NCBI RefSeq assembly: GCF_017875835.1
Contig: NZ_JAGING010000001.1
Coordinates: 992,001-1,056,000, forward strand
Reading direction: 5' to 3'
Origin: Psychrobacter sp. PL19
Lineage (GTDB): Bacteria > Pseudomonadota > Gammaproteobacteria > Pseudomonadales > Moraxellaceae
Length of the DNA stretch: 64,000 nt
Below, piece by piece: positions 1 through 64,000 of the stretch (position 1 is the stretch's first letter; each line of letters begins with the position of its first letter). Made by a program: the position numbers and the translations under genes. The notes beneath the pieces were generated by a model. It saw only the letters and a program-made list of their open reading frames with translations. It did not search any database and was not told where the DNA came from.

Positions 1-1
1 T

Positions 2-826
2 GCTGATTTGTTCGAAGCACGTCGTCCAAAAGATCACGCTATCATGGCAGAAATGACTGGTGTCGTGAGCTTCGGTAAAGAAACCAAAGGCAAAAATCGC
101 TTTATTATCACCAATGAAGACGGTGAGATTCATGAAGAGCTGATTCCAAAATGGCGTCAAATTAACGTCTTTGAAAACGAGACGGTAGCGCGCGGTGAAG
201 TGATCGCTGATGGTCCACAAAACCCACATGATATCCTGCGTCTGAAAGGCCAAACGGCACTTGCTGACTACATCGTTAACGAAGTACAAGATGTCTACCG
301 CTTGCAAGGTGTGAAAATCAACGACAAGCACATCGAAGTTATTATTCGTCAGATGTTGCGTAAAGTTGAAATCACCGATGGTGGCGACTCAAGCCACTTC
401 AAAGGTGATCAGGTTGAGTATGCTGATTTAAAAGCAATGAATACTAAGCTGGTTGCAGAAGATAAATTCCCAATCCAGTATGAGCGTCAATTGCTTGGTA
501 TTACTAAGGCTAGTCTAGCGACTGAGAGCTTTATCTCAGCGGCATCTTTCCAAGAAACTACCCGTGTCCTAACTGCTGCTGCCGTTACAGGTAAAGTGGA
601 TGAGCTACGCGGTCTCAAAGAAAACGTAGTTGTTGGTCGTTTGATTCCTGCTGGTACTGGTCTTGCCTATCATAAAGCGCGTAAAGAAAAAGCAGAACAG
701 AAACTACATGACAAAGATATTAATGCAGCATTTGATATGACAACTGCTAACAGCGATAGTAAAGACTTCTCTAGCTTTGATGAAGCCTTTGCTCAAGAGT
801 TGAATCAAGGCAGCCAGTCTGAATAA
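2..826 (+). CDS. rpoC: DNA-directed RNA polymerase subunit beta' (C-terminal part)
   Basis: The gene runs in from before the window; the open frame continues to base 2, so the 5' part is missing and only the last 274 residues are here. They carry the end of the beta' subunit: the downstream clamp/jaw segment with [13 protein letters not shown] near the C-terminus and the region around [19 protein letters not shown], which is strongly conserved in RpoC and contains the second part of the trigger loop neighbourhood. The protein is the catalytic large subunit of RNA polymerase, paired with beta (rpoB, expected upstream). A strong terminator follows 48 bases after the stop. Identification is essentially certain. 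Confidence 0.97.
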
Positions 827-873
827 CTCTACGTTAATTTAGATAGGCTCAAGCCGAACAGTAAGCATGATAT

Positions 874-904
874 AAAAAAGCCAGCCTCGTCGCTGGCTTT
901 TTTA
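874..904 (+). terminator. Rho-independent terminator of the rpoBC operon
   Basis: A 12-bp perfect stem (AAAAAAGCCAGC / GCTGGCTTTTTT) with a 6-base loop is followed by further T residues. It sits directly downstream of the rpoC stop. The A-tract on the 5' side could let it work in both directions, but no gene enters from the other side. Confidence 0.9.
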
Positions 905-1031
905 TACCCTTAAAAAAGTGAAAAAAATCGTCATTATAGCCAAGAAAATAGTACACTAAAAAATCAGCTTTATAAGTCGTGGCTGTTTTTGATTAATATG
1001 AGCTCATCATTAATATAAGGATAAAAGGCGT

Positions 1032-1559
1032 ATGGCAGGTAAAACTCGCGTTGCCAAATATCAGGCGGATCGTACCAATCAAAAGCTCTATTTCTGTCGT
1101 TTAGCCTGTCAAGCTGCAGGCAGTAGTAATGATAAGCAGCATTATCAAGCCCAATGTGAGACCGCCATCTTTCATTTACACGGGTCTTTTTTAGCATTCT
1201 TACAAGAATTAGGGCATTTTTATGGCTTAACCATGACAGCGCCAACCTTAGCAGATATCGAGCAAGCACTTAGCGAGCGTACGCAAGTCTCACCAGAAGT
1301 ACAGCGCCTACAGCAATTACAACAGCAAGGGTTCTTAGCGAATATAGAACGTGCTTACCAACGTTGTTTATACGCGGTCTTGCCTGATAATTCAGTCGAT
1401 GAGAGTGTTAGTACGGCTGGGAAGGAGTCACAAGATTTGATCGTTAACGTGGTTACTTTGTCGAATCAATGGTTACCGGATGACGCAACGATACGTGAAT
1501 GGCGGCAGCAATTTTTAGAGCTTATTGAGCAACTGCGCGCAGGTATGGTGGAATTTTAA
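1032..1559 (+). CDS. DUF6586-like protein of unknown function
   Basis: A 175-residue soluble protein without signal peptide or membrane segment. The N-terminal RTNQKLYF motif followed by alternating helices and ETAIFHLHGSFLAFLQELGHFY resembles the DUF6586 family of pseudomonads and Acinetobacter, as I recall it; this is a family name only and gives no function. The start is preceded by AAGGA at 1017-1021 (10 bases away) and by a second AAGG closer in. It stands alone between the rpoC terminator and the convergent mrcA gene, with a dispersed 140-bp repeat filling the gap to mrcA. Confidence 0.75.
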   Translation: MAGKTRVAKYQADRTNQKLYFCRLACQAAGSSNDKQHYQAQCETAIFHLHGSFLAFLQELGHFYGLTMTAPTLADIEQALSERTQVSPEVQRLQQLQQQGFLANIERAYQRCLYAVLPDNSVDESVSTAGKESQDLIVNVVTLSNQWLPDDATIREWRQQFLELIEQLRAGMVEF

Positions 1560-1574
1560 AAGCCGACTTGCATA

Positions 1575-1714
1575 CTATGGTTAAAATACCTTAAAAACGC
1601 TAGGGTACTGCTGATATAAGCTTTTTGCAGCCTCTGTCTGCGTAGGCACAGCAAGCAAGAAAAACGTATGCCAGCAGTAGGTTATGTCTCGATATTACTT
1701 TTCATTGACTATAT
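1575..1714 (-). repeat. Dispersed MITE-like hairpin repeat, copy 1 (reverse orientation)
   Basis: One of four near-identical 137-140 bp copies. Read on the minus strand it starts ATATAGTCAATGAAAAG and ends with a terminus that is TATAG-like when reversed, so the ends form an imperfect terminal inverted repeat. The interior holds long arms beginning TACTGCTGGCATA and ending ATATCAGCAGTA that pair into a hairpin over a central GTGCCTACGCAGAC segment. This copy lies between two convergent genes and ends only 4 bases before the mrcA stop codon, so it forms the mrcA 3' untranslated region. It contains no open frame of note. Confidence 0.85.
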
Positions 1715-1718
1715 TAGC

Positions 1719-4367
1719 TTATTCTGGCATTGGTGGCATGCGTTTGGCCGGAGTTGGGGTTAATAGGTTCTTCGGAACACTAGTCTCACTAGTAGGTTTT
1801 GTCTGCTCTGGCTTTTCTGAATTATCCGACTCTGCAGTAGGTTTGGGTTCAGGCGCTCTGCGTTGTTGAGCTGTCGGTTTAACCAGCTTTGCGGCGGCAC
1901 TCTCATTACCTTCTCCATTATCACGAGTGACAATACCATCGTCAGTCATTTCTATTACTTGTTGCTGTTGTTTTTTTGACTTGGCACGGTTACTGATTGA
2001 TACCCATTGATACGGAGTGTCTTTGAGTTGGGCTTTCATAAAGTCTATCCATACCGGTAACGCTGCCACACCACCATATTCACGGCGACCAAGGGTTGAT
2101 GGTCGATCAAAGCCCATCCATACGACAGTAGCATTGGTAGGATGAAACCCTGCAAACCAAGCATCTTTAGCGTCGTTAGTCGTACCAGTTTTGCCACCAA
2201 TGTCATCACGTCCTAAAGCCTGGGCACGAACAGCAGTACCACGTTGCACCACATCTCTTAAAATATCTGCCATATCATAAGCCACTTGTGGTTTTAGGAT
2301 TCTCGGTGCTTGAGTGGCAGGTATATACTGCACCGTTGGTGCTTTTAAACGATCTGCTGCTGGACTGGCATCATAGAGACTTAGATTAATAGCCTTATTG
2401 TTCTGTTGAGCATTAGCTGGTTCTTGACCTTCACTATTTTCTAACTTCTGTTCTTCAGCAGCTAATTTTTCTGCTTCAATAAGGTTGTCACGCTCTTCAA
2501 TTAGAGTTTGGTTGCGCTTATCGATTTGCTCATTAAAGCATAAAGCACAAGCCTGCTGTGGATTGGCTTGGAACAACAACTTATTATCATAGTTATAAAT
2601 TTGTTCAATAAAATAAGGTTGAATACGGTGGCCACCATTGGCAAAGGTCGCATAGGCGGTGGCCATTTGTAGCGGGGTTGCTTGTCCAGTACCAAGCGCC
2701 AATGACAGCGTTGTTGGTAGCTTTTCTTTATCCAAACCAAACTGATCTAATAAGTTGCGAGCATCTGAAATACCAATGGCTTGCAGTAAACGAATAGAGA
2801 CCAGATTACGAGACAGATATAGGCCACGGCGCAAGGTAATGTCCCCTAAAAAACGGCCATCAGAGTTCTTAGGCTTCCAATCACCTACCTGAAGAGGACG
2901 ATCTGAGACAATACTATCGGGACGGTAGCCTTTTTCTAGCGCACTAGTGTAGACCAGTGGTTTAATGGTTGAACCTGGCTGCCGCCAACCTTGCAGTGCC
3001 CGGTTAAATTTACTGTGGTTAAAGTCAAAACCACCAACTAAAGCGTTGACTGCACCATTTTCAGGATTTAGAGAAACTAAGCTACCCTGTATATCAGGTA
3101 TTTGTGCCAACTGCCAGTTACCGTTAGCGGTTGGTATCAATCGAATAATGTCGTTCTCACTGACGATTTGCCCGGCATTATTGGGATAGTAACCGATTCG
3201 ATCCGCCGAAAAATGTTTGCGTGCCCAGCTCATACCTGACCAACTAACGGTCACACTTTCACCAGAGAGTATGGTCGCCTCAAAACTGCGAGAATTGATT
3301 TTGGTGACTTTGGCAGGAGACATGTTGGCGTAACGGCGGAAATTTTCAAGCGGTTCGTCATTGGCTTCAGGACCACGCCAGCCATGACGATGATCATAAG
3401 CGACCAGCCCTGTTAGTATAGCGGCTTCCGCATCTGACTGAGCTTTGCTATCTACTGTAGTACGTACTCGCCACCCACCATTCATTACTTGCTTACCATA
3501 ACGGCTAACCAGTGCATAACGGGCCATTTCTGCCAAATACGGCATATTAACATCCAGCTTTTCTTGGTATAGATTAATACCAACTGGGGAGTTAATGGCT
3601 TCATCATGTTGAGCTTTACTGATATAACCAAGTTCATGCATGCGACCAATAATCCAGTTACGCCGAATAAGTGCGCGGCTAGGATTGGCAACGGGGTTAT
3701 ACTTCGAAGGGGCTTTTGGCAGACCTGCCAGCATGGCTACTTCAGCAATAGTAAGGCTATCCAAGGACTTGCTATAATATTTTTTAGCAGCGGCGCGGAC
3801 ACCATAGGCCCCTTCACCTAAGTAAATTTTATTGACATAGAGAGTCAAAATATCATTTTTGCTCAGCTCGTCTTCTATTTTACGGGCCAAAAACAGCTCA
3901 GTAAGCTTGCGATTTAAGGTGCGATCTGGGCTCAAAAAATAGTTCTTGGCCACCTGCATCGTAATCGTTGAGCCGCCGGTTTGGCTATCATCATCAGTAA
4001 CCACTTCGGTAACCGCACGACCCAAGCCTTTTATACTAATACCGCTATGCTGAAAGAAGGAAGCATCTTCTGCCGCCAAAAAAGCATGGGTTAGGTCTCT
4101 AGGAATCTCTTCAAAAGTGATGGGCAGGGACAAACGATTACCATACTGACCAATCAGTTTGTTGTCGCGGCTGTAGATCTGTAGTGGCATTTCTAAACTT
4201 GCAATCTTAATCTCTTGGATGCTAGGTAGGGTTGGTGATATGTACATCGCCATACCATAAAATCCGATAGGTACCGCCAGTGCTAAGATCACGGCCAGTG
4301 CTAGACAGGCAATGAAAAGCCCCACCAAAAAGTTAATGAGACGAACGATAGCATTTTTTTTGGTCAT
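1719..4367 (-). CDS. mrcA: Bifunctional penicillin-binding protein 1A
   Basis: An 882-residue class A PBP that polymerises glycan strands and cross-links peptidoglycan in the periplasm. Residues about 13-40 form the single N-terminal membrane anchor. The glycosyltransferase domain shows AAEDASFFQHSG (catalytic E100) and GGSTITMQVAKNYF (132-144). The transpeptidase domain has the active-site STIK (S466-K469), SRN (519-521) and KTGT (726-729). A charged, Pro/Lys-rich tail occupies about residues 800-882. An inserted stretch rich in Glu, Gln and Asn at about 615-665 precedes the KTG region. The gene is divergent from pilM, the same arrangement as ponA/pilM in Pseudomonas and Acinetobacter. Confidence 0.96.
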   Translation of the reverse strand: MTKKNAIVRLINFLVGLFIACLALAVILALAVPIGFYGMAMYISPTLPSIQEIKIASLEMPLQIYSRDNKLIGQYGNRLSLPITFEEIPRDLTHAFLAAEDASFFQHSGISIKGLGRAVTEVVTDDDSQTGGSTITMQVAKNYFLSPDRTLNRKLTELFLARKIEDELSKNDILTLYVNKIYLGEGAYGVRAAAKKYYSKSLDSLTIAEVAMLAGLPKAPSKYNPVANPSRALIRRNWIIGRMHELGYISKAQHDEAINSPVGINLYQEKLDVNMPYLAEMARYALVSRYGKQVMNGGWRVRTTVDSKAQSDAEAAILTGLVAYDHRHGWRGPEANDEPLENFRRYANMSPAKVTKINSRSFEATILSGESVTVSWSGMSWARKHFSADRIGYYPNNAGQIVSENDIIRLIPTANGNWQLAQIPDIQGSLVSLNPENGAVNALVGGFDFNHSKFNRALQGWRQPGSTIKPLVYTSALEKGYRPDSIVSDRPLQVGDWKPKNSDGRFLGDITLRRGLYLSRNLVSIRLLQAIGISDARNLLDQFGLDKEKLPTTLSLALGTGQATPLQMATAYATFANGGHRIQPYFIEQIYNYDNKLLFQANPQQACALCFNEQIDKRNQTLIEERDNLIEAEKLAAEEQKLENSEGQEPANAQQNNKAINLSLYDASPAADRLKAPTVQYIPATQAPRILKPQVAYDMADILRDVVQRGTAVRAQALGRDDIGGKTGTTNDAKDAWFAGFHPTNATVVWMGFDRPSTLGRREYGGVAALPVWIDFMKAQLKDTPYQWVSISNRAKSKKQQQQVIEMTDDGIVTRDNGEGNESAAAKLVKPTAQQRRAPEPKPTAESDNSEKPEQTKPTSETSVPKNLLTPTPAKRMPPMPE

Positions 4368-4550
4368 AATAAGACTTATTAATTAAGATTTGCAACAAGT
4401 AGATGATTATACCTTGAACAAAATAAGCAGGTCATACTAAATGTGTAATTGACCTTGATTTATTCTTTAAACACTTTAGTCTATCTATTGAGTAACTTAT
4501 TGTATTCAAATATTACAACTAACTATCAAATTTTGCATTTCACATAAGGT

Positions 4551-5615
4551 ATGGAGTTTGTGAGGCTATTTTCTTCTAAAAGTAGACATTTAATTGGGAT
4601 GGATGTCTGTGCCACCTCAGTAAAATTGGTTGATATACAGCGTCAGCAAGGGATGTTTCATCTAAGATCATATGGTATCGAACCGTTGCCTGTAGGCGCG
4701 GTAGTCGACAAACTCATCGTAGATACTGAAGAAGTAGGAAATATTATTGCCGACTTAGCACGGCGTTGTCAGGTCGTCGGTAGCAATGCCGCAACTGCGG
4801 TCTCAGGCTCAGCAGTGATTACCAAAATCATAGATATGGACATGGTGCTCAATGATGTTGAACGCGAGGCCCAAATTCGCCTAGACGCTGATCAATATAT
4901 TCCTTATCCACTCGAAGATGTCAATTTGGATTTTGAAGTCCTAGGCCCTTCTTTGATCAATGATGACATGGTACAAGTGCTGTTGGCTGCTTCGCGCTCA
5001 GAAAACGTGGATCAACGAGTTGATGCCCTAACTTTTGGGGGTCTGCAAACTAAAATTATGGACATAGAGACGCATGCTATTGAGCGTGCTTTTGGATTGA
5101 TGATAGATAATTTACCAAATATGTCGGAGTTGGTGGCCTTGGTTGATATCGGACACAATCAAACCACTCTATATGTCGTTAAAAACGGTGAATTTGTTTA
5201 CAGCCGCGAGCAGTTATTTGGTGGTGCGCAGCTGACCGAGGCGATACAAAATCGCTATGGCCTAACCTCTGAAGAAGCAACCATTAGCAAGCGTGAACTC
5301 ACATTGCCTGACGACTACTATCCTGAAGTGCTAACGCCTTTTATGGAAAATGCCATTCAACAAATTACCCGCTCGTTGCAGTTTTATTTTTCCTCGAGTC
5401 AGTATAGCAGTATTGATCATGTAGTGCTCGCAGGTGGTAGCAGTTCTATCCCAGGTTTGGCCGGTATGGTACAACAGAAGCTGGGCGTAACTGTCAGCGT
5501 CGCCAATCCATTTATCAATATGACTATCGGTCCGCAGGTGGATAGTGAGCAGCTCGCAATTGATGCCCCAAGTTTAATGGCTGCTTGCGGTCTAGCGCTA
5601 AGGAGCTTTGACTAA
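4551..5615 (+). CDS. pilM: Type IV pilus assembly protein PilM
   Basis: A 354-residue cytoplasmic actin-like ATPase fold protein that binds the cytoplasmic tail of PilN and connects the inner-membrane alignment complex with the pilus motor. Typical features are LIGMDVCATSVKLVDI near the N-terminus, VALVDIGHNQTTLYV (phosphate-2-like) around residue 195 and VVLAGGSSSIPGL (adenosine-binding-like) near residue 295. The start is ambiguous: the ATG has AAGG only one base away, while GTG at 4560 would give an N-terminus closer in length to other PilM proteins. First gene of pilMNOPQ; its stop overlaps the pilN start by one base (TAATG). Confidence 0.95.
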   Translation: MEFVRLFSSKSRHLIGMDVCATSVKLVDIQRQQGMFHLRSYGIEPLPVGAVVDKLIVDTEEVGNIIADLARRCQVVGSNAATAVSGSAVITKIIDMDMVLNDVEREAQIRLDADQYIPYPLEDVNLDFEVLGPSLINDDMVQVLLAASRSENVDQRVDALTFGGLQTKIMDIETHAIERAFGLMIDNLPNMSELVALVDIGHNQTTLYVVKNGEFVYSREQLFGGAQLTEAIQNRYGLTSEEATISKRELTLPDDYYPEVLTPFMENAIQQITRSLQFYFSSSQYSSIDHVVLAGGSSSIPGLAGMVQQKLGVTVSVANPFINMTIGPQVDSEQLAIDAPSLMAACGLALRSFD

Positions 5616-6274
5616 TGGCTCGTATTAACCTGTTACCGTGGCGACAAGAAGAGCGCGAACGTCGCAACAAAGAATTTATTACCCTGGTGGTCGCCGTTAC
5701 TTTACTGGCGTTATTAGTCGCCTTTGCGTCGTGGAGTTATTTTAACAATGAGCTCGATGAGCAGCGTGCTGCCAATGCTTTGATTACACAAGAAAATAGC
5801 CGCTTAGATACTGTGCTCACCGATATTGATAGTTTGGAGCAGCGCCGCGAAGATATTATCTCACGTATGCAGGTTATCCAAGATTTGCAGGGTTTACGTC
5901 CGGTACCTGTTCGATTATGGGATGACCTTGCCAAAGCCATACCACCTGCACTTTATCTAAATAATCTCAAGCGTGAAGGCGATTTATTGACTCTAACGGG
6001 TTTGGCGGACAATCCGAACATTGTATCAAGCTTGATTCGTAATCTGGATAGCAGTAAGTGGCTGGGTGATTCGGCAGTCAGTAATATTCAGCAAAACATA
6101 AGTGCTTATGAGACTGCTCCTGCCCTTAACGAGAGGGGTACGACTGGTGAGCAGCCGCGTCCGATTTATCCTGAGGACAGCTATGTGCAGTTCGTGGTGA
6201 CTACAAAAGTACAGTCTGAGTCTGCCGTACCTGCTGATATTGATGGCAGCACTGGGCTTGGAGGTAAGCTATGA
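5615..6274 (+). CDS. pilN: Type IV pilus inner-membrane alignment protein PilN
   Basis: A 219-residue bitopic protein: the N-terminal MARINLLPWR motif is the conserved PilM-binding peptide, followed by one membrane helix (about 21-43), a coiled coil (about 46-85) and a periplasmic ferredoxin-like domain. It forms heterodimers with PilO in the periplasm. Translationally coupled on both sides: the start overlaps the pilM stop, and the stop overlaps the pilO start as ATGA. The C-terminal about 40 residues are Ser/Thr/Gly-rich and probably disordered. Confidence 0.95.
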   Translation: MARINLLPWRQEERERRNKEFITLVVAVTLLALLVAFASWSYFNNELDEQRAANALITQENSRLDTVLTDIDSLEQRREDIISRMQVIQDLQGLRPVPVRLWDDLAKAIPPALYLNNLKREGDLLTLTGLADNPNIVSSLIRNLDSSKWLGDSAVSNIQQNISAYETAPALNERGTTGEQPRPIYPEDSYVQFVVTTKVQSESAVPADIDGSTGLGGKL

Positions 6275-6981
6275 AACTCAGCCGCAAAAAAAGCCCAGTT
6301 AAAACCAACAAAGCCGCTTTACGCACTAAAAAGTCGTTTGATTTTAATGAGTTTCGGCGTAGCTTTGAGTCACTAGATACCGAAAACTATGGCAGTTGGC
6401 CACTATCCGTTAAGATAACAGTGATTGGCTTCATCATTGCTCTCATTGCAGCGTTGTCATGGGCGTTACCGATTAGCAGTAAAATCGATGAGATCACAGC
6501 TGCTGAAAGTGAGCAGCAAACCCTGCTTGATAGTTACCGTGAAAAACAATCGCGCGCCCGCCATCTAGAGGCTTATCAAGCACAAGTCATACAGATGGAA
6601 ACTGAGTTCAATGCCTTACTCGATCAGCTACCAAAAGACACTCGCGTGTCAGAGCTGGTAGAAGGCATTAATATGACCGGGGTCGGCAGTAATATACGTT
6701 TTCAAGATATTTCTGTAGAAGCTGAGATCGAAAATGAGTTCTTTATTGAACAGCCTATACGTATAGCGGCGTTAGGGGAGTACCATCAATTTGGTAACTT
6801 TATTAGTGGCCTTGCTGCGTTACCGCGTATTATTACCATGCATGATTTTGAAGTCAGTAATCCCCAGCCATCTTTAGATGTCCTACCGGAACTCAATTTA
6901 GTATTACAGACGAAGACCTACCGCTCAAAAGAAGTCACTCCTGAAGGCGGCGAGACTGACACTACTGCAGGAGGCAACTGA
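6271..6981 (+). CDS. pilO: Type IV pilus inner-membrane alignment protein PilO
   Basis: A 236-residue protein with a basic cytoplasmic N-terminus, one membrane helix (about 47-68), a coiled coil (about 70-120) and a periplasmic ferredoxin-like domain containing LDQLPKDTRVSELVEGI and the region around GEYHQFGNFISGLAALPRI, both typical of PilO. It pairs with PilN and contacts PilP to link the inner membrane to the secretin. The stop overlaps the pilP start by one base (TGATG), so translation is likely coupled. A short Gly/Thr-rich tail follows the domain. Confidence 0.95.
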   Translation: MKLSRKKSPVKTNKAALRTKKSFDFNEFRRSFESLDTENYGSWPLSVKITVIGFIIALIAALSWALPISSKIDEITAAESEQQTLLDSYREKQSRARHLEAYQAQVIQMETEFNALLDQLPKDTRVSELVEGINMTGVGSNIRFQDISVEAEIENEFFIEQPIRIAALGEYHQFGNFISGLAALPRIITMHDFEVSNPQPSLDVLPELNLVLQTKTYRSKEVTPEGGETDTTAGGN

Positions 6982-7514
6982 TGATTATCAGAAAATTGCC
7001 CACGCTACTGATGCTAAGTGTTACTGTCCTATCGCTGACTGGTTGTAGCGATCGTATTGGCATGGCAGAGCAGGCAATGGCTGATATACGCAACCAGCCT
7101 GCTCAGCCCATTGAACCGCCACCAAAATCTGAGCTGGTAGAAGACTTTGTCTATAGTGCTAACATGTTGCGTAGCCCGTTTTTGCCACCAAGTTTGGTCA
7201 ATGTGCAAAGTCCTACTACCTCTATTGATGGCGTGCGCCCTGATATCACGCGCACCAAAGAACCTCTCGAACAGTACCAGCTATCGCAACTGACCTTTCG
7301 TGGTATGTTAATTTCGCCTGAAGGCCAACAATATGCATTAGTGCAGCGTCCTGATGGTTCGGTTGCTAGTGTTAAAGTGGGTGATTATCTTGGCTTAAAC
7401 GACGGACGTATTGTTGAAGTTACGTCGACCCAGATTAATTTGATTGAAATTGTACCAGACAGCCGCGCAGGGTTCATTGAAAGACCCCAGTCGTTGGTCT
7501 CTCCTATAAATTAG
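6981..7514 (+). CDS. pilP: Type IV pilus inner-membrane lipoprotein PilP
   Basis: A 177-residue lipoprotein: signal sequence with lipobox LTGC and predicted lipidated Cys22, a proline-rich linker, and a C-terminal beta-sandwich of the PilP/GspC homology-region type (LSQLTFRGMLISPEGQQYAL, then VKVGDYLGLNDGRIVEVTST). PilP binds PilN/PilO with its N-terminal part and the PilQ N0 domain with its C-terminal domain, bridging the periplasm. Part of the tightly packed pilMNOPQ operon; 27 bases separate it from pilQ, which has its own GAGGAA ribosome site. Confidence 0.94.
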   Translation: MIIRKLPTLLMLSVTVLSLTGCSDRIGMAEQAMADIRNQPAQPIEPPPKSELVEDFVYSANMLRSPFLPPSLVNVQSPTTSIDGVRPDITRTKEPLEQYQLSQLTFRGMLISPEGQQYALVQRPDGSVASVKVGDYLGLNDGRIVEVTSTQINLIEIVPDSRAGFIERPQSLVSPIN

Positions 7515-7541
7515 GTCGGCACATTTTTTGAGGAATAAATA

Positions 7542-9884
7542 ATGACCGTACGCAATAACCAGATAATGATGATGAGCAACTGCGTATCCTCTACCTTGAC
7601 CATATCTACGTTGGCTGTGAGTATGATGGCGATGAGCAGCAGCGCCTATGCCGAGCAGCGTATCAATAATATCTCTGTGATACAAACTGCACCGGCAGTC
7701 ACGCAGATGCGTTTGGGGTTTGCAGGCGCACCGGTTCTACCTGCAGCCTACCAGCTTGAGGATCCTAGCCGGTTAGTACTAGATTTTAAACAAGTTCAAA
7801 ATGGGCTGGTCAGCCGTTTTACTGACTACAATATCGGTATGATCAATGACGTTACCTCCTTAAACAACGATAGTACTACCCGTCTTGTTATCGGCCTAAA
7901 ACAAGTGGGCAAGTATACTACCGCTATTGATGGTAATGATTTATTACTCACTATCAGCGATCCCAATCGGTTCATCGCCAGTAATAATACGGTGGTAACC
8001 ACTACTACAGTGATCACTCCAATTGTTGAGAGTAGTAGCATGGTAGTTACTCCTGTTATATCTGATTCTACGGTCGTTAAGAATCAAGTGCCTGCTGATA
8101 CTATGGTGGTACGGGTTAATCCTCTATTAGATCCCAGACTTGCCGCCTCGCAAGTAAGTAAGCAGTATAGCTATGATGGTTTGACAGCGCTTAATTTTGT
8201 AGCAGAGGGTAATGGCGGCGGTAATGGTGGCGGTAATGTCAGTATCGTTCTTGCTAATGAAGCTATTCCAGTGGACGTCCAACGCCAAGGTAATAAGCTA
8301 GTAGTGCGCCTGACTGGTAGTACGGTGCCTCGGAACTTATTACGTCGACTGAATATTAATAGTGGTCTTGTCACTAGTATTGATACTAAAAACCAGGGAC
8401 AAAATGCGGTGGTCACTATTAATATGACCAGTGATTATGAGTATCAAGCCTACCAGTCAGGCAATCAGCTCAACATTGCTATCAGTAAGCCTGAGTTGCT
8501 ACGTGAACCGACACTTGAAGAAAAAGTCTATAGCGGTGAAGCATTATCTATGGAGTTCCAAGATGTTGAAGTTCGTAGTGTCTTAGATATTTTAGCGCAG
8601 TTCACTAACACGAATATCGTCGCCAGTGATTCGGTAGCGGGTAATATCACTTTGCGCCTCATTAATGTGCCTTGGGATCAAGCGCTTGATATTATTCTAA
8701 AAAGTAAGAATTTGGACAAACGCGAGAACGGCAACGTTATTTTAATTGCGCCAACCACTGAACTTGCGCAACAAGAAGCGCAGGAGCTAGAAGCTCAACG
8801 AGCAGTGCAAGCTTTTGAGCCGCTACGAACGGAGTATATCCGTTTGAGCTACGCTAAAGTGGCAGATGTGCTGAACCTCATTTCTGATGGTAGTGGACCC
8901 GCTGGTAATAGTGGTGTTGGCACGACCACCAATCGTCTTGATGACAATAATACGCTGCTATCGAATCGGGGTACGGTAACCATCGATAATCGTACCAATA
9001 CTTTGATTATTAAGGATGTGGCAGCAAGTATTGAGAATATTCATAAACTTGTTAGCAAAATAGACATCCCTGTACGCCAAGTAATGATTGAAGCGCGCAT
9101 TGTCAGCGCCACCGATAGCTTTAGTAAAGAGATTGGGGTACGTTGGGGTATTTTATCTAATGGTGCAGCTACCAATCGTAACTTATTGGTTGGTGGTAGT
9201 AATCAAACTTTAACAGACCTAAAAGATTTTGATATAGAGACTACGACCGTTAACGGTCAAACGGTGTCTTATCCGAAATACGACATCACTCGTCCTGACA
9301 ACTTAAACGTCGATCTTGGCGTCAGTAACCCTGCAGGAAGTATAGCATTTGGCCTTCTTAGCTTGTCAGATGTCATGCTAGATCTTGAATTATCAGCACT
9401 ACAAGCGGACAATCGCGGTGAGGTTATCTCCACGCCCAAAATTTTGACTGCAGACAAACAAACAGCAAAAATCTCTTCTGGAACACAAATTCCATTTCAA
9501 GAGGCTTCAGCCAGTGGCGCGACCACCACTAGCTTTAAAGAAGCAGCGTTGAGCTTAGAAGCGACTCCAAATATTACACCTGACGGTAAAATTGGTTTGA
9601 AACTGGTGATTACCAACGGCACGCCAACTATCATTAACAATCAGGTTGCTATCGCCGAAGACTCTATCTCAACCAATGTCATTATAGAAGATGGTCAGAC
9701 CATCGTCCTTGGTGGGGTCTTTAAGAATCGTACCAATAACGGGGTAGATAAAGTGCCGTTTTTAGGTGATTTACCTTATATTGGCCGTGCGTTTCGCAGG
9801 GATGTACGCAATAATGCTAAGGAAGAGCTGCTGATATTCGTGACACCCAAACTCATTAATGACGGTGTCAGTCGTTTAGACTGA
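7542..9884 (+). CDS. pilQ: Type IV pilus outer-membrane secretin PilQ
   Basis: A 780-residue secretin through which pili cross the outer membrane. The N-terminus is a signal peptide ending AYA (about residue 37). Two AMIN-type peptidoglycan-binding beta domains follow (about 40-150 and 205-320), separated by a Val/Thr-rich linker; a Gly/Asn run GNGGGNGGGN lies in the second. Then come the STN/N0 domain (about 335-400, MEFQDVEVRSVLDILAQF), a secretin N1 domain (about 425-515) and the secretin core (about 560-775) ending VPFLGDLPYIGRAFRRD. Last gene of the pilus cluster, closed by a terminator at 9912. Confidence 0.96.
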   Translation: MTVRNNQIMMMSNCVSSTLTISTLAVSMMAMSSSAYAEQRINNISVIQTAPAVTQMRLGFAGAPVLPAAYQLEDPSRLVLDFKQVQNGLVSRFTDYNIGMINDVTSLNNDSTTRLVIGLKQVGKYTTAIDGNDLLLTISDPNRFIASNNTVVTTTTVITPIVESSSMVVTPVISDSTVVKNQVPADTMVVRVNPLLDPRLAASQVSKQYSYDGLTALNFVAEGNGGGNGGGNVSIVLANEAIPVDVQRQGNKLVVRLTGSTVPRNLLRRLNINSGLVTSIDTKNQGQNAVVTINMTSDYEYQAYQSGNQLNIAISKPELLREPTLEEKVYSGEALSMEFQDVEVRSVLDILAQFTNTNIVASDSVAGNITLRLINVPWDQALDIILKSKNLDKRENGNVILIAPTTELAQQEAQELEAQRAVQAFEPLRTEYIRLSYAKVADVLNLISDGSGPAGNSGVGTTTNRLDDNNTLLSNRGTVTIDNRTNTLIIKDVAASIENIHKLVSKIDIPVRQVMIEARIVSATDSFSKEIGVRWGILSNGAATNRNLLVGGSNQTLTDLKDFDIETTTVNGQTVSYPKYDITRPDNLNVDLGVSNPAGSIAFGLLSLSDVMLDLELSALQADNRGEVISTPKILTADKQTAKISSGTQIPFQEASASGATTTSFKEAALSLEATPNITPDGKIGLKLVITNGTPTIINNQVAIAEDSISTNVIIEDGQTIVLGGVFKNRTNNGVDKVPFLGDLPYIGRAFRRDVRNNAKEELLIFVTPKLINDGVSRLD

Positions 9885-9911
9885 TGTGAGGCCGTTGATG
9901 TTTAGTAGAAT

Positions 9912-9942
9912 AAAAAAGTAAGCCTATGTGCTTGCTTTTTTT
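9912..9942 (+). terminator. Terminator after pilQ
   Basis: Stem AAAAAAGTAAGC / GCTTGCTTTTTT with one T-G wobble, a 6-base loop, and a T run. It lies 27 bases after the pilQ stop and implies that aroK starts its own transcript. Confidence 0.85.
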
Positions 9943-10049
9943 GAGCTGATTTTTATTACGAGTCAATTTTTACTGATAATAATCGTGGCTCATTACTAGC
10001 CAGAATATTGATGACGTTGTATGATAGTTAATTTAGCTGAGTGAGTATT

Positions 10050-10616
10050 ATGGTTGAGGAATTGCCGTCGGTGTTTTTAGTAGGACCGATGGGAGCAGGG
10101 AAGACTACCATTGGCCGATTGCTCGCCAAACAGTTAGGGCGCACGTTCGTAGACAGTGATTGGTATATCGAGTCGCAAACGGGCGCTGATATCGCGTGGA
10201 TATTCGCTAAAGAAGGCGAGGTAGGTTTTCGTGAACGCGAGACCCGAGCTATAGATGAGCTGACCCAAAAAAAGCACATTGTATTAGCGACTGGTGGCGG
10301 TGCAGTGATGTGTGCCGACAATCGTGGATTTTTGCAGCAACGTGGTATAGTCGTTTATCTCAACGCGCCAGTTGATGTACAAATGGTGCGCACCGCTAAA
10401 GATAAGTCACGCCCACTATTACAGCAGCCTAATCCCAGAAAAATACTACAAGAGCTCTATATTGTTCGTGATCCATTGTACCGGCAGATAGCGCATATTA
10501 TTATGCCTACTGGCCATACTTATCCCCGGCATATGGTGAATCAATTATTGCAGCAGCTCGGATCATTTTGTGGATCAGTACCTACTATGATAGACCCACA
10601 AAATGTTGAAGAATAA
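10050..10616 (+). CDS. aroK: Shikimate kinase
   Basis: About 188 residues from the ATG at 10050; a GTG at 10041 would add three residues, but neither start has a clear ribosome site, and ATG is preferred. The enzyme phosphorylates shikimate with ATP in the chorismate pathway. Walker A is GPMGAGKTT (12-20), the shikimate-binding DSDWYIE follows, then RERETRAI and the GGGAVM motif; the LID-type arginine segment is RTAKDKSRPLL. aroB follows as in many gammaproteobacteria, with 92 bases between them. A C-terminal extension of about 15 residues goes beyond the usual family length. Confidence 0.94.
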   Translation: MVEELPSVFLVGPMGAGKTTIGRLLAKQLGRTFVDSDWYIESQTGADIAWIFAKEGEVGFRERETRAIDELTQKKHIVLATGGGAVMCADNRGFLQQRGIVVYLNAPVDVQMVRTAKDKSRPLLQQPNPRKILQELYIVRDPLYRQIAHIIMPTGHTYPRHMVNQLLQQLGSFCGSVPTMIDPQNVEE

Positions 10617-10708
10617 CTTTAAAGAAACCATAAACTGGATTAACAAAGATCCTCAGTTAAAATCACTTTATTAAAGCTACCCCATTACCGATGCTTAAGG
10701 AATATTTC

Positions 10709-11818
10709 ATGGCAACCCCACCGCTCCATGATGGCTTAACAGTGCATTCTCAAAGTCATGACTATCCAATTATCATTACTGAAAAAAGCAGCAGTGCAAC
10801 AAGTACTATGGCTGAGCAAGTTGCGCCTTATATTAAAGGTCAACAGGTATTAATTGTTACTAATGTTACGGTTGCGCCTTTATATTTACAGCCGCTACAA
10901 GAGCAATTGTCAGAGCATTTCACAGTCAGGGTTTGTGTGCTGCCAGATGGTGAGCAACATAAGAACCAAGCCAGTATCAATCAGATTTATGATGAACTGA
11001 TGGCGCAGTATTTCAACCGTGATGTGACGCTAATCGCACTGGGTGGCGGCGTGATTGGTGATATGACAGGTTTTGCGGCAGCAAGTTTTATGCGTGGGGT
11101 CAATTTCATTCAAATTCCAACCACCTTATTGTCGCAAGTAGACTCAAGCGTCGGTGGCAAAACCGGTATCAATCATCCGCAAGGTAAAAACATGATTGGT
11201 GCTTTTTGGCAACCGCAAATGGTACTTGCTGATATGAGTACCTTACAAACCCTGCCTGCACGTGAGCTATCGGCAGGACTTGCTGAAGTGGTTAAATACG
11301 CATTGATTATGGACGTGGATTTTTTAGCATGGTTAGAGCAGCATTTACCAGCGATGATGGCTTTAGATTTAACTGTACTGGGCGAGGCGGTGAAGCGCTG
11401 TTGTGAGTATAAAGCTGCGGTGGTGGCACAAGATGAAAGAGAAGCTGGTGTAAGAGCGTTATTGAATTTTGGTCATACTTTTGGCCATGTGATTGAAACT
11501 CATGAGGGCTATGGAAATTGGCTACATGGTGAAGCGATCGCTGCAGGTATGGTACAGGCGGCTGAGCTGTCACAAAAAATGGGCTGGTTGCGTGTCGATG
11601 AAGTGGCACGCATTAAGCGCGTTTTAACCTTGGCTAACTTGCCTACTACACCGCCACCTATCGCGGTGCAAACTGCCCTGAACTTGATGGGCCATGATAA
11701 AAAAGTAAAACACGGACAAATCCGTCTAATTTTGTTAAAATCACTAGGAAATGCGGTGTTAACCAACGACTTTGATGAGCAACTACTTACTGACGTATTG
11801 TCTCAGCAGCATTCATAA
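10709..11818 (+). CDS. aroB: 3-dehydroquinate synthase
   Basis: 369 residues from the ATG at 10709, chosen because AAGGA at 10697-10701 sits 7 bases upstream; an in-frame ATG at 10691 lacks such a site. The NAD- and metal-dependent enzyme converts DAHP to 3-dehydroquinate, the second step of the shikimate pathway. Visible signatures are [29 protein letters not shown] (NAD binding), [11 protein letters not shown], and the metal ligands in [11 protein letters not shown] and the later LHGEA motif. It lies between aroK and the SPOR-domain gene, as in Pseudomonas. Confidence 0.96.
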
Positions 11819-11929
11819 AGCGTTAGAATGCTAGGGAGGTAAAGTAGATATATTAGCAGTGTTGCTATCATTACTTGTCTTAGTATTTTTTATTAGTGGG
11901 CTTAATCATCTATTACCAAGGATACATTC

Positions 11930-13039
11930 ATGGCAGCATCACGCTCGACGACTCACTCTGATCGTCAGTCATATCGCCGTCAAGCACTACTTTGGCTAAT
12001 AATGACCTTGTTGTTGGGTGTTATTACCGCCTTAATTTGGATGGTTAGTCAGACCCCAGCGATGGGAGCTAAAATCGAAAATGCACCGATCTCCACACCG
12101 CAAATGATAGGTACTGAGCTTGAACAACCCTTATCAGTAGCAGCTCTGCATGAACTTGATACCAATGTCCAACCGCTTAATTTTGATACCACCGTTCGTG
12201 ATCTGCGCAATTATCCTGATGAGTTCAAAGATAAGCGCTACCTACTGGCTAATAAGGGGAGCTGGACAGTACAGGTAATGAATGTCGGTGAAAACGAAGT
12301 TATTGCCAACTATCTAGAAGGTCGTGAAGATCGTAAAAAGTTCTCTTATTTCCGTTATCGTGATGATGACGATCAGCTGCGTTACATGCTCACTTACGGC
12401 CTGATGAGTAGTCCGCAGGAGGCCGTGGGTGCCGCCAAACTAATAGATTTTGGCTTGCCTGATAATGTACGTGTGCTACCTGAAGAAATCAGTCGCTACG
12501 TCGGAATTATCGATAATTACGAACGCCCAGATCCTGTAAAAGACTTAAGCGCTAGACGCACGCGTTCTGTCAATTTGCAACCCACTAAGCGTGAAGTACC
12601 CATTCGTCAAAATGCACAATCTAGCATTGGAGACAATGCTAATGGCGTAGCGACAGATAACGACGGTAACCCTAGTAATCAACAAACCAACAATAATGGC
12701 GGTGGTATTGAAAGTATTCGTCAGTCAAACGATACGTCAGAAACCTTGTCGCTTACTGAAGAGCGTACTGTTGGGCCTGATGAGCAAAATTCATCTGGAT
12801 CTACCCCTAAAAATAATGATAATTCGCGCAAATCTGAACAAGAAAGTAAAAAGTCGATAGGAACTGGGACTGATAATAGCACGCTGAAAAAGCCACCAGC
12901 AGTCGCTACCCCTAAACCGCCTAGTAATGCGAGTAACTCAAGCGACAGCGCAACCTCAGGCAATAAACCTGCAAACTCTGCAGCTACTAAGAATAATAGC
13001 GACAGTATTAAGGAGTTGATACAAGAAAAGGCCAATTAA
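11930..13039 (+). CDS. SPOR domain-containing inner-membrane protein (DamX-position)
   Basis: A 369-residue bitopic protein. A basic N-terminus precedes one membrane helix (about 21-43), so the rest is periplasmic. Residues about 100-195 hold a SPOR-type fold (SWTVQVMNVGENEVIANYLE, then a segment with MLTYGLMSSPQEAVGAA), which in characterised proteins binds denuded septal glycan. Unlike DamX, the SPOR domain comes before, not after, the long low-complexity tail (about 200-369) rich in Asn, Ser, Thr and Lys. The position after aroB matches the place of SPOR/DamX genes in other gammaproteobacteria and suggests a division-related role. Confidence 0.8.
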   Translation: MAASRSTTHSDRQSYRRQALLWLIMTLLLGVITALIWMVSQTPAMGAKIENAPISTPQMIGTELEQPLSVAALHELDTNVQPLNFDTTVRDLRNYPDEFKDKRYLLANKGSWTVQVMNVGENEVIANYLEGREDRKKFSYFRYRDDDDQLRYMLTYGLMSSPQEAVGAAKLIDFGLPDNVRVLPEEISRYVGIIDNYERPDPVKDLSARRTRSVNLQPTKREVPIRQNAQSSIGDNANGVATDNDGNPSNQQTNNNGGGIESIRQSNDTSETLSLTEERTVGPDEQNSSGSTPKNNDNSRKSEQESKKSIGTGTDNSTLKKPPAVATPKPPSNASNSSDSATSGNKPANSAATKNNSDSIKELIQEKAN

Positions 13040-13117
13040 ATAGTAGTATTAAGCAGCTAATATGATGGCTAATATCGCTAGGTCTTAACCAGTGTAAACA
13101 CCAGCATCAACAACGAT

Positions 13118-13154
13118 AAAAGCCCATCAAACAGAACTTTTGCTGGGCTTTTTA
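13118..13154 (+). terminator. Terminator after the SPOR-domain gene
   Basis: Stem AAAAGCCCA / TGGGCTTTT with a 17-base loop and a T run, 79 bases after the stop. Confidence 0.7.
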
Positions 13155-13884
13155 TGGCGAAAAATAAGCTTCGACTAAGTGTTCTCTAGATAAAATAAAT
13201 AAAAAGTGTAGTGATACATATGACGAGAAAGTTAGAAAAAAGACTAGATTTTTCGTTAATCATTAATTAGTATGGATGTGGGCGACGCTCTGTATAGTTA
13301 TAGTAAATTTTCTTAGAAGTACAATAGGCAGACTCTGTTTTTACTCTCTATGGTTTCATTATAACTGTTATAACTATAGTGTTGTGGTCTCATGCGCTGC
13401 CACTTGCAGTCTGGATTAAACACACCGCAAGTAGCACAACCTCTCTTGTTATTCCTCTTTTCAGAGTGGTTAAAGCGCTTGAATATAGAGCGTCTAATAT
13501 TCAAACGTAAGCGAGTGCCGTACTAGGCTTGATGTCAAGAGTTAGGTACTCAATTATTCGGTTGTCGTTTGCCACGCGTGTCATATTGATTTGCGCTACT
13601 GAAAAATGACAGTCGATGATTACCGCACTAGCCTTAAATCAGTAGTATGTCGGTCATTTATTTTCCAACCGCTATTACTGATGTTCCGTTAGTACGTTGA
13701 CACTTAAATAAATGTGAGAGTGGTAATTATTTTAACAGTCCCAAAGCGCAAATAGTTATTGCTTAGCGTACCATTTATTAATCCGTTTGTACGAATATTA
13801 AGTAACAGCCCGTTCTGCTTGCGGTGCTCAGTTTATTGTCCGCATTGGATATATAGGCTGCCCGCTCACTTAAAAGGACTAGCT
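13155..13884. other. 730-base gene-poor stretch upstream of gltB
   Basis: No convincing gene. A 63-codon open frame on the minus strand (13313-13504) contains a CATCGVF and a PDCKW segment but has no recognised family and no good ribosome site, so it is not called. The sequence near 13370 contains the AT-rich near-palindrome ATAACTGTTAT. The stretch must contain the gltB promoter, but I cannot place it confidently. In-frame codons upstream of the gltB start (from 13759) are open but probably untranslated. Confidence 0.5.
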
Positions 13885-16800
13885 ATGTCAATGATCTCAT
13901 CCCACACCCATCTGGCGACCCCAGACGACTTCTCTGATAACTGTGGTTTTGGTTTAATCGCTCACATTGAGGGAGAAGCCAGCCACGACCTAGTAAAGAC
14001 CGCTATTCATAGTTTAAGTTGCATGACCCACCGCGGCGGCGTCGCGGCTGATGGCAAGACGGGCGATGGTTGTGGTCTATTATTGTCCACACCGCGAGAC
14101 TTCTTTAAAGCTATTGCTAGTGAGCAGCAATTAGACATCACCGATAACTTTGCCGTTGGCATGGTATTCACCAATTTAGATGATGCCAAAGCGCAGCATA
14201 GTCAACAGGTACTGGGCGAAGAAATTACTGCCCAAGGCCTAATGGTTGCTGGCTGGCGTGACGTGCCCGTTAATCTGGACATCGTTGGCGAGATCGGTCT
14301 TGAAACCTTGCCCGCTTTTAAGCAGATATTTGTCAGTGCACCTGCCGACTCAAATGCTGACAGTGCTGGTGATAAAAACTTAAGCGCCGATGATTTTAAC
14401 CGTAAGTTATTTGTCGCACGCAGAAAAGCAGAGCAACGCCTGGTTGATGATGAGCTATTTTATGTGTGTTCATTGAATTGCCAGACTATTATCTATAAAG
14501 GTCTGGTCATGCCGTCAGATTTGCCGGCGTTTTTCACCGACTTACAAGATGAGCGTTTGGCCTCACATATTGTAGTATTTCATCAACGTTTTTCGACCAA
14601 TACCTTGCCGCGCTGGCCATTAGCACAGCCGTTTCGCTATCTTGCGCATAATGGTGAGCTCAATACTATCACTGGTAACCGCAGTTGGTCTGAGGCCCGT
14701 ACGCCAAAATTAACCTCAGCCAAACTACCTAACATCGGTGAGCTGCATCCGCTGGTTAACAGTAGCGGCTCGGACTCATCAAGCTTAGATAATATGCTTG
14801 AAGTCCTGATGTCTGGCGGTATGAGTCTATTTCATTCTATGTCAATCCTTGTGCCGCCAGCGTGGCAAAACGTTGACAGTATGGATATGGACTTACGCGC
14901 GTTTTATGAGTTTTACTCACAACATATGGAAGCTTGGGATGGGCCGGCAGGTCTGGTTATCCAAGATGGTCGCTATGCAGTCTGCATGCTTGATCGTAAC
15001 GGTCTGCGTCCATCGCGCTGGGTTACCACCAAAAACGGCTACATTACTGTTGCCTCAGAGGTTGGTGTCTGGGATTATGAGCCAAAAGATGTGCTAGCCA
15101 AAGGCCGAGTTGGTCCTGGTCAGATGTTGGTTATTGATACTCAAACGGGTCAAATTCTAGATACCCAGGCCATAGGTAACTCACTTAAAAATGCCCATCC
15201 CTATCGTAAATGGCTGCGTGAAGAAGCGACTCGTATCCGTGATGATGAGCGTTTGGAAGAACAGCTAGCAGCACAATCATGTCGCGGCGATCAGCTTAAA
15301 ACCTTGCAAAAGATGTATCACATCACTAATGAAGAACGTACTGAAATCATCCGTCCAAATGCTGAAAATGGTCAAGAGCCAGTTGGTTCAATGGGCGATG
15401 ATACGCCAATGGCAGTGCTATCACAGCAGATTCGCCACGTTGGTGACTTTTTCCGTCAGCAGTTTGCGCAGGTGACCAACCCGCCAATTGATCCGCTACG
15501 CGAGTCTATCGTTATGTCACTGCAAACGTGTCTAGGCGCTGAGACCAATGTATTCTCGCCTTCTGCCCAAGATGCGCATCGTCTGATTTTATCATCGCCG
15601 GTATTATCCGCCAGCAAAATGCAGCAGATTGAGACCATAGATGATCCTGCTTTTCAAATGGCACGTATAGATCTAAATTATGAGTCCAGTCAAGACTTAG
15701 CGACCGCTATCGAGTCAATTTGTCAGCAAGTAGCCAGTGCTATTCGTGCTGGTCATGCGCTGATTGTATTGTCTGATAAAGAGATTAGTGCTGACAAAGT
15801 ACCCGCTAACGCCATCATGGTCACTGGCGCAGTACATCATTACTTGATCGCTCAAGGCATTCGTACTGATGCCAACCTAATCGTTGAGACCGGATTGGCG
15901 CGTGATTCTCATCAAATAGCCGTGTTGATCGGTTTTGGTGCGACCTGCGTCTATCCTTATCTCGCTTATGACGTCATTGATGATTTAGTGGCTACTGGTG
16001 AACTGCTAGGTGATCCAATTCAAGCTCGGGTGAATTTCCGTAAAGGCTTAGATAAAGGCTTGCTGAAAATCCTATCAAAAATGGGTATCTCTACTATTGT
16101 GTCTTATCGTGGTGCGCAATTATTCGAAGCGGTTGGTCTGTCTGAGCCCGTGGTTGAGCTGTGCTTTAAAGGGGTGCAAAGTCGTATTAAGGGCGCAACT
16201 TTTGCGGATTTAGCAGCCGACCAAGCGCAACTCGCTGCCAATGCCTTTAAACGCCGGGCACCGCTTGATCAAGGGGGCCTGCTCAAGTTTATCTTTAATA
16301 AAGAATATCATGCTTTTAATCCTGAGGTAATTAATAGCTTACATACTGCGGTACGGACCGGCAATTATGATAACTACCGTCACTATGCGGATTTGGTAAA
16401 TAGTCGTCCCGTCGCCACTTTACGTGACTTATTGCAGCTGAAGACCGACAACCCCATCGACGTTAATGAGGTCGAAGACATTGCAAAGATTCTAACGCGC
16501 TTTGATTCTGCTGGTATGTCGCTAGGGGCGCTATCACCTGAGGCCCATGAAGCCATTGCCATGGCTATGAATACCATTGGGGGCCGCTCAAACTCAGGCG
16601 AGGGCGGTGAAGATCCTGTGCGTTATGGCACCTTACGCAATTCAAAAATCAAGCAAGTGGCTTCAGGTCGTTTTGGGGTCACACCGGCTTATTTGCGCTC
16701 GGCTGAAGTGATGCAGATTAAAGTAGCTCAAGGTGCCAAACCCGGTGAGGGTGGTCAGCTGCCGGGTGGTAAGGTTAATGCCTTGATCGCACGTTTGCGC

Positions 16801-18378
16801 TATTCAGTGCCGGGAGTGACTTTAATTTCACCACCGCCGCATCACGATATTTACTCTATCGAAGATTTAGCACAGTTGATTTTTGATTTAAAACAAGTCA
16901 ATCCTGATGCTTTAGTGTCGGTGAAATTGGTTTCACGTCCGGGAGTAGGTACTATCGCTACTGGTGTGGCAAAAGCCTATGCTGACTTGATTACTATCTC
17001 AGGTTACGATGGCGGTACGGCGGCCTCACCGCTGTCCTCTATCCATCATGCTGGCTCGCCGTGGGAGTTAGGCTTAGCTGAGACTCATCAGTCGCTACGA
17101 GTTAACGGCTTACGTCACAAAATACGTATCCAAACCGATGGTGGTCTCAAGACTGGCCTTGATGTGGTAAAAGCGGCAATACTAGGTGCAGAAAGTTTTG
17201 GTTTTGGTACGACCCCAATGATTGCCGTCGGCTGTAAATATTTACGTATTTGTCATCTTAATAACTGCCCTACTGGAGTGGCCACTCAAAAAGCCAAGCT
17301 ACGTGATGAGCACTTTATTGGTGAAGCGGAGATGCTGATTAACTTCTTTAAGTTTGTCGCGACCGAAACCCGTGAGTGGCTAGCAGCACTGGGAGTACAT
17401 AGTATGGAAGAGCTAGTCGGTCGTACCGATTTGCTTGAGATATTAGAAGGCACCACTGATAAGCAGCGTCATCTTGACTTGACCCCATTATTATATAGTC
17501 ATCCAGCAAGTGCCGGTGCATCGCAGACCTGTCAAGTGGCGCGTAATGAACCGTTTGATAAAGGGTTGCTGGCTGAGCGTATGATTAGCGATATGCTACT
17601 GAATATTCGCCAAGGAAATGGTGGTGATTATAGCTATAATATTGGTAACTGTGACCGCTCTATTGGCGCGCGTATTTCCGGCGAGATTGCTCAGCTATGG
17701 GGCAATCTGGGTATGAACGAGATGCCTATTAAGTTGCGCCTGACTGGCACTGCAGGACAAAGTCTGGGCGTTTGGAATGCGGGTGGCCTAAATATTGAGC
17801 TGGAAGGTGATGCCAATGACTATGTTGGTAAAGGCATGGCAGGGGGTGAGATTGTCATTTATCCTCCTAAAGGTTCGAGCTTTTTGGCTCAAGACACCGC
17901 CATTATTGGTAATACCTGTCTATACGGCGCTACTGGTGGCAAGTTATACGCAGCTGGTACTGCCGGTGAGCGCTTTGGGGTACGTAATTCGGGCGCGCAT
18001 GCGGTCATCGAAGCCACGGGCGATCATTGCTGCGAATATATGACGGGCGGCATTATTACCATACTTGGGCGTACTGGGCTTAACTTCGGTGCAGGGATGA
18101 CCGGCGGTTTCGCTTATGTGCTCGATATGGAAGGCGACTTCTTTGATCGCTGTAATCATGAGCTGATTGACCTCAATCGTATCTCAAGCGAGCAGACCGA
18201 AGAGCATCGTATTTATTTGCAACAAGTGATTGAAAGTCACGTGGACAAAACTGGCAGTGTATGGGGTCAAGCTATATTAGCTGACTTTGAACACTATGTG
18301 CGCAAGTTCTATCTGGTTAAGCCCAAGGCGGCGAGCATTGTTAGCTTGCTGAAGAGCACGATGGCAGACCCACAATAG
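13885..18378 (+). CDS. gltB: Glutamate synthase (NADPH) large subunit
   Basis: 1497 residues from ATG 13885, which has AAAAGGA six bases upstream; the frame is open from 13759, but the extra 42 codons do not look like GltB. The enzyme moves the amide of glutamine to 2-oxoglutarate. The Ntn glutaminase domain begins at the catalytic Cys20 ([10 protein letters not shown]) after a short propeptide. The synthase domain shows [13 protein letters not shown] and the FMN region with QTDGGLKTG. The 3Fe-4S cysteines are C1117, C1123 and C1128 ([12 protein letters not shown]). The C-terminal beta-helix has [12 protein letters not shown] and the YMTGG repeats. Transcribed with gltD, 180 bases downstream. 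Confidence 0.97.
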
Positions 18379-18468
18379 TACTGGTGCTGACAGGCCAAAT
18401 ATTTTAAGGCACAGTTGCCGTTCATATATTTTAAGCAGGTAAGTGAGAGTATTAAAGGTGGCAGATAG

Positions 18469-19980
<1,512 letters not shown>

Positions 19981-19984
19981 CCTT

Positions 19985-20031
19985 CATTCGCTAGGGTCAG
20001 CCAAACCACTAGCGAATGAGCAAGTTTTTTG
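19985..20031 (+). terminator. Terminator after gltBD
   Basis: A perfect 10-bp stem CATTCGCTAG / CTAGCGAATG with a 14-base loop, followed by AGCAAG and six T residues. The T run is displaced about 6 bases from the stem. Confidence 0.75.
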
Positions 20032-20137
20032 TATTATGTGCTAGCATGCTTTGATTTTTAGCGTCTTTTATCTTTTAATAGGTAACAGGCGTTATTTTTT
20101 TGTTAGTCATTTTTCAAAGGCAGTTACTTTGCCGTAG

Positions 20138-20274
20138 CTATAGTCAATGAAAAGTAATATCGATACATAACGTACTGCTGGTATAAGTTTTTCTTGCTGT
20201 GCCTACGCAAACAGAGGCTACAAAAAGCTTATAGCAGCAGTACCGTCGCGTTTGTTAAGGTATTTTAACGATAG
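20138..20274 (+). repeat. Dispersed MITE-like hairpin repeat, copy 2
   Basis: 137 bp, starting CTATAGTCAATGAAAAG and ending TATTTTAACGATAG. It is 3 bases shorter than the other copies, mostly from loss of one GCTT unit in the TTGCTTGCTG segment. It lies downstream of the gltD terminator and upstream of the FUSC gene; it is the only copy not between convergent genes. Arms TACTGCTGGTATAAG and CTTATAGCAGCAGTA pair into the long hairpin. Confidence 0.85.
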
Positions 20275-20382
20275 CGGCTCTGTTAAAACAGTTGCTGTGC
20301 CAAAATAGTGACTCTCTGAGAGTCATGGCTCTACCAGCATGTTATCCGTTCGCAAAAATATTTAGTTTTTGAATTGTTTCTC

Positions 20383-20470
20383 ACTTAAAAAACATCATCT
20401 AAGAGCCATTACTTAAAAACAGTTACTTAAAACCGTTATTTAAAATTCACTTAAAACTCACTTAAAAAAA
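20383..20470 (+). repeat. Array of six ACTTAAAA-like boxes before the FUSC gene
   Basis: ACTTAAAA occurs at 20383, 20411, 20425, 20449 and 20460, with ATTTAAAA at 20438. The last five starts are spaced 14, 13, 11 and 11 bases, close to one helical turn. The array ends 13 bases before the GTG start of the next gene, so it is in its 5' leader or promoter. Whether it binds a protein, arose by slippage or is chance AT-rich sequence cannot be told from sequence alone. Confidence 0.55.
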
Positions 20471-20482
20471 GAGTAGACCTGC

Positions 20483-21718
20483 GTGAAACTGACCCTTTGG
20501 CAACGATTTACTGCTCCACTTACTGAGCCTTATGCGCGCTATCAGCACGCTGATGTCTTGCATGCTATACGTTTGGGTATAGCCGTTATACTCGCGCTAT
20601 CGATCAATAAAGTCACTGGTTTGCCACATGGCGAATGGACGACCATTACTGTCTTTATCATTTTGGGCCTATTACAATATCAAGGTGCCATCTACACCAA
20701 GGCGAAAGAGCGCGTACTTGGCACGTTACTAGGTATTGGTGCCGCACTTGGTGTTTTGTTATTTAGCCAAAATGTGGGCGCATGGTTGTGGGTAGATTAT
20801 GCGCTCATTGGCCTGATAAGTGGCATCATAGGTTATATAGCGGTCAAGCAGTTGGGTTATATCGGCCTGCTCACTGGCATCACGATGCTGATGATTGTCT
20901 CAAGTCCTGACCGAAGTAATATTGGTCAAGACGGTCTATACCGCGCCCTTAATATCTTACTCGGTACTGGCATTGCGGTAGCGGCGACTTTAATTTTACC
21001 GCTGAAGTCTACTTTAATGTGGCGATTTTTATTGGCTAGCAACCTTGAGACCTGTAGTAACTTATATGCAGGCGTCGGCAATCATATTGATGCTGAGGTG
21101 CTCATCCCTAAGCCTTTTAAGTACACCAAGGCCACTAGTTTGGCAAGTCTCATTTATCCTGCGAACAGCTCTATACCTGACGTACCGGTTAATAAATCCT
21201 TAGTTAAAGCGTTACAAAAGATTAATAAGCGGCTGCTGGCGGTGCGCCCGCACATCGATGCTACGGCGAGTGAATCAGGGATCGAAAAAGAGACGCTAGA
21301 GACCATCCAGCGTACTCATCGCAATATTATTGGCACGATTGATTTACTACTGAGCGCCGCGCCACGCTTGGCTAGTATTGAGCTTGATCACGACAATCAC
21401 ATTTTATTGATGCACTATCAAAATGAGCTGACCCAAGCCATGCAAAATATGGCGGCAGTGCTACGTAGTCCTAGTGATGAAGTTTTTCGGCCTATTACCC
21501 GTATTGCGGTATCTGAATATCCGAGCGTGCAGCATTTAGCGTTTGAGTGGCAAGGATATTTTTGGTTAACTCAAACCTTGCAAGCTCAGTTACAGCTACT
21601 GAGTGATCTCTTACAAACCACCAAGCCGAGCTGGTTTGCGGCCTCGGGCCTTCGTTATCAGCGCCGCGAACAGCGTCGAATCAATGAGCATGGCGGTGAG
21701 ACTGATTTACACTTATAA
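20483..21718 (+). CDS. FUSC-family inner-membrane protein
   Basis: A 411-residue protein with a GTG start. The N-terminal half (about 25-175) has about six membrane helices, beginning after HADVLHAIRLGIAVILALSI; YTKAKERVLGTLLG is typical of the FUSC / aromatic acid exporter-like superfamily (AaeB, YccS). The C-terminal half is cytoplasmic and largely helical. It is shorter than E. coli AaeB or YccS because it has a single membrane half. Substrate unknown; export of aromatic or weak acids is only an analogy. The start is unusual in having the ACTTAAAA array directly upstream, with GAGTAG as a poor ribosome site. A strong terminator follows. Confidence 0.8.
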   Translation: MKLTLWQRFTAPLTEPYARYQHADVLHAIRLGIAVILALSINKVTGLPHGEWTTITVFIILGLLQYQGAIYTKAKERVLGTLLGIGAALGVLLFSQNVGAWLWVDYALIGLISGIIGYIAVKQLGYIGLLTGITMLMIVSSPDRSNIGQDGLYRALNILLGTGIAVAATLILPLKSTLMWRFLLASNLETCSNLYAGVGNHIDAEVLIPKPFKYTKATSLASLIYPANSSIPDVPVNKSLVKALQKINKRLLAVRPHIDATASESGIEKETLETIQRTHRNIIGTIDLLLSAAPRLASIELDHDNHILLMHYQNELTQAMQNMAAVLRSPSDEVFRPITRIAVSEYPSVQHLAFEWQGYFWLTQTLQAQLQLLSDLLQTTKPSWFAASGLRYQRREQRRINEHGGETDLHL

Positions 21719-21722
21719 ATGC

Positions 21723-21755
21723 AAAAAACGCTGGCAGTTGACTGTCAGCGTTTTT
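21723..21755 (+). terminator. Terminator after the FUSC gene
   Basis: Stem AAAAACGCTG.CAG / CTG.CAGCGTTTTT with a short loop and a T run; the symmetric A and T tracts also allow use by the convergent PotD-like gene. Confidence 0.85.
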
Positions 21756-21825
21756 CGTTGGTAACTTTTTGACTGGAATCTTATTACCAGTTATTTGTCA
21801 GCCAGTCACTCAGAAATAATAGTGA

Positions 21826-22968
21826 TTAACGACTGGTTTTTAGCTTATCCCAATAGCGCTGATACACTTGTAGCGCGTCATCACCGACATCTTCTTGGAA
21901 TTCCGCTTTGGCCAGAACTTCTTTGCTAGGATAAATCACTGGATTATTTCTGACATCATCAGTCATCAACTCACGTGCCGCCAGATTAGGGGAGGCATAA
22001 CCAATTTCCTCACTCACAATTTTGGCGTTTTCAGGGCGCATTAGATAGTCGATAAACTTATGCGCCGCGTCCACATGTTTGGCATTTTTGGGGATGACAA
22101 AGTTGTCCATCCATAGTATTGCGCCCTCAGCTGGATATTTATAAACCAAGCTGGTCAGACCTTCGTTATTAGCCATCACCGCTTCACCATTCCAGGTCAT
22201 ACCAATGGTAGTTTCGCCTTCAATATAGGGCATGCGCGAGGCATCTGAATTAAAGGTTTTAACATTCGGTATTAGCGTTATGAGCTTATTGTAGGCTGCT
22301 TCAATTTCGTCTGGATCGGTACTATTTCCCGAGTAGCCAAGCGTTAGTAGCGACATGCCAAACACTTCGCGCATATCGTTCATCAGCATGACTTGACCCT
22401 TATACTCAGGACGCCATAGGTCATTCCAACTATTGACGGTAGCAGGATCGATCGAATCGCCATTAATAGCAAGTCCGGTGCTGCCCCACATATAAGGGAT
22501 TGAGTATTTATTTTCAGGATCAACCTTGGTGTTGGTGAACGAGGTATCAAGATTTCTGAAATTACTCAATTTTGATTTATCCAGCTCTTGAAGCAAGCCC
22601 TCTTTTGCCATCTTTTCAACATAATAAGTGGAAGGAATAGCAAGGTCATATTGGCTTGAATCATCGAGCAGTTTTAGCTTGGCGTACATGGCCTCATTAG
22701 AGTCGAAGGTAGTGTAATTAACATTAATGCCGGTTTCTTCTTCAAAACCATCGAGAATCTCTTGCGGCATATATTCTGACCAGTTATACAGATTCAGGGT
22801 CTCAGCACTGGCAGTCGTACCATCGGTGGCTATATTGTCAGAGTTACTACAGCTGGCAAGCGTCATGCCAATAGCAGCGCATAACAGGGCTTTGGGTAAC
22901 ATTTGGATAGGGTTGCGAGAGGCGCTACTATTATTAGTAGTAGGCAGATGGGACGATAAACGGGGCAA
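21826..22968 (-). CDS. PotD/PotF-like polyamine-binding lipoprotein
   Basis: About 380 residues from a TTG at 22968, selected because AGGAGA lies six bases upstream; another TTG eight codons earlier places this AGGAGA inside the gene. The lipobox is LASC with lipidated Cys40, preceded by a long, basic, Ser/Asn-rich n-region. The mature protein is a periplasmic binding protein of the spermidine/putrescine type: LNLYNWSEYMPQEILDGFEE, YDLAIPSTYYVEKM, PYMWGSTGLAING, MTWNGEAVMAN. No permease or ATPase gene is adjacent, so the rest of the transporter must be elsewhere. The exact polyamine cannot be assigned. Confidence 0.88.
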   Translation of the reverse strand: MPRLSSHLPTTNNSSASRNPIQMLPKALLCAAIGMTLASCSNSDNIATDGTTASAETLNLYNWSEYMPQEILDGFEEETGINVNYTTFDSNEAMYAKLKLLDDSSQYDLAIPSTYYVEKMAKEGLLQELDKSKLSNFRNLDTSFTNTKVDPENKYSIPYMWGSTGLAINGDSIDPATVNSWNDLWRPEYKGQVMLMNDMREVFGMSLLTLGYSGNSTDPDEIEAAYNKLITLIPNVKTFNSDASRMPYIEGETTIGMTWNGEAVMANNEGLTSLVYKYPAEGAILWMDNFVIPKNAKHVDAAHKFIDYLMRPENAKIVSEEIGYASPNLAARELMTDDVRNNPVIYPSKEVLAKAEFQEDVGDDALQVYQRYWDKLKTSR

Positions 22969-23279
22969 AACGTCTCTCCTAAAATAAGACAAATGAGTAA
23001 AAAATGGGCAGATGGTACAGGCAGGTCATTACTGACCATACTGTTATGGTTATTCCGCTAGATAATTTAAAGGGCAACCGCTTGGCTTTGTTCTAGAGTA
23101 ACACCATAGCGCTGACCATATATCAAAAGTAATAAGTATATAGGGTAGTGCAGACTACCTTCGTCAATGATATCGGTGAACCATGCTATGATTAGCGCTA
23201 TTTACTGCTTGATTTAGAATGAGCAGTGATTGCTATTTAAATGGAATTTTTGCTACTAACACATAAAGGATAAAACATT

Positions 23280-24077
23280 ATGAGTCAGACTGACTTTTCT
23301 ATTCCGGCACTTCTCACGGGTAAAGTTGCTATTGTCACTGGTGCAAGTCGTGGGCTTGGCGCGCAGATTGCTCAGCAAATGGCGGCAGCTGGGGCGATGG
23401 TTTGTGTGAATTATCTTAATAGTAACGAGGCTGCCGAGGCGGTAGTGGCTGGCATTGAAAAGGCAGGTGGACAAGCATTTTCTTATCAAGGCGATGTTAG
23501 CGATTTATCAAAAATGAAGGCAATGGCTAGTGAAGTGATCGAGCGTTTCGGACGTATTGATGTACTAGTCAATAATGCTTTGCCCCACTATCAGTTTAAT
23601 CCCAGTGCTGATTACACCAGTATTGAGACCGTTGAATGGGCACATTTCTCCCAGCAAATAGACGGCATCGTCAAAGGTGCAGTCAATACAGTACAAGCGG
23701 TATTGCCACAAATGAAATCTCAGCAGATGGGTAAGATTATCAATATTTCAACCAACCTGGTTTATAACCCAGTAGTGACTTATTACGACTATACTACCGC
23801 AAAATCTGCCTTGATAGGTTTGACCCGTAACTTAGCTGCGGAGCTGGGTCAATATGGCATTCGCGTTAATTTGCTGGCAGGTGGACTACTGAAGACTACT
23901 GATGCCAGTAGCCTGACTACGGAAGAAGTCTTTGATTATATCGCCACCACCACGCCACTACGGCAAGCGACTTCTGTCGCAGACTTTGCCAATTCAGTAC
24001 TGCTCATGGCGTCTGACTTGAGTCTAGCTATTACCGGACAATCTATTGCAGTTGATGGCGGTTTGACCATGCCGTAG
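23280..24077 (+). CDS. SDR-family oxidoreductase (3-oxoacyl-ACP reductase-like)
   Basis: A 265-residue classical short-chain dehydrogenase: NAD(P)-binding TGASRGLGAQIA near residues 18-29, NNAL around residue 100, the catalytic Ser in IINISTN, and YTTAK containing the catalytic Tyr/Lys pair. The C-terminus ends with GQSIAVDGG. Most like FabG-type reductases, but FabG paralogues act on many substrates and this one stands alone without fatty acid synthesis genes. AAGGA lies 9-10 bases before the ATG. Divergent from the PotD-like gene. Confidence 0.85.
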   Translation: MSQTDFSIPALLTGKVAIVTGASRGLGAQIAQQMAAAGAMVCVNYLNSNEAAEAVVAGIEKAGGQAFSYQGDVSDLSKMKAMASEVIERFGRIDVLVNNALPHYQFNPSADYTSIETVEWAHFSQQIDGIVKGAVNTVQAVLPQMKSQQMGKIINISTNLVYNPVVTYYDYTTAKSALIGLTRNLAAELGQYGIRVNLLAGGLLKTTDASSLTTEEVFDYIATTTPLRQATSVADFANSVLLMASDLSLAITGQSIAVDGGLTMP

Positions 24078-24244
24078 CAATGCATTAAAGGATAAGTACT
24101 CGCTAACCCAATGAGACCTTTAATGAATCAAGTATAAATATGATACAAGGCAAACGAGTAAAAATTATACAATCAGCGCATCAACTGATTATGAGACCGC
24201 AATGGCTTTGAGTTGGTTCACTATCATTGTATAAGAGATACGAG

Positions 24245-24502
24245 ATGAACAACCGCAAAATCGCTGGAATTATCACTGCTGCTATAGGCTTGTCTGCCGT
24301 TATGGCCTTATTCAATGCGGGCATGTCCGTCCCTATTATAAGCTGGCCGTTAGAAGCCTATTTGGGCGTGGCTTTTACGATTGTTTTTATGACTGGCGTT
24401 CCAGTATGGTTAGCTTGTGTCATTGCTGCTTTAATCTTTATTTTGATTGCTGTCGCACTTTATAAGCTTGGCGGTTGGGTATATGGTCGGGTTGCAGGTT
24501 GA
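24245..24502 (+). CDS. Small membrane protein of unknown function
   Basis: 85 residues from ATG 24245; a TTG at 24227 is less likely. Two or three hydrophobic helices (about 7-25, 36-60 and 58-80) with few charges make it an integral inner-membrane protein. I do not recognise a family. It follows the SDR gene by 167 bases and is followed by a 670-base gap. The continuous, well-formed hydrophobic pattern supports its being real, but nothing shows a function. Confidence 0.6.
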   Translation: MNNRKIAGIITAAIGLSAVMALFNAGMSVPIISWPLEAYLGVAFTIVFMTGVPVWLACVIAALIFILIAVALYKLGGWVYGRVAG

Positions 24503-25172
24503 TGTTGACTATTAGGAGGTCAACAAAAAAACGAGGTCAGTAAAAAAAGGCTCATAATTAAGTTTTAGCCTGGGCGTAATGACATAAAATCCGAGAACCC
24601 TAAAACAATTACTATTTTTCTGCCCTTGCTCAAGCCCGCAAGAGACGTCTTATAAAGTGTATTTCACAATACGTTTTTTTGTACGACCCAAACAAGGTCA
24701 ATAGCAAATATAGCTTATCTATAGTCTTCATTTGAATGCTATTCAAGGTATAGGGTAGTGCTACCATAACCTCATATCACAGTTAAGGTAATATATAGTA
24801 TCTAAAAGTACAGCTAATAAGCACATGTTTTTAAAACAACATCTTTAACACATCACCTTTAAACATGACTTTCAAAAAATGGTGAGGATATCGTTCTGAT
24901 TATAGTTGATCCTTAGTAATATCATCCACAGCGATAGCCCTCTATAGTCAGCTGATATTCTATAACAACAGCCCCGCTTAATTTACTCTTCAAGGCTTAT
25001 ATTTTTTATAAGCTTTTAGTTTTTTATTAAATATTACTAATAGTTGCTACAACTCATTTTAAAAGTTTGTTTTTACTATAGACTGATGTTTGAATTTAAA
25101 CTTTTGCCTGTAATTTTTGTAGTACTTGCAATGCAGTCAATTTACCAAAATATGCAATAGGGATAATGACCA
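24503..25172. other. 670-base stretch without a gene
   Basis: AT-rich, with no open frame worth calling. A near-direct repeat GAGGTCAACAAAAAAA / GAGGTCAGTAAAAAAA occurs at about 24515-24547. The downstream part should contain the AbgT promoter; I could not choose a convincing one. Confidence 0.5.
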
Positions 25173-26792
25173 ATGCAAGAAGACAGTTCACCGAACGATA
25201 TGCCACCAGACAATAATTTTGAAGCAAACGTCCAAAACTCTCGCATGCAGCGCTTTTTAAAGGGGGTTGAATGGCTGGGTAATTTGCTACCGCATCCTGT
25301 GATTTTATTTCTCTGGATGTCAGTGTTTTTACTGGTGTTGTCGGCGCTGCTTTCCTATCTAGGAGTGTCAGTGATTGACCCACGACCAGAAGGGGCAAAA
25401 GGGCGTAGTGAAGATGGCATTATTCAAGTGGTCAATTTGCTAAACGGTGATGGCTTAGCGCGTATTGTCGAGAACTTGGTCTCCAATTTTACTGGATTTG
25501 TGCCACTCGGTACGGTGCTAGTGGCGCTTTTAGGAGTGGGTATAGCCGAACGTTCTGGCTTGATATCAGCAGCCTTACGCGGGCTAGTGATGAATGCACC
25601 GAAAAAGATGGTGACTCTAACTGTTGTTTTTGCGGGCATCATGTCAAACACTGCTTCTGAGCTTGGTTATGTGGTATTGATACCACTTGCGGCAGTTATA
25701 TTTCACTCGCTTGGTAGACATCCATTAGCGGGATTGGCAGCCGCATTCGCTGGGGTATCCGGTGGTTATAGTGCCAACTTATTGCTTGGTACGGTAGATC
25801 CTTTGTTATCAGGGATTACCCAAGAGGCAGCACGCATCATTGACCCGGTATATACCGTTGGGGCAGAGGCCAACTGGTACTTTATGATGGTCAGTACCTT
25901 TTTGATCACTGGTCTTGGTTACTTTGTGACTGAAAAAATTGTTGAGCCTAGTCTTGGCGAATATAATCCTGATAGTGCTGGCGATCCTTCAGTATTAGAG
26001 ACTAAAATTGAGCGCTTACTGTCAGTTGAGAAAAAGGGGTTAATCTGGGCTGGCATAAGCATGCTGGTATTCTGTTTATTACTGGCATGGACCATTGTAC
26101 CTGCTGATGGCGTATTGCGTAATGCCGAGACTGGATTGGTATCAGGTTCGCCATTTTTAAAAGGCATTGTGGTCTTTATTTTTGTATTCTTTGCGGTACC
26201 GGGTTATATTTATGGCAAAATTACTGGTAGCCTGAAAAACAATCAAGATGTGGTTGACGCAATGAGCCATGCAATGAGCTCGCTTAGTATTTATATTGTG
26301 TTGGTGTTCTTTGCGGCACAGTTTATCGCCTTTTTTAGCTGGTCGAATCTTGGTTCAGTGGTGGCAGTAACGGGGGCGACCTTCCTCACTGATATAGGCT
26401 TAACTGGACCTTTGCTATTGATTGGTTTTATCTTAATCTGTGCGGTCGTCAACTTAATGTTAGGGTCGGCATCTGCACAATGGGCAATTACCGCACCTAT
26501 TTTTGTGCCTATGCTCATGCTGACCGGATATGCGCCTGAGATGATTCAAGCAGCCTATCGGATTGGTGACTCAACGACTAACATCATCACGCCAATGCTA
26601 GGCTATTTTGGGCTTATTATGGCGGTAGCGATTCGGTATAAAAAAGATACTGGGGTCGGGACACTAATGGCTATGATGTTGCCCTATTCCATAGCGTTTA
26701 TGATTGGTTGGGTGATTTTGTTCAGCATTTGGGTATTTGTATTGGGTCTGCCAGTCGGACCTGGTTCAGAGACTTTTTACCCAGCGAGATAG
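25173..26792 (+). CDS. AbgT-family transporter
   Basis: A 539-residue inner-membrane protein with about 11-13 helices. The first helix region begins after LKGVEWLGNLLPHPVILF, typical of AbgT; other signatures are FVPLGTVLVALLGVGIAERSG, MSNTASELGYVVLIPL and GDSTTNIITPML near the C-terminus. Members include E. coli AbgT (p-aminobenzoyl-glutamate uptake) and MtrF, and have been linked to sulfonamide efflux. No abgAB hydrolase genes are adjacent, so whether this one imports or exports cannot be inferred. It ends 30 bases before a dispersed repeat. Confidence 0.93.
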   Translation: MQEDSSPNDMPPDNNFEANVQNSRMQRFLKGVEWLGNLLPHPVILFLWMSVFLLVLSALLSYLGVSVIDPRPEGAKGRSEDGIIQVVNLLNGDGLARIVENLVSNFTGFVPLGTVLVALLGVGIAERSGLISAALRGLVMNAPKKMVTLTVVFAGIMSNTASELGYVVLIPLAAVIFHSLGRHPLAGLAAAFAGVSGGYSANLLLGTVDPLLSGITQEAARIIDPVYTVGAEANWYFMMVSTFLITGLGYFVTEKIVEPSLGEYNPDSAGDPSVLETKIERLLSVEKKGLIWAGISMLVFCLLLAWTIVPADGVLRNAETGLVSGSPFLKGIVVFIFVFFAVPGYIYGKITGSLKNNQDVVDAMSHAMSSLSIYIVLVFFAAQFIAFFSWSNLGSVVAVTGATFLTDIGLTGPLLLIGFILICAVVNLMLGSASAQWAITAPIFVPMLMLTGYAPEMIQAAYRIGDSTTNIITPMLGYFGLIMAVAIRYKKDTGVGTLMAMMLPYSIAFMIGWVILFSIWVFVLGLPVGPGSETFYPAR

Positions 26793-26822
26793 TCATTTAT
26801 AGTTGGATAGACAGTTAGATAA

Positions 26823-26962
26823 ATATAGTCAATGAAAAGTAATATCGATACATAACCTACTGCTGGCATAAGTTTTTCTCGCTTGCTGTGCCTACGCAGA
26901 CAGAGGCTGCAAAAAGCTTATAGCAGCAGTACCGTCGTGTTTTTAAGGTATTTTAACTATAG
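26823..26962 (+). repeat. Dispersed MITE-like hairpin repeat, copy 3
   Basis: 140 bp, starting ATATAGTCAATGAAAAG and ending GTATTTTAACTATAG. The internal arms TACTGCTGGCATAAG and CTTATAGCAGCAGTA are nearly complementary. It sits between the convergent AbgT and HAD genes, directly before the terminator at 26983. Confidence 0.87.
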
Positions 26963-26982
26963 CTGCTGAATCTTAAACAGAC

Positions 26983-27015
26983 AAAAACCCTTGCTAGATA
27001 CTGGCAAGGGTTTTT
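26983..27015. terminator. Bidirectional terminator between AbgT and HAD genes
   Basis: A perfect 12-bp stem AAAAACCCTTGC / GCAAGGGTTTTT with a 9-base loop. The A and T tracts on the two sides suit termination of both convergent genes. Confidence 0.9.
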
Positions 27016-27062
27016 GGTTTATAAGTGGACAAAAGCTTCAACAGCTTAGTTGGCGCCTTTTT

Positions 27063-27911
27063 TCATAATTTTTGATCTAAGCTTTGGTCTATATGTAAGT
27101 GGTTGAGTACCGCTTGTATACCATGCTCTTCAATAGTACCGGTGACAAAATTTGCACGCTCTATAAGAGCAGGCTGAGCATCCCCCATTGCCACGGCATA
27201 ACCGACCAAGTCGAACATTTCCAAGTCATTCATACCATCACCAAATGCCATACAATCGCTAGCATCTACGGCGTAATGCTGGCATAGATCTATAATACCG
27301 CGGGCTTTTGACGCCTCGGCTGGTAATATATCTGCGCCAATATGATGCCAATGAACCAGCTTTAAATCATCTTGGGCAAAATCAACATCCTGCATTTTAT
27401 CCTCTTGATTGTTAAAGAATACCGAACACTGATAAATAGTGTTTGACTTATAATACTCTGGGTCAAAGATAGAGTTGGGTGTTATAGCGTTGTATTCACG
27501 CAGTCGTTCGTTTTCGTCTGACCATGCAATATGAGTCGCCGAGTCAAACTTATGAATGAGGTCGCTTTTTTGGCACAGCTGCACAATTTTACTGGTCTGA
27601 GCTTCTGATAATGGGTAATGACTGATCATGCCATCGTTATTAAAGCTATATTGCCCATTCATACAAATGATGGCATCTAATACCTCAGCTTCAAGCAAAG
27701 CCAAAATATCAGCAGGTAGTATTGCCTTGGAACGTCCAGTCGAAATCACCAGCTTAATGTCAGTCTTGGCCAGCTGCTCCAACGTTGCTTTATTATGCTC
27801 AGCAATGACACCTTGACGACTCAACGTATCGTCAATGTCAAAAAATATGATTTTAGGCGTAGGAAATGAGCTATTCATAAGCTCTTGGGCAACTTTATCT
27901 TTAATAAACAT
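27063..27911 (-). CDS. HAD-family (Cof-type) phosphatase
   Basis: 282 residues from the ATG at 27911, which has AGGA five bases upstream; the frame extends to 27971, but the added residues look untranslated. HAD motif I is FFDIDDTLS with both catalytic aspartates, motif II is ISTGRS, and motif IV is GDGMNDLEMFD. The C2-type cap between them marks the Cof subfamily, which dephosphorylates sugar phosphates, phosphorylated vitamins or nucleotides. Substrate not predictable. It lies downstream of the photolyase gene on the same strand with a 153-base gap. Confidence 0.9.
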   Translation of the reverse strand: MFIKDKVAQELMNSSFPTPKIIFFDIDDTLSRQGVIAEHNKATLEQLAKTDIKLVISTGRSKAILPADILALLEAEVLDAIICMNGQYSFNNDGMISHYPLSEAQTSKIVQLCQKSDLIHKFDSATHIAWSDENERLREYNAITPNSIFDPEYYKSNTIYQCSVFFNNQEDKMQDVDFAQDDLKLVHWHHIGADILPAEASKARGIIDLCQHYAVDASDCMAFGDGMNDLEMFDLVGYAVAMGDAQPALIERANFVTGTIEEHGIQAVLNHLHIDQSLDQKL

Positions 27912-28064
27912 GATGATCCTATTATTTTTTATTGATCCAAATACTACTACAGCAAGTCGTGAGAAATACATGGCTATAGGGTAACGAGTGATTGGTAAAA
28001 TTTTCCTTACTTACTGCGCAATAATTTTTGACTTCTAACAATCTATCTTAGGACTGTTCACTCG

Positions 28065-29588
28065 TTAAACGCCAGCATCAAGCTTGGTCAAAAATTGCTC
28101 GGCATTATCGAGATGTTGTTGCTGTTGGTCTTTATCCATCTTATCCCACAGGGCTAGCAGCATACCAATGCGCGGGTTCTTACTAAAAAAGTCACGATGT
28201 ACGTGCATAAAGCGCCAAAACAACCCATCCCATATCTGCGCCCATTCGACAGACTCACCTTTTACTTTGACCTGATAATTACTCATTTTATTAATATAAT
28301 TACTACCACTAATATAGGGCTTAGTCGCTACCAATCCACCATCTGCAAATTGACTCATACCATAGACATTGGGCACCATTACCCAATCATAAGCGTCGAT
28401 AAATAGCTCCATAAACCACTGATGCACCTCATCAGGTTCAAACTCACACAATAGCATAAAGTTGCCAAATAGCATCAAACGCTCAATATGATGCGCGTAG
28501 CCAGTTTTCAGCACCTTTTTAATGGTTTCATCAATAGGGACAATACCGGTATTACCAGTATAAAAGCTCTTTGGTATTTTGCGGGTAAAGCCCCAAAAGT
28601 TCGTGCTACGTTGCTGGTGGCCGACCGATTCATACAGGCCGTACATAAACTCGCGCCAACCAATAATTTGCCGAATAAAGCCCTCAAGAGAGTTGAGAGG
28701 AATATCATACTCTTCGTTAACCTCTAAGGCGCGTGAGATCACTTGTTTTGGGGTTAATAAACCCGTATTTAGCATTGGAGTCAGTACGCTATGATGTAAT
28801 ACATGCTCGCTATCGACCATGGCATCTTCAAATGGTCCAAAGTCCTTAAAGCGCTTGGATAAAAAATTCTCTAGCCATTCTTCCGCCTCCGTGTGAGTAG
28901 TTGGATAGCGAAAGTCAGGATTTATCTCGCCATAATGCTTACTAAAATGCTTCTCAACATAAGTCATCGCCTCGCTGTAATAATCGTTAAGCTTTGGAAA
29001 AGTTAGGGAAGGTGGCGTTTGTTTACGCGGATACTTCTTGCGGTTGTCTTCATCGAATGACCATTGTCCACCGACAGGATTTTGCTCATCGTCTAATAGT
29101 ATATTCTCTCGTTTACGTGCTTGAGTATAAAAGTCACGATGAAACAGGCGTTTGTTTTTAAAGAAGTCGCAATATACGGGAAGAGGGTTTAAAAACATTG
29201 GTGTAGGGGAAACGTCAAAGCCGATATCTGCGTCTAATATGACTTTTTGAATCCGCATTCTTAGCCAGTCATCCACAAAGTCGATGCAATAGATCTTTTC
29301 TATGGCCTCTTTATTATCAGGTTCATCATTTGCACTGACAAAGCTGGCAATCAGTTTACGACAATCGCTGTGCTCATGGGTTGATTCTATATAATGTACC
29401 CGCTTACCCGCAGCAATCAGGGTCTGCTCATAGGCCTTCATGCTAGCACGATGCAGTACCAGCTTTTGCTTGTGAAAGGGATATTTAGTAAAGTATAGAT
29501 CTTCTTCGATCAGGTAGCAGTCCTCTTGCCAAATAGAGGTATCAGCAAACAGTTGATGCGGGAAGATTAGACTGATTTTTTTGTTCAT
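28065..29588 (-). CDS. Cryptochrome/photolyase of the FeS-BCP type, apparently without the Fe-S cluster
   Basis: 507 residues, homologous along its length to the bacterial (6-4) photolyase / FeS-BCP (PhrB, CryB) group: LIFPHQLF start, GGQWSFDEDNRK, EGFIRQIIGWREFMYG, AHHIERLMLFGNFMLL and YGMSQFADGGLVATKPY. In known members four cysteines bind a 4Fe-4S cluster: one in the LLCEF-like helix and three in a YCxxC...C stretch after the NYI-KMS motif. Here the first is present (C381), but the later stretch reads INKMSNYQVKVKGE and no cysteine occurs after 381. FAD-binding motifs look intact. The activity is probably DNA repair, but function is inferred only. Confidence 0.88.
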   Translation of the reverse strand: MNKKISLIFPHQLFADTSIWQEDCYLIEEDLYFTKYPFHKQKLVLHRASMKAYEQTLIAAGKRVHYIESTHEHSDCRKLIASFVSANDEPDNKEAIEKIYCIDFVDDWLRMRIQKVILDADIGFDVSPTPMFLNPLPVYCDFFKNKRLFHRDFYTQARKRENILLDDEQNPVGGQWSFDEDNRKKYPRKQTPPSLTFPKLNDYYSEAMTYVEKHFSKHYGEINPDFRYPTTHTEAEEWLENFLSKRFKDFGPFEDAMVDSEHVLHHSVLTPMLNTGLLTPKQVISRALEVNEEYDIPLNSLEGFIRQIIGWREFMYGLYESVGHQQRSTNFWGFTRKIPKSFYTGNTGIVPIDETIKKVLKTGYAHHIERLMLFGNFMLLCEFEPDEVHQWFMELFIDAYDWVMVPNVYGMSQFADGGLVATKPYISGSNYINKMSNYQVKVKGESVEWAQIWDGLFWRFMHVHRDFFSKNPRIGMLLALWDKMDKDQQQQHLDNAEQFLTKLDAGV

Positions 29589-29683
29589 TGGCAGACTCTG
29601 ATTTTTTAAAGGTAATGTTTATTTAGAGGAATTGGTTGTAGGCTGGGCTTTTAGCTCAGCCTTCTAAGACTTAAAACACTCAC

Positions 29684-31999
29684 CTACCCAACCTCAACAC
29701 TCGTCACATTCTGAAAGCCCCGTGGTAGTTGACCACCACGACTGCCACGTTTGGCAGTGTAATTGGCTAAGTCCATCGGCTTTAAGGTCACATGGCGCTT
29801 GCCAGCTGTAATAACCAGACTGTCTTGCTTACGTAGTGGTGTGATGACTAGCACCTCTTCTTTATCTTTTAGATTAATCATCTTATTGCCTTTACCGCGA
29901 GCTTGTTCAGGTAAATCGCTCAGGGCAAAGATTAATAAATATCCAGCATTGGTCACGACGGCAATATGGTCGGGAGTAGAATTACCTTCAATAGAAGGCG
30001 TACTGCCGTTCTCCGAATTTGTATTTCCATCAACTTGAGCATCAATGCGTGTGATAGGTAATAGTCGACTATTAGCAGCAAGGTTAATGACGTTTTTCCC
30101 TGCCTTTTGATTGCTATCAAGGTTGCCTATAGTATTGATAAAACCATAGCCTTGTGAGCTTGCTAAGATAATACGCTGATTACTATCGCCAGTAAGTAGC
30201 TGCTCAAAGGTAGCCCCTGAAGGCGGTTTTAATACGCTAGTGAGTGGGTCGCCCTGACCACGAGCCGAGGCAAGACTATGCGCGTCAATACTATAGCTGC
30301 GTCCAGTACTGTCGAGTACATAGATTCTCTCATTCGATTTACCACGGACGTACGCTTGGTAAGCATCGCCTGAACGATAGCTCATACCGGTAGGATCAAC
30401 CTCATGGCCTTTGGCTGCGCGTATCCAACCCGCTTTGGATAGTACCGCAGTAATCGGCTCGCTGGGTACCAAGTCTGATTCTCTTAACGCTTGCGCTTCT
30501 TCACGTTCTGCCAGTGGTGACATGCGACTGTCGCCGTGGGTCTTCATATCCTCGGTAAGCTCATCGATGATTAAACCGGTGAGGCTATCAGGATTATCGA
30601 GATACTCTTGAATAATGGCGCGCTCAGCTGCCAGTCCATCTTGCTCGCGTCTGAGCTCAAACTCTTCAAGTTTTGCCAGTTGACGCAAGCGTATATCTAA
30701 AATGGCATTGGCTTGGATGTCTGTTAAATCATAACCTTGCATCAAAGCTAATTTCGGATCGTCTTCTTCTCGAATAATACGAATGACTTCATCAATATTG
30801 AGATAAGCAACCAGTAGACCTGCCAAGATATGCAAGCGTTTATCAATTTTATCCAGACGATATTGCAACCGACGCATGACCACTGAACGGCGACAAATGA
30901 GCCATTCTTCTAATATCTCTTTCAGGTTTTTGACTTGTGGTTTACCGTTGAGCCCAATCATATTCATGTTGACGCGATAGTTGCTCTCAAGCTCCGTGCT
31001 GGCAAACAAATGACTCATAACTCGTTGCACATCAACTCGAGTTGAGCGCAATTCTAGGACAATACGGCACGGATTTTCGTGATCGGATTCATCATGAATA
31101 TCGACGACCCAAGGTAGTTTTTTATCGGTCATCAATTTAGCTATTTGTTCTTGGATCTTGTTACCCGATACTTGATGGGGCAGCGCATCGATGATGACTA
31201 AATTCTTTTCTTTATCATCGATATGGTAAGTGGCGCGCATTTTATAGCTGCCGCGTCCACTTTCGTAGATTGCTTGTAAGTCTTTTTTACTAGTAATGAT
31301 TTCAGCGGTAGTAGGCAAGTCAGGTGCTGGTATCGATTGGGTTAATTGCTTAACTGATAGCTCAGGATTTTTGAGCAAACGAATGGCTGCACGTACCACT
31401 TCGTTAAGATTATGCGGCGGAATATCGGTTGCCATACCAACAGCGATTCCTGTGGTACCGTTTAATAAAATATTAGGTAGGCGCGCAGGTAAGGTAGTCG
31501 GCTCTTGCATGGTGCCGTCAAAGTTATCTTGCCACTCGACTGTTCCTTGCGCTAATTCTGCCAATAAGGTATTGGCGTAGGCCGACATTTTGGCTTCGGT
31601 ATAGCGCATTGCTGCAAAGGATTTGGGATCATCAGGACTGCCCCAATTACCTTGACCAGTGATGAGTGGATAGCGATAGCTGAACGGCTGCGCCATTAGC
31701 ACCATCGCTTCATAGCAAGCACTGTCACCGTGTGGATGATATTTACCTAAGACATCACCAACTGTCCGAGCAGATTTTTTGGGCTTAGCAGTCGATTTAA
31801 GGCCCAGCTCACTCATGGCGTAAATGATACGCCGTTGCACTGGCTTTAGACCATCAGCAATGTTCGGTAGCGCCCGATCCATGATCACGTACATGGCATA
31901 GTTTAGATAGGCTTGTTCGGCAAACTCCGCGACAGAACGGCTGTCCATAGGTTCACTAGGGACGGTAGAGCTAATGGTGTTATCAATGACATCAGGCAT
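29684..31999 (-). CDS. parC: DNA topoisomerase IV subunit A
   Basis: A 771-residue type IIA topoisomerase subunit that decatenates daughter chromosomes with ParE. The winged-helix/tower breakage domain has [13 protein letters not shown], the region around [15 protein letters not shown], and the catalytic R132-Y133 in [10 protein letters not shown]. The quinolone-resistance positions equal to E. coli ParC S80 and E84 are S93 and E97, that is, the sensitive form. The C-terminal beta-pinwheel (about 510-771) carries the weaker repeats of ParC and lacks the GyrA box, which separates it from GyrA. parE is not in the window. Confidence 0.95.
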
Positions 32000-32458
32000 A
32001 AAATAATTTTCGCTTATTAATTTTAATAGGTACTAAAAAATAGGTAATGCAAATAGGGCGACGCTTATAAAGTTATGTATTGACTACTAGATAGAATAAT
32101 CATAATACATAAATTCGCGCGACTGGCAAATTTTCTCGCTTACTCCAAGGCTTCGCTATTCTAAATGCTAGGGCCATTGCTTCAGCTATGCGGTATCTGT
32201 TTTAAAATAGGCTAATGATAGGATCGCATAAAAAGTGGCTAGCATTAAATAAATAGTAAATCGCATAAACAGTCAGCACTATATAACGGCCGCACCAGCA
32301 GTTACTTATGCCACATAATGGCGCGATTAATAGCCCTGACGATTATAAAAATAAGATAACGCTATCGTAAAGGAAATCGCAGTAATTAAAAAGGTGCTCG
32401 ATATAGTAGACGACAGAGTATGACGCGACAATTACAGTTTTACTGATAGATTTTATAA
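32000..32458. other. 459-base gene-free stretch between parC and the VWA pseudogene
   Basis: AT-rich, with no open frame or strong hairpin that I could support. It may hold the parC promoter and an unrecognisable remnant of the 5' part of the VWA gene. Confidence 0.45.
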
Positions 32459-33037
32459 ATGAAGTTAAGTATAGTTAATTTAATGGTTTTTAGCCGATAC
32501 GTCAGGGTCGATGCAGTCGCAAGATACATTGCCCCTGGCCAAGTCAACGTTGAACCTATTATCCAAGCAGCGATTAACGGCTTACAAGCTGACGGTGATA
32601 CCAATGGTGAAGACGCGCTCAAGATCGCTCATAATGAAGCCAATAAGTCACTAAAAGACGCAGTATCAAGCGTATCTTGACACTGACCGATGGTGATTTT
32701 AATATTGGTATGATTTTAATATTGGTATTAGTGCTGTTGATGAGATGCTAGATTTGGTAAAGATCAATCGCAATCGTGGTATCTCGTTATCCACTATCGG
32801 GTCTGGTCGCGGTAATCTGAATGATTACATGATGGAGCAAATGGCCGATAGTGGCAATGGTAATTACAGCTATATCGACAGTTTTTTAGAGGCCAAAAAG
32901 GTATTGAGTGATGAGCTTATCGCTACCTTCAAACCGCAAGTGACCCGAATACTTTGCGTCGTGGTTTTGTACAGCTAGCGAAACTTGCTGATACCCTAGA
33001 GCCTACAGTAAACACTAATATAAAGCGCTCTAGATAA
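32459..33037 (+). pseudogene. Degraded VWA-domain (YfbK-like) gene fragment
   Basis: Three frames together give one VWA-type domain. Frame 1 (to about 32668) gives GQVNVEPIIQAAINGLQADG and NGEDALKIAHNEANKSL. Frame 2 (from 32671) gives RILTLTDGDFNIG. Frame 3 (from 32745) gives MLDLVKINRNRGISLSTIG and DYMMEQMADSGNGNYSYID to ATFKPQV. A fourth shift near 32952 gives RRGFVQLAKLADTLEP and ends at the TAA 33035-33037. The N-terminal region and the domain between ATFK and the tail are missing. The resemblance to YfbK-type proteins is from memory. No intact protein can be made. Confidence 0.8.
32695..32728 (+). repeat. 17-bp tandem duplication inside the VWA pseudogene
   Basis: GATTTTAATATTGGTAT occurs twice without a gap (32695-32711 and 32712-32728). 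Removing one copy joins RILTLTDGDFNIG in frame to ISAVDEMLDLV, so this duplication is one of the inactivating events. Confidence 0.9.
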
Positions 33038-33272
33038 ATAATTGTTACAAAGTCAACAGACGATAAATAGCTATTTGGTAATAAAAAATAGTAGTATATA
33101 TTTTTATAATATTAGATTAAGTAGTTGATATAAATATTTTTATTATGCGTCAAGTGACTTTAGAAACTCAAGTGCCAATCTTTTACGTTGAGTAGCTTGT
33201 ATAAAGTGTGTATGTTGAGTGGCAAAGCACAGTTTACTAAAATTGGTATAATTCATCAGGAGAAACAAGGTT

Positions 33273-35009
33273 ATGGACAATCAAGGCCAAGACAATTTAA
33301 CCCGTCGCGATGACAAGGTTTGGTTAAAAACTTATGACGAGTTGGGACTAACTTACGATATTGATATGCCTGCTGACAATACTTCGCTTATTGATATCTT
33401 TGAGAAAAGTTTCGCGAAGAATAGCGATAAAACGGCCTTTGTATGCATGGGCTCTGAACTGAGTTTTCATGAAGTGGACTTATACAGCCGTCAAGTCGCT
33501 ACTTATCTGCAGTCGCTAGGACTGGTGAAGGGCGATAAAGTCGCGGTCATGATGCCTAATGTGTTGCAATTACCCGTATCTGTTCTGGGTGTACTGCGTG
33601 CAGGTTTCACCTTGGTCAACGTCAATCCTCTATACACTACCAAAGAGCTCGAACACCAGTTAACTGACTCTGAAGCCAAAGTGCTACTCTTAGTTGAAAA
33701 CTTTGCTAAAACCTATCAAGACATCGGTCGTAACGTGGTTGATCACGTGGTCATCACCGGTATGGGTGATTTGATGGGTACCCTAAAAGGCTTTATGGTC
33801 AATACCGTGGTTCGCCATGTCAAAAAAATGGTACCGGATTTTAAGATTGCTAACAGTCTTGACTTTAAAGCGATGCTCAAGCAAAGCCCTGCCAGTAAAT
33901 ACAAGCGTCCAACTAATATTGAGCTCGATGATATTGCGGTTTTACAATATACCGGCGGTACCACTGGCGTAGCAAAAGGTGCGATGCTCACTCATAAGAA
34001 CTTAGTGGCCAACCTCATTCAGTGCGACACTTTCTTAGGTAGTGCCTTTGATGAGTTTGATAAAGGTGGTGAGCAGGCGGTGATTATGACTGCGTTACCG
34101 CTCTATCATATTTTCTCATTTACGCTTTGCGGTATGTTCGGTATTCATCGTGGTTGTATTGGATTATTAGTGCCCAACCCACGCGACCTTGGCAGCTTAA
34201 TAAAAGCGTATAAAGGTCATCCACCCGCGCTTTTCCCAGCGGTAAATACTTTATTTAATGCCCTGGCCAATAATGAAGAATTTAAGGCTTTAGATCACAG
34301 CAAGTTGCGCGTGACGATGGGTGGCGGCATGGCGGTGCTTAGCTCGACAGCAGAAAAATGGCGCCAAATAACTAATAATATTATTGTCCAAGGTTATGGT
34401 CTATCTGAAACCTCTCCTGTCGCCACGGCCAATCCTATTAGTAGTCCAGCCTTTAGTAGCACTATTGGTGTGCCATTGCCAGCGACTGATGTTGCTATCT
34501 TAGATGAGGCAGGTAATGAGGTGCCACTGGGCGAGCGTGGCGAGATTACTATCCGTGGTCCGCAGGTAATGAAAGGCTATTGGAAACGTGACGATGCCAC
34601 CGCTGAGTCGATGACGGCTGATGGATTTTTCCGTACTGGTGACATCGGTATTATGGATGATGCTGGTTATGTGACCATCGTTGATCGCAAGAAAAACATG
34701 ATCTTGGTCTCTGGCTTTAACGTTTATCCCAACGAAGTCGAAGAAGTCATGGCTGGACATCCGAAGATTTTAGAATGTGGTGTCATTGGTGTCGTAGACG
34801 AAAAAAGTGGTGAGACCCCGAAGATTTATGTGGTGCGTAAAGATAACAGTCTTACTAAAGAGGAAGTCCTCGCCTATGGTAAAGAGCATTTGACTGGCTA
34901 TAAGCGCCCACGTCATGTTGAATTCATCGATGAGCTACCAAAGACCAATGTTGGTAAGATTTTACATAAAGATTTGCGTGAACTCGAAGAGAATAAACAG
35001 GCTAAATAA
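33273..35009 (+). CDS. fadD: Long-chain fatty acid-CoA ligase (FadD-like), first copy
   Basis: A 578-residue adenylate-forming enzyme that activates fatty acids with ATP and CoA for beta-oxidation or lipid synthesis at the inner membrane. The P-loop-like AMP motif is YTGGTTGVAKGAML (about 225-238); YGLSETSP binds adenine; GEITIRGPQVMKGYW, FRTGDIG and DRKKNMILVSGFNVYPNEVEE form the hinge and C-terminal domain; KTNVGKILHKDLR holds the catalytic lysine. A CAGGAG site precedes the ATG, with a second AAGG nearer. A close paralogue follows 377 bases downstream, but the terminator after this gene argues for separate transcripts. Confidence 0.93.
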   Translation: MDNQGQDNLTRRDDKVWLKTYDELGLTYDIDMPADNTSLIDIFEKSFAKNSDKTAFVCMGSELSFHEVDLYSRQVATYLQSLGLVKGDKVAVMMPNVLQLPVSVLGVLRAGFTLVNVNPLYTTKELEHQLTDSEAKVLLLVENFAKTYQDIGRNVVDHVVITGMGDLMGTLKGFMVNTVVRHVKKMVPDFKIANSLDFKAMLKQSPASKYKRPTNIELDDIAVLQYTGGTTGVAKGAMLTHKNLVANLIQCDTFLGSAFDEFDKGGEQAVIMTALPLYHIFSFTLCGMFGIHRGCIGLLVPNPRDLGSLIKAYKGHPPALFPAVNTLFNALANNEEFKALDHSKLRVTMGGGMAVLSSTAEKWRQITNNIIVQGYGLSETSPVATANPISSPAFSSTIGVPLPATDVAILDEAGNEVPLGERGEITIRGPQVMKGYWKRDDATAESMTADGFFRTGDIGIMDDAGYVTIVDRKKNMILVSGFNVYPNEVEEVMAGHPKILECGVIGVVDEKSGETPKIYVVRKDNSLTKEEVLAYGKEHLTGYKRPRHVEFIDELPKTNVGKILHKDLRELEENKQAK

Positions 35010-35039
35010 TCGTTAGAGCTGAATTACTAATAACAACAA

Positions 35040-35076
35040 TGACAAGGTGGCTTGAGTGCTGCCTTGTCATTTTTAT
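35040..35076 (+). terminator. Terminator after first fadD
   Basis: Stem TGACAAGG..GC / GC..CCTTGTCA with a bulge and 9-10 base loop, followed by ATTTTTATT. It separates the two fadD paralogues. Confidence 0.75.
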
Positions 35077-35386
35077 TATCGTTTTTCGCTGAGGAACAAG
35101 GGTAGATATAGAGAATTTTTGGTAAAACTGCTATAGTGCCTGCGAATATTGTTGGCCATTCAATAAAAAAGGTTATCGATTTAGCCACTATTCAGCTGCA
35201 ATAACCCTGGCAAAATTGTTCGATGAGCTGCGTGTAGTGCTTGATTAACCACCCGTTTAGTGGCGGATGTAATGGCTTTTTAAGCCAGCAAACGATTTTC
35301 GCCTAACGAACAGTCACTAACGAACACTGTATTTGCATCTGCATTAGACTATTCTATATTTTCAAGGGTAACATTTAGGGAAAGTT
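35077..35386. other. 310-base leader before the second fadD
   Basis: No gene. AGGGAAAG directly before the ATG at 35387 is the ribosome site of the second fadD. The sequence should contain that gene's own promoter; none is clear enough to mark. Confidence 0.45.
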
Positions 35387-37195
35387 ATGACGGACAATAT
35401 CAATAAAGCAGTAGCAGACAGTGTCTCAGCCAACAGCAACAGTGATAAAGTGCCCAAAGAGGCACAATCAATGGCTGAGACCAACGCATTTCCTACCATG
35501 CCGAATATACCTAGCGACAGACCGTGGCTTAATGCCTATGAGCGTTATGGTATTAGTGCCACTATTGATATGCCAGATGACAACACCTCTTTGCTTGAGG
35601 TGTTTGAGCGTAACTTTCAGCGTTATGGGCGAAAACCTGCTTATATCTGTATGGGCGCGTCGATTACCTATAAGCAACTGGATCTATATAGCCGTCAAAT
35701 CGCCAGTTATTTACAGTCGCTAGGACTGGTCAAAGGCGACAAGGTAGGCGTAATGATGCCTAATCTTTTGCAGTATCCGATTGCTGCTCTTGGGATTATC
35801 CGGGCAGGTATGATTTTGGTCAATATTAACCCCTTATATACCAGCCGTGAGCTTTCGCATCAGCTAGATGATAGCGGTACTAAAGCATTATTCATCGTCG
35901 AGAACTTTGCCAAGACCTATCAAGAAGCGAAAAGCAAAGGTCAAGTCGAACAGGTCATCGTCTGTAATCTTGGTGATATGTTAGGACTGGTAAAAGGAAC
36001 GGTGGTCAACCTAGTCGCGCGTCATATCAAAAAAATCATTCCTTCTTATAGCTTGCCGAGCAGCATCAGCTTTAAGCAGGCGCTAAACGCGGTATCGGCT
36101 AGCAAATATAAATGCCCTGACTTAAATTTAAGTGATGTGGCTTTATTACAATATACGGGTGGTACGACCGGTGTGGCCAAAGGCGCGATGCTGTCGCACG
36201 GCAACCTAATTGCTAATATGCTACAGATTGGCGCTGTCATAAACAGTGCTTTTGAAGACGATGCTAATGCGGAGGATGTTATTCTAACTGCGCTACCCCT
36301 GTATCATGTGTTCTCATTTATGGTCTGCGGTATGTATGGGATGTACCAAGGTTATGCTGGTTTATTGATTCCTAACCCTCGCGATCTTGACGGCCTGATT
36401 AAAGAAATGGGTAAATACAAGCCCTCGATTATCCCAGCGGTAAATACTCTATTTAATGGCTTGGTACATAAAGACAGCTTTGCACAATTAGATTTTTCTA
36501 ACCTAAAAGCCGCTATTGGTGGTGGTACATCGGTATTGCCTAGTGTGGCCAAAGATTGGCACAAAATTACTGGCCTGCCTATTGTCGAAGGTTACGGGCT
36601 ATCTGAAACGTCACCTGTGGTCGCTTTTAACCCGATGACTATCGCTGAATTTACTAACAAAATTGGTATTCCAGCGTCCAGCACTGATGTGGTATTGATT
36701 GATGATGATGAGAACGAAGTGGCCACTGGTGAGCGTGGTGAGATTTGCGTTAAAGGTCCACAAGTCATGATCGGCTATCAAAATCGTCCGGAGGAAACAG
36801 CAGAGACTTTCACTGCGCATGGTTACCTAAAAACAGGTGACATTGGCATCATGGATGAAAAAGGCTTTATCAAAATTGTTGATCGCAAAAAAGATATGAT
36901 TTTGGTTTCCGGTTTCAACGTTTATCCCAATGAAATCGAAGAAATTATGACTGAACATCCTGCGGTCAAAGAGTGCGGCGCAATTGGTATTCCAAGTGAA
37001 AAGCGTGGCGAAGATCCTAAGATTTTTGTGGTCAAAAAAGGCGAGGTAACAGAACAAGAGCTGCTCGACTTTGGTAAAAAGAACTTTACTGGCTATAAGC
37101 GTCCACGCCACGTACAGTTCGTTGATGAATTACCCAAATCAAACGTTGGTAAAATTCTGCGTAAAGAGTTGCGTAAGATGGAAGGCTTAGATTAA
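35387..37195 (+). CDS. fadD: Long-chain fatty acid-CoA ligase (FadD-like), second copy
   Basis: 602 residues with the same motif set as its neighbour: YTGGTTGVAKGAML (about 256-269), YGLSETSPVV, GEICVKGPQVMIGY, KTGDIGIMDEKG, DRKKDMILVSGFNVYPNE and KSNVGKILRKELR. Compared with the first copy it has an N-terminal extension of about 30 polar residues (rich in Asn, Ser and Lys), while the rest aligns closely, pointing to tandem duplication and divergence. The two probably differ in chain-length preference or regulation; this cannot be read from sequence. Confidence 0.92.
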   Translation: MTDNINKAVADSVSANSNSDKVPKEAQSMAETNAFPTMPNIPSDRPWLNAYERYGISATIDMPDDNTSLLEVFERNFQRYGRKPAYICMGASITYKQLDLYSRQIASYLQSLGLVKGDKVGVMMPNLLQYPIAALGIIRAGMILVNINPLYTSRELSHQLDDSGTKALFIVENFAKTYQEAKSKGQVEQVIVCNLGDMLGLVKGTVVNLVARHIKKIIPSYSLPSSISFKQALNAVSASKYKCPDLNLSDVALLQYTGGTTGVAKGAMLSHGNLIANMLQIGAVINSAFEDDANAEDVILTALPLYHVFSFMVCGMYGMYQGYAGLLIPNPRDLDGLIKEMGKYKPSIIPAVNTLFNGLVHKDSFAQLDFSNLKAAIGGGTSVLPSVAKDWHKITGLPIVEGYGLSETSPVVAFNPMTIAEFTNKIGIPASSTDVVLIDDDENEVATGERGEICVKGPQVMIGYQNRPEETAETFTAHGYLKTGDIGIMDEKGFIKIVDRKKDMILVSGFNVYPNEIEEIMTEHPAVKECGAIGIPSEKRGEDPKIFVVKKGEVTEQELLDFGKKNFTGYKRPRHVQFVDELPKSNVGKILRKELRKMEGLD

Positions 37196-37265
37196 GCAAA
37201 TGTAGCGTTGTTATTTTTACCACCCTATTTATGCTGCTCTTTAGCGTCAATTTCTGCCAAAAATA

Positions 37266-37302
37266 CTGCGTAATAGTAAGCACTTATCTTGCTATTACGC
37301 AG
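37266..37302. other. 11-bp perfect inverted repeat (hairpin) after second fadD
   Basis: CTGCGTAATAG and CTATTACGCAG, with extra TAAG/CTTG pairing inside, form a stable hairpin about 70 bases past the fadD stop. No T run follows, so it may be a Rho-dependent or RNA-stabilising structure rather than a classical terminator. Confidence 0.6.
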
Positions 37303-37456
37303 CTGTCACGTTAGGATATCTCAAGTTTTGAGTCGATTAATTGCTCTGATATTTATATATCAAACTACTTACTGATCTATTCTTCACCCTATTCTTCAAC
37401 TCGCAAACTGCTGGTTTTTATAATACCGCTTTTACCACACCGTACTAGGAATTTTT

Positions 37457-38173
37457 ATGCGTATTGATAACCGTGAGCTTGACCAACTTCGCTCGATTAC
37501 CTTTGAGCGTCACTATACCAAGCATGCCGAAGGCTCAGTTTTGGTCAGCTTTGGTGACACTAAAGTATTGTGTACCGCCAGTGTCGAGTCAGGCGTGCCG
37601 CGTTGGTTAAAAGGTAAAGGCAAAGGCTGGATTACTGCTGAATACGGCATGTTACCACGCGCGACCAACACCCGTAATCAACGCGAAGCAGCCCGCGGTA
37701 AGCAGTCCGGTCGTACCCAAGAGATTCAACGTTTAATTGGCCGTAGTCTACGTGCCATGATTGACTTGAGTAAACTTGGCGAAAACACTATTTATCTTGA
37801 TTGTGATGTCTTACAAGCGGATGGTGGCACCCGTACTGCCAGTGTTACTGGGGCGGCTATTGCGCTCATCGATGCGCTTGAAAGCATTCAAAAAACTAAA
37901 AAATTAAAAGCAGATCCTCTGATTGGTCTAGTTGCTGCAGTCTCTGTGGGTATGAAAGATGGCGACGCTTATTTAGATTTAAATTATGAAGAAGATGCCA
38001 GCTGTGATACCGACTTGAACGTGGTAATGACCCAAAAAGGCGAATTTATCGAGTTGCAAGGGACTGCTGAAGAAAAGCCATTCACTCGTGCCCAAGCTGA
38101 TGACATGTTAATACTGGCCGAAAAAGGTATTGCCGAGCTCATCGCTATGCAAAAGACGGCGCTCGGTTGGTAG
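37457..38173 (+). CDS. rph: Ribonuclease PH
   Basis: A 238-residue phosphorolytic 3'-5' exoribonuclease that trims tRNA 3' ends, working as a hexamer. The [27 protein letters not shown] start, [48 protein letters not shown] and [19 protein letters not shown] are all characteristic; the full length equals the family's usual length, so the gene is intact. Alone between the fadD pair and a small membrane protein gene. Confidence 0.96.
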
Positions 38174-38259
38174 GTTTGCAATATCGGTAATGCCATCGTC
38201 GACGGCTATTTAATAGTATTTTTAGCCCTCTCTATTTACCCCGTAACAGGTAGTAACCC

Positions 38260-38751
38260 ATGCTCAAGCTAACTGATGACGGCGCAAAAATCACCTTGCA
38301 AGGGCAGCCCCAAGCATTAGACAATGGGCTGTTTTGGTTTGGCGTGGCGTTATTAGTAGGCGCGGTTGCGGTAGCGATGGCGATGAGTTTGCTGCCGGTA
38401 CGATGGTCTATTGGCGCACTTGCTCTCCTGATTATTGGTAGTTTTATTTTTAATCGCAAACGCCAGTTGCACAAAAAAGCCATGATTGGTCATATCTGTA
38501 GCGGTATCTTATGGGTGCAAGACGGTGAGCTGGTACATGACAATCAGGGTAAACGTGAACATATTCATCTGCTAGAAGGCGACAAAGTAACGCTAGAAGG
38601 AGAGCAGCTACAGATTTTTGGTGCCGACAGTGTCCGTAAATACTCTATCAGCGGCTTTGAGAGCGTGCCAGAAGCGCAGGCCACTAAAGCTATCTTACAA
38701 GGTCAACCGCTTAATAAGCGTCATGCCAATATTAAGATGAGTAGTGATTGA
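38260..38751 (+). CDS. Hypothetical membrane protein
   Basis: A 163-residue protein with two closely spaced membrane helices (about 25-45 and 48-68) after a short polar N-terminus, then a basic loop (NRKRQLHKK) and a C-terminal beta-rich cytoplasmic part. I do not recognise a family. It follows rph by 86 bases on the same strand, so it may be cotranscribed. The continuous coding pattern and the clear ribosome-like spacing after GTAACAGG support it as real. Confidence 0.7.
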   Translation: MLKLTDDGAKITLQGQPQALDNGLFWFGVALLVGAVAVAMAMSLLPVRWSIGALALLIIGSFIFNRKRQLHKKAMIGHICSGILWVQDGELVHDNQGKREHIHLLEGDKVTLEGEQLQIFGADSVRKYSISGFESVPEAQATKAILQGQPLNKRHANIKMSSD

Positions 38752-39057
38752 GATTAAGATGAGTAGCGAGCCAGATAAGTAGCGGTTACGTTTTCGTTCT
38801 GAAAGCTTAACATCCAAAGATCATTTTTTGACCGCTACCTTTTATACTTTAGGTTTAGCGCCCAGCCTATGTCAATGAGATTCCTTCAATTGTTATTTTC
38901 AATAAGATCCTTTCAATTTAAATCTTTTATTCTTGATATACCGTGTTCGCATTTTACCTTCTACCTCGATTTACCCACCTTTTGTCCTTCGACAGTTATT
39001 AATAGTACTTGCAGTCGCTTGTCTAAATGGTTTATAACTACAAGCTGATAATTGGAT
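38752..39057. other. 306-base AT-rich stretch before the 7-bp tandem repeat
   Basis: No gene. It contains pairs of short homologous pieces such as GATTCCTTCAAT / GATCCTTTCAATT, and continues into the repeat array at 39058. Confidence 0.4.
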
Positions 39058-39097
39058 TACCATGTACCATGTACCATGTACCATGTACCATGTACCA
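39058..39097 (+). repeat. 7-bp tandem repeat (TACCATG x5.7)
   Basis: Five full TACCATG units and a partial TACCA lie 20 bases ahead of the ATG at 39117. Each unit holds one ATG; because the unit is 7 bases long, successive ATGs fall in rotating frames, two of which (39069 and 39090) are in frame with the gene downstream. Confidence 0.95.
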
Positions 39098-39116
39098 AGT
39101 TGACAAGGATCTAGTC

Positions 39117-39983
39117 ATGCCACCATTGCTGGTTATTGCCTCGCGTAATGTATTATTTGCTCAGTCTGCTATCACAACATTTACTACTATAAAAAAAGCA
39201 CCTGTTGTCGCACTACTAACCCTGTTTTTAGGTAGTACGAGTTACGTCCATGCCGATAGTATGAGTGCACTGATTACACAAAAATCTACCCAGACTGTAT
39301 CAACTGCTCGCTATAACCCATCGCAGACAATTGTTCCTTCTGCTAGAATCAGTACTCGCTCAACCATTCAACGCGCGCGTATCCCTTATCCAAGCATTGA
39401 TAGTACTACTACTTTTAACACCGCCAAGCCAGTTGCTAATGGGTATGCATATGAGCCGCCCACTAAACCAGCTGTGGCTAACTCTTATCGTTATCCGAAC
39501 GTACAACGACAGCCTGCAACTGTACTGCCTGCGTTTTTATCCGGTAGCTATGACAACGTTGACAGTGAGTATCTGCCGCTGCTGAGTAACGCTGAGATCC
39601 AAAGTAGTATTGCCGCTCGTGAGGTCATCAGCACCGCACGTACTATGGCACTAAATGAGCGCACCATTATTCAGGGCGGCTGTTGGGATTATCTCAACGC
39701 AGTATTTAATCGGGCAGGAGTAACCAAGGATACTGTGCACAAAGGTGCTTATAAACAAGGGCCTTATGCCAATAGTAGTGATATCGAAGTGGGTGATTGG
39801 CTATATTATATTAATCATGGCTACAATGGTGTTGAGCATAGTGGACTGTTTGTTGGCTGGGTCGATGAAGCAGCCAAGCAGGCGCTGATATTGAGTTATG
39901 CCGGCGAGCAGCGCCGTGAGCCTGCACGTTATCGCGTTTATGACTTAAGCAATGTCTATCAAATCATGCGTCCTAGTGTCTAA
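39117..39983 (+). CDS. Secreted NlpC/P60-like cysteine hydrolase candidate
   Basis: 288 residues from ATG 39117, which has AAGGA at 39104-39108 eight bases upstream; the frame is open further upstream through the repeat. The N-terminus is a signal peptide (VVALLTLFLGSTSYVHA, predicted cleavage after A46). A Ser/Thr/Pro-rich linker (about 50-150) leads to a C-terminal domain. There QGGCWDYLNAVFNRAG puts Cys189 at a helix start, GDWLYYINHG follows, and EHSGLFVGW gives His241, the layout of NlpC/P60-type papain-fold peptidoglycan hydrolases. This is fold-level inference from motif order; substrate unknown. A bidirectional terminator follows. Confidence 0.7.
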   Translation: MPPLLVIASRNVLFAQSAITTFTTIKKAPVVALLTLFLGSTSYVHADSMSALITQKSTQTVSTARYNPSQTIVPSARISTRSTIQRARIPYPSIDSTTTFNTAKPVANGYAYEPPTKPAVANSYRYPNVQRQPATVLPAFLSGSYDNVDSEYLPLLSNAEIQSSIAAREVISTARTMALNERTIIQGGCWDYLNAVFNRAGVTKDTVHKGAYKQGPYANSSDIEVGDWLYYINHGYNGVEHSGLFVGWVDEAAKQALILSYAGEQRREPARYRVYDLSNVYQIMRPSV

Positions 39984-40113
39984 TAGGGTCAAGAAAATCT
40001 GAGTTGACAGCTGAATTAGACGTATTAAGTGTATATTACTGTAGTAAGTCAGCGATACCTGCCTCATTATCTATAAAACACAAATATAAAAAACAGAGTT
40101 AAAAAACAGAGTT

Positions 40114-40152
40114 AAAAAAGCGTCCGTAACTAATAAGTTATGGACGCTTTTT
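40114..40152. terminator. Bidirectional terminator between secreted hydrolase and hemJ
   Basis: Stem AAAAAAGCGTCCGTAAC / GTTATGGACGCTTTTT with a TAATAA loop. It serves the convergent genes on either side. Just before it a 13-bp direct repeat AAAAAACAGAGTT occurs twice (40088-40113). Confidence 0.9.
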
Positions 40153-40191
40153 AGATTAAAACATGAAGGTTAGCTTAAAGTTAAGGCAGTC

Positions 40192-40626
40192 TTAAAATGG
40201 TTGAACCACCACTAATATGACGATAATCACTAAGGCAATAACGGGTACTTCATTAAACCAGCGCCAAAAAACATGTGACTTATATTGTGGCTTGTCGACC
40301 AGCTTTTTACGATAAAAACCACAAGCACCATGATAGGCAGATAATAGAACCACTAACAAAATCTTGACGTGGAGCCAGCCTTGGGTTTTGTAGGCGTCCC
40401 AACCCAAGAACACCATCCACAAGCCAAAACCCCAAGTCGCTATCATCGAGGGAGTCATGATACCGCGATATAGCTTGCGCTCCATAATAATAAAACGCTC
40501 GTGACTGATCTTGTCGTCACTCATCGCATGATAGACAAATAGGCGAGGCAGATAAAAAATTGCCGCAAACCAAGTAACCATTGAAATAATATGCGCCGCT
40601 TTAATCCAGTCGAAATAATCTGCCAT
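40192..40626 (-). CDS. hemJ: Protoporphyrinogen IX oxidase HemJ
   Basis: A 144-residue inner-membrane protein with four helices and the HemJ/CopD-like signature: WIKAAHIISMVTWFAAIFYLPRLFVYH near the N-terminus, with His12 the conserved haem ligand candidate, GFGLWM, and LHVKILLVVLL. It catalyses aromatisation of protoporphyrinogen IX to protoporphyrin IX in haem synthesis, in organisms lacking HemG/HemY. The gene is alone between the terminator at 40114 and bioB. Confidence 0.9.
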   Translation of the reverse strand: MADYFDWIKAAHIISMVTWFAAIFYLPRLFVYHAMSDDKISHERFIIMERKLYRGIMTPSMIATWGFGLWMVFLGWDAYKTQGWLHVKILLVVLLSAYHGACGFYRKKLVDKPQYKSHVFWRWFNEVPVIALVIIVILVVVQPF

Positions 40627-40783
40627 AGCTTGATCTCTTAATATACGGTTTCTGACTATCGATAAACGCTGACCAGTCTAAACCTATGTTGTCACCGCTG
40701 CAACGCTGGCAAGCTTACCTTATATTGGCATTGGCACTGGCAAATGATAAAAGTCTGCCAGCATACCATCAGCGCACTTTAAT

Positions 40784-41905
40784 TTATTCTGCTAACACCA
40801 TTTGTGACTCATGACCATTCATTGCATCAATGACGGGTAATTGTTTAGGTGCTCTTGGCGCCGCAAATTGCTTGGTTAAGCCCAGTTCACGCATCAATCG
40901 GTCGTCGCCTGATTGGCTGGCATTACCAGTCGTTAGCAGCTTATCACCATAAAAGAACGAGTTAGCACCGCCCATAAAGGCTAAAGCTTGCTCGGCATCC
41001 GATAAGCTCTCACGCCCAGCGGACAGTCTTACATAGCTGCTCGGGCAGCAAATACGCGTGACTGCAATAGTGCGAATCCACTCAAGGACTGACAACTCAC
41101 CCTCTGCTAATATTTTGTCACCAATGGGCGTACCTGAAACAGGAACCAGTAAGTTAACGGGAATAGATTCAGGTGCCTTCGGCATTTTTAGCAACTCATG
41201 TACCCAGTCGATCCGATCATCACGGCTCTCGCCCATACCAACGATATTACCACTACAGACATTGATACCTGAGTTGCGTACGTTGCTAATAGTATCTAGT
41301 CGCTCATCATAGCTGCGGGTACTGACTACTTGCTCATAGTAGCGTCTTGAGGTGTCCAGATTATGATTGTAATAATCTAATCCTGCATCGGCCAACTGGG
41401 TCGCTTGGTTGGTATCAAGCATGCCCAAGGTCATACAAGTTTCCAGCCCTAATGCCTTAACTTCCTTGACCAGCTCGACCACATAGGGCATATCTTTGGC
41501 ACTCGGATGCTTCCATGCGGCTCCCATACAAAATCTTGATGAGCCACTAGATTTTGCGCGTTTAGCAGCAGCAATTACCTTATCAACGTCTATGCGCTTT
41601 TCTGCTTGTAGCTTGGTCTTGTCGCGGTGATGACCGGATTGTGCACAATAGCCACAATCTTCAGGACAGTTACCGGTTTTAATCGATAGTAAGGTACTAA
41701 TTTGTACTTCATTGGCCACAAAATGCTGGCGATGAATGGTTTGGGCTTGTAACAACAAATCCATCAATGGCAAATCAAACAGCTGCGCAATCTGTTCGCG
41801 GCTGTGTACGCTAGATGTAGATGGTAACGTTGCTGTCGCGAAAAAGTCAGCTGCGATGTGAGTAGTACTGGTAGTAGGCTCTGTGATTGAAAGCAATCCT
41901 GCCAT
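40784..41905 (-). CDS. bioB: Biotin synthase
   Basis: A 373-residue radical SAM enzyme that inserts sulfur into dethiobiotin, the last step of biotin synthesis. The CxxxCxxC loop is C80, C84, C87 ([12 protein letters not shown]), and [26 protein letters not shown] and [12 protein letters not shown] are typical; the N-terminal about 35 residues (Ser/Thr-rich) extend beyond the E. coli protein and are likely disordered. AGGA lies eight bases upstream of ATG 41905. No other bio gene is close, unlike the bioBFCD arrangement of enterics. I see no BirA operator. Confidence 0.96.
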
Positions 41906-42159
41906 GAGCTAAATCCTTTTTATAATAAGTGCCAGGTATAATAAATACCATGAAAAACAGAAAATATGAATAAATGATCAACTAGGAATCTATATAAGTT
42001 GAAAATTAAAAAAGCTCAAACTTATATAAACTCTGAATTTAATGCATAAAAAAAGTTACGGTAACCGTAGTATACCGCAACCTTAATAATAATAGCAGGG
42101 GTGTTCTGGCAAGTAGTTATGAGTACATTCACCGTTTAGACTCTTGGTTATTTAATCGC

Positions 42160-42666
42160 TTATTTACCCAGCTTATGCTTAGCGATACCGATCCAATGTC
42201 CAGCAAACTGTTGCGCTTTATAAGCATAAGGTTTGGCACGGGTGATATAAGGCTTAAGCTCTTCAGGAATAACTGGTACGATGTGTTTGGCAAGTTTATT
42301 GAACCACATCATCAGGCTGTAATCGCCTTCTATACTCAAATTACCTTCTTGAACTGCCGTCATAAAGGCCGGAAGACTGCCTTTAGTCAACAGCCTAACA
42401 CCAGTCATAGAATCTTTAAAACTTATGGTTAGATTCGCTTTATCAGCGTGACCACTATGTTGGCTAAACTGGCCATTGTCAAAGCTAAAGTAACGTGCGA
42501 CGTCCGCTTCTTGACTGGCAAACTCAATGATAACTGTACGATCAGCCAATAGTGATTTGAACTCTTCGTTATCACTATCGGTCAGCATTGACAATCTGTA
42601 GCCAATGACTGTCAGTAACACATCTAATGGATCAGATTTGACATCTAAAACAGGAATAGTAAACAT
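42160..42666 (-). CDS. SCP2 sterol-binding domain protein
   Basis: A 168-residue protein with an SCP2 domain (about 40-125): TVIIEFASQEADVARYFSF, ANLTISFKDSMTGVRLLTKGS and VQEGNLSIEGDYSLMMWFNKL. This resembles UbiJ-type or lipid-transfer SCP2 proteins but lies far from ubiquinone genes. A basic helical tail (about 130-168) follows. The gene is single on the minus strand with 254 bases to bioB. Confidence 0.85.
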   Translation of the reverse strand: MFTIPVLDVKSDPLDVLLTVIGYRLSMLTDSDNEEFKSLLADRTVIIEFASQEADVARYFSFDNGQFSQHSGHADKANLTISFKDSMTGVRLLTKGSLPAFMTAVQEGNLSIEGDYSLMMWFNKLAKHIVPVIPEELKPYITRAKPYAYKAQQFAGHWIGIAKHKLGK

Positions 42667-42852
42667 AGTTGAACTCCTAAAAAATGAGAAGTGAAATAGA
42701 GTCTACTCTATAGCAATTTTTACGACAATTATATAGGCGCATTTGTATAGCCGCATTATAAACTATGAGCCCGTTTCAGTTCTTTAGTAATTACGTAGAG
42801 AGCGTTGAGTATTGTGTAACACTCGCCAGCCTATGATGTTTTTATGATGCAA

Positions 42853-43245
42853 CTAGTGAAAACGGGGTTGATAGTCGTCATCGTACACAGGGGTATGCTC
42901 AATATAGCGTGCCGCCTCTAGTTCGCGCTGCCGCTGTACGGTTTGACTGAGATCATCATAACGCATGGCTCGAAATAGGACCCAACCCCCTAAAGGCAGC
43001 CAACTGATGCCCATTGCGGTTACATAGCTGTGCCACTCTGACAGCGTGAACCACTGCAGCAATACACTTTGCATAAATTCAACTGCCAACCAGTAGACCA
43101 TGCCGCCAAACAGATACCACAGTAACCAACGCTGTGGTGATAGGGCGAGCGCTACAATTAATCCTGCTAATAGGCCATAACCAAGCAGCGCGCCAGCACT
43201 CCAGGTGCCCACACCTACCATAGAAAATACAGTCATAAACATCAT
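42853..43245 (-). CDS. Hypothetical small membrane protein
   Basis: A 130-residue protein with about three membrane helices (about 6-35, 40-60 and 80-95) rich in Trp and Gly, then a cytoplasmic polar tail ending DDDYQPRFH. I recognise no family. It precedes the SCP2 gene on the same strand by 186 bases and is preceded by the DUF368 gene. Alternative downstream ATG codons (positions 43242 and 43236) would shorten it by one to three residues. Confidence 0.65.
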   Translation of the reverse strand: MMFMTVFSMVGVGTWSAGALLGYGLLAGLIVALALSPQRWLLWYLFGGMVYWLAVEFMQSVLLQWFTLSEWHSYVTAMGISWLPLGGWVLFRAMRYDDLSQTVQRQRELEAARYIEHTPVYDDDYQPRFH

Positions 43246-43436
43246 TCATCTCGCTATTCATAAGGTGAATTCCAATAACACCATTATGAAAGCTCAAGGA
43301 ATAAAGCTAAAGGGGGTCAGGGCGACTTTGCGACAACAGTTGACGTTTGGTTTAGTACAAATTTCTTCGGATTTTTTATAAAAAATATCGCAGTAGCACC
43401 GTGCTGTTTCTAAATTGGGTTAATCATAGCGATATG

Positions 43437-44441
43437 TTAACTGCGATTGCTGCGGTGACCCCACCAAGACAGCAACGATACTAAAACGGCGCCCAACAGC
43501 ATCAGCCCCAAAGTGGTCAGCCAATGCGCACCAGTAGGATATTGCCATGGTGCAACGTTGTTTATTGCATCGCTATTTAACGTACCTAAAGCATCCGTTT
43601 TCCACGGCCATACTTTAAGTAATGAGCCCGCAATAAAGCCCGTTAACAGCGCAAGTGTCCCTTGATAGTAGCGTGATAGCAGCCACTTAAGCATATGGGT
43701 AAATAACAGTAGTCCACTTGCCATACCCGCGACTACAGTCAAAATAATAGTCAGGTTAAAAGTATGTACGGCTTCCAGCACCGTATCATAAGCGCCTAAT
43801 AACAGTAAAATAAACGACCCCGAAATACCAGGTAGGATCATAGCGCAAATCGCAATCGCCCCCGCAAAAAATAAATACGGTAAGCTTGGGGTGCTAGCCA
43901 GCATGGGCATACTACTAATAATAACGGCTGTGACCATACCAATAATAAATAAACTGGCACGTGCGGTATTCCAACGTTTAATCTCAGTTAATAATATAAC
44001 GACCGTAGCCACTACTAGGCCAAAGAAAAACGACCAAATAAGCAGTGGTTGATTGTCCAATAAATGTTTAATAATACCGGCTAAAGTTACTAGACTGGTC
44101 GCAATACCCAATACTAAGCACAATAAAAACGTGGCATCAACGCGTCGCCAAACAGCAAGTAAGCCTTTGATACCACCATCTTGACGAAATACGCCCCAAA
44201 GACTAGGGCCAATGCTACCAAGCGCATTGATCAAGCGCTCGTAAATACCAGCAATCAGTGCAATCGTACCGCCAGAGACGCCTGGTACAATATCAGCTGC
44301 GCCCATTACTATGCCTTTAACATAGACCCCTAGCAGCTGCTTAGGGCTGTCTTTTTGTGAGCCATCGTTGTGCACGGGATTAGTCTCGGCTTGAGGATTC
44401 GGCGACGGCGAATCTGGACGTGGGGAGGGTGATGCCGTCAT
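43437..44441 (-). CDS. DUF368 membrane protein (PopT-type polyprenyl-phosphate translocase)
   Basis: 334 residues from ATG 44441, chosen because AAGGA lies six bases upstream; an ATG six bases earlier directly follows that site and is too close. The first about 40 residues are Pro/Ser/Asn-rich and cytoplasmic. Then about 8-9 helices with the DUF368 signature GAADIVPGVSGGTIALIAG and a second inverted repeat-like ICAMILPGISGSFILLLLG. Members of this family (PopT) have been shown to recycle undecaprenyl phosphate in the membrane. Lies between serB and an unrecognised membrane gene; the neighbours do not indicate a dedicated pathway. Confidence 0.88.
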   Translation of the reverse strand: MTASPSPRPDSPSPNPQAETNPVHNDGSQKDSPKQLLGVYVKGIVMGAADIVPGVSGGTIALIAGIYERLINALGSIGPSLWGVFRQDGGIKGLLAVWRRVDATFLLCLVLGIATSLVTLAGIIKHLLDNQPLLIWSFFFGLVVATVVILLTEIKRWNTARASLFIIGMVTAVIISSMPMLASTPSLPYLFFAGAIAICAMILPGISGSFILLLLGAYDTVLEAVHTFNLTIILTVVAGMASGLLLFTHMLKWLLSRYYQGTLALLTGFIAGSLLKVWPWKTDALGTLNSDAINNVAPWQYPTGAHWLTTLGLMLLGAVLVSLLSWWGHRSNRS

Positions 44442-44586
44442 GGACATTCCTTGTGTTAAAAAGTCGTAAAAGTTATAAAAGACTAGCGCCACTGCGTACA
44501 CCAGTCGTAAAAGCTAAGCTAACGAAATAAACATTAACCTAGCTTATGGTGTGGATAAATAGACTGTCTTTATTTTATTGCTCGGG

Positions 44587-45858
44587 TTATTGTGCGGGAA
44601 TCAGCGCAGGGTAGCCAAGCGTATAAAGCACACCTTCAAGCCCAGTGACGTTGACCGCTGCATCCGCGCGCGCTTGGACAATGGGCTTTGCAAGATAGGC
44701 AACGCCTAAATCAGCAATGGCCATCATTGGTAAATCATTAGCGCCATCACCGACACAGACCACTTGTGATAGCTCAATACCTAAACGTTCGGCAATACCT
44801 GTCACGATGGCGGCTTTTTTTGCGCCATTGACGATCGGCAGCTGCACATGACCGGTTACTTCGCCGCCTTCAACATCTAAATGGTTGGCGTGTACTTCAT
44901 CAATACCCAGCTGTTCAGCGATATAACGGGCAAAATAAGTAAAGCCGCCCGAAACCAATACGGTATGATAACCTAAGGCCTTAAAGGCGCTAATAGTCGT
45001 ACGTGCACCGGTTGATAACGTTAAACGGGCACAAATTTCATCAAGGACAGTAGTAGGAATGCCTTTTAGCAAATCCACACGTTGGGCAAAAGACTCGTCA
45101 AATTCAATTTCACCACGCATAGCGGCTTCGGTAATGGCGGCGACTTCTTCGCCGATGCCAGCGGTTTTTGCCAGCTCAACGATGACTTCTTGTTCAATCA
45201 AGGTTGAATCCATATCAAAGCAGACTAGCTTATGGGTACGTAGCATATGACCAATAGACAAAATATGACAATCGACTAGATTACGATCATCAAGGGCTGT
45301 TTTTTTGCTATCAGGATAGTCTTTGCTATAGTTTTCGGCCAAGTCGCGACGTAAGCTGGTAGTCAACTGATCATCAATGATATGAGCGGCAGCGGTTTTT
45401 TTGCCAGGGTGCATGAGGGTATCGGTAACGGGCACTAATAGATAACGAAATACTTGCGCCGGCACAAATGGCGGTTCAGCTATAGTTTTAGATTGACTGT
45501 CAGCGATCTTAGAGTCAGTGCTAGTAGAGTCAGTGCTAGTAGTGGCATTAGAAACATAAGCAGGATCAACGTCTTTAACGTCGATAGTGATATTGACAAA
45601 GGCCGCCTCAGTATCTTCTGCTACGGTTACTAGATGCCAGCTTGGCTGCTCATCGACCCATGACTGAATATACTGATGGATATCAAGTGCTGACACGTGT
45701 GCAGGTAATACCACAATTAAAGCAAAGACTGGCAGAGATTGCAGCGCGTCAAAATCTTGCAAATTGGTATCATCAGGTAATAGTGACGCTACAGAGTCGA
45801 CGGCTTGTTGCCATGCTTTGCTGTCTTTTGGTAACGAATAAGGTGTATTTTTTGGCAT
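44587..45858 (-). CDS. serB: Phosphoserine phosphatase
   Basis: A 423-residue HAD-type enzyme making L-serine from phosphoserine. Residues about 40-180 form an ACT-like regulatory region typical of long SerB forms; the catalytic domain starts with FDMDST (D215 and D217), VILVELAK-type cap segment with MRGEIEFDESF, then LVSGGF and GDGANDLPMM. A Ser/Thr/Asp linker (about 106-120) carries a 15-bp tandem duplication (45511-45540). Divergent from the YtjB-like gene, which is also beside serB in E. coli (smp/ytjB). Confidence 0.95.
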   Translation of the reverse strand: MPKNTPYSLPKDSKAWQQAVDSVASLLPDDTNLQDFDALQSLPVFALIVVLPAHVSALDIHQYIQSWVDEQPSWHLVTVAEDTEAAFVNITIDVKDVDPAYVSNATTSTDSTSTDSKIADSQSKTIAEPPFVPAQVFRYLLVPVTDTLMHPGKKTAAAHIIDDQLTTSLRRDLAENYSKDYPDSKKTALDDRNLVDCHILSIGHMLRTHKLVCFDMDSTLIEQEVIVELAKTAGIGEEVAAITEAAMRGEIEFDESFAQRVDLLKGIPTTVLDEICARLTLSTGARTTISAFKALGYHTVLVSGGFTYFARYIAEQLGIDEVHANHLDVEGGEVTGHVQLPIVNGAKKAAIVTGIAERLGIELSQVVCVGDGANDLPMMAIADLGVAYLAKPIVQARADAAVNVTGLEGVLYTLGYPALIPAQ

Positions 45859-46279
45859 GGCTCAATTGTCCCTTGTGTGCTCAGATAAGATTAGGAATAA
45901 TAACAGCTTTACCGTGCAGCGCCTATAGACGACCGCCAAAGTACAACAGACGCATATTAACTGTAATTATAGCTAAAAAAGTGATTACCCTACAGTCGTG
46001 AAAATAAAACGATTAGATGAAATTTATGATAACCGCTAAACCTATGATGACCTCTATGGTGATATAGTGGATAATAGTAACTGGCCATTTATTAACGGCG
46101 CAATTGGGCCGAGTAAAGCCGATTCGAGTATGCTTCATCAACGTCAGCCCTCATAGCTTTCAATGAAGCCATCTTAAATTGAGCTACTATAGCAGCACAT
46201 TGGTAGCAGCACACTTTTCCAAAAAATGAGCAGCAGTCTCGTTTTTTAATTCCTTTTATCTAAAAAAGTTTAATATATC
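45859..46279. other. 421-base divergent region between serB and ytjB-like gene
   Basis: No gene. It must contain the promoters of both divergent genes. AT-rich with no clear hairpin; short repeated pieces around GTAGCAGCACA near 46190 were seen. Confidence 0.45.
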
Positions 46280-47767
46280 ATGATGTATTTAGCGCCGCGG
46301 CAAGGGTTGTTTGCCATTATTGTTTTGGTTAGTTTTTGTTTACAGACCTTATTACTAGTAATTAGCACCGACCAGCAGCTGACCAAAAGCCGCGCACAAA
46401 AAGGCGAGCAAATGGTCGCTCAGCTCATTGATGAAGCGCGCCTGTCTTTAGAGAATAAAGATCGGGTTAGTCTCAGTGTCATTGCTAATCGTTATACGAT
46501 TGAACAAGATGTCGCGCGGATACTGATTAAAGATAATAATAACGATGTACTGGTGCCTGTGGGGAATGCGCCCATGCAGCAAGGTGCTACTATCCGCCAA
46601 ATAGCTACCAAGGGTGATGCCGTTATTGGTAGTGTGTCACTGACCCTGAAGGATATTAGCAAAGGTGAAATCATTGCTATGCAGTGGCCATTTGTTATCG
46701 GCTCACTGTTCCTACATTTATTATTATGGTTGCTTTATGGTTATATTGCACGTCCAACCAAAGAGCAAATCAATGCGCTGAGTCATGATATTCAAGATTT
46801 ACACCGCGAGCATTCTAGACAAGAGGGGCAACGTACCCAAGATCGTCAGTCAGCTGGTACCAGTATGATGGACAACGAACATAGCAGGGTAGATGATGGT
46901 CGCAACCAGGCTGGCAGTCAAACTACTGCTAATGATAATAATAAAGCTACTGTCAGCACGACTACGATTCATAGTGAGCTCAACGCCTATTTAAAGGAAC
47001 AACAGACTCATGGAGGTCTGACTGACTCTAACATCGTGGACTCTGTTACTAATACAGTTGACGACGATACTAATCGTACTGCAGCCAGTGGTGAAAAAGA
47101 TCAGATACCGGGTACTGATAGCGTTGCTTATGGGTTTAGAAGCAACCCCTCTAAGCTATCTGCTACCCGAGCTTTTGATAGTGTTAACGTACATATTGTA
47201 TTTCACGATGAATATAATATGCTGGAACGCTTAGCGCCTGAGATGCGCATGCCCTATCTTGCGCTCTGTACTCAGCTGCTCAATCAAGCGCTCGTTGAAT
47301 TGCTCAAGCAGCCATTACTGCTTGGTGTCAGCGCCATCAATGAGCCACATTTTAACGAAAAAGGGGCTTATGCAGAGCTCAAAGCTGATAATAGCCATGC
47401 TAAAGTAGCACTAGCTGGCGTCATGCTGGGCAAGTTGTATCTAATGCTCAATAAGATTATCCATGATAAGCATATTGAGCTGTCACGCTTTGCGTTACCA
47501 GTTAAAGCCGGGGTTAGCGACAGCGCTCAGGCCGATGCCATGACCCAACTGCTTGAAAGTGTGGGCAAAAAAGAGCAAATGCTCATCTTGTTGCCTAATT
47601 CTGGACTCAAGCAAATAGGTAACCACGTTCAAGTACAAAGCCTAAAGCGCCCGACAACTGTCTATGAGCGTGAGTGTGCGGTATTTGATGGTGGTAATGA
47701 TGCTATGATTCAGCGACTGGCTGATGTCCGGAATGCGGTGCTAATGACCGAAAGTGACAACCAGTAA
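46280..47767 (+). CDS. YtjB/Smp (AhpA-like) membrane protein with long C-terminal extension
   Basis: A 495-residue protein. The N-terminal about 175 residues match the YtjB/Smp layout: a membrane helix (about 9-30), a periplasmic SENKDRVSLSVIANRY-like domain and a second helix (about 134-155). Synteny with serB supports this. The C-terminal part is not known to me from E. coli Smp: a low-complexity Asn/Thr/Asp/Ser-rich linker (about 180-295), then a likely folded cytoplasmic domain (about 300-495) with VHIVFHDEYNMLERLAPEM, LLGVSAINEPHFNEKGAY and MLGKLYLMLNKIIHDKHIEL. Function unknown. Confidence 0.7.
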   Translation: MMYLAPRQGLFAIIVLVSFCLQTLLLVISTDQQLTKSRAQKGEQMVAQLIDEARLSLENKDRVSLSVIANRYTIEQDVARILIKDNNNDVLVPVGNAPMQQGATIRQIATKGDAVIGSVSLTLKDISKGEIIAMQWPFVIGSLFLHLLLWLLYGYIARPTKEQINALSHDIQDLHREHSRQEGQRTQDRQSAGTSMMDNEHSRVDDGRNQAGSQTTANDNNKATVSTTTIHSELNAYLKEQQTHGGLTDSNIVDSVTNTVDDDTNRTAASGEKDQIPGTDSVAYGFRSNPSKLSATRAFDSVNVHIVFHDEYNMLERLAPEMRMPYLALCTQLLNQALVELLKQPLLLGVSAINEPHFNEKGAYAELKADNSHAKVALAGVMLGKLYLMLNKIIHDKHIELSRFALPVKAGVSDSAQADAMTQLLESVGKKEQMLILLPNSGLKQIGNHVQVQSLKRPTTVYERECAVFDGGNDAMIQRLADVRNAVLMTESDNQ

Positions 47768-47823
47768 ATAATCCTATAGCCACCCCCATAATTAAGACTA
47801 AAATTGAGATTGTCATAAAAAGG

Positions 47824-47852
47824 TTGACAAGGCTTTATAGAGACTCTATAAG
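47824..47852 (+). promoter_or_regulatory. Sigma-70 promoter upstream of the acidic small protein
   Basis: TTGACA, a 17-base spacer and TATAAG, with a near-palindrome TTATAGAGACTCTATAA over the spacer and -10. The start of transcription would be about 50 bases before the ATG at 47907. The overlap of a palindrome with the promoter could mark an operator. Confidence 0.7.
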
Positions 47853-47906
47853 GCATATATATAAAGACGTATTTTTACACCTTTGCCTAAATAACAGGAG
47901 TTTGTC

Positions 47907-48143
47907 ATGAGTGACGCTGATATTGATGATGATTTTGATGGTGACTTTGTTGATGATGATGACGCCAAAATGGTAGAAGAGGCAGAAACGAGCGTGCGTA
48001 CACGTTTAAGTAGCCTTGAGAAACGACGTTTGATTGATAATTTATTAGAAGAGAAGCGTTTGGCGAAAGAATTAAAAGATGAGCTAGACGATTTAGATGA
48101 TTTTGATGCTGATGGCGATGATTGGGATGATGACGATATCTAA
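47907..48143 (+). CDS. Small acidic protein, possibly PA3496 family
   Basis: A 78-residue, highly acidic cytoplasmic protein: Asp-rich ends flank a central helix RRLIDNLLEEKRLAKELKD. The RRxIxxLLEEKRL pattern resembles a small pseudomonad family named after PA3496 (putative envelope integrity protein), a weak identification from memory. An AGGAG site seven bases before the ATG and a strong promoter upstream argue that it is a real gene. Confidence 0.6.
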   Translation: MSDADIDDDFDGDFVDDDDAKMVEEAETSVRTRLSSLEKRRLIDNLLEEKRLAKELKDELDDLDDFDADGDDWDDDDI

Positions 48144-48417
48144 GTCTTAAGATGATACTTAAGTGTTAGACCAATGTTGACCATGCGCTCAACAGAGCGT
48201 CATTACTGAACTGTGCTAAGCTTGTTAGACTCCGTGGTTAATTTTCAATGAGTGTTGGTTCTTAATGGTAGCCTTATAACAACCACTGTCTTAACAGTAT
48301 TATTTAATGTCATCTGTTTAATCAAAATAACTTTTATTAGTATACTATTTACCATATTGCATTTAACAGATAGTCTGTTGCGCACGACGCAAGCTATCGA
48401 CCAAGGACAAGTGACCC

Positions 48418-48975
48418 ATGAGCAACCCGCTGAGCTTTGACGAATTACTGGATTTTTTAGACAACCAAGAGAGCCCGTTTGTGCTCGATAGTGTCGCGAC
48501 TCACGGTTTTTTGACCGCTACTATCATTGGGCGACCACTACCAAATTGGATAGATGCGTTGTTTGAAGGCCATGTAAAAGAAATTCCAGAAAATGTCATC
48601 GATGGTATTCACCGCTGGCGTGCCTTCATTATGGATGAGCTCAAAAATGAGAAGCCCATCGAGCTACCATTTGGTGAAGACGCCGGCGATGAAGAAATCG
48701 CAGTCGATTTTTCTGATGAGTCAGATATTGTAGCGTGGTCGATTGGGTTTGTGGATGTTATGTATGGCGATGACGCTAGCGACTGGTTCGAAGCTGAAGA
48801 TACTGCCGAAGACGTTGCCATACTAACCTTGCCAATGATTGTACTCAGTGGCATTGATGATGAAGATCCAGAGTTGGCAGAAATGCGTGCTGATCAAGAT
48901 AAACTGGCACAAATGGCCAATAGTATCGAAGGTAATTTAACCGAGCTGTTTTTATTGTTCCATACTAATGACTAG
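48418..48975 (+). CDS. UPF0149 (YgfB/YecA-like) family protein
   Basis: A 185-residue helical protein: LSFDELLDFLDNQ, the SVATHGFLTATIIGRPL segment, WSIGFVDVMY and the acidic EDVAILTLPMIVLSGI helix are typical of YgfB/YecA UPF0149 proteins. No C-terminal SEC-C zinc motif is present. The family has no agreed molecular function; some members influence gene expression. Gene stands with the small acidic gene upstream and the YbjQ-like pair downstream. The ribosome site before the ATG at 48418 is GGACAAG. Confidence 0.82.
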   Translation: MSNPLSFDELLDFLDNQESPFVLDSVATHGFLTATIIGRPLPNWIDALFEGHVKEIPENVIDGIHRWRAFIMDELKNEKPIELPFGEDAGDEEIAVDFSDESDIVAWSIGFVDVMYGDDASDWFEAEDTAEDVAILTLPMIVLSGIDDEDPELAEMRADQDKLAQMANSIEGNLTELFLLFHTND

Positions 48976-49042
48976 TATCAAAGATTACTGTTGTCTCTAA
49001 TCGTTATCTTTGAACCCTAAATATCACTGATAAGGTAATACC

Positions 49043-49474
49043 ATGACCGTGCAACTGTCTAATCTTGAACACTTACCCAATTATCAAATCACTGAGCGTT
49101 TGGATGTGGTCTATGGTAGCACCGTGCGCTCAAAGCATGTCGGTAAGGACTTGTTTGCTGGTCTAAAAAACATTGTCGGCGGGGAGCTGACCGCCTATAC
49201 CGAACTGTTAGAAGAATCGCGACAAGAAGCGATAGACCGGATGATCATAAAGGCGGAGTCCTTGGGCGCTGATGCCGTGGTTGGCCTGCGCTTTTCGACT
49301 TCTAGTATTGCTCAAGGTGCCTCTGAGCTTTTTGTCTATGGCACCGCGGTCAAGGTTGTACGGATGCAAGACCACTCTTTTCAAAATCAACCACCCACTG
49401 CGCCATATGAACAACAACAGAGTCAAACGCCAACGCCAGCCGCAGATCTGCCGCGCTTCAATCCCTTTGGCTAA
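49043..49474 (+). CDS. YbjQ/UPF0145 family protein
   Basis: 143 residues. The N-terminal ITERLDVVYGSTVRSKHVGKD segment, LTAYTELLEESRQEAIDRM and GADAVVGLRFSTSSIAQGASE are the YbjQ (UPF0145, heavy-metal-binding-like) signature; the C-terminal 35 residues are Gln/Pro-rich. Structures of this family show a pentameric beta-rich domain, but function is unsettled. The next gene, 24 bases downstream, is a second member; the pair looks like a two-gene operon. Confidence 0.88.
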   Translation: MTVQLSNLEHLPNYQITERLDVVYGSTVRSKHVGKDLFAGLKNIVGGELTAYTELLEESRQEAIDRMIIKAESLGADAVVGLRFSTSSIAQGASELFVYGTAVKVVRMQDHSFQNQPPTAPYEQQQSQTPTPAADLPRFNPFG

Positions 49475-49498
49475 GTTTTTTATGATAAGAGACCTGCC

Positions 49499-49972
49499 AT
49501 GAATAACTCTATAACCCAAATGCTGTTTAACTATGCGCCGCTCATTATATTATTTGTGGTCGGTTGGTTTTTTGGCGCGCGGCATGAGCGTCAACATCTG
49601 GCGCAGTTGAGTATTTCAGAAAAAGAGCTCAACCATATTATCGTCTCTACCGAGCGCTTTTATCGACCGACCCTGCCGGCTAATAGCCAAGGTGAGCTGG
49701 TAATCGGTAGCGTGGTTATCGCCCAAGATTATTTTAAAATGGTGATTGCACGAGTGCTTAGCTTATTTGGCAAAAATCTAACCACATATGAGACCCTGCT
49801 GGATCGAGCACGGCGCGAAGCATTGGTACGTATGCGCACGCAAGCTCATATGAAAGGCTACAGCCATATTTATGGTTTGCGTTTAGAGGTCAGTAATATT
49901 AACCAGATGGGTAGCATGGTAGAAGCCATCGCTTATGGTACGGCGGTAATAAACATCGAAAAAGCTAAATAG
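49499..49972 (+). CDS. Membrane-anchored YbjQ-like protein
   Basis: 157 residues. An N-terminal membrane helix (about 10-25, LFNYAPLIILFVVGWFFGA) is followed by a basic stretch and a YbjQ-type domain (about 70-155): GSVVIAQDYFKMV, LTTYETLLDRARREALVRM, YSHIYGLRLEVSNI, EAIAYGTAVI. It differs from its neighbour in having the anchor and in lacking the Gln/Pro tail; the two domains align over their length, so one gene probably duplicated. A role close to the inner membrane is an inference. Confidence 0.8.
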   Translation: MNNSITQMLFNYAPLIILFVVGWFFGARHERQHLAQLSISEKELNHIIVSTERFYRPTLPANSQGELVIGSVVIAQDYFKMVIARVLSLFGKNLTTYETLLDRARREALVRMRTQAHMKGYSHIYGLRLEVSNINQMGSMVEAIAYGTAVINIEKAK

Positions 49973-50195
49973 CCTTCAGGTATCGCCTAAAATCAAGCAA
50001 GTATTCTAGAAAATATGAGGCATATCAGCAAGACACGCATTAACCGATAATCTCTGGGAGTCGCTACAAGTGACTGTGAAGGACCATGGTTGCTATCTGC
50101 TATGTCACTAGCATGCAAGTGGAGCTAGGCTTGGTGAGTATAGAGCAATTAGACGAAGCTGTGACGCAGCAACTACGCAAATCCACTCATCCTGT

Positions 50196-50401
50196 GATGC
50201 TGATAAAGGTTATTATTCAGACGCTATCAGAAACCAAGATTGTATGTACGGTATGATACCAGTCATCCTTACAAGAAAAAATGCCACACCGCCCAATCCA
50301 GACCTGATAGTTATTCATACAAGTTACGCCATTTAGTAGAAAACGTGTTCGCGCGACTCCAGTATTGTCGCCGCATCCGCTATTCACCCTCATTTCCTTA
50401 A
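50196..50401 (+). pseudogene. Relic of an IS5-type DDE transposase (C-terminal part)
   Basis: Two frames, shifted between about 50300 and 50306, give the C-terminal part of an IS5-family transposase: DADKGYYSDAIRNQ and MIPVILTRKNATPP in the first, then YKLRHLVENVFARLQYCRR to the stop at 50401 in the second. The DKGY aspartate and the glutamate of LVEN correspond to two of the three catalytic DDE residues. The N-terminal part and any terminal repeats were not found, so this is a decayed fragment. Confidence 0.75.
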
Positions 50402-50744
50402 AAATCTCTTTATTATTTCGCATAGAAATAATTCTATATAACGATATCAATAAACCCATCCGCACCAAAATTCACCCAGCACTAAGCACAAGGTTTTTTT
50501 ACTACTCCTTAATGGTATAAGCTCAAGTTTAAATGTGGATTAAGTGAAGCAATCGTCAAAATGACCATGTACACACTTCCGCGCATTTCCCCTTTATAAT
50601 CTGGTAAAAACTATAGAGCCCACAGAAAACATTTGTAGGACCAATAATTTTACTATAGGTTGCAAATAAGTACTTAAATTAAATACTTAGTAACATGTGT
50701 TAACTAAAATTTTATTTATTGACCTATATAAAGGTCCTATCTAC
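50402..50744. other. 343-base stretch between transposase relic and symporter
   Basis: No open frame of significance. The last 60 bases are the leader of the symporter gene, with AAAGGT eight to nine bases before the ATG at 50745. Confidence 0.45.
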
Positions 50745-51671
50745 ATGGATGTAGTTATGGAAAGTGTTCAGCTAGTCACCTTAGTAAATTCAGTCGTTAT
50801 TCCCATTTGTCTGTTTTTGATTATGATGGGGATGGGTTTATCCCTTGTCACAAACGATTTTAAACGAGTTGCAAAATATCCTAAAGCAGTGGGTATTGGT
50901 TTAACCAATCAGTTGATCATGTTACCGCTCATTGGCTTTGCACTGGCTAACATCATGCCACTACGACCCGAATATGCGGTAGGTGTCATGTTATTGGTGC
51001 TTTGTCCTGGTGGCACTACATCAAACCTGTTTACCTATTTGGCCAAAGGCGATGTCGCGTTATCAGTAACTATGACTGCGATTGCTAGTGTTATAACTGT
51101 CTTTACTATTCCTATTGTTTTGAGCTTTTCATTGATTTATTTTATGGGCACAGGTAGCGAATTTCAGTTACCTATCGTCAAAACAATGGTCTCCTTAGTA
51201 GTAATTACCATCGTGCCTATTAGTATCGGCATGCTGATTAGACGTTTTGCGCCAAGGGTAGCTGATAGCTCACAAGTACTAGTGTCTAGATTCGGCGTTA
51301 CATTTTTGACCTTCTTGGTTGTTTTTTTGGTCTATGTCCAAAGAGATATCGTCGTTGCTGCCTTTATTGAGACCGGACCGGTATCATTACTCCTAAACGT
51401 CTCAACTATGGCGCTTGGTTATCTTTCAAGTAAGTTGTTCGGCTTAAACTTGGCACAAAGAACCTCAATCACTATGGAAGTAGGCTTACAGAACAGTACG
51501 TTATCGATATTTATGGCATTAACCTTATTGTCCAACTATGACATGTCAATGACCCCAGCTATCTATACTTTAGTGATGTTCTTTACTGCCGGGATCTTAG
51601 TAAAAATATTCAGCGCCAAGCATAAGAAAGCTCAAACAGAGAGTGATACTTTGGCAGCAGGCATGCTCTAA
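50745..51671 (+). CDS. Bile acid:sodium symporter family transporter
   Basis: 308 residues from ATG 50745 (AAAGGT upstream); the frame is open from a GTG at 50697, and ATG 50757 is another candidate. About nine to ten membrane helices. The BASS signatures are MMGMGLSLVTNDFKRV near the N-terminus, LVLCPGGTTSNLFTYLAKGDVALSVTMTAIAS (split here as the CPGGT and AKGDVALS motifs) and a segment EVGLQNSTLSIFMAL. Bacterial members carry diverse organic anions, so the bile acid name does not define a substrate. Confidence 0.88.
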   Translation: MDVVMESVQLVTLVNSVVIPICLFLIMMGMGLSLVTNDFKRVAKYPKAVGIGLTNQLIMLPLIGFALANIMPLRPEYAVGVMLLVLCPGGTTSNLFTYLAKGDVALSVTMTAIASVITVFTIPIVLSFSLIYFMGTGSEFQLPIVKTMVSLVVITIVPISIGMLIRRFAPRVADSSQVLVSRFGVTFLTFLVVFLVYVQRDIVVAAFIETGPVSLLLNVSTMALGYLSSKLFGLNLAQRTSITMEVGLQNSTLSIFMALTLLSNYDMSMTPAIYTLVMFFTAGILVKIFSAKHKKAQTESDTLAAGML

Positions 51672-51791
51672 GTATTGGTTAACCATGACAGTAATCCCAT
51701 AATAAACTTAGCCTCGCAAAGTTTGCTATGGGATATATTTTAATAGTTGCTAGAGCATCTTTTGCATAAATATCTTGAACACTACTTGATG

Positions 51792-51841
51792 ATTACGTGA
51801 GAATCAATTATCAAATGGTTGTTAATCAACTATCACGTAAT
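51792..51841. other. Inverted repeat between convergent transporter genes
   Basis: ATTACGTGA and TCACGTAAT are separated by about 32 bases in the 183-base gap between the symporter and the FNT gene. A stem-loop is possible; no T tract supports a strong terminator. Confidence 0.4.
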
Positions 51842-51854
51842 TAAGAACCACACA

Positions 51855-52985
51855 CTACCGTTGACGTGCATTCATCCGCGCTGTGCTGTCATTCTTACCA
51901 TCCTCGGTTTGCTGTTTAACTTTTTTAATCTCAAACAAAAAAATTCGGTTTTTAAGCACTGCCACAAACACCACCCCGCCAATCGTATTGCCTACTAGTA
52001 CCACCAACAAAAATAACAAATAACTGCCTAAGCTGACGCTATCGCCATACAGTAAGGCAGAAAATACCTCAATATTGCCGACGATACTGTGGTGCAAGCC
52101 CAAAAAGCCAATACTACCGGTAATTAATGACACCAGTACGATACGGCTAATGGTATCGCGTGCTGAGGTCACTAGCCATGCGGCTACGCCCATCATCCAG
52201 CCCGCTAAGATTGAGCTGCCAAAAATGACCCACCATTCATAGCCTAAAACATGCTGCGCATAAGCGTCAACATCTGCAATGCTGAACAACTTCATATTAA
52301 TACCTAAGCCAATCATCAGCGCTGCAAACAGACAGCCACCCACAATATTTCCCGCGATAACGATGCCCCACAAGCGTAGCAGCTTCCATAACGGCTCGAT
52401 TTTATTGAGCACTGGCAAACTTAATAAAGAGGTCTGTTCGGTGAATAATAATGACTGACCAATGACCACGATAATAAAGCCTATTGGATATAACAGGGAG
52501 GACAACACTATCGCATATTGGCTAGGTAACACGTCGCTGAGTAGCGCAAATGCCGTTAAAATAACAAATAAGCTGATACCAATTTCCAGCCCTGCGGTAA
52601 AAGCACTGGTAAATAACGAGCCCAGCGAGCGATTAAAAGTTTCTTTAGCATCCATGAATTGTTCAACCAAAATGCTGGCATAGCTTTTGGGTGCACTAAA
52701 GTTATCATCACTGGCGACTTCTTTGATGGTTTCTTTGTCTTCGTTACTGACCACTTCAGAAAAATCGTCGTCTGCTAAGTTTTTGGTAACGTCGGCCGAG
52801 GACTGATTGTTACTGTCATCAATCTCGTCGTTGTTATTTTCTTCTGCACTGTTATTAACTTCATTTTCGACTGATGATTTTTTCTGTTCCATTTGGTGAT
52901 TTGAACCGTTAGCATTACCGTCAACGATATCTTGATGATTTTTGTGAGTAGCGTCAGAAGTGAGGCTATCTTTATAATTAGACAT
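51855..52985 (-). CDS. Formate/nitrite transporter family protein with acidic N-terminal extension
   Basis: 376 residues. The first about 105 residues are Asn/Asp/Glu/Ser-rich and probably disordered in the cytoplasm. The FNT domain follows (about 110-350): six helices with SLGSLFTSAFTAGLEIGISLF, FIIVVIGQSLLFTEQTSLL, GNIVGGCLFAAL and LHHSIVGNIEVFSALLYGD. The HHSIVG motif resembles YfdC-type members rather than FocA or NirC. These pores pass small monovalent anions; the exact substrate is unclear. Start ATG 52985 is preceded by AGGAGA. Confidence 0.85.
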   Translation of the reverse strand: MSNYKDSLTSDATHKNHQDIVDGNANGSNHQMEQKKSSVENEVNNSAEENNNDEIDDSNNQSSADVTKNLADDDFSEVVSNEDKETIKEVASDDNFSAPKSYASILVEQFMDAKETFNRSLGSLFTSAFTAGLEIGISLFVILTAFALLSDVLPSQYAIVLSSLLYPIGFIIVVIGQSLLFTEQTSLLSLPVLNKIEPLWKLLRLWGIVIAGNIVGGCLFAALMIGLGINMKLFSIADVDAYAQHVLGYEWWVIFGSSILAGWMMGVAAWLVTSARDTISRIVLVSLITGSIGFLGLHHSIVGNIEVFSALLYGDSVSLGSYLLFLLVVLVGNTIGGVVFVAVLKNRIFLFEIKKVKQQTEDGKNDSTARMNARQR

Positions 52986-53307
52986 AATGATCTCCTTATA
53001 TCAGGTGATTAAGGGTCGTTCTAAACGATCTTTGTGCGATAGAGTGAGGAAAAATCATCCGAAGCTAACAAAGTTTGCTTATATAAGATAAAATCATCTC
53101 ATTATCTTTTTTCTACCAGTATATTTCATTAGTATCCTGTTTATTATCTATCGCAAGTATTATTTTTTTAAGCCTGCTTGCGTTGGTAAATTGTATGAGA
53201 TTGGCAGTAGCTATCCAGTTTATGGTCCTGCTATGAAGGACCATTCATACAACCATTTTTTTATAACCATACTATTGTACCAATTCACTTTTTAGTTTGA
53301 GAGCCCT
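52986..53307. other. 322-base divergent region between FNT gene and valS
   Basis: No gene. A T-rich stretch and a short duplication of GGACCATTCATAC-like sequence near 53230 were noted. Both promoters must lie here. Confidence 0.45.
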
Positions 53308-56274
53308 ATGAGTAACCCCCCTAATAGTCAAAACACCAAAACTAACTTAACCACTTCTATCCAAGCTGCTTTAACTCAACTTGAAAATGCCTATAATCCA
53401 AGTCAGGTTGAGGCCGGCATGTATCAAGGCTGGGAAGACAATGGCTATTTTCAGCCGACCTTTGATAAAGAAGAGTCGTTTTCTATCGCGTTGCCACCGC
53501 CGAACGTTACCGGTTCCCTACATATGGGCCATGGCTTCAACAATGCTATCATGGATGCCTTGACTCGCTATCACCGTATGGATGGTGACAATACGCTCTG
53601 GCAGCCGGGTACGGACCATGCGGGTATCGCCACTCAGATGGTGGTTGAGCGTCGTCTGAATGCTGAAGGTATCAAGCGTCATGATTTAGGACGTGACGCC
53701 TTTATCGATAAAGTCTGGGAATGGAAAGAAGAGTCGGGGGATAACATTACCACTCAAATCCGTCGCTTAGGCAGCTCGGTAGATTGGTCACGTGAGCGTT
53801 TTACCATGGATGATGGTCTGTCTAATGCGGTAAAAGAAGTGTTCGTGCGCCTGTTTGATGACGGATTGATTTATCGTGGTAAGCGTCTGGTGAATTGGGA
53901 TCCAAAGTTCCAAACGGCGTTATCAGACCTAGAAGTGGAAAACCATGACGAAAAAGGCAGCTTATGGCATTTTCGCTATCATTTCACCGATAAAGACATT
54001 ACTACCCAAGATGGCAAAAACTATCTAGTGGTGGCAACCACCCGCCCTGAAACCTTATTAGGCGATACAGCAGTTGCGGTCAATCCAAGCGATGAACGTT
54101 ACGCGCATCTAGTGGGCAAAACCATTACCTTGCCAATTACTGGTCGAGTCGTACCTATTGTTGCCGATGATTATGTCGAAAGCGACTTTGGTACCGGTTG
54201 CGTCAAAATCACACCTGCTCATGACTTTAATGACTATGAGCTTGGTCGTCGTCATGATTTACCTTTGATTAATATTCTTGATGCTCATGCCAATATATTG
54301 CCAGCAATGGAAGTCTATCCTGACCTGCAAACTCGCGACCCTGAGCTTGAAACTACCCCAAGTGAATATGCTGGACTGGAGCGCTTTGCGGCACGTAAAG
54401 TGATGGTCGAGCAAGCACAAGAGCAAGGCTGGCTAGAAAATATCGAAGACTATGCGCTCAAAGCACCACGCGGTGACCGTAGTGGGGTTATCGTCGAGCC
54501 ATGGTTGACCGATCAATGGTATGTGGCGGTTGAAAAACTAGCTCAGCCTGCCATTGACGCGGTAGAAAATGGCAGTATCGAGTTTGTCCCTGCGCAATAT
54601 AAAAACATGTATATGGCATGGATGAATGGTTTACAAGACTGGTGCATCAGCCGTCAGCTATGGTGGGGTCATCGTATTCCAGCCTGGTACGACGACGCAG
54701 GCAGCATCTATGTGGCGCGTGATGAAGCTGAAGTACGCAGCAAGTATAACCTAGGCGCTGAGGTCAGCTTACGCCAAGATGACGACGTGCTTGATACTTG
54801 GTTTAGCTCGGGTCTCTGGACGTTTAGTACCTTAGGTTGGGCAGATGAGAATGCGGATGCAAAAGTAATGGAAACCTTCCATCCGACCAGTGTTTTGGTC
54901 ACTGGCTTTGACATTATTTTCTTTTGGGTCGCTCGCATGATCATGATGACCATGCATTTCGTCAAAAATGAAGATGGTACTCCGCAAGTCCCGTTTAAAA
55001 CTGTTTATGTGCATGGCTTAGTACGCGACAGCTTTGGGCAAAAAATGTCTAAGTCTAAAGGTAACGTGCTTGATCCTATCGATATCATCGATGGTATCGA
55101 TCTTGAGGCCTTGGTCACTAAACGTACTAGCAATATGATGAACCCTAAAGACGCGGCCAAAATTGAAAAGCAAACCCGTAAAGAGTTCCCAGAAGGTATT
55201 CCAGCCTTTGGTACTGACGCGCTACGCTTTACCTTTACCTCTTTAGCCAGCACGGGACGCGATATCAACTTTGATCTCAAACGGGTTGAAGGCTATCGTA
55301 ACTTCTGTAACAAGATTTGGAACGCCAGCCGTTTTGTACTGATGAACTGTGTGGATAGTTCTGAAGCAGGGCAAGGCAATGCGCTACCTATCGACCAAAT
55401 GGCCAAACCAGAAGTTTGGGAGTTGCCTGAAAAGTGGATTATCAGCCGTCTGAATTCTACTGTTGCCAATATTCATCAGCATTTTACCCAGTATCGTCTG
55501 GACATGGTCAGCCATGATATCTATGAGTTTATTTGGAATGAATATTGTGATTGGTATGTTGAGCTTGCTAAAGCCAGTCTAAATGATGACTCGGTGACGG
55601 ACGCGCGCAAAGCGCAAATACGCTACGTACTGCTACATGTACTAGAAACTGCTCTACGCTTTACTCATCCAATTATGCCGTATCTGACTGAGAAAATTTG
55701 GCAGACTATCGCGCCACTATTAGATCGTAAAGACACTGACAGCATCGTTATCGCCGCCTATCCGCAAACTGACACTACCCAAATCAGTAAGCAGATTGAA
55801 GCTGATATGGCCTGGCTACAACAATTGATTGCTAGCGTGCGTAATATTCGTGGCGAGATGAAACTGGGCAACGCGGTACGTCTACCAGTTCTACTACAAA
55901 ATATCTCACTAGCTGAAGATGAGCGTTTATCGCGTATCGCCAATCAGTTTAAAGCTCTGGCAAAAGTAGAGAGCTTGACCATTCTAAAAGCAGGCGATGA
56001 AGTGCCTCTATCGTCATCTAGTATGATTGGACAGCTGCGCGTATTAGTACCGATGAAAGGACTGATTGACCCAACTGCTGAGCTAACTCGTTTGGATAAA
56101 GCGTATGAAAAGCTACAAAAGCAAGCCGAAGGTATCTCGCGCAAATTAGGTAACGAAGGCTTTGTCAGTAAAGCACCTGCCGAAGTCGTTGACGCTGAAA
56201 AGGCAAAATTGACTGAGCTAGAAGGGCAATTGGTCGCGATGACGGCGCAGATGGAGCAGCTAAAGAATTTATAG
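53308..56274 (+). CDS. valS: Valine-tRNA ligase
   Basis: A 988-residue class I aminoacyl-tRNA synthetase. The catalytic HIGH motif is HMGH (72-75, in [13 protein letters not shown]), the KMSKS loop is residues 579-583 and the editing CP1 domain (about 220-420) carries [20 protein letters not shown]. The anticodon-binding helical domain and a C-terminal coiled coil (about 920-985) complete it. The N-terminus has about 20 polar residues beyond E. coli ValS. A strong hairpin terminator follows at 56312. Confidence 0.97.
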
Positions 56275-56311
56275 GTTGTACGTAGCTTGCAGGTAGCTAC
56301 TGTCCTTATAA

Positions 56312-56350
56312 AAACATGGCTTATGATGAGCGTTATCATAAGCCATGTTT
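56312..56350. terminator. Hairpin terminator after valS
   Basis: A perfect 16-bp stem AAACATGGCTTATGAT / ATCATAAGCCATGTTT with a 7-base loop. The T run is only TTT then GTT, so it may need help from a factor, but the hairpin is very stable. Confidence 0.75.
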
Positions 56351-56405
56351 GTTAGTGGTAACCCATCAACTATACTTATAAATTTATTAGAGCTGGAATA
56401 CGCTT

Positions 56406-57398
56406 ATGGATAGTGTTTTTTTTAAGCTTGTCATTATCGCTTTACTACTTGCTATCCCTATATTTTTCTTATATCGAAAAACACGACAAGATTCTCCAAA
56501 GTATAGACAACTAAAGACTTATTCTACTATAGCCTTTGCTAGAGAAGAGTATTGTGAGAGTCAATTTAAAAGTACGATGCTGCTGTTATTGACTTGCGGT
56601 AGTCATGAGCAATCCACAAAAAGTAGAAGCTCCTATGATAATACCTATGAGCAATATAGCTTTATTTTTAACAAAGTCACTGAATTACAAGAGCAGGTCA
56701 ACGCTAGCATTGCTAAGTTAGAAGCCAATATCTCTCTTATAATAAAAGAATTAAAAAACAGTAGCCGCTTAGTCAATGATGCTGAAAATATAAAAATATT
56801 AATAGAAGAAATAAAGTCTACCGACAAGATAGATATCGAAGTAGAGAAGATCGATAGTCTTGGTTTTACTAAAATAGAGCGATTGCGGCAGTGGTTGCCA
56901 TCCATATCAATATTTAACGGTGTTATGGCTGGGTTATTAACGATATTAGTCATTTGGTTCTTAATACTAGCCTTGGGCGGTGCGGGTACAACACTCATGA
57001 GCTACGTTATCGTTTTAATCATGTTAATCATACCTTTAGTTATCCTCTCTGCACTACAATCTCGCGTTAATATCAGAAATTTTGGATATCAAGATACGTT
57101 AATCATAGAGAAGATAACATCTATTCTAGATAACTCGCAAAAACTAGAAGACATACTCGCATCTCTTAAAGCTAGCAATCATACATTAGACGTTTACTTC
57201 AATGAGATAGCGACTATCAATCATGAGCTAACTGAGGTTCTATATAAAAATAGTGCCTATGTTAAGGCAGCTAGGAGATCGAAGGCTTTGTTTAAAAAAG
57301 AGGCTTATACGGAGATAGAGCAGCAATTAGTAAAAAGGATAAGTGTGTTGGTATATGATTTAAGAGGAGAGGTGGCGGTTAGTTCGGTACTGGGTTAG
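56406..57398 (+). CDS. Hypothetical membrane protein with coiled coil
   Basis: A 330-residue protein I cannot assign. One N-terminal helix (about 5-22), a charged Lys/Arg-rich segment, a predicted coiled coil (about 85-150, rich in Glu, Lys and Asn), two helices (about 175-196 and 199-220) and a C-terminal helical region with many Lys residues. The Lys/Ile/Asn-rich composition and local GC are lower than in neighbouring genes, which could mean accessory DNA. Transcribed alone after the valS terminator; no partner gene is evident. Confidence 0.65.
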   Translation: MDSVFFKLVIIALLLAIPIFFLYRKTRQDSPKYRQLKTYSTIAFAREEYCESQFKSTMLLLLTCGSHEQSTKSRSSYDNTYEQYSFIFNKVTELQEQVNASIAKLEANISLIIKELKNSSRLVNDAENIKILIEEIKSTDKIDIEVEKIDSLGFTKIERLRQWLPSISIFNGVMAGLLTILVIWFLILALGGAGTTLMSYVIVLIMLIIPLVILSALQSRVNIRNFGYQDTLIIEKITSILDNSQKLEDILASLKASNHTLDVYFNEIATINHELTEVLYKNSAYVKAARRSKALFKKEAYTEIEQQLVKRISVLVYDLRGEVAVSSVLG

Positions 57399-58071
57399 AA
57401 TTTGAAGTATTTCACCAAACATATGTTTTATTAGTAAAGCGACTGTTTAAGTGGTTGGTGTTGAATCAAACAAGTTAATTAAGTTATAAAGGCAATGAAT
57501 TGCGATAACAATATAGATACTCGCTTATGATAAAGCTATACCGTTGATACTTGGCTCAAATCCAACCTAGTAAATTTAAGGTTTGCATACAAAAGCCGTT
57601 CCAGATAGCATTGTGAGCGTTTTTTTTATACCAGTAAACAAAGTATGCTTTCTTAAATATTTCAACTGGCATAGAATGGCCGCTAGTTATCTCATCAACG
57701 AGCCATGCTCACTGTTAAGTTGGGCTAATAGCGACGATACAGTACTGAAAATATTGAATGTCAGAAGTAGAAGTCCAATAGAGGTAGAGATTAATAGCTT
57801 TGTATCAGTTAAACTAAACAAATAACTGTCGCAAATAAGTTGAGCGACATAGTAGTAGCTCGTACAGTAAGCGACAGTGTCACTACAGTAAAAGCGGCCG
57901 GACTAGTAGCTCTGTATTAACGAAAAACTTGGATTAACCAGATAAGTAAGTCCTTATAATCCAGACGTTTGAGTCTACTCAAATTAGAACTCAGGCATTA
58001 AAATTTGTTAATGTATAGAGCAATAATATAGGTAGTATATTCGAGCCGTTCTTTCATCGAATCATGGAGCA
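57399..58071. other. 673-base stretch without a supported gene
   Basis: AT-rich. It includes an 80-codon open frame (57583-57825) starting TTG, whose sequence with Cys, Phe and Trp residues looks like neither a membrane protein nor a known family, and it has no good ribosome site. The stretch may hold a decayed gene, but I see no proof. Confidence 0.45.
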
Positions 58072-58542
58072 ATGATTATCCTAAATCTATACGTTTTTTT
58101 GTGGGTTATTCTTACATCTTCTTTACTTATTATTACGGTAAGTAAGATAAATGCCTATAGGGCCGTGGTTAGAAGAGGGGCTATTGCTAGAAAACCCATA
58201 CCTGGTAGCTTTGATATCGAAAATAGCTTTTATAAAACTGATGCAACTTGGCACGATATTATATTTTTTCAGGGCTCTATATCAGGGTTAATTGCTTTTT
58301 TATTACTGTTAGTTTTTAAGATTAAAGTTTTATTTCCTGTGATGAATACTCTTCTTGGTGTCTTTTTCCAAGTTATATTATTTTCGTTGGCCGTTTATTT
58401 TTTTGGGGTAGCGATTGAAAAGCTTGGTATCACCCTAGGAAAACGTAATATTAACGACAAACAGATGAATGAAAAATATGTTGTGGTCATAATGCTCAGT
58501 TACTTCTTATCGTTTATTGTTTTCGTATTTTCGTTAGTATAA
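58072..58542 (+). CDS. Hypothetical membrane protein
   Basis: A 156-residue protein with four hydrophobic helices (about 5-22, 62-82, 88-112 and 136-155) and little else. GGAG lies only two bases before ATG 58072, so a slightly different start is possible. No family recognised. A Phe/Ile/Leu-rich, AT-rich composition like the gene at 56406 sets both apart from their neighbours. A terminator follows at 58579. Confidence 0.6.
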   Translation: MIILNLYVFLWVILTSSLLIITVSKINAYRAVVRRGAIARKPIPGSFDIENSFYKTDATWHDIIFFQGSISGLIAFLLLLVFKIKVLFPVMNTLLGVFFQVILFSLAVYFFGVAIEKLGITLGKRNINDKQMNEKYVVVIMLSYFLSFIVFVFSLV

Positions 58543-58578
58543 AATATATTTATAACTGCTTTATTCCTGCTATAGAAG

Positions 58579-58611
58579 ACCGCTCTAGGTTGAATGCCAA
58601 GCGGTTTTTTT
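58579..58611 (+). terminator. Terminator after the hypothetical membrane protein
   Basis: Stem ACCGCT / AGCGGT with a 15-base loop and a run of seven T residues. Confidence 0.7.
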
Positions 58612-58845
58612 ACTTAATCAAGCGTATCAAATAGTAGTTTCCCCCTGAGCTGATACACTTGTTGTTCAGTAAATATTAGCTGCTTCGTAAGACATGTCAC
58701 TTACTTAACTACTCAACAATAATACGCTTGTATAGCAAAACGACTCAAATTCAGTATTGCACGGTTTTGTCAACTACTGCATGCTAAGCTACTCATATAG
58801 GTAATAAACATTACCTACCATTTATCACCTTTTGATACCGCAGCC

Positions 58846-59268
58846 ATGACTGAACAAAAACGCACCTTCTATTACCGTCCTAAGACCAACCAATCCAATA
58901 ACCCTACGGTGCGTTGGCTGTTCTTGCTATTAGGCTGGTTATTTTTTGCATTAGGAATAATTGGCGTGCTGCTGCCAGTAATGCCAACCGCGCCATTTGT
59001 ACTACTGGCGGCAGGATGTTGGGCACGCAGTTCACGTCGTTTTCATTTTTGGCTCATTAATCATCGGTCCTTTGGCAAGTTTGTACGTGACTGGGAAGAT
59101 AAGCGTGCTGTGCCTCGTTATGCTAAGTGGCTAGCGACGATTATGATGACTATATCCACCAGTATGCTGTTTTATAAACTGCCAGACGCCACGCTGTGGA
59201 TGGCTTGGGTGGTCGCAGTAATTTGTACTGGAGTAGCAATATTCATGTTCCGACTACCTGACGCATAG
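58846..59268 (+). CDS. YbaN/DUF454 family membrane protein
   Basis: A 140-residue inner-membrane protein with three helices (about 25-45, 47-62 and 100-135). DUF454 signatures are GIIGVLLPVMPTAPFVLLAAGCWARSS (here spanning about 38-63) and the HRSFGKFVRDWEDKRAVPRYAKW segment. E. coli YbaN belongs here; function is unknown. Stands alone before the cold-shock gene. The N-terminal about 20 residues are a polar cytoplasmic extension. Confidence 0.85.
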   Translation: MTEQKRTFYYRPKTNQSNNPTVRWLFLLLGWLFFALGIIGVLLPVMPTAPFVLLAAGCWARSSRRFHFWLINHRSFGKFVRDWEDKRAVPRYAKWLATIMMTISTSMLFYKLPDATLWMAWVVAVICTGVAIFMFRLPDA

Positions 59269-59364
59269 TCAAGAACTCCTTCAATTCTTAGACATCTGAG
59301 AGGCTTAAAAGGGGTGAAAACAGGTGTACATTTGTAACCTATTACCTTAATTGCCAGATAGGGC

Positions 59365-59393
59365 TTGCGCTATTGGTAGAAGCCCCTTATAAT
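59365..59393 (+). promoter_or_regulatory. Sigma-70 promoter of the cold-shock gene
   Basis: TTGCGC, exactly 17 bases, then a perfect TATAAT. Transcription would begin near 59400, giving an untranslated leader of about 140 bases before the ATG at 59543, as found for cold-inducible cspA-type mRNAs. Confidence 0.8.
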
Positions 59394-59542
59394 ACGCACA
59401 AGCTTAAGAGCAGTTCTGCACCAAATCATTACCTCGTAGTATTAGTTATAATCCTTCGTTTTAATATTTATTGTTCAGTAGCTATTTGCAAGCGTTGTCG
59501 GTCATTAGACCATTATTAGATTAAAAAATTAGGATTATGAAT

Positions 59543-59752
59543 ATGTCAGATACTATGAAAGGTACAGTTAAGTGGTTTAACGAAGCTAAAGGCTTTGGTT
59601 TTATCGCTCCAGAAAGCGGTGCTGATGTTTTTGCTCATTACAGCGAAATCACTGGTTCAGGCTTCAAAACTTTAGCTGAAGGCCAAGAAGTTGAGTTCAC
59701 AGTAACTCAAGGTCAAAAAGGCCCACAAGCACATAACATCGTTGCTATCTAA
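59543..59752 (+). CDS. Cold shock protein (CspA family)
   Basis: 69 residues from ATG 59543, which has AGGA eight bases upstream; the ATG at 59537 would sit only two bases after that site. A single cold-shock OB-fold that binds single-stranded RNA/DNA. RNP1 is KGFGFI (16-21), RNP2 is VFAHYS (29-34). Full family length, no signal peptide. The about 140-base leader predicted from the promoter suggests a thermosensing or stability role as in cspA. Strong terminator follows. Confidence 0.95.
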
Positions 59753-59806
59753 TTAGCAAAATGTGGTTATCGCTTACTACAACAAGTAAATGACAACTAC
59801 AATATG

Positions 59807-59842
59807 CGAAAAAAAACGAGCCTCCGGGTTCGTTTTTTTTCG
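59807..59842. terminator. Terminator after the cold-shock gene
   Basis: Stem CGAAAAAAAACGAGCC / GGTTCGTTTTTTTTCG (one G-T pair) with a short loop. Long A and T tracts on both sides suit the convergent YeiH-like gene as well. Confidence 0.9.
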
Positions 59843-59921
59843 TCTGCTATTTACGTAGAGTATTGTGCTCGATGGTTAAGTTGATCAAGTAGGTTAGGTC
59901 CATAAGTAGAATAGAAAATTT

Positions 59922-61007
59922 TTAAATAAAGCCAATACCGACGTTAATCAGACCACCACCAATAATTAACCAGCCAAACATGATCGCGCCTAATAGTAGC
60001 GGTTTAACCCCCGCTTGTTTGATAGCGCTTAGATGAGTGGTTAAGCCTAAGGCAAACATGGCCATGGTCAAAAGTAGATCATCCAACATCACCATAGTGC
60101 GCTCTAAGCTTACAGATATATTTAGCCAGGTATGTAACAGTACGATCAGGATAAATATAAAGGCAAACCAAGGTATCTTGACTTGTTTGGCGCGGGCCAT
60201 AAATGACAGTTTTTTGCCGCCTTTAGTATCGCCACTAGGGGTTAGCGCAAACGATAGAATAAGTAAGAACGGTGCGAGCATCATGACCCGAATCATTTTG
60301 GTGACTACCGCGGTATCACCAACTTCAGGGCTGATCGCGTTACCCGCGACGACGACTTGGGCGACTTCATGAATGGTTGAGCCGGTATAGACCCCATAGT
60401 CTTGAGCACTGAGCCAGGGCTGCAACCAGCCTAGACTGTATAAGAATGGATAGAGCAGCATAGCGATAGTACCGAATACTACGACGGTTGCTACTGCGAT
60501 GGTTACTTTGTGGGCTTCTGCCTTGACGACCGGTTCTGCGGCAATGACCGCTGCTGCCCCGCAAATACTAGCGCCTGAGCCAATTAATAGCGTGGTTTTC
60601 TTATCGATTTTTAGCCATCTAGTGCCCAGCCAATAGGTTAATAAAAACGTCGAAGTTAACACCAGTGCATCACTCATCACCGCTGGCATGCCAACACTAG
60701 CGACTTGGGTAAAGGTCAGCTTAAAACCGTAAAACATGATGGCAAGCCGTAAAATCTCCCCTTTTGCAAAGCAAACCCCGTCATTTAAACGTTCAGCGAC
60801 CTTAGGATAGATAGTATTGCCCAGTACCATGCCAATCAAAATGGCTAAGGTTAATGAAGATAGCCCAACGATGCGGCCATTTGTCCAGGTATCTAAGCTA
60901 GTATTTAGCCACAAACAAAACAAGCTGCCGAGCAATACGACAATAAGCCCTGCAAGATGCTGACCTCGTGGAAAATAACTGGCAACTGATTGGGTAAAAG
61001 CGTTCAT
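59922..61007 (-). CDS. YeiH/UPF0324 family membrane protein
   Basis: 361 residues from ATG 61007 (AGGA nine bases upstream); the frame continues upstream to 61106, but the added residues have no membrane or signal features. About ten helices. UPF0324 features are LILGMVLGNTIYPKV-like start, LRLAIMFYGFKLTFTQV, LLIGSGASICGAAAVIA and HEVAQVVVAGNAI. The family is annotated as putative sulfate or sulfonate exporter. It is divergent from a LysR regulator, the same pair as yeiH/yeiE in E. coli. Confidence 0.9.
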   Translation of the reverse strand: MNAFTQSVASYFPRGQHLAGLIVVLLGSLFCLWLNTSLDTWTNGRIVGLSSLTLAILIGMVLGNTIYPKVAERLNDGVCFAKGEILRLAIMFYGFKLTFTQVASVGMPAVMSDALVLTSTFLLTYWLGTRWLKIDKKTTLLIGSGASICGAAAVIAAEPVVKAEAHKVTIAVATVVVFGTIAMLLYPFLYSLGWLQPWLSAQDYGVYTGSTIHEVAQVVVAGNAISPEVGDTAVVTKMIRVMMLAPFLLILSFALTPSGDTKGGKKLSFMARAKQVKIPWFAFIFILIVLLHTWLNISVSLERTMVMLDDLLLTMAMFALGLTTHLSAIKQAGVKPLLLGAIMFGWLIIGGGLINVGIGFI

Positions 61008-61339
61008 GACTAACGATCCTATTGACGCATTTGTTCGATTGTAGACTGGCAAGGTAGTGATAGTATTTATTAAGACCTTAATGAAGTCATTATTACCTAT
61101 CATCATTAGGTCATTTAAATGTGCATAAGCTTATGAATGGACATTATAGGGCAAGTCAATCTATAATAAAAACAGATTAATAAGATATAAACTATCGATT
61201 ATTTAGGTTGAATAGCCAGTTTATCTACTTAAATGATAGTATTTTGCATGAGTTCACGAGTCGCAGAGTGGTGCTATAAGTGGTGCTATAAAAAGGAAGC
61301 TACAAAAAATAAGGCTATAACAAAGGAAGAATAAAAATA
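61008..61339. other. 332-base divergent promoter region (YeiH-like / LysR)
   Basis: Divergent region with an expected LysR binding site. An AT-rich dyad-like TGGTGCTATAAGTGGTGCTATAAAA duplication near 61270 (GTGGTGCTATAA twice) was seen. Exact operator not assigned. Confidence 0.5.
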
Positions 61340-62323
61340 ATGAAAAAAGCAGTTCAGACCTTACCGAAGATTACCTTGAAGCAGCTGGCGGTATTCGTCA
61401 GTATTTACCAAACGGGTAGCACCAGCCGCGCTAGTGAGCAGTTACATTTATCACAGTCGGCGGTCAGTAGTGCTTTAACAGAGCTAGAGTCTCGACTACA
61501 AATGCCGCTATTTGAACGGGTCGGGCGTAGACTTAACCAACATCCTAACGCCCATCCGGTTTACATCCAGGCCCAAGCCATCCTAGGACAGTCGCTAACG
61601 CTTGAGCACTATCATAAGCACCATGCTGAGCAAATTCATATCGGCGCCAGTACGACTATTGGTAATTACGTATTGCCGCCATTATTGGCTAAGCTATACG
61701 GTGTACTTCCTGATGCTAACGTCGATATGTATATTGCTAATACCCAAGAAGTGGTCAGCGAGGTTGAGCGGTTAAATATTGATATTGCACTGGTGGAGGG
61801 TAAACCGCGGCCACTCGATACTAAAGTTATCGAACAGCGTGCATGGCGTACGGACACCTTAATGATCTTCGCCAAGCGCAATAGTAAATGGCTAGACAGC
61901 ATTGGCATTCATATTGAGAGTAATATTGAGAGTAATATTGATGGTTATGATGACGGTCATGATGACGGTGCAGACTGTTATCGATTGAGCATCGCCCAAT
62001 TGGCAACGCTACCGCTATTGGTACGTGAGGCAGGCTCGGGGACACGGCAAATTATCGATGAGCAGTTATTACAACATATGCCTGATGCTGAGGTCATCAT
62101 GGCCATTCAGCAGTCAGAGGCGATTAAGCACATGGTCAGTGCAGATATTGGGCTCGGTTGTTTGTCACAACATGTGATTGATGCAGAGTTAGCCAGTGGC
62201 GAGTTAGTACAGGTAAAAGTAGCAGGGATAGATTTGGCGCGTACTTGGTGGTTGGTTTGGCACAAAGCCCGTCACCAAAGTCCGATTTGGCAGACTTTTA
62301 TTGATATTATTCAAGCGGGCTAA
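61340..62323 (+). CDS. LysR-type regulator (YeiE-like)
   Basis: A 327-residue LysR protein. The winged HTH (about 12-72) contains LKQLAVFVSIYQTGSTSRASEQLHLSQ, whose helix matches the family, followed by a linker helix and a periplasmic-binding-like effector domain (about 95-320). Within it an insertion of about 20 acidic/Asn residues (IESNIESNIDGYDDGHDDG) comes from a 12-bp repeated DNA segment at 61913-61969. Adjacent and divergent to the YeiH-like gene, which it probably controls, as for E. coli YeiE. The inducer is unknown. Confidence 0.88.
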   Translation: MKKAVQTLPKITLKQLAVFVSIYQTGSTSRASEQLHLSQSAVSSALTELESRLQMPLFERVGRRLNQHPNAHPVYIQAQAILGQSLTLEHYHKHHAEQIHIGASTTIGNYVLPPLLAKLYGVLPDANVDMYIANTQEVVSEVERLNIDIALVEGKPRPLDTKVIEQRAWRTDTLMIFAKRNSKWLDSIGIHIESNIESNIDGYDDGHDDGADCYRLSIAQLATLPLLVREAGSGTRQIIDEQLLQHMPDAEVIMAIQQSEAIKHMVSADIGLGCLSQHVIDAELASGELVQVKVAGIDLARTWWLVWHKARHQSPIWQTFIDIIQAG

Positions 62324-62404
62324 ATTCAAGAAAACTAAATTCAAAAGGGCGAGGACTCTATAGAACGAAGGCTTTATAGTAAGCAATCTGCAAATCTATT
62401 ACAG

Positions 62405-62544
62405 ATATAGTCAATGAAAAGTAGTATCGATACATAACCTACTGCTGGCATAAGTTTTTCTTGCTTGCTGTGCCTACGCAGATAGGGGCTGCGAAAAGTT
62501 TATAGCAGCAGTACCGTCGCGTTTTTCAGGTGTTTTAACTATAG
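62405..62544 (+). repeat. Dispersed MITE-like hairpin repeat, copy 4
   Basis: 140 bp, starting ATATAGTCAATGAAAAG and ending GTGTTTTAACTATAG. It lies between the convergent LysR gene and the usp pair. This copy has the most base changes in the right arm (GCGAAAAGTTTATAG). Confidence 0.87.
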
Positions 62545-62700
62545 GATTGGGTGAAACTTGGTTAACGATTTGAGGTTTTACAAACAATGAGATCAAAGGT
62601 TTTCGAATAATTTTAATAAGTTAAATAAACAGTATCTTTATAAAATTGCAGTCTCAAACTCTCCCATAAATAACTAGCGGTATTATTAAAACCTGGCACT

Positions 62701-62736
62701 AAAAAAGCGCATCATAGAGAAATAACTAGGATGCGC
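62701..62736 (-). terminator. Terminator of the universal stress protein gene (minus strand)
   Basis: On the minus strand a GCGCATC / GATGCGC stem with a 16-base loop is followed by six T residues. It lies 85 bases past the usp stop. Confidence 0.75.
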
Positions 62737-62820
62737 CCGATGTTTGTTTTTACAGCGTAATCAAGTAGCCTAATAGTCAAGGTTCTAATAATAAATAGCC
62801 CTGATAAGTTAGCTATAATC

Positions 62821-63288
62821 TTAACTGCGTTTTGAGACGGGCTTATCAAGCCTAACGACTAAGCTATCACAGGGGACGTTGGGTAAGATATTATCCGCAG
62901 TCGCACCGCTGAGCCATGCTGCAATACCGTGACGCTCGTGGCGGCCAATAACCAGCAGATCAACGTCATGTTTATGGCAGTAATTAACGATGCCTTCGCT
63001 GTTAGAGATAGCAGTAGTGACTTCCGAATTCACGACATTCAACTCATTGCGATCCAAAAATTGTGCCAGCTTTACCCGGGCTTCTTGGCAGCGTTCATCA
63101 TCGATCTCATCATAGAGGCTAGAAGCGGGTACTAACTCATAGCCGAAGCCCACCATGGTGTCTTTGACGATATGTAGTACAGATAATTTGGACTCAGGGC
63201 GATTATGGACGATGCGTTTGGCCTTTTGTGCGACCACATCGGCATCAGACAGTAAATCGGTAACCAGTAAGATATGTTGGTAACTCAT
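62821..63288 (-). CDS. Universal stress protein, first copy
   Basis: A 155-residue single-domain Usp: YQHILLVTDLLSDADVVAQKA start, LSVLHIV strand, DLLVIGRHERHGIAAWLSGATADNILPNVPCDSLVV at the end (shown here in part only). The ATP-binding pattern G-x2-G-x9-G-S/T is incomplete: GRHERHG...GAT, so nucleotide binding is uncertain. ATG 63288 is preceded by GAGGAGT. Strongly similar to the next gene downstream on the map, with which it forms a tandem pair in the same direction. Confidence 0.92.
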   Translation of the reverse strand: MSYQHILLVTDLLSDADVVAQKAKRIVHNRPESKLSVLHIVKDTMVGFGYELVPASSLYDEIDDERCQEARVKLAQFLDRNELNVVNSEVTTAISNSEGIVNYCHKHDVDLLVIGRHERHGIAAWLSGATADNILPNVPCDSLVVRLDKPVSKRS

Positions 63289-63436
63289 AAGGGACTCCTC
63301 GCAGTAGATAGAGATAGTCTTAACTATAGCACTACCGATGGTTGCTGTTAAGTATGCTTTGTTAAAGGTGCATCATCTTTGCTAGTAGCTTGAATAATAG
63401 TTTTGAGTTTTGAAAAGATCTTTAATAGTTCTCGTT

Positions 63437-63471
63437 ACTATCAACTATCAACTATCAACTATCAACTTTCA
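63437..63471 (+). repeat. 7-bp tandem repeat (ACTATCA x4 + ACTTTCA)
   Basis: Four exact ACTATCA units and one variant in the 208-base gap between the two usp genes, 25 bases from the stop of the second copy and about 165 bases upstream of the first copy's start. Confidence 0.9.
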
Positions 63472-63496
63472 GCCATTAACTTACGCGAGCCACATT

Positions 63497-63958
63497 TTAT
63501 GTTGGCACTGGCATATCGAGTTTGACGACTAAGCTATCGCAAGGCGCATTAGGCAAGATATTATCCACGGTGGCACCGACCAACCATGCGGCGATACCGC
63601 GACGCTCATGGCGTCCAATAATAAGCAAATCAACTTCTTTTTCGTGGCAGTAATTGACGATACCTTTGTCATTGGAGATAGCTGCTGTGACTTCAGAATT
63701 GAAAGCATGTAAGCCGTTACGATTTAGGAATTCGGCTAGCTTTGCTCGTGCTTCTTGCCACTGCTCACCATCTTTTGCGCCGGATAGGCTAGAGGCGGGG
63801 ACTAGCTCATAGCCGAAGCGTACCATGTCATCTTCGACGATATGCAGCACTGATAATTTAGCGTCTGGTGAGCCAGCTATAACACGTTTGGCTCTTTGTG
63901 CGACGACATCAGCATCAGGTAATAGGTCGGTGACTAGTAAAATATGTTGGTAGCTCAT
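63497..63958 (-). CDS. Universal stress protein, second copy
   Basis: A 153-residue Usp paralogous to the adjacent gene: identical MSYQHILLVTDLL start, LSVLHIVEDDMVRFGYELVPASSL, DLLIIGRHERRGIAAWLVGA and NILPNAPCDSLVV. The same altered nucleotide motif is present. The differences are spread over the protein, consistent with an older duplication. AAGGAA precedes the ATG at 63958. Confidence 0.92.
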   Translation of the reverse strand: MSYQHILLVTDLLPDADVVAQRAKRVIAGSPDAKLSVLHIVEDDMVRFGYELVPASSLSGAKDGEQWQEARAKLAEFLNRNGLHAFNSEVTAAISNDKGIVNYCHEKEVDLLIIGRHERRGIAAWLVGATVDNILPNAPCDSLVVKLDMPVPT

Positions 63959-64000
63959 AAGATATTCCTTTTTATAGTTAATTCTCTAAGGTTTTAAATT

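Follow-up and report, generated by a model that had tools for sequence, protein, structure and literature searches.

A mini-transposon family of Psychrobacter, probably moved by IS630, with a hairpin core common to families of different ends

The window analysed here, a whole stretch of 64,000 nucleotides from Psychrobacter sp. PL19, holds a short folded repeat in several places, which raises the questions of what the repeat is, what moves it and why its hairpin is kept. The preliminary description had claimed four dispersed copies, and the family HMM that sets their limits here confirms all of them. Copy 1 lies at 1576..1713 on the minus strand (TATA to TATA inclusive; match 1.1e-47), and copies 2, 3 and 4 lie on the plus strand at 20139..20273 (135 nt; 6.4e-41), 26824..26961 (5.6e-49) and 62406..62543 (1.7e-44). 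Convergent genes flank copy 1, with their ends 16 and 5 bp off, and also copy 4. Copy 2, with a short deletion in its core, sits within a tandem gene pair, and copy 3 is placed after a stop codon and before a terminator-like hairpin, seen by eye, of convergent genes.

The unit itself is 134 bp, TAGT...ACTA, and has no genes, being below the MITE limit of <500 bp and too short for a transposase. The two ends read TATAGTCAAT... and TATAGTTAAAATACC.... Their terminal inverted repeats, TATAGTCAAT and TATAGTTAAA, are imperfect as had been described, with 17 of 30 positions common to the two ends. By comparison with IS630 ends, the left repeat of copy 3 spans 26824..26853 on the plus strand and is bipartite, TATAGTCAA-N7-TAATATCGATACA, and the right one spans 26932..26961 on the minus strand.

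Between the ends lies a hairpin module of an outer stem and a conserved core, found in copy 3 at 26850..26941 on the plus strand by covariation and by the covariance model R1 (99.7 bits). The same model, whose rows include window copies 3 and 4, places the module at 1596..1687 on the minus strand in copy 1 (97.6 bits) and on the plus strand at 20165..20252 in copy 2 (84.7 bits) and 62432..62523 in copy 4 (91.9 bits). Copy 3 folds at -37.6 kcal/mol versus -29.6 +/- 3.5 in shuffles (z -2.3), a value reached by 5 of 200 shuffles, and its opposite strand folds comparably (z -2.2).

The repeats are not a product of chance. With up to 3 mismatches, a left-end 33-mer matches 139 sites in the closed host genome (67 plus, 72 minus), and a right-end 33-mer matches 122 (67 plus, 55 minus); the reversed control of each matches none. 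The HMM finds 131 near-full copies (66 plus, 65 minus) and 26 partial matches besides in 601 kb around these sites, or 19% of the genome, and 101 of the near-full copies are exactly 138 nt. The host genome has about 140 copies of the mini-transposon, and the outcome that was to refute the preliminary description, no further copies in the host, did not occur.

Empty sites reveal the target. Copy 3 is bounded by TA at 26824..26825 and 26960..26961, and P. urativorans ACAM311 has a single TA there: ATAAATA/TAGTC...AACTA/TA-GCTG is filled versus ATAAATA-GTTG empty, a net difference of 136 bp. At a second site, of another subfamily in genome G045, GTCCTA/TAGTC...GACTA/TA-GTTGACTG is filled by 137 bp net, and seven relatives are empty with one TA, two of them with a substitution. 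Thus the TA is duplicated on insertion at two independent sites in two subfamilies. The bases counted beside the 131 copies reveal a preference for a palindrome around TA and hardly anything more. The empty sites looked for in relatives do exist, and the MITE reading stands on short length, no coding capacity, terminal repeats, TA duplication and high copy number on both strands.

The preliminary description had proposed an IS630/Tc1-like or IS5-type insertion at TA. The first of these agrees with the TA empty sites and with IS630 elements of similar ends in the host genome. This genome has 16 IS630 domain matches (PF13358), two of them (L133 and L134) without recognisable ends. The proposed search for a transposase with matching ends is answered in part: seven of the elements are 915 bp with TATAGTCAAT ends, but the end of the best-fitting subgroup, the ~890-bp IS630, is recognised in the host at one site only, beside a decayed copy. 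HTH_Tnp_IS630 and DDE_3 are present, in two frames, both in the 915-bp element and in an 890-bp one of G043.

The repeat ends resemble in pattern those of IS630 elements of the genus, the right end less clearly than the left. Over positions 6-29 the left end of the present family is identical to IS630 ends at 18 of 24 positions, which 4 of 1297 TATAG control sites equal, and the right end matches weakly (15 of 24; 36 of 1297 controls as good). The match is closer for the G157 left end (21 of 24; no control as good) and for both G045 ends (20 of 24 each; one control each as good). By PWM scoring, the left end is reached by none of 1295 controls and the right end by 6, and a stricter set of 152 control sites contains 2 that equal or exceed the left end and 3 that equal or exceed the right.

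We therefore consider it very probable that the repeats are a MITE family mobilised by IS630. A DDE transposase of this family would move the 134-bp unit in trans into TA and duplicate the TA. The mover is most likely a borrowed IS630-type enzyme, as judged from the ends, the TA target and the host IS630 genes, and the enzymes of the ~890-bp subgroup would be the best candidates. Since an end of this subgroup is recognised in the host only beside a decayed copy, amplification in this genome is probably over or slow.

Another mover, either a transposase outside IS630 or an external one since lost, is highly improbable. It would suit two copy-rich genomes without an intact IS630 domain match, namely G137, with five identical copies at unrelated sites and three partial DDE_3 matches only, and G033, with at least 21 hairpin matches and no DDE_3 match. 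It would also suit a locus in G038, where ends of another kind, AGGACTTACGCA...TGCGTAAGTCCT, flank a diverged hairpin (E 1.2e-5). However, the TA duplication, the palindromic TA target and the bipartite ends all match IS630.

The hairpin was also sought inside autonomous IS630 elements, and such a location was rejected. Among 55 IS loci searched, matches occurred in two only (L358 and L366), and in both the hairpin beside the domain belongs to a separate element that adjoins an 890-bp-type IS630 and lies outside it.

What goes beyond the preliminary description, on sequence comparison, is that the hairpin core is common to families with different ends. The 12 genomes studied further were chosen for having matched in the hairpin search. 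In 31 full-length loci compared with the host consensus, the core differs by 3.4%, the ends by 11.5% and the outer stem by 29.3%, although these loci too came from BLAST searches started with the window element, so that the bias toward core matches is avoided only in part. Alignment A1 holds 43 of 51 loci and two of the four window copies, 8 apparent near-duplicate loci being left out, and its core conservation is inflated by 20 loci (L275-L294) picked from BLAST matches, several of them core-only. The faster change of the ends and the outer stem may have reasons of its own.

The resident copies differ from this pattern. Among 118 of the 131 copies, the 13 with >10% divergence being left out, rare variants amount to 1.74% in the core, 1.88% in the ends and 2.03% in the outer stem, and core and ends are alike (p 0.57). 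The core is thus conserved between lineages and the resident copies vary equally throughout, so the constraint seems to act on the core in lineages still moving and not in resident copies. The core is not strictly needed, because 8 of 12 G157 copies examined have TGCTCGATGC replacing AGACAGAGGC in it.

The stems covary, with 76 cells changed on both sides versus 24 +/- 4 in shuffles and at most 15 when slid; counted by number of pair types there is no excess (23 versus 23.0). Template switching could account for the outer-stem covariation taken alone. A broader reading takes both the core conservation and the covariation as mutational by-products, of template switching at quasi-palindromes, in which the two arms are corrected at once, and of core exchange between families by recombination. 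The 76 double changes in the outer stem versus 12 one-sided ones are as expected from template switching, and the copies are many and alike enough for recombination. Yet template switching cannot fix unpaired core letters between lineages when resident core variation is no lower, and we regard such an origin as somewhat unlikely.

Alternatively, the hairpin may be a device that serves the host at the RNA or DNA level, whether as terminator, mRNA stabiliser or protein site, with the repeats retained for it in the manner of REP/BIME. None of the 131 copies overlaps a called gene by >25 bp, 39 of 124 lie between convergent genes and, among the 74 between tandem genes, 50 are nearer the upstream stop (p 0.003), the contexts coming from a crude gene caller on stretches around copies and the comparison gaps being no random sample. 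In the gap of copy 1, a hairpin that by eye looks like a terminator is present in 25 of 27 relatives' loci. However, a 3' placement is also expected from selection against promoter insertion, and the resident cores are as variable as the ends.

A general terminator role is unsupported. A loose rule of a GC-rich hairpin directly followed by a T run passes only 18 of 131 copies, and a scan of two regions found no terminator, which is weak evidence from an insensitive scan that missed the evident hairpin at ~26985-27015. A further terminator-like hairpin is present in 29 of the 40 copy-bearing convergent gaps. Rfam gave no match above the gathering score in the whole window and, around copy 3, nothing but sub-threshold ones.

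Strand-specific RNA was likewise rejected. Mismatches of A-C versus G-T in resident stems number 55 versus 43, two fixed pairs being left out, so neither strand is clearly favoured; the cross-species set gives 52 versus 12 toward the other strand, from related rows and hence not relied on. A genome-wide signal like that of DNA uptake was rejected too, since, among 17 core 12-mers and 16 core 14-mers, 32 of the 33 are absent outside the elements in the 601 kb and one occurs once. Blastn found no match in plasmids and phages, nor did one 32-mer match viral contigs exactly. A host function for the hairpin is not supported by the tests run, and we rate the host device as improbable.

The explanation we prefer, that IS630-moved MITEs carry an inherited hairpin core kept for the spread of the element, is likely as a whole. 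Several families of this kind in Psychrobacter would carry the central hairpin by descent, and lineages keeping the core may have spread better, for instance via folding or host-factor binding during transposition. Retention of the core would not be owed to resident copies serving the host. That selection on mobility keeps the core has about an even chance.

A more doubtful extension treats the hairpin as a selfish module in its own right within Psychrobacter mini-transposons, with a core recognised by some factor, either a host protein or through an RNA or single-stranded DNA fold. It would raise the mobility of any attached pair of IS630-type, perhaps other, ends, and the module would therefore persist while ends and stems get replaced.

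The usual view of a MITE is a pair of ends around a dispensable interior, whereas in these elements conservation between lineages is strongest in the interior. Since the residents drift freely, selection on mobility is separable from selection for the host. The many subfamilies, the natural core variant of G157 and the copy-rich genomes make the role of an internal hairpin in DDE mini-transposons directly testable.

To our knowledge, no core module is known as common to several RUP-like families. The literature searched, with subscription papers mostly outside its scope, gave no description of the present family, and a search with the core letters found none. Among known repeats, Correia elements start with TATAG and REP are associated with RAYT transposases; REP/BIME and ERIC are, like the present copies, intergenic palindromes in high copy. 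In P. arcticus, 2,260 candidate REPs are listed by RepRanger (PMC12306157), a set that may or may not include the present hairpins.

The following comparisons are with accessible parts of the cited papers. The Correia/NEMIS elements of Neisseria similarly have TA termini and duplication, hairpin RNA and an intergenic 155-bp type (PMC2229807, PMC9330008) but, descriptions being compared, differ in having ends of 24 to 26 bp and, for the 155-bp type, a site for IHF (PMC3049150, PMC2229807). MITEAba12 is also a MITE of a Moraxellaceae host, with 113 bp, but has 16-bp ends, a 9-bp target duplication and a proposed parent in ISAba12 (PMC6382973); the word Psychrobacter has 0 occurrences in that main text. 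Nezha of cyanobacteria is likewise a MITE paired with an IS by its ends, there ISNpu3-like (PMC3049150), though the host and the IS are others and the likeness is by description, not sequence.

The closest in working is RUP of pneumococcus, ~107 bp with 110 copies in one genome and IS630-Spn1 as its proposed mover (PMC3049150, PMC2229807). Both families have a TA target and a folded structure, and the IS630-Spn1-like ends of RUP (PMC3049150, PMC2229807) have a probable counterpart in the ends found here, but the genus differs and the likeness is again of description rather than sequence. The copy number, the TA duplication and the IS630-like ends thus argue that the MITE reading is right and that these elements work in a RUP-like way.

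All four near-identical dispersed repeats of the preliminary description are confirmed in the window. Within family HMM limits, copy 1 lies at 1576-1713 on the reverse strand and copies 2, 3 and 4 at 20139-20273, 26824-26961 and 62406-62543 on the forward strand. Folding of copy 3 gives z scores of -2.3 on one strand and -2.2 on the other.

The supposed abundance also holds throughout the host genome, a single contig of 3.12 Mb. With up to 3 mismatches, there are 139 sites for the left-end 33-mer (67 +, 72 -) and 122 for that of the right end (67 +, 55 -), and the reversed 33-mers of both ends have none. The HMM found 131 near-full and 26 partial copies over the 601 kb surrounding the end matches. 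No two of the 131 are identical and their median divergence from the consensus is 3.6% (maximum 31%), so in this host the family does not appear young.

The insertion sites bear out the TA duplication. At copy 3, P. urativorans has a single TA where the host has two, with a net difference of 136 bp (filled ATAAATA-TAGTC...AACTATA-GCTG, empty ATAAATA-GTTG). In the best segments, the window's AbgT-like protein shares 94% identity with its counterpart in P. urativorans ACAM311 and 93% with the one in P. frigidicola, which places the host in Psychrobacter or very close to it. A related subfamily in another genome, G045, splits GTCCTA-GTTGACTG with 137 bp net, and this site is uninterrupted in seven relatives (loci L385 and L387-L392, with one substitution each in L387 and L389). 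The flanks of copies 2 and 4 are too diverged in relatives for defining empty sites. Around the TA, the 131 copies prefer A at -3, A/C at -1, G/T at +1 and T at +3, a palindromic preference, with few other biases.

The repeats are thus a MITE family showing every feature tested, and the IS630 part of the earlier proposal stands as likely, with IS630 as the candidate enzyme. The IS630 ends of the genus (42 distinct ends) follow the pattern of TATAGTCAA, about 7 variable bases, TAAAA and then a GATACA-like or TGTTAT-like motif. By PWM over positions 6-32, none of the 1295 control TATAG sites scores as high as the MITE left end, and 6 of them outscore the right end. In a stricter control set of 152 TATAG(T/C)(C/T)A sites, scored over positions 9-32, the left end is equalled or exceeded by 2 sites and the right end by 3.

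By plain identity over positions 6-29 (24 bases, 1297 control sites), the host left end is closest to the 890-bp IS630 subgroup (18/24 at L358), which 4/1297 controls equal, and the right end fits IS630 weakly (15/24, equalled by 36 of 1297). Elsewhere the two ends match IS630 ends at 21/24 and 19/24 in G157, 20/24 and 20/24 in G045, 20/24 and 16/24 at L293, and 16/24 and 16/24 in G137, and the left end at L335 does so at 20/24. In G043, two hairpin MITEs directly adjoin 890-bp-type IS630 copies, at L358 (1087-2126) and L366 (1178-2271), as if the IS end itself had perhaps served as the target.

PF13358 (DDE_3) has 16 matches in the host, and seven of them belong to copies of a 915-bp element with the ends TATAGTCAATTTCC... 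and TATAGTCAATTCAAAA.... Both this element and the 890-bp element of G043 carry coding sequence for HTH_Tnp_IS630 and for DDE_3 in two reading frames, as is common to many IS630 elements. The sole host site with a recognisable 890-bp-type end is L135, whose domain match is partial and contains a stop codon, and the DDE_3 matches L133 and L134 have no recognisable ends. Two copy-rich genomes argue against a simple IS630 story. In G137, which has at least 21 hairpin matches, five of the 19 MITE copies compared are identical and lie at unrelated sites, and there are three DDE_3 matches, all partial. G033 also has at least 21 hairpin matches, and a search for the DDE_3 domain found none.

The copies of other species vary in length and ends yet have in common an inner core that closely resembles TTTTTCTTGCTTGCTGTGCCTACGCAGACAGAGGCTGCAAAAAA; in distant members the apical loop is variable. 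In an alignment of 45 hairpins (43 of 51 loci and two of the four window copies), two-sided changes occur at 12 of the 18 outer-stem pairs. Two-sided change cells total 76 across the structure as a whole, compared with 23.9 ± 3.8 when shuffled and at most 15 with slid partners. The count of pair types (23) is the same as the average of the shuffles. Mean column identity is 94.6% in the core, 79.7% in the outer stem and 71.9% in the flank, some loci having been picked via core matches.

In 31 full-length loci compared with the host consensus, the core differs by 3.4% on average, the ends by 11.5% and the outer stem by 29.3%; the corresponding means for the 11 best-per-genome loci are 2.6%, 9.8% and 25.4%. 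In the 118 resident copies, the core (1.74%), the ends (1.88%, p 0.57 against the core) and the stem (2.03%, p 0.15 against the core) have similar frequencies of rare variants. Thus, the constraint is seen between lineages but not among resident copies, and we tentatively read it as selection on spreading ability. Within the 601 kb around the matches, the hairpin is missing from one copy (2912326-2912386) and shortened in another (2590867-2590954), two cases that agree with such selection but are too few to prove it.

In G157, eight of the 12 copies examined (L437-L444) have TGCTCGATGC replacing AGACAGAGGC in the core. This subfamily looks amplified and young, so the core letters are no absolute requirement, and it offers a natural experiment on the need for the core. 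At the centre of L349 (G038), a diverged hairpin (E 1.2e-5) lies between other inverted ends, AGGACTTACGCA...TGCGTAAGTCCT, which suggests that the hairpin is not bound to IS630-type ends. A second weak hairpin match, at L354 (E 6e-4), is without clear ends.

In the genomes searched, matches are nearly confined to the genus. A 140-base search matches 44 of 96 genomes, the host included, all among the 60 of the genus and none among the 36 from other families. The hairpin covariance model matches 61 of 199 genomes of the bacterial family (60 in the genus and one in another) and nine of 341 of the order, all within the genus, under stricter filters that lose weak matches. Twelve low-copy matching genomes, re-examined, have 1 to 3 hairpin matches apiece. 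The element has no blastn match in plasmid and phage records, the exact core 32-mer is absent from viral contigs, and Rfam gives no match above threshold. A single hairpin element, over the 176 nt compared with its near flanks, is identical in G029, G038, G027 and G056 and one base different in G005 (loci L341, L342, L343, L344 and L348), which looks like recent horizontal spread.

Overlap with a called gene exceeds 25 bp in none of the 131 near-full copies. The 124 copies with genes called on both sides lie in 74 tandem, 39 convergent and 11 divergent gaps, compared with 110, 22 and 17 copy-free gaps in the same stretches, and 50 of the 74 tandem copies are closer to the upstream stop. This placement fits purging of promoter-damaging insertions. 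As to the window's genes, 62821-63288 and 63497-63958 are small adjacent paralogues with parts 73% identical in DNA and, by eye, look like universal stress proteins. The neighbours 33273-35009 and 35387-37195 share a 53-nt stretch at 81% and a 132-nt stretch at 73% identity, as paralogues would.

A terminator role of the MITE hairpin is unsupported, only 18 of the 131 copies satisfying a loose terminator rule. Convergent gaps contain a separate terminator-like hairpin in 29 of 40 cases when a copy is present and in 10 of 23 when none is. Copy 1 is worth noting as an exception: it occupies a short convergent gap (window 1560-1720) where the terminator scan found no terminator. In relatives, this gap has a terminator-like hairpin, by eye, at 25 of 27 loci, L394 having none and L408 none within its printed part.

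A partial literature search found no description of this family, and its shared conserved hairpin is what makes it a variant among MITEs. The present family operates like RUP, whose ends resemble those of IS630-Spn1 and which targets TA (PMC3049150, PMC2229807). The Correia elements have TA features in common with the present family. MITEAba12, from the same bacterial family as the host, differs in its 9-bp duplication and its parent (PMC6382973).
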